Shown here: in pieces, positions 1-49,884 of the stretch
How positions within the stretch are numbered: the first letter of the stretch is position 1
How the letters are laid out: every line of letters begins with the position of its first letter
Source of the DNA: Candidatus Agathobaculum merdipullorum
GTDB taxonomy: Bacteria > Bacillota > Clostridia > Oscillospirales > Butyricicoccaceae
Length of the DNA: 49,884 bases
Assembly: GCA_019115185.1 (NCBI GenBank)
Contig: DXDZ01000010.1
Span: 1-49,884 of the forward strand
Direction of reading: 5' to 3'
The notes under the pieces: model-generated
What the model was told of the DNA's origin: nothing
Database searches by the model: none
What the model saw: the letters and a program-made list of their open reading frames with translations, nothing else
Made by a program: the position numbers and the translations under genes

Positions 1-52
1 CTATCCCAACGATCTCTACTACATCCCGATCCATTTTCCCGCGTTCCAGCAT
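1..52 (-). CDS. Possible 5' end of an unidentified gene, cut by the window edge
   Basis: On the minus strand an ATG at 52-50 opens a frame that stays open for 17 codons to the window edge (MLERGKMDRDVVEIVG...). It is preceded by a purine-rich, Shine-Dalgarno-like stretch (AAGGTGGTGAG) at a plausible distance, and by a TAAAAT-like -10 box. Too little protein is visible to name a family. It lies downstream of the rrf2-like gene but beyond a hairpin terminator, so it is probably a separate transcription unit. It could be a chance frame. Confidence 0.3.
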   Translation of the reverse strand, partial: MLERGKMDRDVVEIVGI

Positions 53-91
53 TGCTCTCACCACCTTCTGCTATTTTACCACTTATAAACG

Positions 92-119
92 AAAAAGCCC
101 AGCCTAAGCTGGACTTTTT
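92..119 (-). terminator. Rho-independent terminator, probably ending the GTPase-rrf2 unit
   Basis: AAAAAGCCCAGC and GCTGGACTTTTT form a hairpin with one G-T pair and a 4-nt loop. In the minus direction it is followed by a T-rich run. A second GC-rich hairpin (ACGCCGGAC / GTCCGGCGT, 131-152) lies just before it on the minus strand, so the rrf2-like gene ends in a tandem hairpin. Confidence 0.65.
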
Positions 120-161
120 CGACAGACTCAACGCCGGACTTTCGTCCGGCGTTATTTATTT

Positions 162-590
162 TTAAATGGAAAAATCCAACGCCTTGCCGCGATTGACCAG
201 TTCCTCCAGCGTGACCGAATCCACATACTGATTGACTACATCGTACAAGCCGCGCCAAAAGTCCAGCGTAATGCATTCCTGCGCGCGTGCGCACTCCACC
301 GGATCATGTTCCAGACAGGCCACCGGCACCAGAGCGCCTTCCGTAATACGCAAAATGTCTCCCACAGTATATTCGGAGGGATGCCGCGCCAATTGATATC
401 CGCCCTGTGCACCACGCGTGGATGTCACAAATCCTGCGCGGGACAACTGAACGACAATCTGTTCCAGATATTTGGCCGATATTTCCTGCCTTTTGGAAAT
501 ATCCCGCAACGGGATGTAGCCGGCAGCATCATGCTGTGCCAGATCGATCATCAGGCGAAGCGCATATCTTCCCTTTGTCGAAATCTTCAT
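162..590 (-). CDS. Rrf2/IscR-family transcriptional regulator
   Basis: This 142-residue protein has the typical Rrf2 start MKISTKGRYALRLM, a winged helix over about residues 1-65 (recognition region around SAKYLEQIVVQLSRAGF, then the wing STRGAQGGYQLAR) and a C-terminal helix. Cys92, Cys100 and Cys106 sit where IscR-type members bind an Fe-S cluster, though the spacing (7 and 5 residues between cysteines) is not identical to E. coli IscR. I chose ATG 590-588 because AAAGGGG lies 7 nt upstream; a TTG at 611 has no such site. It follows the GTPase-NYN gene by 62 bp on the same strand with no visible terminator between, so the two are probably co-transcribed. Family assignment is firm; the Fe-S role is inferred, and its targets cannot be read here. 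Confidence 0.9.
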   Translation of the reverse strand: MKISTKGRYALRLMIDLAQHDAAGYIPLRDISKRQEISAKYLEQIVVQLSRAGFVTSTRGAQGGYQLARHPSEYTVGDILRITEGALVPVACLEHDPVECARAQECITLDFWRGLYDVVNQYVDSVTLEELVNRGKALDFSI

Positions 591-652
591 ATGCATACCC
601 CTTTGCAACAATTATTCCTCAACAGCCGCCACGTTCCAACATCCGCCGCATA

Positions 653-3223
653 TCATCCATCCTGCTGCAAACGCGCAATCACATCCGCGATATGCTGGCT
701 GGCCTGCTCCACTTCCCATTTCAGTTCCGTGGCGGAGATGCGCTCCGCACCATGCCCCAGAATAATCATCTGCTCCATGCCATCCGATGTGGCAACGCGC
801 ACACGGTGCTTGCGGGAGAGGTCATAAGATGCCTGCTCAATATACATGTCTGCCGTTTCCGCCTCTTTGGTGTAAACGATATGCAGACCATGCCGCTTTT
901 CGATCGACCCCATTCCCCCTTTGACTTTATATGCATCAAACACCACAATCAAATGGCATTTACGCACACTTTGATAATTACTCAATACGTTAATGAGCGC
1001 TTCGCGCGCCGCATTGATATCCGCAGCGGCCATGCTGCGCAATTCGTCCCATGCGAAAATGATATTATACCCATCGACCAGCAGATAGTCGTCCGCACGG
1101 ATGCGGGTGACATACAGCTGCTCGATCGTCTCTGCTTTTTTGCGGCTCTGCTGGAAAGCTTCAAAGCTGCGGTCCCGGATCGGACCATAGGTGCGCTCAA
1201 ACAACGCGCGCAGCTCTTTATCGTCCTCCAAACCGGATGACGACGCACGGCGCACCGGCTGAGGCGCCGGCTCTTGTTCCTCCTCCTGCTGCAAACGGAC
1301 GCCCGCGTCCATATGCGCATGTGCGCGCACCTCGTCCCACTTGACGACATAGCCCGCGCCATGCGAACAAAACACGGAATCCGGGGAATTTTCGGTATCG
1401 TGCTCCGGCTGATACCCGCACTGCTCGATCACCTGCGCGGCATCATGGCAGGGCGCATAGCCGTCCGGCGTGCACACCAGCCGTCCGCGTCCCTTGGTAT
1501 AGGCTGCAACCTCGGTCCAGTAATTTCGCATCGTGGAAACCGGTGCCGTGCCGCTCAGCAGCACGCCGTCCTCCTGCGGCTCAGGCGGTTCAAATGTACC
1601 CTCCATGCGCTGAATGTCGTTCATCGCACGGCCCACGCACTCTTCCGGCAGGGACAGCTCAAAGGCATAATACGGTTCGAGCAGCACACTTTCCGCCTGC
1701 ATCAGACCGTTTCGTACCGCACGATAAGTCGCTTCGCGGAAATCGCCGCCCTCGGTATGCTTGACATGCGCGCGACCGGTCAGCAGCGTGATTTTCATAT
1801 CGGTGATCGGTGCGCCGGTCAGCACACCAACATGCGTTTTCTCCGCCAGATGCGTCAAAATCAAACGCTGCCAGTTGATATCCAGCGTATCGACCGGACA
1901 AATCGTGGCAAACTGCAAACCGCTGCCGCGCTCGCTCGGCTCAAGCAGCAAATGCACCTCCGCATAATGGCGCAGCGGCTCAAAGTGGCCGATGCCGACT
2001 GCGGGCGTTGTGATGGTTTCCTTATAGACAATGCTGCCTTCGTCAAACGTGACCGGAACGCCAAAGCGTTCCGCGATCACGCGGGTCAGGATTTCCAGCT
2101 GCACCTCACCCATCAGCTGCAAATGAATCTCACCCAAACGCTCGTTCCAGACCACACGCAGCTGCGGGTCCTCTTCTTCCAGCTGACGCAAATTTTTTAA
2201 CATCGTATGTGCGTCATATGTATCCGGGAACTGCACCCGGTATCCCAATACCGGCTCGAGTACCGGCGGCAGCGCACCTGCCGCGGTGCCCAGCCCCATG
2301 CCGGGCTTGGTATGTGTCAGGCCGGTCACGGCACAGACCATGCCGCTTTCCGCCCGCTCGACCGATTGAAATTTTTCACCCGAATAGACGCGGATCTGAT
2401 TGACCTTTTCCTGCCAGCCGCCGTCCTCCTCGCCGGACAGCAACGCGCGCACCGCAAGTGTACCGCCGGTGATCTTGAGATGCGACAGGCGGTTTCCCTG
2501 TCCGTCTCGCGTGATCTTAAATACCTGCGCACCAAATTCGCCGGTATACTCCGGCTGCTGCGTGTAGCGCTCCAGTCCGTCGAGCAGCGCTTCCACGCCT
2601 TCCAGCCGCAACGCCGATCCGAAATAGCACGGAAACACCTTGCGGCTGCGAATGAGAGACGCAATTTCTTGCGGCTCTACGCATCCCGTTTCCAGATACC
2701 GTTCGAGCAGCGCCTCGTCGCACATGGCGATCTCCTCGGCCATAGTATCCGGCTGGTCAAAGGCAATGCAGCCATCCCCCAGACGCTTTTTCAGTTCCGC
2801 CATGCGCGCCGCACGCGCGTCCGGATGGATGTCCATTTTATTGATAAAAAGAAAGGTCGGCACATGATGCCGCTCGAGCAGCCGCCACAGCGTCTGCGTA
2901 TGCGCCTGCACGCCGTCCGTCCCGCTGACCACTAAAACCGCATAGTCCAGCACCTGCAGCGTGCGCTCCATTTCCGCAGAAAAATCCACGTGTCCCGGCG
3001 TGTCCAGCAGCGTCACCGCAGCGGTCGGCAGCGTCAGCTCGGCCTGTTTGGAAAAAACCGTGATGCCCCGCTCCCGCTCGATTGCGAACGTGTCCAAAAA
3101 GGCATTTTGATGGTCTACCCGTCCCAGTTTTTTCAGTGCGCCCGTCAGGTACAGCAACGCTTCCGACAGCGTTGTTTTACCCGCATCCACATGCGCCAGA
3201 ATACCGATGACAATTCGTTTCAT
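653..3223 (-). CDS. TetM/EF-G-like translational GTPase fused to a C-terminal NYN (YacP/Rae1-like) nuclease domain
   Basis: This 856-residue protein is much longer than TetM-type ribosomal protection proteins (about 640). Residues 1-225 are the G domain: HVDAGKTT (11-18), RERGIT (50-55), DTPGHVDF (74-81), NKMD (128-131) and a G5-like FGSAL (201-205). Domains II to V of the EF-G/TetM fold run to about residue 640. A Glu/Pro-rich linker (646-700) leads to a NYN/PIN-like domain (712-856) with acidic residues D717 (VDGYN), D763 (VVFDAYK), E789/D792 (EAETAD) and D814 (ATSDG). B. subtilis YacP (Rae1) is a stand-alone domain of this type that cleaves mRNA in the ribosomal A site. The fused architecture suggests a ribosome-targeted factor carrying an RNase. 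ATG 3223 has AGAAGGAAAC just upstream. Automated pipelines would likely call it tetracycline resistance, which the sequence does not show. Confidence 0.9.
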   Translation of the reverse strand: MKRIVIGILAHVDAGKTTLSEALLYLTGALKKLGRVDHQNAFLDTFAIERERGITVFSKQAELTLPTAAVTLLDTPGHVDFSAEMERTLQVLDYAVLVVSGTDGVQAHTQTLWRLLERHHVPTFLFINKMDIHPDARAARMAELKKRLGDGCIAFDQPDTMAEEIAMCDEALLERYLETGCVEPQEIASLIRSRKVFPCYFGSALRLEGVEALLDGLERYTQQPEYTGEFGAQVFKITRDGQGNRLSHLKITGGTLAVRALLSGEEDGGWQEKVNQIRVYSGEKFQSVERAESGMVCAVTGLTHTKPGMGLGTAAGALPPVLEPVLGYRVQFPDTYDAHTMLKNLRQLEEEDPQLRVVWNERLGEIHLQLMGEVQLEILTRVIAERFGVPVTFDEGSIVYKETITTPAVGIGHFEPLRHYAEVHLLLEPSERGSGLQFATICPVDTLDINWQRLILTHLAEKTHVGVLTGAPITDMKITLLTGRAHVKHTEGGDFREATYRAVRNGLMQAESVLLEPYYAFELSLPEECVGRAMNDIQRMEGTFEPPEPQEDGVLLSGTAPVSTMRNYWTEVAAYTKGRGRLVCTPDGYAPCHDAAQVIEQCGYQPEHDTENSPDSVFCSHGAGYVVKWDEVRAHAHMDAGVRLQQEEEQEPAPQPVRRASSSGLEDDKELRALFERTYGPIRDRSFEAFQQSRKKAETIEQLYVTRIRADDYLLVDGYNIIFAWDELRSMAAADINAAREALINVLSNYQSVRKCHLIVVFDAYKVKGGMGSIEKRHGLHIVYTKEAETADMYIEQASYDLSRKHRVRVATSDGMEQMIILGHGAERISATELKWEVEQASQHIADVIARLQQDG

Positions 3224-3252
3224 AGTTTCCTTCTCATTGATTGGTTTATGAT

Positions 3253-3281
3253 ATTATATCAAAAAAGTAGTCAAAGCACAA
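3253..3281 (-). promoter_or_regulatory. Sigma-A-type promoter for the GTPase-NYN gene
   Basis: On the minus strand TTGTGC (3281-3276) and TATAAT (3258-3253) are 17 bp apart. The -10 box lies about 30 bp upstream of the ATG, leaving a very short leader with no room for a TetM-like attenuator. Confidence 0.55.
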
Positions 3282-3470
3282 GACATTCCAGACGCTGCAC
3301 GCGCATAACATTTTTTCCTTTTAAAACGCCAATATTGAAATTTTTGCACATAATTTGCGCATCTTTTTTCCATGAAGAGCAGCAATTTCATCTCATATTA
3401 CGGTTTTTTGCGCACAAAATACTATCAGCAAATCCCCAAAAACAAAAATCAAACAAAAGGAGAGAAAATC

Positions 3471-3584
3471 ATGACTAACACGAAAAATGGTTCCAATCAG
3501 GGTATGGTTCCGGAAGCACGCGCTGCAATGGATCGCTTTAAGATGGAGGCGGCAGCCGACCTTGCTGTCTCTTCTCCATCTTAA
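3471..3584 (+). pseudogene. 5' half of an alpha/beta-type SASP gene, interrupted by the galactose island
   Basis: From ATG 3471, with AAAAGGAG 7-8 nt upstream, the frame encodes the N-terminal half of an alpha/beta-type small acid-soluble spore protein: GSNQ, VPEARAAMDRFKMEAAADL. These proteins coat and protect DNA in dormant spores. After Leu31 (codon 3561-3563) similarity stops and the frame runs six foreign codons (AVSSPS) to TAA at 3582-3584. The missing C-terminal half is at 19675-19797, same strand. Joining CTT (3561-3563) to GGC (19675-19677) yields an uninterrupted 71-residue protein with seven residues between FK and GV, as family members have. The interruption is therefore by insertion, not decay. 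A CATATTA (3394-3400) preceded by TGAAGA could be part of a forespore promoter, but the spacing is not convincing. Confidence 0.93.
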
Positions 3585-3585
3585 A
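3537..3585. other. attL: left junction of the serine-recombinase island
   Basis: Host SASP sequence runs up to CTTG at 3561-3564 and foreign sequence begins at 3565. TTG at 3562-3564 is the only sequence shared with the right junction at the crossover (19673-19675). The site is flanked by a perfect 12-bp inverted repeat: TTTAAGATGGAG (3537-3548, host side) and CTCCATCTTAAA (3574-3585, element side), with dyad centre at 3561, essentially at the crossover. Confidence 0.85.
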
Positions 3586-3622
3586 CCATTCCCAACCACA
3601 CCTACATACCGGCTCACACCCT

Positions 3623-3660
3623 AAACGGTCGTTTTCTGCTTTTGCGGGAGACGGCCGTTT
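3623..3660. other. Imperfect GC-rich hairpin near the left end of the island
   Basis: AAACGGTCGTTTTCTGC (3623-3639) can pair with GCGGGAGACGGCCGTTT (3644-3660), using several G-T pairs and a 4-nt loop. It lies between attL and the promoter of the two-component genes and could stop transcription entering from the SASP promoter. There is no strong T tract, so its function is uncertain. Confidence 0.35.
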
Positions 3661-3682
3661 GTATATAGTTGCAGAAATTGTT

Positions 3683-3711
3683 TTGCGAAATGGGGAGAAA
3701 TTTGGTATAAT
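3683..3711 (+). promoter_or_regulatory. Sigma-A-type promoter for the two-component operon
   Basis: TTGCGA (3683-3688) and a consensus TATAAT (3706-3711) are separated by 17 bp. The response regulator ATG follows at 3768. Confidence 0.65.
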
Positions 3712-3767
3712 ACTGCACATCAGAATCCCACATATCGCCTTGGCGAGGAAAGGATGGGTGCCGTGTT

Positions 3768-5048
3768 ATGGCAAAGTCATTATATTCCGTGATTGTCGCA
3801 GATGATGAGGATGAATTAAGAGAAGCCGTATGCACCATGATTCCCTGGGAGGACTACGGTTTCCGATTGGTGGGCAGCGCCAGCAACGGGCTGGATGCCT
3901 TGCAGATGGTGGAGGAATGCGAGCCCGACCTGCTGCTCACCGATATTCGGATGCCTTTCATCTCGGGTATTGAGCTTGCCCGGCAAGTGCGCGAGATCCG
4001 CCCTGCCACGAACATTGCGTTTCTCAGCGGCTATGACGATTTTGAATACGCCAAGCAGGCAATCCAATATAACATTATCAGCTATATGCTCAAACCCCTG
4101 ACCATGGAAGGACTGAGCAAGGAGCTGCAAAATATCCGGCAGAAGATCGACGCTCAGTTTGCTATGTTCCGGCAGGCCTCCCCCAATCCCGGCGGACTGG
4201 ATCTCCAGACCGCGATGCTGATGCCTCTGGTGCTGGACGATTACGCCGAGACGGACGGCGAAGCGCGGGCCAAGGCCTACGCCCGACAGTGCGGCTTGCT
4301 GCGTGATCTGGATGACCGCCCCCACTATGTCGTGATGGTATCCACCCTGCTGGAAGCGGACGGCGGCAACTGCACTGCGCCCTCCTTTGTAGCGTCCGTC
4401 AACCGGCTGGCAACCAAATACCTGCGGGGCGCCCATTTCTTCGCTTCCGGCAAAGTGATCTCCGTGCTGCTGGGCAATCCCTCCGAGTTTGACAAGTATC
4501 TTCACATTCTGGCCGACGAAATCCCCCAGATGGCCGATCGCGTACTGGGCAAATGCTGCCGCATCGGTATCAGCCGTGCCACGCACAATCTGACTGCCCT
4601 CCACAACGCCTACCGGGAAGCGATGGAGGCCCTCCGGCAGGGCGATCGCATGGAAAGCGGCGCGCAGTTCATCAGCGACCTGAACCCGGCAGTCAAGGGC
4701 GGCGAACTGCTGTGCAAGCGGGCCATGGAAGCGCTCAACCAACATTATATGGATGCGAACCTCTCTCTGGTATCGCTCAGCGGAATGCTGACCGTCAGCC
4801 CCAACCACCTTTCCACCTGCATCAAAAAATACACCGGCGAAACCTTCATCAATATCCTCATTCGCAAGCGGATGGAGGCTGCCCGCGATCTGCTGGTCTC
4901 CTCCCCGCTGAAAATTCAGGAGATCGCCCAGCGATGCGGCTACACCGACCAGCATTATTTCAGCTACTGCTTCAAAAAATACTGCGGCGAGTCCCCCAGC
5001 ACGATGCGCCGCAGGTTGGATCGAGAAAAGGCGGGTGACCCATTGTGA
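3768..5048 (+). CDS. Response regulator with AraC-type DNA-binding domain (YesN type)
   Basis: This 426-residue protein begins with a receiver domain (about residues 6-120): acidic pocket ADDED near residue 11, phosphoacceptor Asp59 in LLLTDIRMP, and the conserved Lys109 in YMLKP. A middle region without a recognisable motif spans about 125-310. The C-terminal 105 residues are a double helix-turn-helix AraC domain (LSLVSLSGMLTVSPNHLSTC and KIQEIAQRCGYTDQHYFSYC). AGGAAAGGATGGG upstream supports ATG 3768. The stop overlaps the kinase start by 4 bp, so the two are translationally coupled. Together with the YesM-type kinase and the lipoprotein behind it, it most likely activates the galactose transporter or Leloir operons on the same island. 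The regulated promoters are inferred from position only. Confidence 0.93.
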   Translation: MAKSLYSVIVADDEDELREAVCTMIPWEDYGFRLVGSASNGLDALQMVEECEPDLLLTDIRMPFISGIELARQVREIRPATNIAFLSGYDDFEYAKQAIQYNIISYMLKPLTMEGLSKELQNIRQKIDAQFAMFRQASPNPGGLDLQTAMLMPLVLDDYAETDGEARAKAYARQCGLLRDLDDRPHYVVMVSTLLEADGGNCTAPSFVASVNRLATKYLRGAHFFASGKVISVLLGNPSEFDKYLHILADEIPQMADRVLGKCCRIGISRATHNLTALHNAYREAMEALRQGDRMESGAQFISDLNPAVKGGELLCKRAMEALNQHYMDANLSLVSLSGMLTVSPNHLSTCIKKYTGETFINILIRKRMEAARDLLVSSPLKIQEIAQRCGYTDQHYFSYCFKKYCGESPSTMRRRLDREKAGDPL

Positions 5049-6763
5049 AAGACGGCATCTCCCGCACAGGCCTGCGCATCACCACCATTCTGGTTTCTAT
5101 GGTGCTGAGCGTGGCCGCGGTTATCCTGTGCTGCTGCATCCTGCTTTTTCTCAACCGTTACCGCAGCGCCATGGTACAAAGCGCCCTGACCAGCAGCGAC
5201 CAAGCCGTTTCACAGGTTTCCAACACGGTCGGGAACTATCTGCAAAGCATGGAACAGGCGATGTCGCTGGTGGAGTGGTCCATGCTGGAAAGCGCCGACA
5301 ACCGCAATCAGCTTTTGGACGCTTTTCTCACTTTTCGCCCGGACGTTGTCGCGGTGACCAGCTACTCGCCCTCCGGCAAAATGCTGGACTGTTGGTGTCT
5401 TGACCGGGCCCCCCGGGAAAACATTTACCAAAACCTTTCTTTCAATCTGGAACGGGCCCGCGCCTCGGGCGGCGCTTATATGACTGCCCCGCACGTGGAG
5501 AGCATCTTCGAGGGCTATTATCCCTGGGTGGTGACCATGACCGTCCCGCTGGAGTCCGGCAATCAGACGTCTTGGGTCTCGCTCGACCTGAGCTTTTCCA
5601 GCATCTCCACCTACATCAACAATGTCAGCATCGGCCAGCGCGGCTACTGCTTTCTGATGGACAAAGAGGGCAATATCGTTTACCACCCGCAGCAGCAGCT
5701 GCTGTACTCAGGCCTGAAATCAGAGGACACCGCCTCTCTGGCTGCACTGGAAGACGGCGCCTATGTCGATGACACCGTGATCTATTCCGTCACCAGCGTG
5801 GCGGGCAGCGACTGGCGAATTGTGGGCGTCAGCTATGTGGATGAAATGGTCAACCGCAGCTTCCGCGAAATGATTCGCCTGTCCTTGGTGCTTGGGGTGG
5901 CGCTGCTTGCGGCTGCGGTATTGACAAGTGTGCTTCTCTCCCGCCTGCTGGCGCGCCCGCTGCGCGGTCTGGCCGACGCGATGGAGCGTTTTGAGACCGA
6001 CGCCGACCACTTTACCTACCTGCCCGTGGGTGGCACGCGGGAGGTGCAGGAGCTGTCAGGTTCCTTCGAGCATATGGTGCTGCGCATCCAGCGCCTTATG
6101 TCCACCGTGCGCGAGGAAGAGGTCAACCTGCGCAAAACCGAGCTGAAAGCCCTGCAAGCCCAAATCAATCCCCACTTTCTGTACAATACTTTGGATTCCA
6201 TCGCATGGATGTGCGAACAGGGCCGCAATGACGACGCGGTCAAGATGATCCATGCGCTCGCCCGCTTGTTCCGCATCAGCATCAGCAAAGGGCACGAACT
6301 TATTCCGATCGCCAAGGAGATCGAGCATGCGGAAAGCTATCTGCAAATCCAGAAATACCGCTATAAAAACCAGTTTACCTATGAATTCGATGTAGACCCT
6401 GCGTGTCTCAACTACTACTGCAACAAGATCACCCTGCAACCCATCATTGAGAACGCCATCAACCACGGCCTTGATCTGCTGGTGGATGAAGGCCGCATCA
6501 CCGTACAGGTGCGGCAGGACGGAGAGGACATCGTATTCAAGGTGCAGGACAACGGCGTAGGCATGAGCGATGAGCTGATCCGCTCCATTCTGGCGCATGA
6601 GCCGGAGGACCGCACCGGTATCGGCATCCGCAATGTCAACGACCGGCTGCAAATCTATTTCGGCAAGCAGTACGGCCTGCGCATCACCAGCGAACCGGAT
6701 GTAGGAACCTGCGTGGAGATCCTCATGCCCAAGATACAGGAGGGGGATTATGAAGCGAAATAG
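5045..6763 (+). CDS. Sensor histidine kinase (YesM type)
   Basis: This 572-residue membrane kinase has an N-terminal transmembrane helix (about 13-37), an extracytoplasmic sensor region of about 240 residues that fits a Cache-like domain, a second helix (about 279-303) and a HAMP segment. A His_kinase domain follows, with phosphoacceptor His377 in QINPHFLYNTLDS, then a HATPase domain (LQPIIENAINHG, VQDNGVGMS, GIGIRNVNDRL). The GTG start at 5045 overlaps the regulator's stop (GTGA). It ends 14 bp inside the start of the next gene, a lipoprotein sugar-binding protein, so the three form one tightly coupled operon. By analogy with kinase-binding-protein pairs in Clostridia, the ligand may be sensed through that lipoprotein. 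Family is certain, ligand is inferred. Confidence 0.93.
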   Translation: MKDGISRTGLRITTILVSMVLSVAAVILCCCILLFLNRYRSAMVQSALTSSDQAVSQVSNTVGNYLQSMEQAMSLVEWSMLESADNRNQLLDAFLTFRPDVVAVTSYSPSGKMLDCWCLDRAPRENIYQNLSFNLERARASGGAYMTAPHVESIFEGYYPWVVTMTVPLESGNQTSWVSLDLSFSSISTYINNVSIGQRGYCFLMDKEGNIVYHPQQQLLYSGLKSEDTASLAALEDGAYVDDTVIYSVTSVAGSDWRIVGVSYVDEMVNRSFREMIRLSLVLGVALLAAAVLTSVLLSRLLARPLRGLADAMERFETDADHFTYLPVGGTREVQELSGSFEHMVLRIQRLMSTVREEEVNLRKTELKALQAQINPHFLYNTLDSIAWMCEQGRNDDAVKMIHALARLFRISISKGHELIPIAKEIEHAESYLQIQKYRYKNQFTYEFDVDPACLNYYCNKITLQPIIENAINHGLDLLVDEGRITVQVRQDGEDIVFKVQDNGVGMSDELIRSILAHEPEDRTGIGIRNVNDRLQIYFGKQYGLRITSEPDVGTCVEILMPKIQEGDYEAK

Positions 6764-7721
6764 ATGGCGCGCAGGATGGGCTGCTCTGCTTTGCATCCTG
6801 CTGTGCGGCTGCTCGACAGGCACCGACTATTCCCGGCAGCATACGGTAACGCTGGTGTCCAAATCCACACAGACTGAGTTTTGGCTGTCCGTCTTTGCCG
6901 GGGCGGAGGCCGCTGCCACCGAATATAACCTCAAGCTCAACATCATCGGCCCGGATACTGAGGAAGACTATGAAACCCAGAATCAGATGGTGGCCGATGC
7001 GGTGAGCGAAGGCGCGGAAGCCATTGTATTTTCCGCCATCGACTATGAAAACAATGCCGCTGCGATTGATGCCGCCGCCAAAGAGGGCGTCAAAATCGTA
7101 GCCATCGACAGCAATGTGGACTCCGAGGCCGTCAGCACCTACATCGGCACCGATAATTACGCCGCCGGACAAATGGCGGCGCAGGCGGCTCTTGAGCGGG
7201 TCAAAACGCCGCTGAAGGTCGGCATCGTCAATTACGACATCAGCAGCGCCAACGGACAGGAACGGGAACAGGGTGCGCTGGATGCCTTTGCCGACAGCGG
7301 TCGGGCTGAAGTCGTCAGCGTCATTAACACGCTGGCAGAAGCCAGCCACGCCAAAAAGGATACCACTACCCTGCTTTCCATTCACCCGGAAATCAACGTC
7401 TTGCTGGCCTTCAACGAACCGACCAGTGTGGGCGCCGCTCAGGCGATCGAGCAGCTGGGCTTGTGCAATTCGGTCTTTCTGGTCGGCTTTGACTCCAATG
7501 TTGCCACCGTAGACGGTCTGCAAGAAGGCTCGGTCGATGCCCTTATTGTGCAGAACCCCTACGCCATGGGCTATCTGGGTGTGGAAAGCGCCTATAAGCT
7601 GCTTACCGGGCAGGTGGGCAGCATGGAGCGTATTGTAGACACCTCCACACAGATCGTAGATCGGAACAACCTTTTCGAGGTGGACAGCCAAAAAGCGCTC
7701 TTCGCGTTTGACTCCCGATAA
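6750..7721 (+). CDS. Lipoprotein periplasmic-binding-protein-like sugar sensor (Peripla_BP_4 fold)
   Basis: This 323-residue protein starts with a lipoprotein signal (MKRNRWRAGWAALLCILLC, then CGCST; lipidated Cys about 21-22), followed by a LacI-like periplasmic binding fold. Recognisable pieces are VTLVSKSTQTEFWLSVFAGA, ADAVSEGAEAIVFSAID, IGTDNYAAGQMAA and VFLVGFDSN. GGAGGGGG precedes ATG 6750, which overlaps the kinase gene by 14 bp. Its location in the regulatory operon, with a terminator and a separate promoter before mglB, argues for an accessory ligand sensor for the kinase rather than the transport binding protein. MglB, encoded next, is a distinct and longer protein. The likely ligand is a hexose such as galactose, from context only. 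Confidence 0.88.
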   Translation: MKRNRWRAGWAALLCILLCGCSTGTDYSRQHTVTLVSKSTQTEFWLSVFAGAEAAATEYNLKLNIIGPDTEEDYETQNQMVADAVSEGAEAIVFSAIDYENNAAAIDAAAKEGVKIVAIDSNVDSEAVSTYIGTDNYAAGQMAAQAALERVKTPLKVGIVNYDISSANGQEREQGALDAFADSGRAEVVSVINTLAEASHAKKDTTTLLSIHPEINVLLAFNEPTSVGAAQAIEQLGLCNSVFLVGFDSNVATVDGLQEGSVDALIVQNPYAMGYLGVESAYKLLTGQVGSMERIVDTSTQIVDRNNLFEVDSQKALFAFDSR

Positions 7722-7757
7722 AATTGTGCATGATGCACAATTTTATCGGGATAATTT
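7714..7757 (+). terminator. Terminator of the sensor operon: perfect 18-bp inverted repeat
   Basis: 7714-7731 and 7733-7750 are perfect reverse complements around a single central G (7732), followed by a T-rich run (ATAATTTTTT). The left arm overlaps the last codons and stop of the lipoprotein gene. The near-continuous palindrome could also serve as a protein-binding site, but its position and the T run fit termination. Confidence 0.8.
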
Positions 7758-7812
7758 TTTGTCTAATCATAAATTTCAATGAAATTTACCCCTTCTGCGG
7801 TGATTTTTCACC

Positions 7813-7841
7813 TTGTTTTTCCACTCGGTTTCCTCTACAAT
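7813..7841 (+). promoter_or_regulatory. Promoter for mglB
   Basis: TTGTTT (7813-7818) and TACAAT (7836-7841) are 17 bp apart, ahead of mglB at 7910. It separates the transporter genes from the sensor operon and is a reasonable target for the AraC-type regulator. No operator repeat was obvious to me. Confidence 0.55.
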
Positions 7842-7909
7842 GAAAGCAAGCAGGAAGGAACTTTGGTAGAAAGTCCCTCCCAATTCAAAAGGAGAAAAGG
7901 AGAATCATT

Positions 7910-9193
7910 ATGAAGAAAAAGGTACTTGCGCTTACCCTGGCTGCCGCGATGATGGCCAGCATGGCTGCCTGCTCTTCGGGCGGCAACAATTCGGACGCTG
8001 CGCAGAACGACAGCGGTACGCAGGCGACGGAGGTCGCTAACAAGGATAAGCCCTTAGTATGGTTCAACCGTCAGCCTTCCAACAGCTCCACCGGTGAGCT
8101 GGATATGAACGCTCTGCAGTTCAACGACAATACTTACTACGTAGGCTTTGACGCCAACCAGGGCGCCGAGCTCCAGGGCACCATGATTCTGGACTACGTA
8201 AAGGCTAACATCGACACCATCGACCGCAACGGCGACGGCATCATCGGTTATGTACTGGCCATCGGCGATATCGGCCACAACGACTCCATCGCCCGTACCC
8301 GCGGCGTTCGCGCAGCACTCGGCACGGCTGTGGAAACCAACGGCGCGATCAACAGCGATCCGGTCGGCAGCAACGCTGACGGCTCCGCTACCGCTGTTAA
8401 GGACGGCTCTCTGGAAGTCAACGGCAAGACCTACATCGTCCGTGAGCTGGCTTCTCAGGAAATGAAGAACTCCGCTGGTGCAACTTGGGACGCTGCTACC
8501 GCTGGTAACGCGATCGGCACCTGGGCTTCCTCTTTCGGCGATCAGATCGACATCGTAGCCTCCAACAACGACGGCATGGGCATGTCCATGTTCAACGCTT
8601 GGTCCAAGGCAAACAAGGTTCCGACCTTCGGCTATGACGCAAACGCTGACGCAGTTGCTGCTATCGCAGAAGGCTACGGCGGCACCATCAGCCAGCATGC
8701 TGACGTTCAGGCTTACCTGACCCTCCGCGTACTGCGCAACGCGCTGGACGGCGTTGACATCGACACCGGTATCGGCACGGCAGATGACGCCGGCAACGTA
8801 CTGAGCGACGACGTTTACTACTACGACGAAGCAGCTCGTTCCTACTACGCTCTGAACGTAGCAGTTACCGCTGACAACTACACCGAGTTCACCGATTCCA
8901 CCAAGGTTTACGAGCCTGTCAGCAATCAGCTGGATGCATCTGCTCATCCCGAGAAGAGCGTATGGCTGAACATCTACAACGCTGCTGATAACTTCCTGAG
9001 CGCTACCTATCAGCCGCTGCTGCAGAACTATGACGATCTGCTCAACCTGAAGGTCGAGTACATCGGCGGCGACGGCCAGACCGAGGCTAACATCACCAAC
9101 CGCCTGAGCAACCCGAGCGCTTACGACGCCTTCGCCATCAACATGGTTAAGACCGACAACGCTGCTTCCTACACTGCTCTGCTGAGCCAGTGA
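7910..9193 (+). CDS. mglB: Galactose/methyl-galactoside ABC transporter substrate-binding lipoprotein
   Basis: This 427-residue protein has a lipoprotein signal (MKKKVLALTLAAAMMASMAAC, lipidated Cys21), a Ser/Asn/Asp-rich linker and a periplasmic binding fold. The segment DRNGDGIIGYVLAIGD resembles the Ca2+-binding loop of E. coli MglB and supports a galactose/glucose-binding assignment. Other family pieces are HNDSIARTRGVRAAL, IVASNNDGMGMSMFNAW and TFGYDANADAVAAIAEG. Two Shine-Dalgarno runs (AAAGGAG, AAAGGAG) precede ATG 7910. It is first in the mglBAC operon, and a large RNA structure follows it, as expected if the binding protein is made in excess over MglA and MglC. Codon choice is strongly biased, in line with high expression. 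Confidence 0.93.
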   Translation: MKKKVLALTLAAAMMASMAACSSGGNNSDAAQNDSGTQATEVANKDKPLVWFNRQPSNSSTGELDMNALQFNDNTYYVGFDANQGAELQGTMILDYVKANIDTIDRNGDGIIGYVLAIGDIGHNDSIARTRGVRAALGTAVETNGAINSDPVGSNADGSATAVKDGSLEVNGKTYIVRELASQEMKNSAGATWDAATAGNAIGTWASSFGDQIDIVASNNDGMGMSMFNAWSKANKVPTFGYDANADAVAAIAEGYGGTISQHADVQAYLTLRVLRNALDGVDIDTGIGTADDAGNVLSDDVYYYDEAARSYYALNVAVTADNYTEFTDSTKVYEPVSNQLDASAHPEKSVWLNIYNAADNFLSATYQPLLQNYDDLLNLKVEYIGGDGQTEANITNRLSNPSAYDAFAINMVKTDNAASYTALLSQ

Positions 9194-9241
9194 TACGGGT
9201 TCAACCCCTTTAAGCCAAACAACAAGTAACAAGCCTATGTA

Positions 9242-9310
9242 ATTGGGGAGAAGGAATTCTCCGTCTTAGGAGAAGCAATTCTCCATACGGAAGAAGACCT
9301 TCTCCCCAAT
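9242..9310 (+). other. Structured mglB-mglA spacer: branched hairpin, likely attenuator or mRNA stabiliser
   Basis: ATTGGGGAGAAGG (9242-9254) pairs perfectly with CCTTCTCCCCAAT (9298-9310). Between them two GGAGAA.../...TTCTCC pairs can form internal stems, giving a branched structure. A small hairpin (GTTTTC/GAAAAC) follows near 9314-9330. There is no clean T tract after the main stem, so partial termination or protection of mglB mRNA from 3' decay is more likely than full termination. Confidence 0.6.
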
Positions 9311-9389
9311 CGTGTTTTCCAAGAAAACCGTGGCGGATCAACTTGGGTCCGCCCAATCTGGCAATATTGCATAAACGGGAGTAACGAGA

Positions 9390-10898
9390 ATGGCAGATGC
9401 AAAAAATGATATTGTCCTGTCAATCCGCGGCATGAGCAAATCGTTCGGCCGTAACCGCGTGCTGGATCACATCAATCTGGATGTCAAGCGCGGAACGGTC
9501 ATGGGCCTGATGGGTGAAAACGGCGCCGGTAAGTCCACGATGATGAAGTGCCTGTTCGGCACCTATCAGAAGGACGAAGGAAAGATCTTCCTTAACGGCA
9601 AAGAGATCAACTTCTCCGGCCCCAAGGATGCCCTGGAAAACTGGATCGCCATGGTACATCAGGAACTCAACCAATGTCTGGAGCGCAACGTGATCGACAA
9701 CCTGTTCCTGGGCCGGTACCCCACCAATTCTGTGGGCATGGTGGACGAAGGCAGGATGAAAAAGAAAGCTTCGGAACTGTTCCGCAAGCTGGGCATGACG
9801 GTCAACCTGACCCAACCCATGCGGAATATGTCCGTTTCCCAACGACAGATGTGCGAAATCGCCAAAGCAATTTCCTATAACTCTCAGGTAATTGTTCTGG
9901 ATGAGCCCACCTCCTCCCTCACCGTGCAGGAGGTTGATAAACTCTTTGAAATGATGCGGATGCTCAAGGAACAGGGCATTGCTCTGATCTACATCTCGCA
10001 TAAGATGGACGAAATCTTTGAGATCTGCGATGAGATCTCCGTGCTCCGCGACGGCAATCTGGTTATGACCAAGCCCTCGCAGGAGACCAACATGAACGAA
10101 CTGATCACCGCCATGGTAGGCCGCTCGCTGGAAAGCCGCTTCCCGCCGGTGGACAACACGCCGGGAGACACCATTTTGTCGGTGCAGCACCTGTCCACCA
10201 AATACGCACCCTATCTGCAGGATGTGTCCTTTGACGTGAAGGAAGGCGAAATCTTTGGTCTGTACGGTCTGGTCGGCGCCGGACGTACCGAGCTGCTGGA
10301 AACCATCTTCGGCGTGCGCACGCGCGCTGCGGGACGTGTTTACTTCAAGAACCGCCTGATGAACTTCAACAGCGCCAGAGAGGCGATCGAGCACGGCTTC
10401 GCCTTGATTACCGAGGAACGCAAGGCCAACGGCCTGTTCCTCAAGTGCGACCTCACCTTCAACACAACCATTGCAAATCTGGATCAGTACAAGAGCGGCC
10501 TTGCCTTGTCCGACACCCAGATGATTAAGGCCACCAACAAGGAAATCAAAATCATGCACACCAAGTGCATGGGCCCCGATGATATGATCTCCAGCCTGTC
10601 CGGCGGCAACCAGCAAAAGGTTATCTTCGGCAAGTGGCTGGAACGCGAACCTCAAGTCTTCATGATGGACGAACCCACACGAGGTATCGACGTGGGTGCC
10701 AAATACGAGATTTACGAGCTGATCATCAAAATGGCCAAGCGCGGCAAGACCATCATCGTCGTCTCTTCTGAAATGCCCGAGATTCTCGGCATCACCAACC
10801 GCATCGGCGTCATGTCCAACGGACATCTCTCCGGCATTGTCAACACCAACGAGACCGATCAGGAAGAGCTTTTGCGGCTTAGCGCAAAATACCTGTAG
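9390..10898 (+). CDS. mglA: Galactose/methyl-galactoside ABC transporter ATP-binding protein
   Basis: This 502-residue protein has two tandem ABC domains, as expected for sugar CUT2 transporters. The first has Walker A GENGAGKST (about residue 45), signature MSVSQRQ and Walker B VIVLDEPTSSL. The second has a degenerate Walker A GLVGAGRTELL, signature LSGGNQQKV and Walker B VFMMDEPTRGID. The unusual second P-loop is typical for the RbsA/MglA family. GGGAG precedes ATG 9390, and mglC starts 15 bp after its stop. It would power uptake of galactose or methyl-galactosides delivered by MglB through MglC at the cell membrane. Confidence 0.94.
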   Translation: MADAKNDIVLSIRGMSKSFGRNRVLDHINLDVKRGTVMGLMGENGAGKSTMMKCLFGTYQKDEGKIFLNGKEINFSGPKDALENWIAMVHQELNQCLERNVIDNLFLGRYPTNSVGMVDEGRMKKKASELFRKLGMTVNLTQPMRNMSVSQRQMCEIAKAISYNSQVIVLDEPTSSLTVQEVDKLFEMMRMLKEQGIALIYISHKMDEIFEICDEISVLRDGNLVMTKPSQETNMNELITAMVGRSLESRFPPVDNTPGDTILSVQHLSTKYAPYLQDVSFDVKEGEIFGLYGLVGAGRTELLETIFGVRTRAAGRVYFKNRLMNFNSAREAIEHGFALITEERKANGLFLKCDLTFNTTIANLDQYKSGLALSDTQMIKATNKEIKIMHTKCMGPDDMISSLSGGNQQKVIFGKWLEREPQVFMMDEPTRGIDVGAKYEIYELIIKMAKRGKTIIVVSSEMPEILGITNRIGVMSNGHLSGIVNTNETDQEELLRLSAKYL

Positions 10899-10913
10899 TA
10901 GGAGAAATCGCTT

Positions 10914-12569
10914 ATGGCATCAACAAGTACAAAAATTCTTACGGCTGAGCAGGAAGCGAAGCTCCGCCAGCCCATCGACGAATACGTCGGTAAAATTCAG
11001 GATCAGATCAACGATCTGCGCGAGGAAGGCACCGATAAGGTGATCGAAATCCAAAGCGCCATCGACAGCCTGAAGCGGGATAAAATCTACACCGCTCAGG
11101 AAAAAGAGGCCCGCATTCGGGAACTCCAATCCGAACTGGAAAAAGCCAAAGCAGTTGAGAATCGAAACAAGGATGCCATTGCCAAGCTGATTGGCGATGC
11201 AGAGAATTACTTAAAGGCCCACTTCGATTCGGATTACTATCAGAAGGTAATTGCCAGCTGCAAGGATGAAAAGGTACTGGCTGAGGAGAAATACCGTTTG
11301 GCCGTTGCCAAGCTGAATCAGGACCATCAGAGCACGATGTCCAAGCTCAGCGACGCGCATGAGATTAAGGATGAGAAATACGTCCACAAAAACCGTCTCT
11401 TCGACGCGAAAATGCAGCGGATCAAGAACTTGCAGGAGATCAAAGACCGGCAGCACGCCGCCTTTGAGCACAAGTATCACCTGATCGACCTGCTGCGCAT
11501 GTCCAAATTCACCTTTGGCGAGTCCATGGCGCAGCGTTGGGAGAACTACAAGTACACCTTCAATCGCCGTGACTTCCTGCTGAAAAACGGCTTGTACATC
11601 GCCATCATCATCATCTTCATCGCCCTGTGTATCATCACGCCGCTGGTGAAGAACGTACAGCTGCTGACGGTGAACAACGTGCTGAACATTTTGCAGCAGG
11701 CGTCGCCGCGTATGTTCCTTGCTTTGGGCGTTGCCGGCCTGATTCTGCTTGCCGGCACCGACCTGTCCATCGGCCGTATGGTTGGTATGGGCATGACCGC
11801 AGCCACCATCGTAATGCATCAGGGCATCAACACCGGTTCTGTGTTCGGTCATATCTTTGACTTCACCAGCCTGCCGGCAATCGCCCGCGTGCTGCTTGCG
11901 CTGGTTGTCTGCATCGTATTGTGCACCGTGTTCACCACGATCGCCGGTTTCTTTACGGCGAAGTTCAAGATGCATCCCTTCATTTCCACCATGGCGAACA
12001 TGCTGGTCATCTTCGGTCTGGTCACCTATTCCACCAAGGGCGTATCCTTCGGTGCAATTGACCCGAACATTCCCAACATGATTATTCCCCGCATCAACAA
12101 CTTCCCCACCATCATCCTGTGGGCTGTTGCAGCGGTGGTCATCGTATGGTTCATCTGGAACAAGACCACTTTCGGCAAGAACCTGTACGCAGTAGGCGGC
12201 AACCCGGAATCCGCTGCTGTATCCGGTATCTCTGTATTCTGGGTCACCGTAGGCGCATTCGTCTTGGCCGGTATCCTCTATGGCTTCGGTGCTTGGCTGG
12301 AATGCATCCGTATGGTTGGTTCGGGTTCCGCAGCTTACGGTCAAGGCTGGGAAATGGACGCGATCGCTGCCTGCGTAGTCGGCGGTATCTCGTTTACCGG
12401 CGGTATCGGTAAGATTTCCGGCGTAGTCGTCGGTGTATTCATCTTCACCGCCCTGACTTACTCGCTCACCACGCTGGGCATCGACACCAACCTGCAATTC
12501 GTATTCTCCGGCATCATCATTCTGGTAGCCGTTATGCTCGACTGCCTGAAGTACGTGCAGAAGAAGTAA
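10914..12569 (+). CDS. mglC: Galactose/methyl-galactoside ABC transporter permease with long N-terminal coiled-coil extension
   Basis: This 551-residue protein is about 200 residues longer than a typical MglC/RbsC permease (about 320-340). Residues 1 to about 215 are soluble, charged and heptad-like, rich in Lys, Glu and Gln (IRELQSELEKAKAVENRNKD, DEKVLAEEKYRLAVAKLNQD, MQRIKNLQEIKDRQHAAFEH) and predicted to be coiled coil. From about residue 222 the normal BPD_transp_2 permease begins (LYIAIIIIFIALCIITPLV), with LLAGTDLSIGRMVGMGM and the C-terminal VVGGISFTGGIGKISGVVVG motif. The extension is in frame with a clear AGGAG ahead of ATG 10914, so it is not a start-site artefact. It would sit on the cytoplasmic side, near MglA. 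Its role is unknown. Confidence 0.92.
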   Translation: MASTSTKILTAEQEAKLRQPIDEYVGKIQDQINDLREEGTDKVIEIQSAIDSLKRDKIYTAQEKEARIRELQSELEKAKAVENRNKDAIAKLIGDAENYLKAHFDSDYYQKVIASCKDEKVLAEEKYRLAVAKLNQDHQSTMSKLSDAHEIKDEKYVHKNRLFDAKMQRIKNLQEIKDRQHAAFEHKYHLIDLLRMSKFTFGESMAQRWENYKYTFNRRDFLLKNGLYIAIIIIFIALCIITPLVKNVQLLTVNNVLNILQQASPRMFLALGVAGLILLAGTDLSIGRMVGMGMTAATIVMHQGINTGSVFGHIFDFTSLPAIARVLLALVVCIVLCTVFTTIAGFFTAKFKMHPFISTMANMLVIFGLVTYSTKGVSFGAIDPNIPNMIIPRINNFPTIILWAVAAVVIVWFIWNKTTFGKNLYAVGGNPESAAVSGISVFWVTVGAFVLAGILYGFGAWLECIRMVGSGSAAYGQGWEMDAIAACVVGGISFTGGIGKISGVVVGVFIFTALTYSLTTLGIDTNLQFVFSGIIILVAVMLDCLKYVQKK

Positions 12570-12591
12570 GCAAACCATTTCTTAAAAACGA

Positions 12592-12641
12592 AAAGCCGCT
12601 GCAAGGCAACTATAAAGGCCCCGCCTGCTTGCAGCGGCTTT
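12592..12641 (+). terminator. Terminator after mglC
   Basis: AAAGCCGCTGCAAG (12592-12605) and CTTGCAGCGGCTTT (12628-12641) form a perfect 14-bp stem with a 22-nt loop, followed by a T-rich but interrupted tail. It separates the transport operon from the Leloir genes. Confidence 0.7.
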
Positions 12642-12644
12642 CTA

Positions 12645-12674
12645 TTTACATTTACCGAAAAAAAGATGTATACT
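12645..12674 (+). promoter_or_regulatory. Candidate promoter for galK-galE-galT-galM
   Basis: TTTACA (12645-12650) and TATACT (12669-12674) are 18 bp apart, directly downstream of the mglC terminator and about 54 bp before the galK ATG. Confidence 0.5.
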
Positions 12675-12727
12675 GTGTTTGAAAGCAGCGTCCCGGTCTG
12701 CCGGGGCCAAAAGGAGTGAAGACAACC

Positions 12728-14014
12728 ATGCAAAAATTAGGCGATGTACGCCGCGCACTGGATGCCGGAGAACTGAACGAGCCGTTGTCCCATCTGCTGT
12801 ATGATGATCTGGCAGCCGCCCGCGAGCGGATTGCAAAAGTACTGGACGAATTTCAGAAAACCTTTGGTGTCGGAGACGACGCCCCCGTCGCTTTGTGCTC
12901 TGCCCCCGGCCGCACGGAGATTGGCGGCAACCATACCGACCATCAGCACGGCCGCGTTCTGGCCGGTGCGGTCGATCTAGACTTTTTGGCCTGTGCCAGC
13001 CCGAACGGCACCAACACCATCCGCTTCCAGTCCGAAGGCTGGCCCATGGTGGAGGTCGCACTGGATACGCTTGACCCCAAGGAGGAAGAAAAGGAAAGCA
13101 CGGCCGCTTTGGTACGCGGCATGGCGGCACAGGCAGCCCAGAAAGGCTATACCGTAGCGGGCTTTGATGTGTATGCCACATCCAGCGTGCTGCCTGGTTC
13201 CGGCCTGTCCTCCTCTGCTGCATGCGAAGTGCTGCTGGGCGTCATTGAAAACCATCTGTTCTGCCATGATGAGCTTGACCCGGTGACGATCGCTCAAATG
13301 GGCCAAAAAGCAGAAAATGTGTATTTCGGCAAGCCCTGCGGCCTGATGGATCAGACTGCCTCCTCGGTCGGCGGCGCTGTAACGATCGACTTTGCCGACC
13401 CTGCCGCTCCGATTGTTCGGGCGCTACAAGTGGATCTGGACAGCTTGGGCTATGCGCTGTGCATCATTAACTGCGGCGCAGACCACGCTGATCTGACCGA
13501 TGAATACGCCGCAGTCCCCAGAGAGATGCGGTCGGTAGCCGCTTTCTTCGGCAAAGAGGTGCTGCGTGAGATCAAAGAATCCGATGTGCTGACCAATCTG
13601 CCTGCGCTGCGCAAAGCAGTGGGCGATCGTGCGGTACTTCGTGCGCTCCACTTCCTGGCCGACAACGAGCGGGTAGCCAAGCAGGCGGACGCGCTGGCAA
13701 AGGGCGATATGGATACCTTCCTCGCTCTGGTCAACGAGTCCGGTCACTCCTCTTGGGAGCAGCTGCAAGACATTACCCCCGCCGGTGCGGTGCAGGAACA
13801 GTCGATGGCGATTGCCCTGACCGTGGCACAGCGTGCGCTGAACGGCCGCGGCGCCTACCGTGTGCACGGCGGCGGCTTTGCCGGAACCATTCAGGCCTTT
13901 GTTCCGCTGGACATTCTCGCGGCGTTCCGCAGCGAGATCGAAAGTGCGCTGGGCGCCGGCTGCTGCCATGTGCTGCGCATCCGACCCGTTGGCGGTACGG
14001 TACTCTGGTCTTAA
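12728..14014 (+). CDS. galK: Galactokinase
   Basis: GalK phosphorylates galactose to galactose-1-phosphate with ATP, the first committed Leloir step, in the cytoplasm. The 428-residue protein shows the GHMP kinase signatures: CSAPGRTEIGGNHTDHQHG near residue 58 (galactokinase motif), VLPGSGLSSSAACEVLLG (ATP-binding loop) and RVHGGGFAGTIQAFV near the C-terminus. I placed the start at ATG 12728, about 10 nt after GGAG. A GTG four codons upstream overlaps that Shine-Dalgarno and cannot use it. The next gene, galE, starts 39 bp downstream with its own AAAGGAG, consistent with a galKETM operon. It is longer than E. coli GalK (382), as are other Firmicute homologues. Confidence 0.93.
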   Translation: MQKLGDVRRALDAGELNEPLSHLLYDDLAAARERIAKVLDEFQKTFGVGDDAPVALCSAPGRTEIGGNHTDHQHGRVLAGAVDLDFLACASPNGTNTIRFQSEGWPMVEVALDTLDPKEEEKESTAALVRGMAAQAAQKGYTVAGFDVYATSSVLPGSGLSSSAACEVLLGVIENHLFCHDELDPVTIAQMGQKAENVYFGKPCGLMDQTASSVGGAVTIDFADPAAPIVRALQVDLDSLGYALCIINCGADHADLTDEYAAVPREMRSVAAFFGKEVLREIKESDVLTNLPALRKAVGDRAVLRALHFLADNERVAKQADALAKGDMDTFLALVNESGHSSWEQLQDITPAGAVQEQSMAIALTVAQRALNGRGAYRVHGGGFAGTIQAFVPLDILAAFRSEIESALGAGCCHVLRIRPVGGTVLWS

Positions 14015-14053
14015 CCCCTATTGATTGCGATGATGTGAAAGGAGACCTGTAAC

Positions 14054-15045
14054 ATGGCAATTTAGTGCTGGGCGGAGCCGGCTATATCGGTTCCCATACG
14101 GTATATGAGCTGATCGACGCGGGCCGGGAGGTCGTGGTGGCAGACAATCTGCAAACCGGCTTCCGTGCCGCGGTTCACCCCAAGGCAAAATTCTATCAGC
14201 TGGATATCCGGGATCAGAAGGCTCTGGATACCCTGTTCGAGACCGAGCAAATCGACGGCGTAATCCATTTCGCCGCCTCCTCTCAGGTCGGGGAGTCCAT
14301 GTCCGACCCGCTCAAGTATTATGACAACAACCTGCACGGCACCATGGTATTGCTTCAGTCCATGGTGGCGCACGGCATCGACAAAATCGTTTTCTCCTCC
14401 ACCGCCGCAACCTACGGCGAGCCGGAGCGCGTGCCGATTCTGGAGGATGACCCCACCCATCCCACCAACTGCTATGGTCAGACCAAGCTGGACATGGAGC
14501 ACATGATGGGTTGGGTATCCCGGGCGCACGGCCTGAAATATGTTGCCCTGCGGTATTTCAACGCCTGCGGCGCACATGCTTCCGGTCAGATCGGTGAGGC
14601 ACACAATCCGGAAACCCACCTGATCCCCCTCATCCTGCAAGTGCCGCTGGGCCAGCGCGAGAAGATCAGTGTGTTTGGCGAGGACTATCCCACCAAGGAC
14701 GGCACCTGCGTTCGTGACTACATCCATGTCACCGATCTGGCACAAGCGCACATTCTGGCGCTGGACTACCTGATGAACGGCGGCGAAAACAACGTATTCA
14801 ATCTGGGCAACGGCGTAGGCTTCACGGTAAAGGAAGTCATCGACGTCGCGCGTTCTGTAACCGGCCATCCGATCCCCGCCGAAATGGCGCCCCGTCGCGC
14901 CGGCGACCCGGCGCAGCTCATCGCTTCCTCGGAGAAGGCGGTCAAGGTGCTGGGCTGGAAGCCGGAATACAATGACCTGTCCACCATTGTCGCCTCCGCT
15001 TGGGCGTGGCACAAGAGCCATCCCCACGGCTATACGGAGGGTTGA
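14054..15045 (+). pseudogene. galE: UDP-glucose 4-epimerase with a one-base deletion after the start codon
   Basis: GalE interconverts UDP-galactose and UDP-glucose using bound NAD. The body is intact: LGGAGYIGSH (NAD-binding), FSSTAATYGEP, catalytic YGQTK, and YFNACGAH, to the stop at 15045. Upstream, AAAGGAG sits 9 nt before ATG 14054, and ATG GCA ATT is followed in frame by TAG. Homologues begin MAILVLGGAGYIG. Inserting one T into the TTT run at 14061-14063 gives exactly MAILVLGGAGYIGSH. So this sequence has a 1-nt deletion, real or a read/assembly error. A GTG at 14065 could restart the frame but lacks a suitable Shine-Dalgarno (20 nt away) and would remove the first strand of the Rossmann fold. 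If real, the Leloir pathway here would be impaired unless another galE exists. Confidence 0.85.
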
Positions 15046-15047
15046 GC

Positions 15048-16544
15048 ATGGAACGTGACCAAGCCATTGCAATGCTGGTGACCTATGCACTGCGCAAAGG
15101 TCTGATCCAGCCCTGTGAAGAGATCTGGGCGACAAACGCTCTGCTGGGCGTGCTCAAGCTGGACAGCTACACGCCCCCGGAAACGGAAATGCCTGCGGAC
15201 ATCGATCTGCCTGCCGTACTGGACGCGCTGCTGGACGATGCGCACGAGCGCGGCGTACTGGAGGAAAACTCCATCGTCTACCGCGATTTGTTTGATACCG
15301 CGCTGATGGGCGTGCTCACGCCCCGCCCCGCGCAGGTCATCGACACCTTCCAATCCCTGCGGCAGGAAAGCCCGGAAAAGGCCACCGATTGGTACTACCG
15401 CTTCAGTCAGGACACCAACTATATCCGCCGCGACCGCATCGCAAAGGATGTGCAGTGGAAGGCGCCCACCGACTACGGCGAGCTGGACATCACCATCAAC
15501 CTGTCCAAGCCGGAGAAGGACCCCAAGGCCATCGCTGCGGCCCGCAATATGCCGGCTTCGGCCTATCCCCGCTGCCTGCTGTGCGCGGAAAACGAGGGAT
15601 ATGCGGGTCGGGTCAATCATCCCGCCCGTCAGAACCACCGCATTGTCCCCATCACCATCAACGACTCACCGTGGTTCCTGCAGTACTCCCCCTATGTGTA
15701 CTACAACGAACACTGCATCTGCTTTAACGCGGTTCACACCCCGATGAAGATCGACCGGGCGTGCTTTGCCAAGCTGCTGGACTTTGTGGGACAGTTCCCG
15801 CATTATTTCGTAGGTTCCAACGCCGACCTGCCCATCGTGGGCGGCTCTATTCTGGCGCACGACCACTTTCAGGGCGGGCGGTATACCTTCGCCATGGCGA
15901 AAGCGCCGGTCGAAACGCCGTTCTCCTTCCCCGGCTACGAGGATGTGCAGTCGGGCATCGTCAAGTGGCCGATGTCGGTGGTGCGTCTCACCGCCGCCGA
16001 CCCGCAGCGGCTCATTGATCTGGCCGACCGCATCCTGACCTCGTGGCGCGGCTACACCGACGAGAGCGCAGTCATCTACGCCGAAACGGACGGCGAGCCG
16101 CACAACACCATCACTCCCATTGCCCGCCGTCGCGGCAGCGACTACGAACTGGATCTGGTGCTGCGCAACAATCTCACCACCCCGGAGCATCCTTTGGGCC
16201 TGTACCATCCTCACGCAGAACTGCACCATATCAAAAAGGAGAACATCGGCCTGATCGAAGTGATGGGTCTGGCAGTCCTCCCTGCCCGTCTCAAAAACGA
16301 GCTGGCAGCTGTAGCGCAAAAGCTGGTTTCCGGCGAAGATCTGTTGGCCGATCCCCTCACCGCTTCTCATGCCAGCTGGGCTATGGGCTTCCGGGATAAG
16401 TACGAACTCACCGCAGACAACGCGCTGGACGTAGTATACAAAGAGACCGGCCTCGTCTTTGCCAAGGTGCTCGAGCACGCCGGTGTATACGCCCGCACGC
16501 CCGAAGGCAAGGAAGCCTTCCTCCGATTCTTAAGGCAGGTGTAA
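15048..16544 (+). CDS. galT: UDP-glucose-hexose-1-phosphate uridylyltransferase, Firmicute type
   Basis: GalT transfers UMP from UDP-glucose to galactose-1-phosphate, giving glucose-1-phosphate and UDP-galactose. The 498-residue protein belongs to the longer Firmicute class rather than the ~350-residue E. coli class. It shows FNAVHTPMKI, then GGSILAHDHFQGGRYTFAMA containing the HDHFQGG motif typical for this class, and the C-terminal LGLYHPHAELHHIKKENIGL. ATG 15048 is 2 bp after the galE stop, with GGAGG 7 nt upstream. An open frame extends 16 codons further upstream, but there it overlaps galE. galM follows after 3 bp, so galE-galT-galM are translationally coupled. The reaction is assigned by family. 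Confidence 0.93.
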   Translation: MERDQAIAMLVTYALRKGLIQPCEEIWATNALLGVLKLDSYTPPETEMPADIDLPAVLDALLDDAHERGVLEENSIVYRDLFDTALMGVLTPRPAQVIDTFQSLRQESPEKATDWYYRFSQDTNYIRRDRIAKDVQWKAPTDYGELDITINLSKPEKDPKAIAAARNMPASAYPRCLLCAENEGYAGRVNHPARQNHRIVPITINDSPWFLQYSPYVYYNEHCICFNAVHTPMKIDRACFAKLLDFVGQFPHYFVGSNADLPIVGGSILAHDHFQGGRYTFAMAKAPVETPFSFPGYEDVQSGIVKWPMSVVRLTAADPQRLIDLADRILTSWRGYTDESAVIYAETDGEPHNTITPIARRRGSDYELDLVLRNNLTTPEHPLGLYHPHAELHHIKKENIGLIEVMGLAVLPARLKNELAAVAQKLVSGEDLLADPLTASHASWAMGFRDKYELTADNALDVVYKETGLVFAKVLEHAGVYARTPEGKEAFLRFLRQV

Positions 16545-16547
16545 AAA

Positions 16548-17585
16548 ATGATAGACTTCAGACGGCAACCTTTCGGTGTAACTGCTGACGGACGAGCGGT
16601 AGATCAGTGGACGCTGCGCGCCGGTTCCTATGCCGTGCAGGTGCTGACCTATGGCGGCGTTTTACGCTCCTTTATCGTGCCTGCGCCAGAAGGCAGCCGG
16701 GATATCGCGCTGGGATACGACAGTCTGGCAGAATACGAATCGCAGGACAAGTATCTGGGCGCGCTGGTAGGCCGCGTGGCCAACCGCATCGGCGGCGCAG
16801 CTTTCGATCTGGACGGTATCCACTACCCCTTGGCAGTCAACAACGGCCCCAACTGCCTGCATGGCGGTCTGCGCGGCTTTGACCGCGCGGTATGGAAGGC
16901 GCAAACCGAAAACAACTCCTTGGTGCTGACCCATGTCAGCCCCGCCGGAGAAGAGGGGTTCCCCGGCACACTCAAGGTGAAAGTGACTTACACCCTCACC
17001 GAGGACGGAACGCTCACGCTGGACTATCAGGCCAAAAGCGATGCTGTTACCCTGTGCAACCTGACCAACCACAGCTACTTCAATCTGTTAGGGCACGCTC
17101 ACGGCTCTCTGGAGGGTCAGCAAGTGCAGATCTGGGCGGACGCCATCACGGAGACCGATGCCGACAGCACGCCTACCGGCGTCCTGCTTCCGGTGGAGGG
17201 CACACCCTTTGATCTGCGCTCGCCCCGCGACTTCCTGCAAGGGTTGGCAATGGAGCATCCGCAGCTGACGCTGGGCAACGGATACGACCACAACTTCACG
17301 CTGCACACCACGCCGGTCTCTCCTCTGAGTCTGGCGGCACGGGTCAGCGGCGGCGGTCTGTGTCTGGAGTGCTGCACCACCCAGCCCGGCCTGCAGCTCT
17401 ACACGGCCAATTATCTGGACGGTAGCCCCGGCAAGGGCGGCGCGTGTTACGGCCCGCGGTCGGCTTTCTGCTTGGAAACGCAGGCTTGGCCCGATGCCAT
17501 CCATCATGCCAATTTTCCCTCTGTCGTGCTTCCGGCAAGGGAAACCTACCACCACACGACCACCTACCGCGTCACCATGCTATAA
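16548..17585 (+). CDS. galM: Aldose 1-epimerase (galactose mutarotase)
   Basis: GalM equilibrates beta- and alpha-D-galactose so that GalK can use the sugar. The 345-residue protein has the family landmarks: LGALVGRVANRIGGA, NNGPNCLHGGLRGFDRAVW with a His, LTNHSYFNLLGH with the catalytic His, LGNGYDHNF, and CLETQAWPDAIHHANFP holding the catalytic Glu. AGGTG just upstream supports ATG 16548. It is the last gene of the Leloir operon, followed closely by a strong terminator. No beta-galactosidase or alpha-galactosidase accompanies it on the island. Confidence 0.93.
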   Translation: MIDFRRQPFGVTADGRAVDQWTLRAGSYAVQVLTYGGVLRSFIVPAPEGSRDIALGYDSLAEYESQDKYLGALVGRVANRIGGAAFDLDGIHYPLAVNNGPNCLHGGLRGFDRAVWKAQTENNSLVLTHVSPAGEEGFPGTLKVKVTYTLTEDGTLTLDYQAKSDAVTLCNLTNHSYFNLLGHAHGSLEGQQVQIWADAITETDADSTPTGVLLPVEGTPFDLRSPRDFLQGLAMEHPQLTLGNGYDHNFTLHTTPVSPLSLAARVSGGGLCLECCTTQPGLQLYTANYLDGSPGKGGACYGPRSAFCLETQAWPDAIHHANFPSVVLPARETYHHTTTYRVTML

Positions 17586-17605
17586 ATCGCATCATGATAA
17601 AACAG

Positions 17606-17652
17606 CAACCGGGACACTGCAACACGCTTTGCAGTGTCCCGGTTGTTTTTTT
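17606..17652 (+). terminator. Strong rho-independent terminator of the gal operon
   Basis: CAACCGGGACACTGCAA (17606-17622) pairs perfectly with TTGCAGTGTCCCGGTTG (17629-17645). A 6-nt loop separates the arms and seven T residues follow. Confidence 0.92.
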
Positions 17653-17664
17653 ATGCATCAGAAT

Positions 17665-17710
17665 AAAAGCACCTCCTATGACACAAATTACCACAAAAGG
17701 AGGTGTTTTT
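17665..17710 (+). promoter_or_regulatory. Hairpin that buries the ribosome-binding site of the 66-codon ORF (or a second terminator)
   Basis: AAAAGCACCTCCT (17665-17677) pairs with AGGAGGTGTTTTT (17698-17710) over 13 bp with one G-T pair and a 20-nt loop. The right arm contains the perfect Shine-Dalgarno AGGAGGTG, five T and then ATG at 17711. It can act as an RBS-masking switch for the ORF or, given the T run, as a terminator. Confidence 0.55.
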
Positions 17711-17911
17711 ATGAACATCACAGCGCATACCGGTACAATGTCTCCCCCGCCTGCATCGCGGCAAACGCAAACCCGCATCGGCGCAGGCACTTTTTTTGTC
17801 AGCCGCCGGTTTGTGGGCGACTGCCCTGTCTGCGACCTGCTCCGGCAGCGTGTGCAGCGAGCCGCGCACACAACATCATCCATTGACGAGACCAGCAGCA
17901 CCGCAGTATAA
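17711..17911 (+). CDS. Small ORF (66 aa) ahead of the serine recombinase, unknown function
   Basis: ATG 17711 is preceded by AGGAGGTG at ideal spacing and opens a 66-residue frame (MNITAHTGTMSPPPASRQTQ ... DCPVCDLLRQRVQRAA ... TSSTAV). It is basic, has one CPVC pair and no transmembrane segment. I recognise no family. It lies between the gal terminator and the recombinase, and its 3' end overlaps the recombinase promoter. Small proteins next to large serine integrases are sometimes recombination directionality factors, so that is a possible role, but nothing in the sequence proves it. The frame is GC-rich and could be fortuitous; the strong ribosome-binding site is the main argument for it. 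Confidence 0.45.
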   Translation: MNITAHTGTMSPPPASRQTQTRIGAGTFFVSRRFVGDCPVCDLLRQRVQRAAHTTSSIDETSSTAV

Positions 17912-17912
17912 T
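17883..17912 (+). promoter_or_regulatory. Sigma-A-type promoter for the serine recombinase
   Basis: TTGACG (17883-17888) and a consensus TATAAT (17907-17912) are 18 bp apart, about 35 bp ahead of the recombinase ATG. Looks constitutive; no operator repeats seen. Confidence 0.7.
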
Positions 17913-17947
17913 GGGTCGGTGAGCCGGTTCTGAAAGGAGCAAACCAC

Positions 17948-19621
17948 ATGAGAACCGGTAATCTGCAACTGGTTTTTGCCTATCTGCGCCTTTCCAACGA
18001 AGAGGCGCGCAGCGGCGAATCCTCCAGTATTGCAAACCAGCGACAAATGATTCAGGACTATTGCCATCGCCACAGCATTACGCTTGTGCAGGAGTTTGTG
18101 GACGACGGCTATTCCGGCGGCAACTTCGACCGCCCGGGGTTTCAGGACATGCTGCGGCAGCTGCGCGACGGCAAAGCCAATATGGTCATCACCAAGGATT
18201 TATCCCGTCTCGGACGCGACATGCGAGAGTCCAGCTACTATGCCGAGCAGTTCTTTCCCGAGCATGGCATCCGCTATCTGACGATCGCGGACCACTTCGA
18301 CAACGCCCGAGAAAACGTCATGGCGCCGTTCCAATTTGCCATGAATGAAGTCTATCTGCGCGACGGCTCGCGCAAGGTCAAAGAAGTGCTGCGCAGCAAA
18401 CGGGAAAACGGACAGTATTGCGCCTGTCCGCCCTATGGCTACCGCAAGGACCCGACGGATAAAAACCGCCTGACCCCCGACGAGCAGACCGCGCCCATCG
18501 TGCGGCGTATTTTCGAGCGGGCAGCCGCTGGGGATTCCTCGCGCAAAATCGCGCTCGACCTGAATGCGGACGGCATCATCCCGCCGCTCAAATACCGCGT
18601 CCTGTTCCGCGACGATTTCAGTCCCGAAGGCGCGGCGCGGGCATCCGACCTGTGGAACTACACCACAGTCAAGCGCATCCTGAAAAACCCGGTGTATCTC
18701 GGCCACACCTTGCTGGGCAAAAGCCGCAAAGTCAGCGTTAAATCGAAGAAAAAGGTTTCGGTACCGCAAAGCGAATGGGCGGTCACACATGACACGCACC
18801 CTCCCCTGATCGGCCCGCCGCTCTATGAGCAGGCGCAGCGCAATCTGGGACGGGGGCAGCGTACCTCTTCGGCCCATGAAACCATTCGGAAAAGCATCTT
18901 TTCGGGGATTGCATTCTGCGCGCGGTGCGGACATTCCCTCTGCTCCTGCGGCACAGTCTATAAGGGCGAACGGGAAAAATACTGGTATCTGTCCTGTACC
19001 CACCAGCGCGGCGACATCGCTAACCGCTGCGACGGCGTGCGCATCAAGTACGCAGATCTGATGGAGATTGTCCGCCACGATCTCAACCAACTGCTTTTGC
19101 TGGATGATGCACAAGCCGAAGCGCTTGCCCGTGCGGCCGCAGAAAACGAAAACGGCGCAGACGAAATCGCTGCAAGGCAGGCTCGATTGCAGCAGGCGCA
19201 AGCCCGTCTGCTGACGATCGACAAAATTATCACCAAGCTGTACACGGACAACGCCGAAGGGCGGCTGGATAACGATCGGCTGGCGCGCATGGTCGAGGCA
19301 CTTGAACAGGAATCCGCCTCACATCAGTCGGTCATAGCGGAACTGTCGCAGTCTCTCCCGGCCCCTGAGGACACAGAAGAACGCTTTCGCCGTTTCTTTG
19401 CGCTGACAAAGCAGTGCAGCCACATCGATGTACTTGACCGCGAAACGCTGCTGACCTTTGTCGAGCGCATTGAAGTCGGGCCCAAGCAATTTGCCGATGG
19501 ACGGCGCAAAGCAACCCACCGCAACACACCTTATCGGCAGGATATCCGCATCTATTATCGCTTCATCGGTGAACTCACCACTCAAAGCGAACAAAAGCTG
19601 GAATCATCCTGCAATTTTTGA
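17948..19621 (+). CDS. Large serine recombinase (TndX/TnpX-like, with recombinase zinc ribbon and DUF4368-type tail)
   Basis: This 557-residue protein is a site-specific integrase/excisionase. The N-terminal resolvase domain (about 6-150) has the catalytic Ser16 in AYLRLSNEE, IANQRQMI, VDDGYSGGNFDRPGF and the arginine-bearing ITKDLSRLGRD. The recombinase domain follows (about 170-290: PPYGYRKDP, WNYTTVKRILKNPVYLG), then a zinc ribbon (CARCGHSLCSC ... LSCTH ... RC), a long coiled coil (about 385-450) and a C-terminal tail ending VERIEVGPKQFADGRR. AAAGGAG precedes ATG 17948. Its stop codon is about 50 bp from the right junction of the island. It is almost certainly the enzyme that inserted the island into the SASP gene, and the only recombinase in the window. 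Active-site residues look intact. Confidence 0.94.
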   Translation: MRTGNLQLVFAYLRLSNEEARSGESSSIANQRQMIQDYCHRHSITLVQEFVDDGYSGGNFDRPGFQDMLRQLRDGKANMVITKDLSRLGRDMRESSYYAEQFFPEHGIRYLTIADHFDNARENVMAPFQFAMNEVYLRDGSRKVKEVLRSKRENGQYCACPPYGYRKDPTDKNRLTPDEQTAPIVRRIFERAAAGDSSRKIALDLNADGIIPPLKYRVLFRDDFSPEGAARASDLWNYTTVKRILKNPVYLGHTLLGKSRKVSVKSKKKVSVPQSEWAVTHDTHPPLIGPPLYEQAQRNLGRGQRTSSAHETIRKSIFSGIAFCARCGHSLCSCGTVYKGEREKYWYLSCTHQRGDIANRCDGVRIKYADLMEIVRHDLNQLLLLDDAQAEALARAAAENENGADEIAARQARLQQAQARLLTIDKIITKLYTDNAEGRLDNDRLARMVEALEQESASHQSVIAELSQSLPAPEDTEERFRRFFALTKQCSHIDVLDRETLLTFVERIEVGPKQFADGRRKATHRNTPYRQDIRIYYRFIGELTTQSEQKLESSCNF

Positions 19622-19642
19622 CCCATTGTTCTGTATAGCTAT

Positions 19643-19686
19643 TTTAAGATGGCGCAGGTACACCAAGGGAGGTTGGCGTCAACCTG
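19643..19686. other. attR: right junction of the island
   Basis: Element sequence ends at 19672 and host SASP codons resume with GGC at 19675-19677. The crossover TTG is at 19673-19675. TTTAAGATGG at 19643-19652 on the element side repeats the same 10-mer that lies on the host side of attL (3537-3546). Combined with CCATCTTAAA at 3576-3585 it forms an inverted repeat across the deduced circular attP. Confidence 0.85.
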
Positions 19687-19797
19687 AAGCAGGGCTATAA
19701 CGGTGATCTGACCTCCCGTCAGGCTGGTTCGATCGGCGGCCAGATGGTCAAGAAGATGATCGAGTCCTACGAGCAGAACCTGGCAAGCCAGGGCTGA
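19675..19797 (+). pseudogene. 3' half of the disrupted SASP gene
   Basis: From GGC 19675 the frame encodes GVNLKQGYNGDLTSRQAGSI then GGQMVKKMIESYEQNLASQG and a stop, the C-terminal half of an alpha/beta-type SASP with the highly conserved LTSRxAGSIGG segment. There is no start codon or ribosome-binding site in place, because its 5' half is 16 kb upstream at 3471-3563. Joined, the two give 71 residues. The sequence shows no stop, frameshift or drift, so the insertion is recent or the gene is still selected, for example by excision. Confidence 0.92.
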
Positions 19798-19810
19798 TCT
19801 GAGGCAATAG

Positions 19811-19860
19811 AAAGCGCGCGGCTTCCGATATAACGGAAACCGCGCGCTTTTTCTTTTTTT
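19811..19860 (+). terminator. Original SASP terminator
   Basis: AAAGCGCGCGGCTTCCG (19811-19827) and CGGAAACCGCGCGCTTT (19834-19850) form a long stem with one mismatch, followed by TTCTTTTTTT. It ends the SASP transcript and sits between convergent SASP and ptsI. Confidence 0.88.
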
Positions 19861-19882
19861 GCAGTGGATATCCGGCTTATTC

Positions 19883-21595
19883 TCAGCCGCGCCACTCGGC
19901 AAACATCTGCTCCGCATCGGTCGCGCTCGGCGCTGCAACCAGCTTGTCTGCCAGTTCCTTGCACTCCGCGTACGAATGCGCCGCCAGATCAGCCTTGGCC
20001 GCCAGCATTGCAGAGGCAGACATGGACAGGTTGGTCACACCCAGACCGCACAGCACCGGCGCCATGCCCGGTGTACCAGCCATCTCGCCGCACACACCAA
20101 CTTCGATGCCGTTCTCGTTAGCTGCCTTAGCCGTCATGGCAATCAGGCGCAGCACGCCCGGATGCAGCGGACGGTACAGGTAAGAGATCTTCTCATTGAT
20201 GCGGTCAACCGCGCAGGAATACTGGATCAGGTCGTTCGTGCCGATCGAGAAGAAGTCCACTTCCTTAGCCAGCACATCCGCACAAACAGCAGCCACCGGG
20301 ATTTCCACCATGATGCCGACCTTGACGTTCGGATTGTGCTCCACACCCTCAGCTACCAGCAAATCCTTGGCCTGCTGGAGAACCTGCTTCGCGTTGCGAA
20401 TTTCCTCAATGGAGGAAATCATCGGGAACATGATGCGCAGATCGCCGTACTTGGCTGCGCGCAGCAGAGCACGCAACTGGGTCAGGAACAGATCGGTCTT
20501 GTTCAGGCAGATACGGATTGCACGATAGCCGAGGAAGGGGTTCTGCTCCTTCTCCAGCTCGAGTGCGGGCACTTCCTTATCGCCGCCGATATCCAGCGTG
20601 CGGATGATGACCGGCTTGCCCGCCATGGTCTCGCACGCTTTCTTATATGCCTCAAACTGCTCTTCCTCGCTCGGAAGATCGTCGCGGTCCATAAACAGGA
20701 ACTCGGAACGGAACAAGCCGACGCCTTCGCCACCCAGTTCCGCTACGCGGACTGCGTCATCCGGCGTACCGATATTGCCTTCGATTACGATGCGGCGACC
20801 GTCGCTTGTTGCGCCCTGACGATCCTTGAACTGCGCCAACATCGCCTTACGCTCGTCCTCTGCCTTTTTCTTCTCGGCAAACTGCGCCAGCGTCTCCGCA
20901 TCCGGATCGACCACAACTTCGCCTGCCACGCCGTCCAGCAGCAGCTCAGCGCCGTCTTCAATGCCGTCCACCTTATCGCCTGCGCCTGCGATAGCCGGAA
21001 TGCCCATCGAACGCGCCATAATCGCAGAATGGCTGGTGCGGCCGCCGATGCGGGTGATGAAGCCGACAACCGGCTTGGAACCGATCTTCGCCGTGTCGGA
21101 CGGTGTCAGATCGTTGGCAATGATGATGCACGGTTCGGTGATGGAATCAATCGCATTGTCCGCAATGCCCTTGAGGTTCTTGAGCACTCGCTTGGAAATA
21201 TCTCCGATATCCGCTGCGCGCGCCTGCATATATTCGTCGTCCATGGCACGGAACATCGCCTGGAAATTCTCACAGTTGACAAAGCAGGCATACTCTGCAC
21301 AGACCTTTTCCTCTTCTACCAGATTGGTCATGCCCTCGATAAAATCCGGGTCGTCCAGCATGAGCAGGTGTGCGTCAAAAATCTCCGCTTCCGCCGCACC
21401 GATATTCTTCTCCGCCTCATCGCGCAATGCTTCAATCTGCTTTTTCGCATTTGCCACAGCATCGGTCACACGTTTCTGCTCGGCCGCAACATCTGTGATG
21501 CTGTCCTTGACGACCGTCAGATCCTCCTCCTTGATGACCAAAGCCTTGGCGTGTGCAAGCCCCTCCGAAACGCCGATCGCTTTAAACTTGACCAT
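19883..21595 (-). CDS. ptsI: Phosphoenolpyruvate-protein phosphotransferase (PTS enzyme I)
   Basis: Enzyme I takes phosphate from PEP and passes it to HPr at the head of the sugar phosphotransferase system, in the cytoplasm. The 570-residue protein has the phosphohistidine loop GGRTSHSAIMARSMGIPA with His189, the PEP-binding regions (GLFRSEFLFMDRD, IRTLDIGGDKE) and the C-terminal VGVCGEMAG with the catalytic Cys. AGGAGG lies 8 nt before ATG 21595 but only 2 nt before ATG 21601, so the inner ATG is preferred. No ptsH (HPr) or EII gene is adjacent, and the gene is a single transcription unit here. It belongs to the host chromosome, just outside the island. Confidence 0.94.
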   Translation of the reverse strand: MVKFKAIGVSEGLAHAKALVIKEEDLTVVKDSITDVAAEQKRVTDAVANAKKQIEALRDEAEKNIGAAEAEIFDAHLLMLDDPDFIEGMTNLVEEEKVCAEYACFVNCENFQAMFRAMDDEYMQARAADIGDISKRVLKNLKGIADNAIDSITEPCIIIANDLTPSDTAKIGSKPVVGFITRIGGRTSHSAIMARSMGIPAIAGAGDKVDGIEDGAELLLDGVAGEVVVDPDAETLAQFAEKKKAEDERKAMLAQFKDRQGATSDGRRIVIEGNIGTPDDAVRVAELGGEGVGLFRSEFLFMDRDDLPSEEEQFEAYKKACETMAGKPVIIRTLDIGGDKEVPALELEKEQNPFLGYRAIRICLNKTDLFLTQLRALLRAAKYGDLRIMFPMISSIEEIRNAKQVLQQAKDLLVAEGVEHNPNVKVGIMVEIPVAAVCADVLAKEVDFFSIGTNDLIQYSCAVDRINEKISYLYRPLHPGVLRLIAMTAKAANENGIEVGVCGEMAGTPGMAPVLCGLGVTNLSMSASAMLAAKADLAAHSYAECKELADKLVAAPSATDAEQMFAEWRG

Positions 21596-21623
21596 AGCCA
21601 TATCCTCCTGTTTTCTTGTATTT

Positions 21624-21652
21624 CTTATACAAAAACCATATGCATTTCTCAA
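21624..21652 (-). promoter_or_regulatory. Promoter for ptsI
   Basis: On the minus strand TTGAGA (21652-21647) and TATAAG (21629-21624) are 17 bp apart, about 28 bp upstream of the start codon. Confidence 0.6.
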
Positions 21653-21805
21653 CTTATATTGTATAATATTTCCGCCATTTCGTCAAGGGCACAGAACATT
21701 TTTCAGAAAACTTGCAAGAATTGAAAAATTACTATGCCTATCCGTCCGTTTTCTGCTATACTTATACCATTCTACATCTGATCATTTACAGGAGGAATGA
21801 CAACC

Positions 21806-23116
21806 ATGGCAAACCGTTGCACCCATATTCCCGAAATCATGCTGCCCCGTGAGGGCACGGATCTTTCCAAATGGGCGGTCATCGCCTGCTACCAATACAC
21901 CTCCCAGCCCGAATACTGGGCCGAGACCGATCGCACGGTTGGCGATGCGCCCTCCACGCTGCGTCTGACGCTGCCCGAAGTCTATCTGGAAGAGAATGAC
22001 GTTGCCGAGCGCACCGAGCAAATTCACCGCACCATGCACCAGTACATCGAGGACGGCACGCTGCGCACGCTGCCCGCAGGTGTGATTCTCACCGAACGCT
22101 GGTCGGGCGGCTCGTGCCCGCGCCGCGGCATCGTGATGGCGGTCGATCTGGAAGCCTATGAATACACCCCCGGTTCGGCCTCGCTTATCCGCCCGACGGA
22201 AAAAACCGTAGTCGAGCGTATCCCGCCGCGTCTCAAGGTTCGTCAGGGCGCATGCATCGAACTGCCGCACATCATGATTCTGATCGACGACCCGGACCGT
22301 CAGATCATCGAGCCGCTGTTTGACCAGACGGCAAAGCTGGAAAAGGTATACGACACCGACCTGATGCAAAACGGCGGCCACATCACCGGCTGGTTCATCC
22401 CCAATGGCGAACAGACCGATAAAATCGAAGCGGGACTGGAATCCTTGTGCGACCGCGAAACCTTCAACCGCAAGTACGGCTGCACGGACGCGCAGGCCCT
22501 GCTGCCTTACGCAGTAGGCGACGGCAACCACTCCATGGCAACCGCCAAAGCCTACTGGGAGGAAGTCAAGGCCGGCCTGTCCGCTGAAGAGCAGGCAAAT
22601 CACCCCGCGCGTTTCGTACTGGTCGAGGTGGTCAATATCCATGATGAAAGCCTGATTATCGAACCGATTCACCGCATTCTGTTCGGTGTAGATACGAATG
22701 AGCTGCTGGATGGCCTGACCGCATTCTACGAAGCGCAGGGCTGCAAGGCCTATATTGCGGACGAAGCGCCCGCAGATACCGCGGCCCATATCTTCCCGTT
22801 CAGCGCTGCGGACAAGACCGGCGTGCTGGTGGTCGAGAACCCCAAGTGGTCCATCCCGGTTGCCACCATGCAGACCGCGCTCGACGCCTATCTGGAAGGC
22901 CATCCGTCCGCGCGCATCGACTACATCCACGGTGCAGATGTCATCTGCAATCTTGCCGAAAAGCCCGGCAATCTGGGCTTCATCCTGCCGGACATCGCCA
23001 AAAATGACCTGTTCCGCGGCGTTGTCTTTGACGGCGTGCTGCCGCGCAAGACTTTCTCCATGGGCGAAGCGCATGAAAAGCGCTACTATATGGAAGCCAA
23101 GACGATCGTCAAGTAA
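21806..23116 (+). CDS. DUF1015 family protein
   Basis: This 436-residue protein matches the DUF1015 family by its N-terminal VIACYQYTSQPEYW, RIPPRLKVRQGACIELPHIM, the central PYAVGDGNHSMATAKAYWEE and a C-terminal VIYNLAEK-like segment (DVICNLAEKPGNLGFILPDI). The biochemical function of the family is not established. ATG 21806 is chosen because GGAGG lies 10 nt upstream; the ATG at 21797 touches that site. It is transcribed divergently from ptsI and convergently with a 197-aa gene whose 3' end it overlaps by 8 bp. No signal peptide or membrane segment. Confidence 0.88.
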   Translation: MANRCTHIPEIMLPREGTDLSKWAVIACYQYTSQPEYWAETDRTVGDAPSTLRLTLPEVYLEENDVAERTEQIHRTMHQYIEDGTLRTLPAGVILTERWSGGSCPRRGIVMAVDLEAYEYTPGSASLIRPTEKTVVERIPPRLKVRQGACIELPHIMILIDDPDRQIIEPLFDQTAKLEKVYDTDLMQNGGHITGWFIPNGEQTDKIEAGLESLCDRETFNRKYGCTDAQALLPYAVGDGNHSMATAKAYWEEVKAGLSAEEQANHPARFVLVEVVNIHDESLIIEPIHRILFGVDTNELLDGLTAFYEAQGCKAYIADEAPADTAAHIFPFSAADKTGVLVVENPKWSIPVATMQTALDAYLEGHPSARIDYIHGADVICNLAEKPGNLGFILPDIAKNDLFRGVVFDGVLPRKTFSMGEAHEKRYYMEAKTIVK

Positions 23117-23702
23117 TATCCTGTTCGGAATCGGACGCAGCCTGACCGGCTGCGTCCTTTTTTGTCCAGTCGAGAACGGCCTCGTCCCCTTCCACCCGGC
23201 AAAGCACGAACGCCGGCGCCAATGCAAACGGTCGGTCGGACGCAAACGCACAGTGCAGGCGTAGCCCTTCCTGTATGTATTCTGCGCGCACCCCCCCGCC
23301 ATCCAGCAGCGCATCCAGCACTGCATCCCCCGTCCGCAGCAGTGGCTTCTCCGTCTGCGGAACCGGCGCTGGCTTTTCGTCTTGTGGAGTCGGCTCCACC
23401 TTAGGCACTGGCGCGTCCTGATGCATGGGCTGCTCCGCCAGATAGAACGCCGTGGGCGGCCTGTCTGTGCAGCCCGCCGCTTTGAGCGTCTCTTTGGACA
23501 GATGCCGCCGCAACCGCAGACGGCCGTTTTCCGGCGCAGGCAGGCCGACCAGCAGCGGCGCACCATCGGTTTCTCCGTAACAGCGCAGCAGCAGCGCACC
23601 GGACGGCATGGCACAATCCACTTCGATCTGTACACCGTATGCATCCGGCTCCCACAACAGCCAGCCTGCCGGTTCGCCTGCATAGTTTACCGTCGCGCGC
23701 AT
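23109..23702 (-). CDS. Hypothetical protein, 197 aa
   Basis: I recognise no family. The protein begins MRATVNYAGEPAGWLLWEPD and has a compact N-terminal part of about 75 residues rich in aromatic and beta-prone stretches. A Pro/Glu/Lys-rich linker (about 97-120) follows, then a C-terminal part (LLRTGDAVLDALLDGGGVRA, FALAPAFVLCRVEGDEAVLDW). ATG 23702 is preceded by GAGGAGGTG, a near-perfect Shine-Dalgarno. It lies 70 bp downstream of mazF but behind a strong hairpin terminator, so it depends on read-through or an unseen promoter. Its last codons encode the arms of the DUF1015 gene's terminator and overlap that gene by 8 bp. Confidence 0.75.
   Translation of the reverse strand: MRATVNYAGEPAGWLLWEPDAYGVQIEVDCAMPSGALLLRCYGETDGAPLLVGLPAPENGRLRLRRHLSKETLKAAGCTDRPPTAFYLAEQPMHQDAPVPKVEPTPQDEKPAPVPQTEKPLLRTGDAVLDALLDGGGVRAEYIQEGLRLHCAFASDRPFALAPAFVLCRVEGDEAVLDWTKKDAAGQAASDSEQDIT
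23133..23163 (+). terminator. Terminator of the DUF1015 gene, lying inside the convergent 197-aa gene
   Basis: GGACGCAGCC (23133-23142) and GGCTGCGTCC (23148-23157) form a perfect stem with a 5-nt loop and six T residues. The same bases encode the C-terminus of the opposite-strand protein. Confidence 0.85.
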
Positions 23703-23721
23703 CGGCCCGCACCTCCTCAAA

Positions 23722-23755
23722 AAAACGCGTATCCTGCTAACAGGATACGCGTTTT
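23722..23755 (-). terminator. Terminator after mazF
   Basis: AAAACGCGTATCCTG and CAGGATACGCGTTTT form a perfect 15-bp stem with a 4-nt loop. On the minus strand it continues into a T run that directly abuts the Shine-Dalgarno of the 197-aa gene. Confidence 0.85.
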
Positions 23756-23772
23756 GCCTTGCGGATATGCCC

Positions 23773-24135
23773 TCAGCCCTGCACCGAGCCAAGACCGAAA
23801 CTGACCGCCAGCGCTTCGTCCACATGACGCATCGCTTTTTCATCCAGCGATCCCATTTTCTCGCGCAAACGCCGCTTATCCAGCGTGCGGATTTGCTCGG
23901 TCAGAATGATGGAATCCTTGGTCAGGCCGTAATTGGGGGCGCCGAGCGTGATATGCGTCGGCATTTTGGCCTTGTTGATCTGCGATGTAATGGCGGCGGC
24001 AATCACGGTCGGGCTATACCGGTTGCCCACATTGTTTTGTACGATCAGCACCGGGCGGATACCGCCCTGCTCACTGCCGACCACCGGGCTGAGATCGGCA
24101 TAGTAAATATCTCCCCGTTTGATGCTGGTATCCAC
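23773..24135 (-). CDS. ndoA: MazF/EndoA-type endoribonuclease toxin
   Basis: This 120-residue protein is a PemK/MazF toxin: [21 protein letters not shown] at the N-terminus, [20 protein letters not shown], then the HITL and [16 protein letters not shown] segments that are near-identical to B. subtilis EndoA (NdoA). EndoA cuts mRNA at specific short sites. The start is a GTG at 24135 with only a weak GGAG about 12 nt upstream. In Bacillus the order is alr-ndoAI-ndoA; here alr is 152 bp upstream and no antitoxin gene lies between. Either an unlinked antitoxin exists or the toxin is controlled another way, for example by the inefficient start and the hairpins in the gap. Confidence 0.92.
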
Positions 24136-24155
24136 GTTGGTTCACACTCCGACGA

Positions 24156-24234
24156 AATAGATTTGCGGTTTGTCCGCAAACCTATTTTCCCCGCACTGCG
24201 CAAAAATATAACAGTCGTCTGCTGATTTGCGCAG
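24156..24234 (-). other. Two hairpins in the alr-mazF gap
   Basis: AATAGATTTGCGG / CCGCAAACCTATT (24156-24186, one mismatch) and CTGCGCAAA / TTTGCGCAG (24196-24234) can fold on the mazF leader RNA. They occupy the place where an antitoxin gene would be in Bacillus. They could attenuate transcription or translation of mazF; neither has a classical T tract. Confidence 0.4.
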
Positions 24235-24287
24235 ATGCAGGTGGGAATTTCTTCCCGCTTCATCCTATGCAGCGGAGCGTGCAATCG

Positions 24288-25421
24288 TCAACCCAGATAA
24301 AACCGCGGCACGCGGCTGCTTGCCGCGCAGATGACTTCATAAGAAATCGTACCCGCGGCCTCGGCGGTGTCCTCCGCCGTCCAGATTTCCGGCCCGAACA
24401 CGGTCACCTCGTCGCCGCGGCGCACCTCTACGCCATCCGGCACGCGCACCATGCACATATCCATGCAGATGCGGCCCAGCACGGGCGCTTTTTGTCCACC
24501 CAGCACGACATGCGCTTTGCCCGAGCCACTGCGCAAGAAACCGTCTGCATAGCCGATCGAAACCACCGCTACGCGGGTGGGCTCGTCCGTTTCATAGGTG
24601 CGGCCATAGCTGACTGTGGTATGCGCCGGAATATCGCGCACCTGCACCACACGCGCCTTCACGGTCATCGCGGGCCGCAGGTCAAGCACAGGCGGCACGG
24701 ACGCATCCGGGCGGCAACCGTACAGGATGATACCCGCGCGCGTCATCGTACAGTGCATACGCGCATAGCTTTGGATCGCGCCGCTGTTGGCGCAATGCCG
24801 CAGCGGCAGTTCCAGCCCGCGCGCTGCCAAGTCATTGCACACATCCGCAAAACGCTGGTACTGCAATTCGGTATATGCTTCACCCTCCGGCACATCCGAT
24901 ACCGCGAAATGCGTAAAAATACCCTCGGACACCAGACCCGGCAGCGCAGCGCAGGACGCAATCCGCTGAACGGTCTGCTCCCGCTCCCACGCGGGAAAAC
25001 CAAGACGGGTCATGCCGGTGTCCAACTTATAGTGAACGGTCAGCTTTTCCCCCGTGCGCACCGCAGCATCGCTCAGCAATTGTGCCGTTTCCTCGTCATA
25101 CACCGGCGCGGTGATATGCTGCCGCGCAATGGTGTCCATATCTGCTTCGTCCACATAGCCCAAAATCAGAATGGGCTTTGTGATGCCGTTTTCGCGCAGC
25201 TCCACCGCCTCCGGCACGGTCGCGGCGGCAAAATACGGCGCGCCCATCGCCTGCAAGCGCTGTGCGACCGGCACAGCGCCGTGTCCATAGGCGTCGGCTT
25301 TGACCACGCACAGCACAGGCGATTTCGCCTGCTGGCAGATCACGCGATAATTGTGTTCGATCGCACCCAGATCGACTTCGGCCCAAGTGCGGTGTTTACT
25401 CGGCTTCATATCGTTATTCAT
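24288..25421 (-). CDS. alr: Alanine racemase
   Basis: Alr converts L-alanine to D-alanine for peptidoglycan, with PLP bound to the lysine in VVKADAYGHGAVPVA. Further family landmarks are the start TWAEVDLGAIEHNYR, HYKLDTGMTRLGF, HCANSGA, YGRTYETDEPTRVAVVSIGYADG and GRICMDMCMV. ATG 25421 (377 residues) or ATG 25409 (373 residues) are both possible, because the only purine run (GGGG) sits directly before the first and 12 nt before the second. Frames upstream of that overlap the lipoprotein gene. It lies 8 bp behind the YdcC-like gene and ahead of mazF, the B. subtilis ydcC-alr-ndoA order. Confidence 0.93.
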   Translation of the reverse strand: MNNDMKPSKHRTWAEVDLGAIEHNYRVICQQAKSPVLCVVKADAYGHGAVPVAQRLQAMGAPYFAAATVPEAVELRENGITKPILILGYVDEADMDTIARQHITAPVYDEETAQLLSDAAVRTGEKLTVHYKLDTGMTRLGFPAWEREQTVQRIASCAALPGLVSEGIFTHFAVSDVPEGEAYTELQYQRFADVCNDLAARGLELPLRHCANSGAIQSYARMHCTMTRAGIILYGCRPDASVPPVLDLRPAMTVKARVVQVRDIPAHTTVSYGRTYETDEPTRVAVVSIGYADGFLRSGSGKAHVVLGGQKAPVLGRICMDMCMVRVPDGVEVRRGDEVTVFGPEIWTAEDTAEAAGTISYEVICAASSRVPRFYLG

Positions 25422-25429
25422 CCCCAGAT

Positions 25430-26005
25430 TTATGTTTCCCGGTATGAGGTCACCTGAATTTGCAGCACCCGCTCGCCATCTGCATACAGTTCGGCGCAGA
25501 CCGGCTGATACCCTTGTTCGGTGAGCCATACCTGTTTTTCGACCTTTCCATCGTCGCTGTCCTGTTCGTAGCGCAGCACCAGCAAATCCACGCCGCTCGT
25601 TTTTTCCGTCCAAACCTGTGCCGGTTCTGCACGGCGCAGATCGTCCAGCAGACAGAAAAACGCATCCGCAGGCGTCAGCCCTGTGCGCTGCGGCATGGCA
25701 TCATCGAGCGCCAAACCGTCATACTGCAATGTAAACGAAGCGCTGTCCGTGCCTGCAATTGTGCCGCCAATCCCGGCGAGGCTATCGGGCGCAGTGATGG
25801 TGAAAGAGTCGTTATCTTCTTTATTATAAACGTAATCCTCTTGATATTCCAGTACCGATTGATCCAGATCGGATAAAATTTTCAAATGCGCTTCAAATCC
25901 GGCGAGTTCCTCGAAATGCGCACGCACGGAGGAGCCGTCCGCCGCTGTGCTGCCGCAGCCGGATAGCACCACCAGCAGCATAGCCATGCAAAGAAACCGT
26001 TTCAG
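25430..26005 (-). CDS. LolA-like sporulation lipoprotein (YdcC-like)
   Basis: This roughly 190-residue protein begins with a lipoprotein signal (KRFLCMAMLLVVLSGC) and continues as a beta-rich domain (SFTITAPDSLAGIGG, SFTLQYDGLAL, VDLLVLRYEQDS, KQVWLTEQGYQPVCAELY) with a LolA-like feel. In B. subtilis the sporulation gene ydcC sits directly upstream of alr, as this gene does, which is the main reason for the name. The start is awkward. The best Shine-Dalgarno (AGGGAG) lies 7 nt before a CTG at 26005, which would give a canonical MKRFLCMAML signal. ATG 25987 would lose the positive charges, and ATG 26053 overlaps nnrD by 47 bp. It is coupled to nnrD upstream. Confidence 0.72.
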   Translation of the reverse strand: MKRFLCMAMLLVVLSGCGSTAADGSSVRAHFEELAGFEAHLKILSDLDQSVLEYQEDYVYNKEDNDSFTITAPDSLAGIGGTIAGTDSASFTLQYDGLALDDAMPQRTGLTPADAFFCLLDDLRRAEPAQVWTEKTSGVDLLVLRYEQDSDDGKVEKQVWLTEQGYQPVCAELYADGERVLQIQVTSYRET

Positions 26006-26006
26006 G

Positions 26007-26885
26007 TCACCACTCCCTTGTATTGTACCGTTTGAGCAGTCCGGGCAGTTCACACAGCATATCGCCCGGCGTCATGCCGTATTCGCTCAGCCGATTTGCC
26101 GCCGCGTCTCCCGCGCGGCCATGCAGCCACGCGGCAGCGCAAGCCGCCTGCACCGGTGCGATCCCCTGCCCGCACAGCGATACCAGCATGCCCGCCAGCA
26201 CATCTCCGCTGCCGCCCTTCGCCATACCGGGATTGCCCGAGTGGTTGCGATACATCGTGCCGTCCGGCGCAAAAATGCGCGTGCGATGGCTTTTATAGAG
26301 CAAAATACAGTGATTTTCCTGTGCAAATGCGGATAACTCCTCCGTATTGGGCTGTTGGATGCCACTAAGGCGTGCAAATTCTGCCGCATGTGGGGTCAGC
26401 ACGACCGGCTGCGCCGTCTGCCGTAATACATCTTTATGCGCCGAAAGCGCATTTATGCCGTCCGCATCCAAAACGACAGGACAGTTCGCGCTTTGCAGCA
26501 AACTGCACACGATCTCCGTGACCGCATCTGACCGTCCCAGCCCGCAGCCGATCAGCATTGCGTCTGCCCGCGCGGCCAGCGCCGTCAGCACGGGCAGCGC
26601 TTCGCGCGACAGCATACCGTCCGCGTCGCATGGCATCGGCCGCACGACCGGCTCATTCAGCTTGACCGCAAGCACCGGCCATGCCCTTTCGGGTGTTGCC
26701 AGCGTCACCACACCGCTGCCCATACGCACCGCGCCCTGCACGGCAAAATATGCTGCACCCGTATAGCCCGCTGAACCGCACACGCACAGCACACGCCCGA
26801 ACGCATCTTTGTCCGCGTCCGGCTGCCTGCGCGGCAAAATCTCATCCACATATGCCTGATCGATCTCGATAAATGCTTCCGCCAT
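26007..26885 (-). CDS. nnrD: ADP-dependent NAD(P)H-hydrate dehydratase
   Basis: NnrD repairs hydrated NADH and NADPH, using ADP (or ATP) to dehydrate them. The 292-residue protein is the C-terminal YjeF-type ribokinase-like domain as a stand-alone enzyme, not fused to the epimerase NnrE. Landmarks are VCGSAGYTGAAYFAVQGAVR, the VVLDADGINAL strand, LTPHAAEFARLSG and the nucleotide-binding NPGMAKGGSGDVLAGM. AGGAG lies 11 nt before ATG 26885. No nnrE is visible in the window. It is first of the nnrD-ydcC-like-alr-mazF series on the minus strand and divergent from the amidase gene. Confidence 0.93.
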   Translation of the reverse strand: MAEAFIEIDQAYVDEILPRRQPDADKDAFGRVLCVCGSAGYTGAAYFAVQGAVRMGSGVVTLATPERAWPVLAVKLNEPVVRPMPCDADGMLSREALPVLTALAARADAMLIGCGLGRSDAVTEIVCSLLQSANCPVVLDADGINALSAHKDVLRQTAQPVVLTPHAAEFARLSGIQQPNTEELSAFAQENHCILLYKSHRTRIFAPDGTMYRNHSGNPGMAKGGSGDVLAGMLVSLCGQGIAPVQAACAAAWLHGRAGDAAANRLSEYGMTPGDMLCELPGLLKRYNTREW

Positions 26886-27031
26886 GTTGCATTCGCTCCT
26901 ATTCCCTGCTGTTTTCTGCCTTCAGCATAGCACCATGCCTTGTTCTGCGTCAAGCACGGCGCGGGGTTTTGCTGCTTTCTGTGTCCCGTTCCGCTGTCCG
27001 GCAGAATACAATGAACCGAGGAGGTGATTTT

Positions 27032-27604
27032 TTGCCCATCCGTATTTTCATCGACCCGGGACACAATCCGACCGGCCCGAACACCGGCGCAGAGGGAAAC
27101 GGCCTGCGCGAGCAGGACGTGAACTACACGGTCAGCATGTACCTTGCCGACCTGCTGCGCGCCGACCCGCGCTTCGCCGTGCGGCTGAGCCGCAACACGC
27201 CGACCGAGATTCTCGGCACCAGCAACGCGACCAGCCTTGCCATGCGCGTCAACATGGCCAACAGCTGGCCCGCGGATTACTTTATCAGCATCCACTGCAA
27301 TTCCAACGTCAACCCCGCCATCAACGGCACCGAGGTTTACGTTTATCAGCAAAACACCCAACCCTACTGGCTGGCGCAGCATGTGCTACAGGGCATTGTC
27401 AACCGCGTCGGCACCAAGGACAATGGCGTGCGGCTCAATCCCAGCCTGTATGTGCTGCGCCGTACCCGTATGCCTGCCATTCTGGTCGAACTGGCCTATC
27501 TGAGCAACGAATCGGACGCACAGAAGCTGGAAAGCGACCCCTATGGCTTTGCACAGGGCATCTATAACGGCTTGCTCAGCTATTTTGGGCTCAGCCCGCT
27601 GTAA
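27032..27604 (+). CDS. N-acetylmuramoyl-L-alanine amidase (Amidase_3), no signal peptide
   Basis: This 190-residue protein is essentially a bare Amidase_3 domain, a zinc enzyme cutting the bond between N-acetylmuramic acid and the stem peptide. Expected zinc ligands and catalytic residues are present: His in IDPGHNP, Glu in GAEGNGLREQD, His in FISIHCNS and Glu in AILVELAYLSN. I placed the start at TTG 27032 because AGGAGGTG lies 5-6 nt upstream. An in-frame ATG at 27011 contains that Shine-Dalgarno downstream of itself and has none of its own. There is no signal peptide or wall-binding repeat, so how it reaches peptidoglycan is unclear; a role in spore or phage-like lysis is possible but unproven. 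Confidence 0.88.
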   Translation: MPIRIFIDPGHNPTGPNTGAEGNGLREQDVNYTVSMYLADLLRADPRFAVRLSRNTPTEILGTSNATSLAMRVNMANSWPADYFISIHCNSNVNPAINGTEVYVYQQNTQPYWLAQHVLQGIVNRVGTKDNGVRLNPSLYVLRRTRMPAILVELAYLSNESDAQKLESDPYGFAQGIYNGLLSYFGLSPL

Positions 27605-27607
27605 GCG

Positions 27608-27640
27608 AAAAAGGTCTTGCCCCCAAGGCAAGACCTTTTT
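27608..27640. terminator. Bidirectional terminator between the amidase and SDR genes
   Basis: AAAAAGGTCTTGCC (27608-27621) and GGCAAGACCTTTTT (27627-27640) form a perfect stem with T runs on both strands, serving the convergent genes. Confidence 0.92.
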
Positions 27641-27664
27641 CTGTGTATCCGTTTTATATGATGG

Positions 27665-28378
27665 TCAGAATCCGCCGGTTACACCGAGCACCTGACCGGT
27701 GATGAACGAAGCGCGCTCCGAGCAGAGATACAGCACGCTCTGCGCGACCTCATCCGCCGTGCCGATGCGCCCGAGCGGTGTCTCCGCCGCCAGTCCCCGC
27801 ATGGTTTCACCGCTGTGCATGGCGTTCATATCCGTGTCGATCACGCCGGGCGCTACACAGTTGACCCGGATGCCGCTTGGCCCGAGTTCCTGCGCCAGCG
27901 ATTTGGTCAGCCCAATCAGCGCCGCCTTGCTCGCCGCATAATGGCTTTCGCAGGATGCGCCCGTCTGGCCCCAGATGGATGAAATCGTCACGATGCTGCC
28001 ATGCTTCCGGTGCAGCAGGTCGGGCAGCGCGGCGCGAATGGTGCGCACCGCTCCCAGCAGGTTGACATCCAGCATGCGCTGCCAATCCTCGTCCGTGATG
28101 TCCTGAAACAGTTTCTGCTCCGCAATGCCTGCGTTGCACACGACGGCATCCGGCGCGCCAAAGTGTCCTCGCACTTCTCCAAATGCACGGCTGACCGCTT
28201 TATCGTCATGCAGATCGGCACATAGCGCCAGCGCGCCGGTCTGCTCCGCCAGCGCACCTGCTACCTCACGACTGACCCGATAGGTAAACGCGACCTGCCA
28301 GCCCGCCGCGGCAAACGCACGCACACAGGCTGCGCCAATGCCGCGTGAACCGCCAGTGATAAAAACCGTCTGCGCCAT
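27665..28378 (-). CDS. Short-chain dehydrogenase/reductase (FabG-like)
   Basis: This 237-residue Rossmann enzyme has the NAD(P)-binding TGGSRGIG at residues 8-15, the structural VCNAGIA, a catalytic Ser in IVTISSIWG and the YAASK active-site motif, and ends with TGQVLGVTGGF. This is the classical SDR pattern and closest in feel to 3-oxoacyl-ACP reductase FabG. However, it is not in a fatty-acid cluster; it sits behind pfkA with a 1-bp overlap (TGATG-type coupling). Substrate therefore cannot be assigned from sequence or context. Confidence 0.88.
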   Translation of the reverse strand: MAQTVFITGGSRGIGAACVRAFAAAGWQVAFTYRVSREVAGALAEQTGALALCADLHDDKAVSRAFGEVRGHFGAPDAVVCNAGIAEQKLFQDITDEDWQRMLDVNLLGAVRTIRAALPDLLHRKHGSIVTISSIWGQTGASCESHYAASKAALIGLTKSLAQELGPSGIRVNCVAPGVIDTDMNAMHSGETMRGLAAETPLGRIGTADEVAQSVLYLCSERASFITGQVLGVTGGF

Positions 28379-29352
28379 CAGATCGCAACCGTCTGCTGCG
28401 CTTCAAACAGGCACTGATTCAAATCCTTATCGCGGGACAGGCCCTCTTCAATATCCAGATCGGTCACCTGATTGTTGTCAAACACCACCACGCGGTTGGT
28501 CTTGCCCTCCATCAGCGCACGCACGGCCGCATAACCCATGCGAGTCGCCATGACACGGTCCTGTGCAGACGGAGAACCGCCGCGCTGGATGTGACCCAGA
28601 ATGGTCACGCGGGTATCGATGCCGGTCGCCTCGTGAATGTGATCGGCAACCTCCTGTGCAGAGCCATACCCCTCTGCCACGATGATAATATGGTGATTAC
28701 GGCCCTTGATGCGGCCGACACGCATTTTTTCCACGATATCGGTATCAAAATTCAGCTTACGCTCGGGCAGGCAGATCGCCGTCGCTCCGACCGCACAGCC
28801 GACATGCAGCGCCAGATGGCCCGCGCGGCGGCCCATGACCTCAACAACCGAGCAGCGTTCATGCGACTGCATGGTGTCGCGCAGCTTGTCGATGCACTCG
28901 ATCGCGGTATTGCACGCCGTATCAAAGCCGATGGTGTAATCCGTGCACACGATATCATTGTCGATCGTGCCGGGTACGCCGATGCACGGCACGCCCTTGC
29001 GGGAAAGCGCCTGCGCACCGCGGAACGTACCGTCGCCGCCGCAGCAAATCAGGCCGTCAATGCCGAGATATTTGCAGGTGTCCGCCGCCTTTTGCAGACC
29101 CTCCTCGGTCATCATCTCCTTGCAGCGCGCGGTATACAGCATCGTGCCGCCGCGGCGGATGATACCGTCCACACTGCGCGCACCCATCTCGATGATGTCG
29201 CCGTTGATCAGGCCGCTGTATCCACGGCGGATGCCAAGCACGGAAATATCGTTTGCGGATGCGGTTCGAACGACCGCGCGAATCAATGCGTTCATACCAG
29301 GAGCGTCGCCGCCGCTGGTGAGTACGCCAATTCTACGAATCTGCTTGTCCAT
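28378..29352 (-). CDS. pfkA: ATP-dependent 6-phosphofructokinase
   Basis: PfkA makes fructose-1,6-bisphosphate, the committed step of glycolysis. The 324-residue protein has the family's GVLTSGGDAPGMNALIRAVV, the ATP site CCGGDGTFRGA, the catalytic GVPGTIDNDIVCTDYTIGFDTA with its Asp, VEVMGRRAGHLAL and HIQRGGSPSAQDRVMATRMG. Gly in GGDGT indicates ATP rather than PPi use. It is downstream of dnaE with a 51-bp gap, an order seen in other Firmicutes, and its stop overlaps the SDR start by one base. Confidence 0.95.
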   Translation of the reverse strand: MDKQIRRIGVLTSGGDAPGMNALIRAVVRTASANDISVLGIRRGYSGLINGDIIEMGARSVDGIIRRGGTMLYTARCKEMMTEEGLQKAADTCKYLGIDGLICCGGDGTFRGAQALSRKGVPCIGVPGTIDNDIVCTDYTIGFDTACNTAIECIDKLRDTMQSHERCSVVEVMGRRAGHLALHVGCAVGATAICLPERKLNFDTDIVEKMRVGRIKGRNHHIIIVAEGYGSAQEVADHIHEATGIDTRVTILGHIQRGGSPSAQDRVMATRMGYAAVRALMEGKTNRVVVFDNNQVTDLDIEEGLSRDKDLNQCLFEAQQTVAI

Positions 29353-29403
29353 AATGAGCCTCCCTATATCAAATCGTTATAAAATGGGCTGTTAAAATAT
29401 CTT

Positions 29404-32400
29404 TCATTTTATTATAACATCCTCTTCCCCCAATAGGAAGCGTAATTTTTCCAGAAACGGTACATCCGGCTGGCACCAGTACCGCCGGGCCGCAAGGGTT
29501 TTCTTCTTGGTATCGGTCGGGTACAGATAAACCGGCGTATCGCCCGGCTGCGTCACCAGAATGTCTTTGATTTGCGGCCATTCGTCGCTCTGCATGCTGG
29601 AAATGCGCAAATAGAGCTTTTGCGGCGCCATGCGGGCAGCCTGCGCGTCGGTATAAACCGATTGCTGCGGATGCTCGCGCGACTGCATGCTGGCCACCGC
29701 CGCTTCGGTCAGCGGCTGCGCCTCGTTTAAGAGAATCTTGGGGGCTTCGTCCTCGCGCGCGTCGATCTTGCCGGTCAGCAGCACCGCGCTGTCCTCGGTC
29801 AGATACGCGCCGCACTGCTGGAGCGAACGCGGAAACACCACCAGTTCAATGGCCGCCGACTCATCCTCGACGGTTACATACGCCATCATCGAGCCGTTTT
29901 TGGTGGATTTGAGCCGCACCGCCGTGATAACGCACGCCAGATGCACGGTCATGCCATCCCTATACTGCGGCTGCGTGCTTTCGCCGGATAAGTCGTCGAT
30001 GATCTGCCGGACCGAAGCCGCCTGCGCCTGCCGGGCCAAGTCGCGGTATTCATCCATCGGATGCCCGGACAGGTACAGCCCGGTCGTCTCCTTCTCCATC
30101 GCCAGCAGCTCCCGCTTGGAAACCTCCGGGATATCAGGCAGGGCGATCTGCGTGTCCTGTACCGCATCGTTGCCCATACCGAACAGGTCCATCTGCCCTT
30201 CGATATTCTTTTTGCGGCTCTGCGCGATCGCATCCACCACCGCGCCGGCAATCTGGATCAGCTGGCTGCGGCGGTAACCCATCGAATCAAATGCGCCCGC
30301 CTTAATCAGACTTTCCAGCGCACGCCGGTTGAGCTCGCGGTCGTACATGCGCTCACAAAATTCCTGAAACGACGCAAACAGACCGCCTGCTTCACGCTCT
30401 GCTACCAGCTGCTTCATGAACGAACGGCCTACGCCCTTAACAGCAGCCAAACCGAAGCGGATATCCCGCCCGGAAACCGAAAAGCCGTCGAACGACTCGT
30501 TGACATCGGGCGGCTGCACCGAAATACCCATTTCGCGCGCCGCCTGAATATATTCCGAAATCTTGTCCGAGGAGTCAAGGACGCTGGTCAGCAGCGCCGC
30601 CATATACTCGCGCGGATAATGACATTTGAGATAGGCCGTGCGGAAAGAGACCACCGCATAGCACACTGCATGTGCCTTGTTAAACGCATAATTGGCGAAA
30701 TCCATGATCTCGTCAAACAGGCTCGCGGCCACGTTTTCCGGCACGCCGCGCTTGACCGCGCCGTCGATACCGAGCTCCTCATTGCCGTGGATGAAGTTGA
30801 CGCGCTCCTTTTCCAGCTCCTTCATCTTCTTTTTGCTCATCGCGCGGCGCACCATATCCGCCTTGCCGAGCGAATAGCCCGCCAGCGACTGGAACACCTG
30901 CATAACCTGTTCCTGATAGATCATGCAGCCATAAGTGACACCCAAAATCGGCTCGAGCAGCGGATGTTTATAGGTCACCTTTTCCGGATGGTGACGGCAC
31001 TCGATATAGCGCGGGATGGACTGCATCGGCCCCGGACGGTACAGCGCCACGACAGCGGTGATATCCTCGATCGACTGCGGCTGCAAACCGGTAACGACAT
31101 TCGTGATGCCCGCGCTTTCCAGCTGGAACACACCCATCGTCGAGCCGCGGCCCAACATTTCATAGGTGGCCTTGTCGTTCATGTCCACCTTTTCAATGCG
31201 GAAATCCGGCTCACGGCGGCGTATCATCTTTTCCGCGTCCGCGATGACCGTCAGGTTGCGCAGGCCGAGAAAATCCATTTTCAAAAGGCCCAGCTCTTCG
31301 AGCGTGGTCATGGTAAACTGCGTGACCATCTGCTCGTCGTTGCGCGCGAGCGGCACATAGGTGTCCACCGGGTCCTTGGTGATAACCACGCCCGCCGCGT
31401 GCGTGGACGCATGACGCGGCATGCCCTCAAGTGCGCGCGCCGTGTCAATCAGCTCCCGCACCTGCGGCTTTTCGTCATACATCTTTTTCAGCTCTGGATT
31501 GACCGAAAGTGCCTTTTCGATCGTGATGTGCAGCTCATTGGGCACCTGCTTGGCGACCACATCCACCTCGTTATACGGGATATTGAGCGCACGGCCAACG
31601 TCCCGGATGGCGCCGCGCGCCGCCATGGTACCAAAAGTAACAATCTGCGCGACGCGATCCTTGCCGTATTTGTTGGTGACGTACTCGATCACCTCGGGAC
31701 GGCGTACATAGCAGAAATCCACGTCGATATCCGGCATGGACACGCGCTCCGGGTTGAGGAAGCGTTCAAAATACAGCGAATAATGAATGGGGTCCAGATC
31801 GGTGATACCCAGACAGTAGGATACGATCGACCCCGCCGCCGAGCCGCGCCCCGGTCCGACCGGGATGCCCTGCCGCTTGGCATAACCAATGAAGTCGGAA
31901 ACGATCAGGAAGTAATCGACAAAGCCCATCTTGGTAATCATGTCGATCTCATACTGCAAGCGCGCCCGCACGGTGCCGTCATCCTTCGGATAGCGCACGG
32001 CAAAGCCCTCATCGCATAGCTTTTGCAGATACTGCAGGGCAGTATACCCTTCTGGCACATCAAATTCCGGCAGGTGATACTTGCCGAACTCAAATTCGAC
32101 CTGACACCGCTCGGCGATTTTGACCGTATTGGCAAGCGCTTCGGGATGATTCGGGAACAAGGCGGCCATTTCGTCCGCATCTTTGATGTAGAATTCCTCG
32201 GTCTCAAACTTCATGCGCGTGGGGTCGTCCACGGTCTTACCCATCTGGATGGACATGAGAACGTCCTGAATGCGCGCGTCCTTTTTGGTCAGATAATGCG
32301 CGTCATTGGTCGCAACCAGACCGATGTTCAGCTCTTCCGCCAGTTGGAACAAGCCTTCGTTGACCTTTTGCTGCACCGCAATGCCGTGATCCTGCACTTC

Positions 32401-32919
32401 CAGATAGAAGTGGTCACGGTCAAAAATTTCCAGAAATTGCTCGCACAGCTCATAGGCGCCATCCATGTCGCCCTCCGCCAGCGCGCGCGGGATCACGCCC
32501 GCAAGACACGCCGACAGGCAGATCAGGCCCTCGCTGTGCTGCCGCAGCAAATCCATGTCAATGCGCGGCTTCATATAGAACCCCTCGGCAAAGCCGAGCG
32601 ACACCATATGGATCAGGTTGCGGTAGCCGGTCATATTCTCGCACAGTAAAATCAGATGGCTGTGCCACTCCCCATTGACATAGCTGCGATCAAACCGCGA
32701 GTGCGGCGCAAGATAGACCTCGCATCCGATGACCGGATGAATGCCCTTGGCCTTGCACGCACGATAAAAGTCAATCACGCCGTACATCACGCCGTGATCG
32801 GTCAGCGCGCACGCCGTCTGGCCCAGCGCCGCAACACGATCGACCAGACCCTCGATGCGGCATGCGCCGTCGAGCAGGCTGTATTCACTATGAACATGCA
32901 AATGCGCAAACGGTACCAT
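29404..32919 (-). CDS. dnaE: DNA polymerase III subunit alpha (DnaE type)
   Basis: This 1171-residue replicative polymerase has an N-terminal PHP domain (AHLHVHSEYSLLDGACRI), a polymerase core with the PDIDVDFC catalytic aspartates and SAAGSIVSYCLGITDLDP, YNEQ-type MIYQEQVMQVFQSLAGYSLG, FNKAHAVCYAVVSFRTAYLK, a helix-hairpin-helix region and a C-terminal OB fold (VHLACVITAVRLKSTKNGSM). In low-GC Gram-positives a second enzyme, PolC, shares replication; it is not in this window. Stop of whiA and start of dnaE abut (TAA, then ATG on the minus strand with GGAGGA in the whiA end region), so they are coupled. Confidence 0.95.
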   Translation of the reverse strand: MVPFAHLHVHSEYSLLDGACRIEGLVDRVAALGQTACALTDHGVMYGVIDFYRACKAKGIHPVIGCEVYLAPHSRFDRSYVNGEWHSHLILLCENMTGYRNLIHMVSLGFAEGFYMKPRIDMDLLRQHSEGLICLSACLAGVIPRALAEGDMDGAYELCEQFLEIFDRDHFYLEVQDHGIAVQQKVNEGLFQLAEELNIGLVATNDAHYLTKKDARIQDVLMSIQMGKTVDDPTRMKFETEEFYIKDADEMAALFPNHPEALANTVKIAERCQVEFEFGKYHLPEFDVPEGYTALQYLQKLCDEGFAVRYPKDDGTVRARLQYEIDMITKMGFVDYFLIVSDFIGYAKRQGIPVGPGRGSAAGSIVSYCLGITDLDPIHYSLYFERFLNPERVSMPDIDVDFCYVRRPEVIEYVTNKYGKDRVAQIVTFGTMAARGAIRDVGRALNIPYNEVDVVAKQVPNELHITIEKALSVNPELKKMYDEKPQVRELIDTARALEGMPRHASTHAAGVVITKDPVDTYVPLARNDEQMVTQFTMTTLEELGLLKMDFLGLRNLTVIADAEKMIRRREPDFRIEKVDMNDKATYEMLGRGSTMGVFQLESAGITNVVTGLQPQSIEDITAVVALYRPGPMQSIPRYIECRHHPEKVTYKHPLLEPILGVTYGCMIYQEQVMQVFQSLAGYSLGKADMVRRAMSKKKMKELEKERVNFIHGNEELGIDGAVKRGVPENVAASLFDEIMDFANYAFNKAHAVCYAVVSFRTAYLKCHYPREYMAALLTSVLDSSDKISEYIQAAREMGISVQPPDVNESFDGFSVSGRDIRFGLAAVKGVGRSFMKQLVAEREAGGLFASFQEFCERMYDRELNRRALESLIKAGAFDSMGYRRSQLIQIAGAVVDAIAQSRKKNIEGQMDLFGMGNDAVQDTQIALPDIPEVSKRELLAMEKETTGLYLSGHPMDEYRDLARQAQAASVRQIIDDLSGESTQPQYRDGMTVHLACVITAVRLKSTKNGSMMAYVTVEDESAAIELVVFPRSLQQCGAYLTEDSAVLLTGKIDAREDEAPKILLNEAQPLTEAAVASMQSREHPQQSVYTDAQAARMAPQKLYLRISSMQSDEWPQIKDILVTQPGDTPVYLYPTDTKKKTLAARRYWCQPDVPFLEKLRFLLGEEDVIIK

Positions 32920-33813
32920 TTAGTCCTCCTTTGACGCAAACTCGGTGATTTTTTTCAGCCGGTGACTGAGGCCCGGCTTGGAAATCGGTGGGTCAAACCG
33001 TTGGGCCAGTTCGGCCAGCGTATCGGTCGGATAGGCAAGCCGGAGATGCACGGTTTCCCGCAGGTTTTCCGGGAATGCCTCTTCCCCGCGCGTATCCAGC
33101 ACCGCACGGATCGCTGCAATTTGCCGCGCGGCGGCATCCGCCGTCTTGACAAGGTTCGCCGTCTCGCAGTTGACCTGCCGGTTGATCGTATTGCGCAGAT
33201 TTTTCTCCACCTTGGCCTCCATCAGCGCCATCGCCGCATGCGGCGCGCCGATACGGGTCAGAAAATCCTCCACGCTTGCACCGTCCTTGAAATACAGCAG
33301 ACACGTTCCGCCCCGGTGCGCCAGCTTTGGGGATAACCCAAAATCCAGCAGCAGACTGGTTTCCTCCCCGGCAAGGCTCTGGTGTCCGCTTTTCAGTTCC
33401 AAATGGCTCTTTTTGTCCGGTCCCGCCACCGTACCTGCCATCAGAAATGCGCCGCGCAGAAAAGACGCCAGACAACACTCCTCCTCCAGTTCATTGCGGT
33501 TGAGGTGGTAGGTGATATGGCTTTTGCGGTCGTAGCCAAGTACATCGAAAATCCGGCCGATCTGCGCCGGCTGCTCCAGCACGATCTGGTATTTTCGCCC
33601 CTGCTGCTGCGGCTCACATACGACAAAAAACGCGCGCTGCAGCAAGGCCTGCAAGCGGCGCGCGACCACGGCGTTTTCTGTGGACAAACGGATCTCCCGA
33701 TGGGAGAAAACCGTTGCATGCAGCAATGCGCCGTAGGCCTCTGCCCGCGTGCAGCACGCACGCTGCATCGACACACGGCACAGTTCGTTTTTTACCTCGG
33801 TTGAAAAGGACAT
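32920..33813 (-). CDS. whiA: WhiA, DNA-binding sporulation/cell-division regulator
   Basis: This 297-residue protein has the WhiA layout: N-terminal LAGLIDADG-like part (MSFSTEVKNELCRVSM, the cysteine pair in ACCTRAEAYGALLHATVF, FLRGAFLMAGTVAGPDKKSHLE) and a C-terminal helix-turn-helix (LRLAYPTDTLAELAQRFDPP ISKPGLSHRLKKI). WhiA influences division and chromosome segregation in Bacillus and sporulation in Streptomyces. It sits 24 bp downstream of rapZ. In most Firmicutes the gluconeogenesis factor gene yvcK lies between rapZ and whiA, and here it is absent. Confidence 0.94.
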   Translation of the reverse strand: MSFSTEVKNELCRVSMQRACCTRAEAYGALLHATVFSHREIRLSTENAVVARRLQALLQRAFFVVCEPQQQGRKYQIVLEQPAQIGRIFDVLGYDRKSHITYHLNRNELEEECCLASFLRGAFLMAGTVAGPDKKSHLELKSGHQSLAGEETSLLLDFGLSPKLAHRGGTCLLYFKDGASVEDFLTRIGAPHAAMALMEAKVEKNLRNTINRQVNCETANLVKTADAAARQIAAIRAVLDTRGEEAFPENLRETVHLRLAYPTDTLAELAQRFDPPISKPGLSHRLKKITEFASKED

Positions 33814-33837
33814 CTCTGCTCCCTGTTTTTTCTCTGT

Positions 33838-34695
33838 TTATCTTTGATAATCGCGGTGCATGGTGACTACACCGTAATCATGGCCACGCAGATGCCTGCT
33901 GAGTTCCTCGGCAATGGCAACCGAACGATGTTTGCCGCCCGTGCAGCCGATGCCAATGATCACATTGGACTTTCCCTCCGCCATATAGCGTGGCAGCAAA
34001 AAGTCGATCAGGCTGGACAGATGCTTCATCAACGCATCCGCTGTGCCGCCCTGAAACACATAATCCCGCACATCCGGATCGGTTCCGTTTTTCTCGCGCA
34101 GGCTCATCTCATAATATGGGTTTGGCAGAAATCGCACATCAAACACCAGATCGGACTCAGGCGGGATGCCGTATTTAAAGCCGAACGACTGCACGATCAC
34201 CTCAAACGCACCACTGCCTTCCGTGCCGGAAAACAGCGCAAGCAGACGCTCCCGCAGTCCGGCAGCAGACAGACCGGTCGTATCGACCACGAAATCCGCG
34301 CGGTTGCGCAGCGCCGCCAGCATGCTACGCTCCTTTTCGATCGCCGCAGTCATGGGTACGCCCTTTTCCATCAGCGGATGCTTGCGGCGCGTCTCCTTGA
34401 AGCGTCGAATGAGTGTCGGCGTGTCCGAATCAAGGAACAGGATGCGATAATCACAGCCCATAGTCTTGATCGAGTCGAGCGAGTCGAACAACTGCTGAAA
34501 ATCGCCGCCTGCGCGCACATCGGTAACCAATGCGACCCGCTCATATCGCTCGGTCGCAGCAAGGCAGATCTCCGCAAAGCGCGGGATCAGCGCGATCGGC
34601 AGGTTATCCACACAGTAATAGCCCAAATCCTCAAACGTGGCTACCGCGCGGCTCTTTCCTGCGCCCGACATGCCCGAAACAATTAAAAAATACAT
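33838..34695 (-). CDS. rapZ: RapZ/YvcJ-family RNase adapter, nucleotide-binding protein
   Basis: This 285-residue protein carries Walker A GMSGAGKS at about residues 8-15, a Walker B-like VALVTDVRAGG stretch, ILFLDSDTPTLIRRFKETRR, and the C-terminal signature GIGCTGGKHRSVAIAEEL with the conserved His. In E. coli RapZ directs RNase E to the GlmZ sRNA; in Bacillus YvcJ binds nucleotides and affects competence. The exact role in this organism is unknown. It follows murB by 31 bp and precedes whiA by 24 bp, one operon on the minus strand. Confidence 0.94.
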   Translation of the reverse strand: MYFLIVSGMSGAGKSRAVATFEDLGYYCVDNLPIALIPRFAEICLAATERYERVALVTDVRAGGDFQQLFDSLDSIKTMGCDYRILFLDSDTPTLIRRFKETRRKHPLMEKGVPMTAAIEKERSMLAALRNRADFVVDTTGLSAAGLRERLLALFSGTEGSGAFEVIVQSFGFKYGIPPESDLVFDVRFLPNPYYEMSLREKNGTDPDVRDYVFQGGTADALMKHLSSLIDFLLPRYMAEGKSNVIIGIGCTGGKHRSVAIAEELSRHLRGHDYGVVTMHRDYQR

Positions 34696-34726
34696 TTATG
34701 CCATCCCCCTTGTCCGGCAATACGCT

Positions 34727-35641
34727 TTAGCGAACGATGCGTACCTCGCATTCCAGATCCACGCCGAACTTTTCATGCACGCGCTGCTGCACCAGTTCGA
34801 TCAGGCGCAGCATTTCGTCGCAAGTCGCGCCGCCACGGTTGATCAGAAAACCTGCATGCTTTTCCGAAACCTGCGCCGCGCCGACCGAAACGCCTTTCAG
34901 TCCTGCGTCTTCGATCAGTCTTCCGGCAAAATAACCCTCCGGTCGCTTGAAGGTCGAACCGGCTGACGGGAAATTGAGCGGCTGCTTATCCCGCCGACGC
35001 TGTGCAAAATCATTCATCTTATCCAAAATCGCCGCCGGATCGCCCGGCTGCAGCCGCATGGTCGTACGGACAACCGTCCAGTCCGAATGCGTGCGGAACG
35101 CACTGCTGCGATAGCCGAAGCAATGCTCCTCGCCGGTCAGCGTGTGCAGATTGCCCTCACCATCCAGATACTCGGTTGTTTCTACAATGCCCGACATCTG
35201 ACCATCGTATGCCCCGGCGTTCATAAACACCGCGCCGCCTACGCTGCCCGGAATACCGCCGGAAAACTCCGCGCCGGTCAATCCTGCGCGCTGTGCGCGC
35301 CGAGCTACGCGGCCAAGCAATGCGCCCGCCTGTGCCACCAGTGTGCCATTCTCTTCTGCGCGCACATCATCCATCTCGGTCGTGCAGATCACCGCACCGC
35401 GATAACCTGCGTCCGAAACCAGCATATTGGAACCGTTGCCCAGCAGCAACAGCGGTATGCCACAGCTGCGGATCACTTTGAGCGCTCCGGCCAGCTGCTC
35501 GGTCGTTTTGGGTACCACAAACAGATCAGCAGGGCCGCCGATAGCAAACGTCGTATGGCGGCTCATCGGCTCCTGCGCCACGATTTCTATTTCCGGAACG
35601 GCATCGCGCAGCGCCGCCATGCATGCATTGATTTTTTCCAT
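34727..35641 (-). CDS. murB: UDP-N-acetylenolpyruvoylglucosamine reductase
   Basis: MurB reduces the enolpyruvyl group to give UDP-MurNAc, the second step specific to peptidoglycan, using FAD and NADPH. The 304-residue protein shows HTTFAIGGPADL, LLGNGSNMLVSDAGYRG, EFSGGIPGSVGGAVFMNAGAY, the catalytic Ser in LNFPSAGSTFKRPEGY and the C-terminal GGATCDEMLRLIELVQQRV. ATG 35641 has GGAGG 5-6 nt upstream; ATG 35653 contains that site downstream of itself. It leads the murB-rapZ-whiA-dnaE series. Confidence 0.94.
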   Translation of the reverse strand: MEKINACMAALRDAVPEIEIVAQEPMSRHTTFAIGGPADLFVVPKTTEQLAGALKVIRSCGIPLLLLGNGSNMLVSDAGYRGAVICTTEMDDVRAEENGTLVAQAGALLGRVARRAQRAGLTGAEFSGGIPGSVGGAVFMNAGAYDGQMSGIVETTEYLDGEGNLHTLTGEEHCFGYRSSAFRTHSDWTVVRTTMRLQPGDPAAILDKMNDFAQRRRDKQPLNFPSAGSTFKRPEGYFAGRLIEDAGLKGVSVGAAQVSEKHAGFLINRGGATCDEMLRLIELVQQRVHEKFGVDLECEVRIVR

Positions 35642-35787
35642 ATAATCCTCCATTACTTTGGCCGATATGTCTACACGTAGGCCGCAGCGGCAGGCCGATG
35701 TCTTCTTTCTGCATCCGCGCCGCACAGCAGCAGTATTGTTTCTTGTTCGCAAGTATTATACCAAATACGGACGCAAAGTGCAAATCA

Positions 35788-35814
35788 AAGGCACCCCGAA
35801 GGGTGCCTTTTTTG
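35788..35814. terminator. Terminator between murB and the lipoprotein gene
   Basis: AAAGGCACCC and GGGTGCCTTT with a CGAA tetraloop (core 35788-35810), followed by more T residues on the plus strand. Extended AAATC/GATTT pairs flank the core. On the minus strand it closes the lipoprotein transcript, where the tail TTTGATTTG is moderate. Confidence 0.75.
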
Positions 35815-35826
35815 ATTTCCTATATT

Positions 35827-36339
35827 TTACGAATTGGTGGAGCCGCTTGCTTCCTGCAGCATGCTGGCGCCTTCTGCCATATCGGTCATAGCTGCTTCCA
35901 GCTGCTCGCTCATCGTTGTGGTCAGCTCGGACAGCTTGGTCTGATCGGTCTCTTCCGTCATTGCGGCAACGGTATCAATGAACTCAATCAGGGACTGGCA
36001 ACCGGACTGGAGCTTTGCATGCGCATCTGCATATGCTTCCGGCGGGGTGATGGCAATGAAATCATTCAGCGAAGCCTTCATCGACTCCAGCACTTCCTTG
36101 GCCGATTCCGGATCGGTAACAGCCGTGCTGGCGCTGTTCTGGATCTCGCTCATCTCCGTGCTCAGATCCTCAACCGCCTGCTGGTACTCTTCCTCGGTCA
36201 GCGCAGCCGAAGCAGCTTCGCTGCTGTCACCGCTCTCCCCGTTGCTGCTGGCGTCCTTTCCGCCGCAAGCCGCCAGCGAGAACGCCAATGCTGCCGCAAG
36301 CAGTGCCGCCAACAAACGCTTCGTCATATTCTTTTTCAT
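35827..36339 (-). CDS. Hypothetical lipoprotein, 170 aa
   Basis: The protein starts with MKKNMTKRLLAALLAAALAF and a lipobox SLAAC, then a Ser/Gly/Glu-rich linker and a helical, acidic domain of about 125 residues (EEEYQQAVEDLSTEMSEIQN, KEVLESMKASLNDFIAI, AMTDMAEGASMLQEA). It is a likely membrane-anchored four-helix-type protein. I do not recognise a named family. ATG 36339 is chosen for AAGGAGAG upstream; the longer open frame has no signal. It stands alone between terminators, minus strand. Confidence 0.78.
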   Translation of the reverse strand: MKKNMTKRLLAALLAAALAFSLAACGGKDASSNGESGDSSEAASAALTEEEYQQAVEDLSTEMSEIQNSASTAVTDPESAKEVLESMKASLNDFIAITPPEAYADAHAKLQSGCQSLIEFIDTVAAMTEETDQTKLSELTTTMSEQLEAAMTDMAEGASMLQEASGSTNS

Positions 36340-36480
36340 ACTGTGTCTCTCCTTACCCTTACATGTTTTTAAGACTGTATTAAGCATTATAAAGGAAGAG
36401 AACAGAATTGTAAAGTCATATTTTTTCCAGTAGGTTTGCAAACTTATCAGGAAATTCCTATGCAATTTACCTATTAAGTC

Positions 36481-37494
36481 TCAGCGAACCCAGACTTCCT
36501 CATGTTCGCCGCGCCGCGGACGGCCCAGCAGAAGTCGGCTTGCCTCGGTTGCGGGCAGGCCGTTATACAGCACTTCATACATTGCCTCAGTGATCGGCAT
36601 GGAAACGCCCTGCTGCTTTGCCAGATGGTAGCCTGCCTCGGTCGCGTAATAGCCCTCGACCGTTGCGCCAACCTCTTTCATGGCCTCCTGCACGGTCTTA
36701 CCCTGTCCGATCAGAATGCCGGCACGGCGGTTGCGCGAATGCATCGAGCAGCAGGTGACGATCAGATCACCCACGCCGGACAGCCCCGCAAACGTCTCCT
36801 GCCGTGCGCCAAGCTGCACACCAAGCCGTGCGATCTCGGTCAGGCCGCGGGTCATAAACGCTGCCTTGGAGTTATCTCCCATGCCAAGACCGTCCGCGAT
36901 GCCCGCGCCGAGCGCGATGATATTCTTAAACGCGCCGCCCAGCTCGCAGCCGATGATATCCGCCGAGGTATACACACGGAAATAACTTTCATTCATGAAC
37001 GCCGCCTGCGTCAACTCCGCCGCCGCGCGGCTTTCCGACGCCGCCACAATCGCGGTCGGCACCCCGCGCGCAACCTCCTCCGCATGGGTCGGACCGGTCA
37101 GCGCAACGACCGGGTTGTTGCCGTTCATCGCGCGGTCGATCGTCTGCGAGAAACGGCAGTAACCGTGCTTAGCGTCCAGACCCTTACCGACGTTGACAAT
37201 CACCGTGCCGGCCGGCACAATGCCTGCCAGCTGTTCCGCCGTGGATGCGACCGCAAACGACGGTACCGCCATCACGACAAGGTCAGCCTTCGCCGCACCC
37301 GACATGTCGGTGGTGATTGCAATGCCCTCCGGAATTTTGACGCCCGGCAGCAGCTTTTCATTGGTGCGCTCGCGCAGCAGCAGATCGCACTCCTCCTGCA
37401 AATAGGTCCATGAAGTCACCTCATGGCCGTTGTCGTGCAGCAGCAGCGCCAGCGCAATGCCCCAGCCGCCGGTACCCAGTACAAAAACCTTCAT
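36481..37494 (-). CDS. gpsA: Glycerol-3-phosphate dehydrogenase [NAD(P)+]
   Basis: GpsA reduces dihydroxyacetone phosphate to sn-glycerol-3-phosphate, the backbone of membrane lipids. The 337-residue enzyme has the Rossmann motif GTGGWGIALALLLHDNGHEV, NVGKGLDAK, ALTGPTHAEEVARGVPTAIV, the catalytic Lys in LGGAFKNIIALGAGIADGLG, and GLSGVGDLIVTCCSMHSRNR. It overlaps plsY by 4 bp (ATGA), so lipid precursor synthesis and acyl transfer are coupled. Confidence 0.95.
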   Translation of the reverse strand: MKVFVLGTGGWGIALALLLHDNGHEVTSWTYLQEECDLLLRERTNEKLLPGVKIPEGIAITTDMSGAAKADLVVMAVPSFAVASTAEQLAGIVPAGTVIVNVGKGLDAKHGYCRFSQTIDRAMNGNNPVVALTGPTHAEEVARGVPTAIVAASESRAAAELTQAAFMNESYFRVYTSADIIGCELGGAFKNIIALGAGIADGLGMGDNSKAAFMTRGLTEIARLGVQLGARQETFAGLSGVGDLIVTCCSMHSRNRRAGILIGQGKTVQEAMKEVGATVEGYYATEAGYHLAKQQGVSMPITEAMYEVLYNGLPATEASRLLLGRPRRGEHEEVWVR

Positions 37495-38135
37495 TTTCCG
37501 CTCTCCTCTCCGTTACGATCGGATTGTTCAATGGTTTTCTTGCTTTTGAAGGAAAACTTGTTTTCCTCGCCGCGCAAAATGCGCGCGATATTCGAGCGGT
37601 GCATGAAAATCACCGCCACAGCCATGCCGAACGCCATCGCAATCAGCACGGGGTCGTCGTAGAATATAAAGGTGGTGATTGGGAAGCTGATCGCGCCCAA
37701 AATCGAACCAAGGGAAATCCAGCGTGTCAGAGCGACCGCCACGAAAAACAGCACGAATGCAATCAGGAAAATGCGCCAGTCGAACAGCAGCAGCATAACC
37801 GCACCGACCAGCACGCCCTTGCCGCCGCGAAAGCCGAAATACAGCGGGAACATATGCCCCAGAATGACAAAGATGCCTGCCACCAGCTTACCGATCGGTC
37901 CGGCCAGCATTGCTCCGATCGATACCGCAGCCGCGCCCTTGGCAATATCGCCCAGCAGCACAAACAGCGTTTTCCCCGCGCCCATCGTGCGATAGGAATT
38001 GGTCAGCCCTGCGTTGCCGCTGCCGTATTCGCGGATATCCTTCCCCAGCGTGACCTTACTGACAATGATTGCAAAACTCAGCGAGCCAAGCAAATAAGCG
38101 CACACCGCGATGATAGCAAAATGCGTAAGTGTCAT
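37491..38135 (-). CDS. plsY: Acyl-phosphate:glycerol-3-phosphate acyltransferase
   Basis: PlsY adds the first acyl chain, from acyl-phosphate, to glycerol-3-phosphate. The 214-residue integral membrane protein has several hydrophobic helices and the conserved LLGSLSFAIIVSKV, REYGSGNAGLTNSYRTMG (acyl-phosphate site), GHMFPLYFGFRGGKGV and a C-terminal segment with DRNG-type tail. ATG 38135 is preferred (GGGGGA upstream); the track-length frame starting 10 codons earlier has no such site. It follows der by 36 bp. Confidence 0.93.
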   Translation of the reverse strand: MTLTHFAIIAVCAYLLGSLSFAIIVSKVTLGKDIREYGSGNAGLTNSYRTMGAGKTLFVLLGDIAKGAAAVSIGAMLAGPIGKLVAGIFVILGHMFPLYFGFRGGKGVLVGAVMLLLFDWRIFLIAFVLFFVAVALTRWISLGSILGAISFPITTFIFYDDPVLIAMAFGMAVAVIFMHRSNIARILRGEENKFSFKSKKTIEQSDRNGEESGK

Positions 38136-38171
38136 ATGGTTTTCCCCCAATTTCAGAAATGTCAACCGCGC

Positions 38172-39503
38172 TTATCGTTCTTTTTTCTCACTGCGTTCAC
38201 GGATCACCATGCGCACCGGCGTACCGGTCAGGCCGAACACCTCGCGGATCTGGTTTTCCAGATAGCGCTGATAGGAAAAATGGAACAGACGCGCGTCATT
38301 GCAGAAGCAAACAAAGGTCGGCGGGCAGGTCGAAGCCTGCGTCATATAGAAGATGCGCAGACGGCGGCCCTTATCGGTCGGCGGCTGCACGCGCGCCGTC
38401 GCCTCGGCCAGAATCGAGTTGAGCCGGCCGGTCGGGATGCGCATGTGGTTCTGTTCGTACACCTCATGAATCAGGCCGAACAACTTATCCACACGCTGGC
38501 CGGTCTGCGCCGAGATGAACAGCACCGGCGCATACGGCATATAAGCCAGTCCCTCGCGCACGCGAAGGGTGTATTCCTTCATGGTTGAACCGTCTTTTTC
38601 AACCAGATCCCACTTATTGACAACGATGATGCACGCCTTGCCCGCATTATGTGCCTCACCTGCAACCTTGGTGTCCTGTTCAGTCACGCCCTCGGTCGCG
38701 TCGATCATGATGACGCACACATCCGCGCGCTCGACCGCAAGCAGCGAACGCATGACCGAGTATTTCTCGATCTTTTCATCTACCTTGCTCTTTTTACGAA
38801 TACCCGCTGTATCAATAAAAGTGAATTTGCCGTACGCGTTATCCACATTCGCGTCCACGCTGTCGCGCGTCGTGCCCGCGATATTGGAGACGATCACGCG
38901 CTCCTCGCCCAGCACGCGGTTGAGCAGGCTGGACTTGCCGACATTCGGCTTGCCGATGAGCGCAACACGGATGCGTTCCTCGTCCTCTCCGGCCTCGTCT
39001 TCGGGCGGGAAATGCTCATAGGCGGCATCCAGCAATTCGCCCATGCCGTAACCATGCAGGGCGGAAATGCCGTACGGCTCGCCCAGACCGAGGTTATAAA
39101 ATTCGTAAAACTCGGGTTCCGGCTGGCCGGGCTTGTCACACTTGTTGACCGCCAGCACAATCGGCTTGCCCGAGCGCAGCAGCATGGCGGCTACGTCCTG
39201 ATCTGCAGCGGTGATGCCGGTGCGCAGGTCGGTGATGAAAATAATCACATCCGCATGCGAAATCGCGGTTTCCGCCTGATAGCGCATAAACTGCAAAATC
39301 TCGTTATCGTTATTCGGCTCGATGCCGCCGGTGTCGATGATGGTGAAATCACGGCCGCGCCAGTCGCTTTCCGCATACAGACGGTCGCGCGTTACGCCGG
39401 GCGTGTCCTCCACGATCGAAAGGCGCTTGCCTGCCAGTCGGTTGAACAACTGGCTCTTGCCGACGTTCGGTCGGCCCACGATCGCAACAATCGGTTTTGG
39501 CAT
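38172..39503 (-). CDS. der: GTPase Der (EngA), ribosome assembly
   Basis: Der is an essential GTPase acting in 50S subunit maturation. The 443-residue protein has two tandem G domains: GRPNVGKSQLFNRL with DTGGIE and NKCD, and GKPNVGKSSLLNRV with DTAGIRKKSKVD and NKWD. A C-terminal KH-like domain (RLNSILAEATARVQPPTDKG, FCFCND-like segment) and a basic end follow. It sits between the DUF512 gene and plsY, a common Firmicute order. Confidence 0.95.
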   Translation of the reverse strand: MPKPIVAIVGRPNVGKSQLFNRLAGKRLSIVEDTPGVTRDRLYAESDWRGRDFTIIDTGGIEPNNDNEILQFMRYQAETAISHADVIIFITDLRTGITAADQDVAAMLLRSGKPIVLAVNKCDKPGQPEPEFYEFYNLGLGEPYGISALHGYGMGELLDAAYEHFPPEDEAGEDEERIRVALIGKPNVGKSSLLNRVLGEERVIVSNIAGTTRDSVDANVDNAYGKFTFIDTAGIRKKSKVDEKIEKYSVMRSLLAVERADVCVIMIDATEGVTEQDTKVAGEAHNAGKACIIVVNKWDLVEKDGSTMKEYTLRVREGLAYMPYAPVLFISAQTGQRVDKLFGLIHEVYEQNHMRIPTGRLNSILAEATARVQPPTDKGRRLRIFYMTQASTCPPTFVCFCNDARLFHFSYQRYLENQIREVFGLTGTPVRMVIRERSEKKER

Positions 39504-39533
39504 ATCGGTTCCCTCCTTATTCGTCCGGGGGTT

Positions 39534-40838
39534 TTAGTCCTCAAATATCTTGGCGAGCAGATCCGCGCCGTCAATCTCGACCGGCACGATCGGCACGCCG
39601 ATCGCTTCCGCAACCTGCTGCGGGGTGTAATCATCTAAGAATACATCGCCGCCGTCGCGCAGCATATTGGCAGAGATCAGCACACGCTCGCCTAGCTCGC
39701 GGCCTTTCAACTGTGCAATCAAATCCTGCCCCGTAATCAGTCCCGCCACCGAAACACGGTGTCCGAAGAAATCATTGCGGATTTCAATCACTTTTCCATT
39801 CAGATTATCGCATTTCGCCGCCGCTTCGTCAAGTAAAACCGCCATAGAAGGCGCCGCTGCCGCACCGGTAGCAATGGTGAACGGGCGTGCCGTGCGGCCC
39901 TCGTAATCGGGCAGCGCAAGTCGAAATTCCTCCATAAACAACGGCAGCATACCGATGCCGTTTTCAAACTGGGTGAAATCCTCATAATATTCGGTGTCCG
40001 GCAGCAGACGCTCCGCTTTCAGATACAGCTCATCCCCGCACCAGACCAGCCGCGTGCCAAGCTCGCGCAGGCACGCATCCGCAAACGGCTCGACAATGTC
40101 CAGAATCGCCTCAGCCGCTGCCTTGTCGGTCGGCTCGAGTGGATAAAGGTTTTCACGATGCCGCGTCATACCGAACGGCACGACCGAAACCGTGTTCACC
40201 GCCGGATACAACGCCTTGAGGTCGCGCAGCGAACGTTTGAGCTCCTCGCCGTCGTTGAGCCCCTTGCACACCACCAGCTGGCAGTTCATCTGAATGCCGC
40301 CCTCGGCAAAGCGGTTCATGATCTGAAGCGCTTCACCCGCGCGCGGATTGCGCAGCATCTTGACCCGCAGTTCGGGATTGGTCGTCTGCACCGAGATATT
40401 GACCGGCGAAATGTGCATGCGCAGAATACGGTCCACATCCGCCTCGGACAGGTTGGTCATGGAAATATAATTGCCCATCAGAAAGGACATGCGCGCGTCG
40501 TCATCCTTGACATAGAGCGTTTTGCGCATGCCGCGCGGCAGCTGGTCGATAAAGCAGAACACGCACTTGTTCGAGCACTGCTTCATACCGTCCATCAGGT
40601 AATGCTCGAAATTCAGGCCGAGCGGTTCGCCCTCACGCTTGCGCACACGCACTTCGCGCAGTGTTTTACCATCCGCTTCCATCACCTGCAAAGTGAGCAA
40701 AGCGTCGTAGCTGTAAAATTTATAGTCCAGCACATCGCGGATCGCGGTGCCGTCAATTTGCAGCAGGGTCTCCCCCGCTTTAAGTCCTGCGCGCTCCGCC
40801 GGACTGCCCGCGTCCACACTGACAATTTTTGACGCCAT
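39534..40838 (-). CDS. DUF512 radical-SAM-like protein with N-terminal PDZ domain
   Basis: This 434-residue protein begins with a PDZ-like segment (SPAERAGLKAGETLLQIDGT, residues about 12-32) and then has CSNKCVFCFIDQLPRGMRKT, whose CxxxCxxC spacing is that of radical SAM 4Fe-4S clusters, followed by MSFLMGNYISMTNL. The C-terminal half is the DUF512 domain, with the GDELYLKAERLLPDTEYYED and VFLDDYTPQQVAEAIG segments. The family is consistently found beside der, as here, and its function is not known. The start MASKIVSV at ATG 40838 has a good GGAGGG upstream. Confidence 0.9.
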   Translation of the reverse strand: MASKIVSVDAGSPAERAGLKAGETLLQIDGTAIRDVLDYKFYSYDALLTLQVMEADGKTLREVRVRKREGEPLGLNFEHYLMDGMKQCSNKCVFCFIDQLPRGMRKTLYVKDDDARMSFLMGNYISMTNLSEADVDRILRMHISPVNISVQTTNPELRVKMLRNPRAGEALQIMNRFAEGGIQMNCQLVVCKGLNDGEELKRSLRDLKALYPAVNTVSVVPFGMTRHRENLYPLEPTDKAAAEAILDIVEPFADACLRELGTRLVWCGDELYLKAERLLPDTEYYEDFTQFENGIGMLPLFMEEFRLALPDYEGRTARPFTIATGAAAAPSMAVLLDEAAAKCDNLNGKVIEIRNDFFGHRVSVAGLITGQDLIAQLKGRELGERVLISANMLRDGGDVFLDDYTPQQVAEAIGVPIVPVEIDGADLLAKIFED

Positions 40839-40905
40839 GCAGCGCCCTCCTTTCGGCCATTTCCTATTTTCTGCGCCCTGCGCGGCAGATCATTCCAATC
40901 GAAAG

Positions 40906-40940
40906 CAAAAAAATGGAGAAGTCGTTGCCGCCTTCTCCAT
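40906..40940 (-). terminator. Terminator after rpmF
   Basis: ATGGAGAAG (40913-40921) and CTTCTCCAT (40932-40940) pair. On the minus strand seven T residues follow. Ends the DUF177-rpmF unit ahead of the DUF512-der operon. Confidence 0.85.
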
Positions 40941-40959
40941 CTTCTGTTCTGTTTTCGCC

Positions 40960-41145
40960 TTACGCTTCCTTAACGGCGACAACCTCACGGCCATTGTAAT
41001 AACCGCAAGCCTTGCACATTCTGTGAGCCAGCTTCATCTCGCCGCAGTGCGGGCACTTGGTCATGCCGGGCAGAGAGAGCTTCCAATGAGAGTTACGACG
41101 CTTGTCACGACGGGCTTTCGATACCTTTCTCTTCGGTACTGCCAT
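40960..41145 (-). CDS. rpmF: Ribosomal protein L32
   Basis: This 61-residue basic protein has the L32 start [20 protein letters not shown] and a zinc ribbon with four cysteines (CPHCGE and CKACGYY), the zinc-binding C+ form. It is part of the 50S subunit. Good GGAGG lies ahead of ATG 41145. It follows the DUF177 gene by 48 bp, the widespread yceD-rpmF pair. Confidence 0.96.
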
Positions 41146-41193
41146 GGTGGATACACCTCCTACTCTATCTTCTTTATTTTTTATTAACGAACT

Positions 41194-41709
41194 TCAGTTG
41201 CGCTCGTCCTGATCGGAATCGAGCAGAGCGCGCAGCGCGGCAAAACGCGGATCGATCTGCTTGCTTTCGCAATCGCAATCGCCCTCATTGCGGTCAGCGC
41301 CGCAGTGCGGACATAAACCCTTGCAGTCCTCGCGGCACAGGTAAGTCATCTGCACCTGAAGAATCAATGCGGGTACCATCACATCCGCCGGGTCCACGCT
41401 GTCACCGGTCAGCACGAAAAGATCATCCTCTTCCTCTGCATCGGGGTCATCGGTCAAAACCGTATCGACCTCGGCTGTCAGCAGAATCTGAAGGGGTTTG
41501 AGACAGCGCGCGCAGGCGGTGGAGTAAATCGTTTTGATCGTTCCCGTCAGCCGCAGTACGCCGCTTTCACCGGAAACCTCGCCGCTGATCTGAACCGGGC
41601 TTTGAAACGGCTTGGCACCGTACAAAGTCTCGTCCCGCAGGTCGATCGTTTCGGAAAACAGAATCGACGCATGCTGGGAGGCGGTCAGTTTTTTTAAATC
41701 AATCTTCAT
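41194..41709 (-). CDS. DUF177 / YceD family protein
   Basis: The 171-residue protein has the DUF177 pattern: a beta-rich N-terminal part (SETIDLRDETLYGAKPFQSP), CARCLKPLQILL, an acidic linker, and the C-terminal cysteine cluster CREDCKGLCPHCGADRNEGD with CDC. The family is almost always next to rpmF and is implicated in 23S rRNA metabolism in some bacteria and plants. Start ATG 41709 is weakly preceded by GTGAGG. A near-consensus promoter lies just upstream. Confidence 0.9.
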   Translation of the reverse strand: MKIDLKKLTASQHASILFSETIDLRDETLYGAKPFQSPVQISGEVSGESGVLRLTGTIKTIYSTACARCLKPLQILLTAEVDTVLTDDPDAEEEDDLFVLTGDSVDPADVMVPALILQVQMTYLCREDCKGLCPHCGADRNEGDCDCESKQIDPRFAALRALLDSDQDERN

Positions 41710-41733
41710 GTCAACCTCACATGGTACTAAGAT

Positions 41734-41763
41734 AGTATACTACACCCATTCCCGCTTTGTCAA
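41734..41763 (-). promoter_or_regulatory. Promoter for DUF177-rpmF
   Basis: On the minus strand a consensus TTGACA (41763-41758) and TATACT (41739-41734) are 18 bp apart, 24 bp before the start codon. A TATACT (41833-41838) on the plus strand may serve the divergent pseudouridine synthase gene, but its -35 box is poor. Confidence 0.75.
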
Positions 41764-41880
41764 CCAAAAAATGCGGCAAAAAACGCATTTCTCTATCCGG
41801 TGCGGGCACTTCCCTTTTGTTCCGAAATGCGGTATACTGAATGCACCCCATCATTATACGAGAGAAAAGGATACCGCATC

Positions 41881-42852
41881 TTGAGAGAATATTATATCAC
41901 AAAAAACGACAGCGGGCAACGCCTGAACAAATTTCTTGAAAAAGCCGTGCCACTGCTGTCTGGCGGCATGATGCACAAATATCTGCGTCTCAAGCGCATC
42001 AAAGTCAACGGCAAACGCACGGAAGCTGCTTACCGCCTGTGCGAGGGCGATGCCGTGCAGCTTTACCTCAACGACAGCTATTTTGAAGCCCCCCGCGAGG
42101 AAGAAGCCTTCCGCCGCATCACCAAGCCGCAGATTCGTATTGTTTATGAAGATGAAAACATCCTGCTGGCGGACAAAGCGCCCGGCATGGTCGTTCATGC
42201 CGACGAACACGGCGACGCGAATACGCTGATCGCGCACATTCAGGCATATCTATACCAATCTGGCGCATGGAACCCAGAGGACGCGGCTTCGTTTGCACCC
42301 GCGCTGTGCAACCGCATCGACCGCAACACGGGCGGCATTGTCATCTGCGCGAAAACTGCCGAGGCGCTGCGCATCCTCAACGAACGCATCAAGGACCGCG
42401 AGCTGGAAAAGCGCTATCTGTGCGTGGTGCACGGCAAACCCGTACCGCCCGACGGCCTGATCGAAAACTATCTGCGGCGGGACGAAAAGCGCAAGCAGGT
42501 TACGCTGCACAAAACGCGCGTTCCCGGCGCAAAAACCGCTAAAACGCGCTATCGCACGCTTGCCAGCAATGGCAAACTGTCTCTGGTCGAATGCGAACTG
42601 CTGACCGGACGCACGCACCAGATCCGCGCACACATGGCGTCGATCGGCTGCCCGCTGCTCGGGGATGGCAAATACGGCACGAACGAATTAAACCGCCCTT
42701 ACCACGAAAACGGCCAACTTCTATATGCTTATTCGCTGACGTTCCGTTTTGAGGCGGACGCAGGTGCGCTTTCCTATCTGAACGGCCGCACCTTCTATGT
42801 GAAGCATATCCCCTTTGTCGAAAAGTATTTCCCCAACGCTCCAATTCGATAA
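41881..42852 (+). CDS. RluA-family RNA pseudouridine synthase
   Basis: This 323-residue protein has an N-terminal S4-like RNA-binding segment (GQRLNKFLEKAVPLLSGGMM, YLRLKRIKVNGKRTE) and the RluA catalytic core with HADEHG, the catalytic Asp motif CNRIDRNTGGIVICAKT, LTGRTHQIRAHMASIGCPLLGDGKYG. It converts specific uridines in rRNA or tRNA to pseudouridine; which ones cannot be read. I use TTG 41881, preceded by AGAAAAGG, because it gives MREYYITKNDSGQRL; the longer frame is not conserved-looking. Confidence 0.9.
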   Translation: MREYYITKNDSGQRLNKFLEKAVPLLSGGMMHKYLRLKRIKVNGKRTEAAYRLCEGDAVQLYLNDSYFEAPREEEAFRRITKPQIRIVYEDENILLADKAPGMVVHADEHGDANTLIAHIQAYLYQSGAWNPEDAASFAPALCNRIDRNTGGIVICAKTAEALRILNERIKDRELEKRYLCVVHGKPVPPDGLIENYLRRDEKRKQVTLHKTRVPGAKTAKTRYRTLASNGKLSLVECELLTGRTHQIRAHMASIGCPLLGDGKYGTNELNRPYHENGQLLYAYSLTFRFEADAGALSYLNGRTFYVKHIPFVEKYFPNAPIR

Positions 42853-42855
42853 AAC

Positions 42856-42890
42856 AAAAAGGTAGACACCCAGATGTGTCTACCTTTTTT
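42856..42890. terminator. Bidirectional terminator between the pseudouridine synthase and rodA
   Basis: AAAAAGGTAGACAC (42856-42869) and GTGTCTACCTTTTT (42876-42889) form a perfect stem with a 6-nt loop and T runs in both directions. Confidence 0.92.
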
Positions 42891-42891
42891 A

Positions 42892-44022
42892 TTATTGCAG
42901 CCAAGATGGCTTTTCACGCATTCGCACGCCCGCTGCAATACCAAGCGCGGCGTACATGGTCAACACTGAGGTGCCGCCATAGGAGAAGAACGGCAGCGTC
43001 AGGCCCATAACAGGCAGCAAACCGACATTCATAAAGATGTTCATAAAGGTCTGGAACAGGAACATACCGCCCACGCCTACCGCCAGCAGTGCGGAAAACG
43101 TAGTGGAAGCACGATAGGAAACATAGAACAACCGCAGAATCAGCAGTCCCAGCAGGCAGATAATCAGCATGCAGCCGATAAAGCCGAGTTCCTCGCCCGC
43201 GACCGAAAAAATGTAGTCGGTCTGGTTCTCCGACACCAACTGCATCTGCGTCATCGTGCCGTGCGTCAGTCCCTGACCGGAAAACTGTCCGGAACCAATG
43301 GCGATTTTGCCATAGGTAGACTGCATCGAAGCATCCGGATCAATGGATGGATCAAACAGTACCAAAATACGGGTTTTCTGATAATCCTTCAGGATAAAGT
43401 TCCACACGATCGGGATGCTGATGATGCCCAGTCCGAAGCCCGCGCCCAGCCATTTGAGCGAAAGCCCTGCGGCAAACAACATAATAAGCGCAATCATAAA
43501 ATACTGGATCGCCATACCGGTATCGCCCGAAGCAATGACAACTGCGCCCATCATAATCAGTGTGTGCAGACCAATCACGAACAGCCCGCGCCACTCGCTG
43601 ATGTGGTCTTTGATTTCCGAGATATGCGCGGCAAGCGTGAAAATAAAAATCAGCTTGCCCAGCTCGCCCGGCTGCAAGCTGGTCACGCCCAGATTGAGCC
43701 ATGCGCGCTGCCCGTTGACAGACATACCCAGCGGTGTGAAAAGCAGAAATTGCAGGCCGATATTCACCAGCACAAAAATCTTCCACCAGCCGCTCATGCC
43801 CTCCAGATCGATCAGGCTCATCACCACAAAGGCGCCCAGGCCCATGATGATCGCCGCCGCCTGCACAACCAGGTTGCGGGTACTGCCGTCGAGCGCTGTC
43901 GCCGGGTTGAGCGTTGCCGAATAGATGAGCACCATGCCGTAACTCGAACAGATCAGTGCCAATATTACCAGATACAGGTCGGTGTTCTTGATATAATGCG
44001 TGATCGTTTTAAAAACGTCCAT
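42892..44022 (-). CDS. rodA: RodA/FtsW-family peptidoglycan glycosyltransferase (RodA-like)
   Basis: This 376-residue polytopic membrane protein of the SEDS family polymerises lipid II. It has about ten hydrophobic helices and the family motifs NGQRAWLNLG, LQPGELGKLIFIF, SGDTGMAIQYF, SENQTDYIFSVAGEELGF (with the loop Asp/Glu region) and FMNIFMNVGLLPVMGLTLPFFSYGG read in pieces. The short N-terminus and motif context fit RodA (elongation) better than FtsW. Good AAAGGAGGG lies before ATG 44022. It is a single gene with its own promoter. Confidence 0.92.
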   Translation of the reverse strand: MDVFKTITHYIKNTDLYLVILALICSSYGMVLIYSATLNPATALDGSTRNLVVQAAAIIMGLGAFVVMSLIDLEGMSGWWKIFVLVNIGLQFLLFTPLGMSVNGQRAWLNLGVTSLQPGELGKLIFIFTLAAHISEIKDHISEWRGLFVIGLHTLIMMGAVVIASGDTGMAIQYFMIALIMLFAAGLSLKWLGAGFGLGIISIPIVWNFILKDYQKTRILVLFDPSIDPDASMQSTYGKIAIGSGQFSGQGLTHGTMTQMQLVSENQTDYIFSVAGEELGFIGCMLIICLLGLLILRLFYVSYRASTTFSALLAVGVGGMFLFQTFMNIFMNVGLLPVMGLTLPFFSYGGTSVLTMYAALGIAAGVRMREKPSWLQ

Positions 44023-44043
44023 GCCGACCCTCCTTTTGCCGAA

Positions 44044-44071
44044 ATTATATACGCTTTATATCATACCACAA
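44044..44071 (-). promoter_or_regulatory. Promoter for rodA
   Basis: On the minus strand TTGTGG (44071-44066) and TATAAT (44049-44044) are 16 bp apart, 21 bp before the ATG. Confidence 0.6.
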
Positions 44072-44122
44072 CGAAGGCGCTTTTTCGAGTCACAAATTCG
44101 GCAAATTTTTCGTTCTATCTGC

Positions 44123-44151
44123 TGGAAAACTGTGCAGAACATTGTTATAAT
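44123..44151 (+). promoter_or_regulatory. Promoter for fhs
   Basis: TGGAAA (44123-44128) and TATAAT (44146-44151) are 17 bp apart, 35 bp before ATG 44187. Confidence 0.6.
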
Positions 44152-44186
44152 AGTGTCACTGTGCAAAATTTACAGGAGGAACTGCT

Positions 44187-45857
44187 ATGCTATCCGATAT
44201 TGAAATCGCTCAGGGCTGCCAGATGCGCCCGATCACCGAAGTTGCTGCATCCGCCGGTCTGGATGCAGAAGATCTGGAGTTATACGGAAAATACAAAGCC
44301 AAGCTGTCTGCCGACGTATGGAAAAAGACGGCAGGCCAACCGGACGGTAAGCTGGTGCTGGTCACTGCCATCAACCCCACCCCGGCTGGTGAGGGCAAGA
44401 CCACCACAACCGTCGGCCTCGGTCAGGCGATGGCAAAGCTCGGCAAGAAAGCCATGATCGCCCTGCGCGAGCCGTCCCTCGGCCCGGTGTTCGGCATCAA
44501 GGGCGGCGCTGCCGGTGGCGGTTATGCACAGGTTGTGCCCATGGAGGACATCAACCTGCATTTCACCGGCGATATGCACGCCATCACAGCCGCCAACAAT
44601 CTGCTGTGCGCCATGCTGGACAACCACCTGCAACAGGGCAACGCGCTGGGCATCGACCCGCGCCGCATCATCTTCACCCGCGTCATGGATATGAACGACC
44701 GCGCTCTGCGCAACATCACCATCGGTCTGGGCGGCAAGGTCAACGGCGTGCCGCGCGAGGATCACTTCATGATTACGGTCGCGTCCGAGGTTATGGCGAT
44801 CCTGTGCCTCGCCTCCGATCTGGAAGACCTCAAAAAGCGTTTCGGCGATATTCTGGTCGCCTATTCTTATGAAGGCAAGCCGATTTACGCGCGCGACCTC
44901 AAGGCCGAAGGCGCGATGACCGCGCTGATGAAGGACGCCATCAAGCCCAATCTGGTGCAAACGCTCGAAGGTACGCCCGCGCTGATGCACGGCGGCCCGT
45001 TCGCCAATATCGCGCACGGCTGCAACAGCGTACAGGCCACCAAGCTCGCGCTGCGGCTCGCAGACATTGCCATCACAGAAGCTGGTTTCGGTGCAGACCT
45101 CGGCGCGGAAAAGTTTATGGATATCAAGTGCCGCAAGGCTGGTCTTGCGCCGGACTGCATTGTGATCGTTGCAACCGTGCGTGCCCTGAAATACAACGGC
45201 GGCGTGCCCAAGACCGAGCTGAACCAGCCCAATCTTGCCGCACTGGAGCACGGCATCTGCAATCTGGACGCGCATCTGGACAACATGAAAAAGTTCGGCG
45301 TGCCGACGGTCGTGGCCATCAATGCTTTCCCGACCGACACCGAGGAGGAAGTCGAATTCATCCGTCAGCACTGCGCCGCGCGCGGTGTGCGGGTCGCTCT
45401 GTCCGAGGTGTTCGCCAAGGGCGGCGAGGGCGGCAAGGCACTGGCCGAAGAGGTTCTCGCCGTGCTGGACGAAGGCAAGGCAGACTTCCATATGCTGTAT
45501 GAGGATGAGCTCCCGCTTGAGGACAAGATCCGCAAGATTGCCAAGGAGATTTACGGCGCGCTGGGTGTGACCATCGCCCCGGCTGCACATAAGGAACTGG
45601 CGAACATCACCGAAATGGGTTACGGCAATCTGCCCGTTTGCGTTGCCAAGACCCAGTATTCCCTGTCCGATGACCCGGCGCTGCTCGGCCGTCCGACCGA
45701 ATTTGTCGTCAATGTCCGCTCCGCGCGTCTGGCTGCGGGCGCAGGCTTTGTCGTGGTCGAGACCGGTGCGATTATGACCATGCCGGGCCTGCCCAAGGTA
45801 CCGGCCGCCGAGAAGATCGACGTAGATGCAGACGGCAAAATCACCGGCCTGTTCTAA
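44187..45857 (+). CDS. fhs: Formate-tetrahydrofolate ligase
   Basis: Fhs makes 10-formyl-tetrahydrofolate from formate, ATP and THF, feeding purines, formyl-Met and, in acetogens, the Wood-Ljungdahl methyl branch. The 556-residue protein has the ATP-binding [42 protein letters not shown] (read in pieces), [29 protein letters not shown] and the C-terminal [23 protein letters not shown] precedes ATG 44187. No other acetogenesis genes are in the window, so a general one-carbon role is the safe reading. Confidence 0.95.
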
Positions 45858-45877
45858 TCCCAATTTCAAATCCATAA

Positions 45878-45905
45878 ACAGAAGCCGCCGACAGGCGGCT
45901 TCTGT
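45878..45905 (+). terminator. Hairpin after fhs
   Basis: ACAGAAGCCGCC (45878-45889) and GGCGGCTTCTGT (45894-45905) form a perfect 12-bp stem with a GACA loop. The tail (ATTGCGTG) is not T-rich, so termination may be inefficient. Confidence 0.6.
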
Positions 45906-45931
45906 ATTGCGTGAACAAAACAGCCCTACAG

Positions 45932-45961
45932 TGGACAACTTCGTCCGCTCTGGTGTATAAT
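45932..45961 (+). promoter_or_regulatory. Promoter for the Lrp-type regulator and aminotransferase
   Basis: TGGACA (45932-45937) and consensus TATAAT (45956-45961) are 18 bp apart. A small hairpin-like AGGAACC/GTTCCT (near 45973-45992) lies in the leader. Confidence 0.6.
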
Positions 45962-46027
45962 AAGCCATACGGCAGGAACCTCTACGTTCCTGTGACTGCA
46001 AACTGACTCAAACAGGAGGTTGTTATC

Positions 46028-46519
46028 ATGGAAAATCCTGAAAAGCTGCTGGATTTGCTCAGTCAGGACGCGCGCCTGACACCCGCCCAGCTTGCCGCCA
46101 TGACTGGCGCAAGCGAGGAAGAGGTCACCGAGGCCATCCGGACTTTTGAAAAAAATTCGACCATTCTGGGTTATAAAACCGTTATCGACTGGGACAAAAC
46201 CGCAAAGGAAAGCGTCACCGCACTGATCGAAGTCAAAATCACCCCGCAGAAGGGCATGGGCTTTGACGAGATCGCACGCCAGATCTACTCCCACCATCAG
46301 GTGGAAAGCGTTTATCTGATGAGCGGCGGCTTTGACCTGACCGTCATCATCAAGGACCGCTCCATGCGTGAGGTGGCGCGCTTTGTTTCCGAACAGCTCG
46401 CGCCGATGGAAAACGTCCTTTCGACCGGCACACATTTCATTTTGAAGAAGTATAAGGATTACGGCGTGGAATTTGACCCCTCAGATAATGACAAAAGAGA
46501 GGTCATGATAGCATGGTAG
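46028..46519 (+). CDS. Lrp/AsnC-family transcriptional regulator
   Basis: This 163-residue protein has an N-terminal winged helix (about 5-60; RLTPAQLAAMTGASEEEVTE, NSTILGYKTVIDW) and a C-terminal RAM ligand-binding domain (about 70-150; VTALIEVKITPQKGMGFDEI, VYLMSGGFDLTVII, VLSTGTHFILKKYKDYG). Such proteins sense amino acids. AGGAGG lies 7 nt before ATG 46028. Its gene overlaps the aminotransferase start by 7 bp, so it most likely controls that operon in response to an amino acid. Confidence 0.92.
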   Translation: MENPEKLLDLLSQDARLTPAQLAAMTGASEEEVTEAIRTFEKNSTILGYKTVIDWDKTAKESVTALIEVKITPQKGMGFDEIARQIYSHHQVESVYLMSGGFDLTVIIKDRSMREVARFVSEQLAPMENVLSTGTHFILKKYKDYGVEFDPSDNDKREVMIAW

Positions 46520-47685
46520 ATTACGAACAGCTGCTCTCCGACCGCGTCAAGGAGGTCAAACCCTCCGGCATCCGCAAGTTCTTCGATGTGGTTGCGACCA
46601 TGCCGGACGCAATCTCGCTCGGCGTAGGCGAGCCGGACTTTGAAACCCCATGGCAGATTCGCCGCGCGGGCATTCAGTCGCTGGAAAAAGGCCAGACCTT
46701 CTACACTTCCAACTGGGGTCTTGCCGAGCTGCGCCGCCAGATCGCGGCGTTGACACGGCGCAAATATCAGCTCTGCTATGATGCCGACAAGGAAATCCTG
46801 GTCACGGTCGGCGGCTCGGAAGCAATCGACAACGCCATCCGCGCGCTGGTCAATCCCGGCGAAGAAGTGCTCATCCCTGAACCGAGCTTTGTCTGCTATA
46901 CGCCGCTGACCCAGATGGCGGGCGGCGTGCCCGTTCCGCTGCCGACGCGCGTGGAAGATCAGTTCAAGCTGACCGCAGATGCGCTGCGCGCGGCCATCAC
47001 GCCGCGCACCAAGCTGCTCATTTTGCCCTACCCCAACAACCCGACCGGCGCGATCATGACGCGAGATGAACTGGAAGCAATCGCCGCAGTCCTGCGCGAC
47101 ACCAACATTGTGGTACTGTCGGACGAGATCTATTGCAGCCTGACCTACGGCAAGGACCCGCACGTTTGCTTTGCCGAGCTGCCCGGCATGCAGGAGCGCA
47201 CAATCGTCGTGGACGGTTTTTCCAAGTCCTACGCAATGACCGGCTGGCGTCTCGGCTGGGCGATGGGGCCGAAGGAACTGATGCGCCACATCTGCAAGGT
47301 GCACCAGTTCGGCATCATGTCCGCGCCAACGACCGCGCAGTTTGCGGGCATTGAAGCGATCCGCTCGGGCGAGGACGACATCGAACGGATGCGCAACCAG
47401 TATGACATTCGCCGCCGCTACCTGCTCGGCGAGCTGCGCTCGATGGGGCTGGAATGCTTTGAGCCACAGGGTGCGTTCTATATGTTCCCGTCCATCACCT
47501 CCACCGGACTGTCGTGCGAGGAATTCTGCGAACGACTGCTCCGGGAGCAAAAGGTCGCGGTGGTACCCGGCAACGCCTTTGGCGCGAGCGGCGAGGGACA
47601 TGTGCGCATTTCCTATTCGTATTCGATGAACCATCTGCGTGAAGCCTGCTTCCGCATCCGTAAATTCCTGCAATCCTTATCCTAA
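46513..47685 (+). CDS. Class I/II pyridoxal-phosphate aminotransferase
   Basis: This 390-residue enzyme has the fold-type I aminotransferase landmarks: SLGVGEPDFETPW, YTSNWGLAELR, VGGSEAIDNAIRALV, LPYPNNPTGAIM, LSDEIYCSLTYG and the PLP lysine K238 in VDGFSKSYAMTGWRLGW. It resembles the AspC/PatA group; the amino-group donor cannot be read. It overlaps the Lrp-type gene by 7 bp and ends at a strong terminator. Confidence 0.92.
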   Translation: MVDYEQLLSDRVKEVKPSGIRKFFDVVATMPDAISLGVGEPDFETPWQIRRAGIQSLEKGQTFYTSNWGLAELRRQIAALTRRKYQLCYDADKEILVTVGGSEAIDNAIRALVNPGEEVLIPEPSFVCYTPLTQMAGGVPVPLPTRVEDQFKLTADALRAAITPRTKLLILPYPNNPTGAIMTRDELEAIAAVLRDTNIVVLSDEIYCSLTYGKDPHVCFAELPGMQERTIVVDGFSKSYAMTGWRLGWAMGPKELMRHICKVHQFGIMSAPTTAQFAGIEAIRSGEDDIERMRNQYDIRRRYLLGELRSMGLECFEPQGAFYMFPSITSTGLSCEEFCERLLREQKVAVVPGNAFGASGEGHVRISYSYSMNHLREACFRIRKFLQSLS

Positions 47686-47689
47686 CGCA

Positions 47690-47724
47690 AAAAACGACCT
47701 GTTTCGACGAAACAGGTCGTTTTT
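47690..47724. terminator. Bidirectional terminator between the aminotransferase and pyrE
   Basis: AAAAACGACCTGTTTC (47690-47705) and GAAACAGGTCGTTTTT (47709-47724) are perfect complements with a 3-nt loop and T/A runs on both sides. Confidence 0.93.
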
Positions 47725-47740
47725 CTATGCAGATTTCGTT

Positions 47741-48403
47741 TTAGAACACGCAGTACTGCTTCATATAGGCATCCATCAACGGCAGCAGGTCGGCATATTC
47801 CGCCTTATCCGCCAGATACTCGCGGATATCCTGCACCGTGACGAGCGCATGCACCTGAATACCGAACTCCTCGCCGACTTCCATAACGGCAGTCTTGCCC
47901 GGGGTCGTGCCGACCTCACAGCGGTTGACCGAAATGAACATATCAGTCACCTTGACATCTGCGCAGCCCTTGAGCACCGGCATGGTCTCGCGGATGGCCG
48001 TGCCTGCAGTAATGACATCCTCAATGATGATAACGCGATCGCCGTCCTTGGGCTTGTAGCCAACGATATTGCCGCCCTCGCCGTGGTCCTTGGCCTCCTT
48101 GCGGTTGAAGAAGAAGGGCTTGTCGATGCCATAGTTGCGGGCCAGCGCACCGGAAACCGAAGTCGCCAGCGGAATGCCCTTATAAGCCGGGCCAAACATC
48201 GCGTCAAAGTTGTCGCCAATGGTCTCCTTGACCAGTGCCGCGTAAAACTCACCCAGACGGGAGTTCTGCAAACCGGTCTTATAGTTGCCGGTGTTGACAA
48301 AGTACGGCGTCTTGCGGCCGGACTTGGTCGTAAAGTCACCAAAGCGCAGCACGTCCGCACTCATCATAAACTCGATAAATTCCTTTTTCGCTGCTGTCAG
48401 CAT
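47741..48403 (-). CDS. pyrE: Orotate phosphoribosyltransferase
   Basis: PyrE joins orotate and PRPP to form OMP in pyrimidine synthesis. The 220-residue protein has the PRPP-binding signature RVIIIEDVITAGTAIRE, GPAYKGIPLATSV, and FFFNRKEAKDHGEGGNIVG. I use ATG 48403, with AAGGTGG 9 nt upstream; ATG 48427 has the ribosome site inside its own coding sequence. The gene stands apart from other pyr genes here. Confidence 0.93.
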   Translation of the reverse strand: MLTAAKKEFIEFMMSADVLRFGDFTTKSGRKTPYFVNTGNYKTGLQNSRLGEFYAALVKETIGDNFDAMFGPAYKGIPLATSVSGALARNYGIDKPFFFNRKEAKDHGEGGNIVGYKPKDGDRVIIIEDVITAGTAIRETMPVLKGCADVKVTDMFISVNRCEVGTTPGKTAVMEVGEEFGIQVHALVTVQDIREYLADKAEYADLLPLMDAYMKQYCVF

Positions 48404-48481
48404 AACTCGTTCCACCTTTATTTTCATTTGTCACCAGTATACCAGATTTAACCGGCAGAAACAAGCCGTCAACTGCATGTA

Positions 48482-48511
48482 AAAAGCCCGAAGCTGTCGC
48501 TTCGGGCTTTT
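48482..48511 (-). terminator. Terminator of ilvD
   Basis: AAAAGCCCGAAGC (48482-48494) and GCTTCGGGCTTTT (48499-48511) form a perfect 13-bp stem with a TGTC loop. T residues follow on both strands. Confidence 0.88.
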
Positions 48512-48519
48512 GGTTTGTC

Positions 48520-49884
48520 TTATCGGAGCACCGCGCCCTGATCGGCCGAGGTGACCAGACGCGAATAGCGGTACAGCCAGCCAGACTTGATGTTCGGCTC
48601 GCGCGGCACAAACTTTGCGCGGCGCGCTTCCATCTCCTCGTCGGAAATCTGGACATTGACCTTGCTGTTCGGGATGTCGATCGAGATCATGTCGCCCTCT
48701 TCGATCAGCGCGATCTCGCCGCCCGCCGCGGCTTCCGGCGATACGTGACCGATCGACGCGCCGCGGGACGCGCCGGAGAAACGGCCGTCCGTAATCAGCG
48801 CGCAGTCCTTATCGAGCTGCATACCGGCCAGCGCAGAGGTCGGATTGAGCATCTCGCGCATACCGGGGCCGCCCTTCGGGCCTTCGTAGCGGATGATCAC
48901 TACATCGCCCTTGTGGATCTCACCAGCGTAAATCGCCTTGATCGCGTCGTCCTCGGAATCGAACACACGCGCCGGACCTTCGTGCACCATCATTTCGGGT
49001 GCAACCGCCGAACGCTTGACAACGCAGCCATTCTTGGCGATATTGCCCCACAGCACGGCGATACCGCCGGTCTCGGAATACGGATTCTCAAGCGGACGAA
49101 CGACCTCAGGATTCTTGTTGACGACACCCTCCAGGTTTTCGCCAACTGTCTTGCCAGTCGCGGTAATGAGTGACAAGTCGAGCAGGTCGCGCTTGGTGAG
49201 TTCCTTCATGATGGCCGGCACGCCGCCCGCCATGTACAGTTCTTCGATGTGATGCGGGCCTGCCGGCGCGAGGTGGCAGATATTCGGCACCTTGGCGGAC
49301 AGCTCGTTGAGCATATTCAGGTCGAGCGGCACGCCCGCCTCGTTTGCCAGCGCCAGCAGGTGCAGCACCGAGTTGGTCGAGCAGCCAATCGCCATTTCAC
49401 AGGTCAGTGCGTTGCGGAACGCCGCAGGCGTCAGGATGTCGCGCGGCTTGATGTCGCGGCGCAGCAGCTCCATGATCTGCATACCGGCGTGCTTTGCCAG
49501 ATGGATACGCGCCGCGTGAACAGCCGGGATCGTGCCGTTGCCGGGCAGTGCCATACCGATCGCTTCGGACAGGCAGTTCATCGAGTTTGCCGTGTACATA
49601 CCCGAGCACGAGCCGCAGCCCGGGCACGAGCCGCACTCGCACTCCTCGAGCTTGGCATCATCGATCAGACCGGCCTTGTATGCGCCGACCGTCTCAAACG
49701 TCTTGGAAAGCGAGATCTCCTCGCCGTCGTAGTGGCCCGCGAGCATCGGGCCGCCCGAGATGATGATGGACGGGATGTTGAGGCGCGCCGCGGCCATCAG
49801 CATGCCGGGCACGATCTTGTCGCAGTTCGGGATGAGCACGAGGCCGTCGAACTGGTGCGCCTGCGCCAGCGTCTCAACGCTGTC
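48520..49884 (-). CDS. ilvD: Dihydroxy-acid dehydratase, 5' end beyond the window
   Basis: IlvD makes the 2-keto acids that lead to valine, leucine and isoleucine, using an Fe-S cluster. 454 residues are visible; the frame is open to the window edge ([20 protein letters not shown]) and about 100 N-terminal residues are missing. Landmarks are [11 protein letters not shown] with a cluster cysteine, [17 protein letters not shown], the [10 protein letters not shown] region, [20 protein letters not shown] and [19 protein letters not shown] near the C-terminus. The apparent start at 49839 is internal. Confidence 0.95.

Follow-up and report, generated by a model that had tools for sequence, protein, structure and literature searches.

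In Candidatus Agathobaculum merdipullorum, the alpha/beta-type SASP gene is interrupted by a 16,111-bp segment with a large serine recombinase (LSR) gene at its end. The same split has been conserved in many species, and both halves of the gene are under selection, a larger point that the preliminary description of this DNA had not seen. We consider it likely that the segment is a conserved intervening element of a sporulation gene (skin or SP-beta type) that is excised in sporulation, rather than the cause of a dead gene. Coordinates refer to the window, the whole stretch of 49,884 nucleotides that was analysed; all genes and motifs are on the plus strand except for one mirror motif designated below.

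Split SASP gene and position of the crossover

The 5' host part of the gene (3471–3559, the B arm of attL) comprises 29 codons encoding MTNTKNGSNQGMVPEARAAMDRFKMEAAA and the GA core, with which codon 30 begins. The 3' host part (19669–19797, the B' arm of attR) encodes EVGVNLKQGYNGDLTSRQAGSIGGQMVKKMIESYEQNLASQG (EVGVNLKQ...LASQG) and the stop codon. The Pfam SASP profile PF00269 matched the N half (profile positions 1–26, E = 4.7e-7) and, separately, the C half (24–59, E = 4.4e-18), and the profile search found no further match in the same genome, whose assembly is 90% complete. In agreement with the claim that one ancestral SASP gene was interrupted in frame, intact relatives read through the site, and the orientation and the length of about 16.1 kb given for the island are likewise borne out.

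The crossover had been assigned to a shared TTG, but the junctions place it at a GA dinucleotide (3558–3559 on the left and 19669–19670 on the right) inside codon 30 (Glu). The junctions of genome G013 (GAGGTC on the left, GAGGTT on the right) rule out TT and TG, and the junction GACCTT of G000 rules out AG, GG, and GT; therefore GA is the only crossover that fits both, and its distance from a host motif is constant (see below). Because the crossover is GA, the DLAVSSPS that follows AAA at the left end is encoded by the element, and the joined protein contains AAAEVGV instead of AAADLGV. Joining at GA gives AAAEVGVNLKQ, the same as in intact relatives, in a gene of 71 codons. Regarding the boundaries said to be readable to the base, the split in the SASP gene stands while the element ends have moved: the element extends from 3558 or 3560 to 19668 or 19670 (16,111 bp including one GA, with 3560–19668 between the two copies). 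Accordingly, the circle junction proposed earlier (19672 joined to 3565) is corrected, and 19670 should be joined to 3560.

A promoter-like pair, TCATAT ... AATACTA (3393–3424), lies upstream of the gene and is kept in both intact and split species in an alignment of 13 upstream regions. Going by the sigma-G consensus, we take it to be sigma-G-like.

It is quite improbable that the halves function without rejoining of the DNA, e.g. as truncated proteins. The N half runs on in frame for a few residues before it ends (AVSSPS-stop), and the C half of G004 is readable from an ATG inside the element. However, the window has no in-frame start codon ahead of its C half, and the break interrupts the conserved domain. 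Moreover, the extension of the N half is variable (AVSSPS, AVSLTS, GVTTPS, and DVSVSS), and in G177 a stop immediately follows AAAD.

Recombinase and attachment sites

The LSR (17948–19621, 557 aa) was assigned by Pfam and by its relatives, and it has the Resolvase, Recombinase, and Zn_ribbon_recom domains of this class as well as DUF4368. As the preliminary description held, the gene is at the right junction, 47 bp from the crossover. The best-scoring curated NCBIfam models are those of the fdxN element XisF and the cassette Ccr (E of about 1e-28), but the LSR was rejected as a member of either because its 99 bits are far below their cut-offs of 375 and 900.

LSRs use near-palindromic attP sites, and in attB the outer (ZD) motif is closer to the core by 5 bp, according to the available text of PMC3783163. 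The outer motif of attB, TTTAAGATGG (3537–3546, SASP codons F-K-M), starts 21 bp before GA in all 48 left junctions that were read, with 0–2 mismatches. On the element side, its mirror copy CCATCTTAA (3576–3584, minus strand) has its best match 16 bp past GA in 47 of the 48, with 0–4 mismatches. At the right end, the attP copy of TTTAAGATGG (19643–19652) starts 26 bp before GA in 36 of 42 junctions; it is weak in three and at another distance in three (42 were read out of 59 stretches tried, i.e. 58 loci and the window). The resulting shift of 5 bp between attP and attB brings the outer motif closer to the core in attB and is clear only on the left B arm. Judged by these motifs, the att sites of the SASP element obey the geometry rule as given in that text.

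A search with one exact attP pattern found the excised circle in 0 of 62 genomes and in no viral contig; members whose core or mirror varies, such as G001, would escape this pattern. Its absence is weak counter-evidence, since the pattern is narrow and assemblies from growing cells are expected to hold the integrated form.

Small ORF and leader of the recombinase gene

A small ORF of 66 aa (17711–17911) is located directly upstream of the LSR gene. Its sequence pattern, a loose text pattern, was found in 46 of 54 distinct upstream regions and in 2 of 1080 shuffles. No match worth reporting was found in Pfam, NCBIfam, or PHROGs, and the AlphaFold model (beta-beta-alpha, mean pLDDT of 63) is too weak to base a fold search on. 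The product may resemble TnpW of Tn4451-type elements and is a candidate directionality factor. A candidate promoter, GAATA-18-CAAATTA (17661–17690), was seen in an alignment of eight species. The −35-like box recurs in all eight (as ACATA in one) and the −10-like box is at 18 nt in five, or six if CAA is counted. We assume from the consensus for such promoters that it is of the forespore type.

The LSR gene has a sigma-A-type promoter, TTGACG-18-TATAAT (17883–17912), found in 44 of the 54 distinct upstream regions with a similarly loose text pattern, and its TATAAT includes the stop codon of the small ORF. The leader that follows (17919–17958) contains motif A (GTGAGCCGGT) and a hairpin around the ribosome-binding site and start codon; in 22 sequences, the hairpin has seven pairs, four of which show double-sided changes. 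Sequence comparison revealed that motif A is complementary, with covariation, to motif A'' (ACCGGCTCACA, 3608–3618) at the far end of the element, and a terminator-like inverted repeat comes right after A''. Among 36 genomes, matched pairs scored 10.4 of 12, vs 9.0 for mismatched pairs and 7.5 for shuffled ones. Scored by Watson–Crick pairs only, 30 distinct duplexes (G339 and G340 left out, identical duplexes entered once) contained 46 other positions, 21 of which were G.U. Where the leader has G or T, 21 of 31 such positions were G.U, vs 10.3 expected, and 15 mismatches fell at leader A or C, where wobble is not possible; these counts come from sequences that share kinship, and some duplex registers are spurious. 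The complementarity is not put forward as proof of RNA pairing, and a shared protein site is possible.

Contents of the element

The remainder of the element encodes a response regulator, a histidine kinase, and a sugar-binding protein (3768–7721, Pfam), an MglBAC-like galactose ABC transporter (7910–12569, Pfam and NCBIfam, below the curated cut-offs), and the Leloir pathway genes galK, galE, galT, and galM (12716–17585, NCBIfam, galK below its curated cut-offs). The preliminary description had noted the galactose module between the two halves. As defining or element-specific foreign cargo it was rejected: the operon is outside the SASP gene in G003, whose SASP is intact, G015 and G023, and partly G017, have it on other contigs, and the 4.1-kb element of G004 lacks it.

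Among the genes of the window element (Pfam and NCBIfam annotation; the elements of other species are annotated in part), no viral structural or replication genes, as expected of a prophage, and no conjugation genes, as expected of an integrative conjugative element, were found. A phage origin was rejected, as viral contigs yielded relatives of 23–33% identity and no closer. Among the matches listed from phage records, one unannotated human-faecal scaffold (MT836041) was at 51% and the others were below 40%.

Distribution of the split gene

In Agathobaculum, ten of the 25 genomes have the split at codon 30, and none of the ten contains a further SASP match. Eight of the 25, including G000, have the split together with an orthologous LSR (81–87% identity) at the junction, and two further genomes show only the N half with the same end of the element. 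Empty sites, which it had been proposed to look for in relatives, were found: there are 13 full or nearly full SASP matches among the 25 genomes, and four uninterrupted orthologues were read; the close relatives G003 and G018 are among those with an intact gene. The search suggested for the same recombinase in SASP genes elsewhere was also successful, and LSR relatives (50–58% identity) are located at same-codon SASP splits in four further families of this order. In a genome scan, 58 loci were fetched, of which 57 are LSR homologues and 51 of these abut a SASP half: the C half just past the LSR in 42, and the N half beside a convergent LSR in nine, seven of which were read. L135, an LSR remnant, is not counted among the 42. 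Of the 58 genomes, 49 were searched for SASP; 42 of these gave only partial matches, and five also have a full-length SASP, with the element at another site in two of the five. All 25 Agathobaculum genomes encode GPR, the protease that degrades SASP.

Most of the scanned genomes (going by their titles) are metagenome-assembled, so chimeric contigs would be conceivable. An assembly artefact is nevertheless scarcely credible, as the same junctions recur across many independent assemblies, records whose titles denote isolates, A. massiliense Marseille-P4005 (L084) and Flintibacter muris DSM 110149 (L095), have them too, and the att geometry is exact in 48 of 48 left junctions.

In addition, a second LSR element interrupts SASP at another codon, and sigG is split across Agathobaculum beside a different LSR.

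Age of the element and selection on the halves

The element may instead be an ordinary mobile element for which SASP is a favoured insertion site, with the gene inactivated and the halves intact through recency or coexisting intact strains. We regard this as unlikely. In its favour, split and intact species are intermixed in Agathobaculum, insertions elsewhere that use the same GA core (L087 and L118) show mobility, LSR remnants lie next to an intact SASP (L133) and ahead of a SASP uncut at the codon-30 site (L135), and the C half is less constrained than in intact genomes. Against it, the same codon is hit in dozens of species at what is usually the sole SASP locus. Furthermore, pairwise dS of the LSR exceeded that of ptsI in 21 of 21 pairs and that of an EF-G-like gene in 9 of 10, with many values near or above 1 so that saturation limits the age argument. 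Because LSR divergence is at least that of the host in all ptsI comparisons, the insertions are old or each lineage has kept its own element; by dS, the Agathobaculum LSR appears about as old as its hosts.

The N half had a pN/pS of 0.011 (nine genomes), with one amino-acid change in one of the nine at a pS of 0.31, which also speaks against an inactivated gene. The C half had a pN/pS of 0.127 (eight genomes) vs 0.068 in four intact genomes, an approximately twofold lower constraint, and its changes are in the last residues. These ratios indicate purifying selection on both halves in Agathobaculum. Since both halves are so well preserved, they are probably rejoined by the cell during spore formation. 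The split gene being usually the only SASP locus in its carriers, the retention of GPR, and the same promoter-like pair in split and intact genes support excision in sporulation. On the other hand, the intact SASP of G003 and G018 means that polymorphism within species could also maintain selection on the halves.

Proposed excision cycle and comparison with known systems

As in known intervening elements, a sporulation gene is interrupted, loss of the element restores the frame, and the element has its own recombinase at its end; the target, a SASP gene, is not a mother-cell gene. The insertion at GA, the empty sites, the LSR-type att geometry, and the recurrent combination of split, LSR, and small ORF are read from the sequences, as are the purifying selection on both halves and the merely partial SASP matches of most carriers. 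What we infer is that the element is excised, when this happens, and which gene supplies the directionality factor. In the proposed cycle, this LSR family would recognise the SASP coding sequence as attB and place the element inside codon 30 (Glu). In sporulating cells, the LSR would be directed to recombine attL and attR by a directionality factor, for which the small ORF product is the most likely candidate, so that the element leaves as a circle and the restored 71-codon SASP can be expressed in the forespore. Once the spore has germinated, the LSR acting alone, expressed from its sigma-A-type promoter, would drive attP × attB recombination; the circle would return and SASP would be split again in growing cells.

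A wider scheme is possible but rather doubtful. Agathobaculum and much of Oscillospirales may carry out programmed and reversible genome reassembly in the forespore, i.e. in the germ line. Genes of the forespore (SASP, at either of two codons, and in Agathobaculum the sigma-G gene itself) would be in pieces during growth, each beside a dedicated LSR, joined in the forespore only, and recut after germination. RNA may time the SASP switch: through pairing of the far-end motif with the hairpin of the LSR leader, the LSR mRNA would register the integrated or circular state.

The available text of PMC6957869 describes almost all sporulation-gene rearrangements as affecting genes of the mother cell, whose rearranged chromosome dies. 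SASP genes are transcribed by sigma-G and are forespore genes (PMC3533761, PMC8270828, in the parts consulted), and a conserved split of a forespore gene that protects spore DNA departs from this rule. Excision in the forespore, unlike in the mother-cell cases, would be inherited and needs the putative return step. Either there is germ-line excision that is later undone, or useless halves have survived intact in these gut bacteria over a very long period, and both alternatives are testable in cultured commensals. The split bears on how gut anaerobes form resistant, transmissible spores, and the recombinase family offers a well-defined attB inside a coding sequence.

The following comparisons hold as far as the cited excerpts describe each system. 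The skin element of sigK in B. subtilis and C. difficile also bears a recombinase, splits a sporulation gene in frame, and restores it by excision (PMC6957869, PMC10747680); sigK is a mother-cell gene, so its excision is not inherited, whereas the SASP target is transcribed by sigma-G (PMC3533761). SP-beta in spsM of B. subtilis resembles the SASP element in its constitutive SprA, sporulation-controlled SprB, and attP with flanking inverted repeats (PMC4191935, PMC8270828), but it is a full prophage in a mother-cell gene with a different LSR, while the window element has no viral genes. Elements in sporulation genes are also known in yabG of C. botulinum (yin) and in spoVFB (vfbin), whose target genes differ from that of the SASP element; yin has a recombinase and a candidate RDF and was reported as unique to one isolate (PMC10747680). 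The gin element in gerE of B. cereus is similarly non-phage, with a serine recombinase, the additional factor GirX, and a short sporulation gene as its target (PMC5595907). It is found in a mother-cell regulator in the B. cereus group, whereas the SASP element occurs in many species of several families.

Structure of the split SASP gene

The SASP gene in the window was located by sequence reading as an N half comprising the initial 29 codons of the alpha/beta-type gene (3471–3557) and a C half comprising the remainder (19669–19797). The DNA separating the halves encodes a 557-aa large serine recombinase (LSR), preceded by a 66-aa ORF, as well as galKETM, a two-component system, and an Mgl-type transporter; apart from the 66-aa ORF, these were identified with Pfam and NCBIfam. 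The split gene is flanked upstream by an EF-G/YacP-like gene (Pfam) and downstream by ptsI (NCBIfam). No second SASP match was found in the source genome (1.70 Mb, 90% complete; the window is contig C70). An EF-G/TetM-like GTPase fused with a YacP-type NYN domain (Pfam) is encoded at 653–3223.

Crossover and attachment sites

Junctions were compared between seven split species with both junctions and four intact species. The right junction reads GAG-GTT-GGC-GTC in all seven and in an eighth species with only the C half, and its codons give EVGV, the residues of intact relatives. In addition, Pfam SASP matched each half singly in a profile search, in agreement with the preliminary description of the two fragments as parts of one gene. 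The left junction after GA varies among split species (GACCTT, GAGCTT, GAGGTT, and GAGGTC). GA (3558–3559 and 19669–19670) is the only crossover compatible with all junctions compared; the TTG proposed initially does not fit them.

A 10-bp motif, TTTAAGATGG, corresponding to the SASP codons for F-K-M, was present in all 48 left junctions read, each time starting 21 bp ahead of GA with 0–2 mismatches. For its mirror, CCATCTTAA, the best-matching position starts 16 bp past GA in 47 of these 48 junctions (0–4 mismatches). Among the 42 right junctions read, the motif is 26 bp before GA in 36, weak in three, and at 19, 21, and 35 bp in the remaining three, one at each distance. A paper reconstruction gives motif-16-GA-16-mirror for attP and motif-11-GA for the left arm of attB; the attB right arm contained no clear motif. 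The same 5-bp shift between the attP and attB motifs is described as a rule for serine integrases in excerpts of PMC3783163. In two elements with the same LSR (L087 from Flavonifractor sp. An306 and L118), the right end is joined, again at GA, to non-SASP sequence, and the host genomes hold a full-length intact SASP.

Distribution of the split gene and the recombinase

Among 25 genomes of the genus, both SASP halves are present in seven and the C half alone in one; two others have just the N half, joined to the same element end. A full or nearly full SASP occurs in 13, providing the empty sites anticipated in relatives. The gene is cut at a second place in one genome (G007), and one has no SASP match. 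Besides the source genome, seven genus genomes have a C half, and their LSR orthologues are 81–87% identical; the next LSRs in a 60-genome search are at 58% (G051, also in SASP) and then at ≤42% among the matches listed.

Split SASPs were found in four further families in a 295-genome sample of the order. A scan of genome contigs gave 58 loci, 57 of which are homologues of the window LSR (57–87% identity over the best segment) and one of which is unrelated (31%). A SASP half adjoins the LSR in 51 of the 57, so that the recurrence of this recombinase in other SASP genes, raised in the preliminary description, was observed. The C half follows the LSR in 42 loci (43 found by search, minus L135, where an LSR remnant precedes a SASP uncut at the crossover site), and in nine the LSR and the N half are convergent neighbours (from coordinates; seven of nine read directly). 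The other homologues comprise two at other sites, two at a contig end, and two remnants (L133 and L135). SASP content was searched in 49 scan genomes, leaving out L130, L134, L137, and six further Agathobaculum loci, the latter being covered by the genus search. A full-length SASP is also present in five of the 49, a nearly full match in G364 and G349, and partial matches only, in some a single piece, in 42. By their positions, the elements span 4.1 kb (G004) at the smallest and about 76 kb (G354) at the largest.

The convergent clade (L108–L112, L114, L123, L124, and L131) has a TC core instead of GA when read along the LSR, which would flip the insertion orientation. In G340, both halves lie on one contig, inverted relative to each other. 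A second element interrupts SASP at the KKM codons. It was found in G007 (L071) and in 10 of the 43 loci that gave a C half; loci showing it include L095 (about 4770–4890), L198, and L199. In two genomes, the LSR frame of the second element extends across the junction to include the SASP C terminus, and the SASP part continues into a conserved tail, which is probably the LSR's own C terminus; SASP and this LSR would swap C-terminal ends.

Age and selection

In all 21 pairs compared, the LSR has a higher dS than ptsI; against the EF-G-like gene this is so in 9 of 10. The element therefore has not passed recently between the compared species; many dS values are near or above 1 and rough through saturation. 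The LSR dN/dS is 0.04–0.12. From pooled pairs, which are not independent, the N half of split genomes gave pS 0.308 and pN 0.003 (ratio 0.011; nine genomes) and the C half pS 0.262 and pN 0.033 (ratio 0.127; eight genomes); the ratios in four intact genomes are 0.064 and 0.068, respectively. By these values, the N half is constrained at least as strongly as in intact genes and the C half less so. The C-half changes fall in the last residues, which are variable in intact genes too. All 25 genus genomes encode GPR, the germination protease that acts on SASPs, and split and intact species share the same promoter-like pair upstream of the SASP start.

Proposed excision and re-integration

The pattern of the SASP element matches those of skin, SP-beta, and yin (parts of PMC4191935, PMC6957869, and PMC10747680) and of gin (parts of PMC5595907). 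In the worked cases, sporulation brings about production of the recombinase or its directionality factor, and the gene is restored in the mother cell. According to sections of PMC6957869, intervening elements are almost all in mother-cell genes and their survival is explained by mother-cell lysis, whereas the target here, SASP, is a sigma-G gene (excerpt of PMC3533761). Because of this, the element would be excised in the forespore lineage; with forespore excision and a conserved element, re-integration would be required afterwards. A serine integrase integrates without accessory proteins (passages of PMC3783163), and we infer an excision/re-integration cycle.

The literature search, to which most subscription papers were external, did not turn up any description of an interrupted sigG or alpha/beta SASP gene; a frameshifted sspA of K. 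tusciae is mentioned in the available portion of PMC3533761.

Small ORF, promoter, and leader of the recombinase

Immediately upstream of the LSR, 46 of the 54 distinct regions examined have a small ORF showing the pattern G-x-x-T-Y-x-x-x-R-x-F, and the pattern occurred in 2 of 1080 shuffled controls; three family libraries gave no convincing match. In Agathobaculum, the small ORF is preceded by a G[A/C]ATA-type box (all eight aligned species, one as ACATA) and, 18 nt later, a CAANTTA-like sequence (CAANTTA in five of eight, CAA in six). The pair resembles forespore promoters. The LSR has its own promoter, TTGACG-18-TATAAT, with the stop of the small ORF within TATAAT, and 44 of the 54 upstream regions have a similar one. 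In the LSR leader, a hairpin of seven pairs surrounds the RBS and start codon (22 sequences), with four pairs changed on both sides, and a motif at the opposite end of the element is complementary to the 5′ arm of the hairpin. With the usual orientation, the N-half transcript of SASP would end in this motif, and in a circular element the motif would be part of the 3′ untranslated region of the LSR itself; in the convergent clade, only the latter placement would hold. We regard the complementarity only as a lead toward a putative topology sensor.

The sigma-G gene in pieces

Of the 25 genus genomes, 20 have the sigma-G gene divided into two pieces. Three have single pieces, G020 gave a full match, and the match in G008 extends to position 236. 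The pieces are at G000:C17:19699-19977 and G000:C80:3531-4022 (L202 and L203) in the source genome and at L200 and L201 in Agathobaculum massiliense (G013). An LSR ORF ends 34–36 nt before the C piece in six of six split genomes examined, with LSR domains confirmed in two. The N piece sits away from the C piece (112 kb on one contig in G013), and joining them would need inversion or fission. The pN/pS values of the pieces are 0.18 and 0.09 (six genomes); the C piece in G003 has an odd residue run, perhaps an error. In several genomes the C piece stops early (positions 203–243), which may represent a further cut. A full-length sigG-like match is present in 28 of 29 other genomes (absent in G032), all below the curated cut-off of the sigG model, which only the B. 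subtilis control passed. A second LSR lineage, 35–39% identical to the window LSR, is present in 15 of the 25 genus genomes among the matches listed (for example, G013:C2:2418589-2420154, L204, and G000:C82:26572-28128, L205), and in G013, G000, and G004 a probable sigF lies some kilobases away from it.
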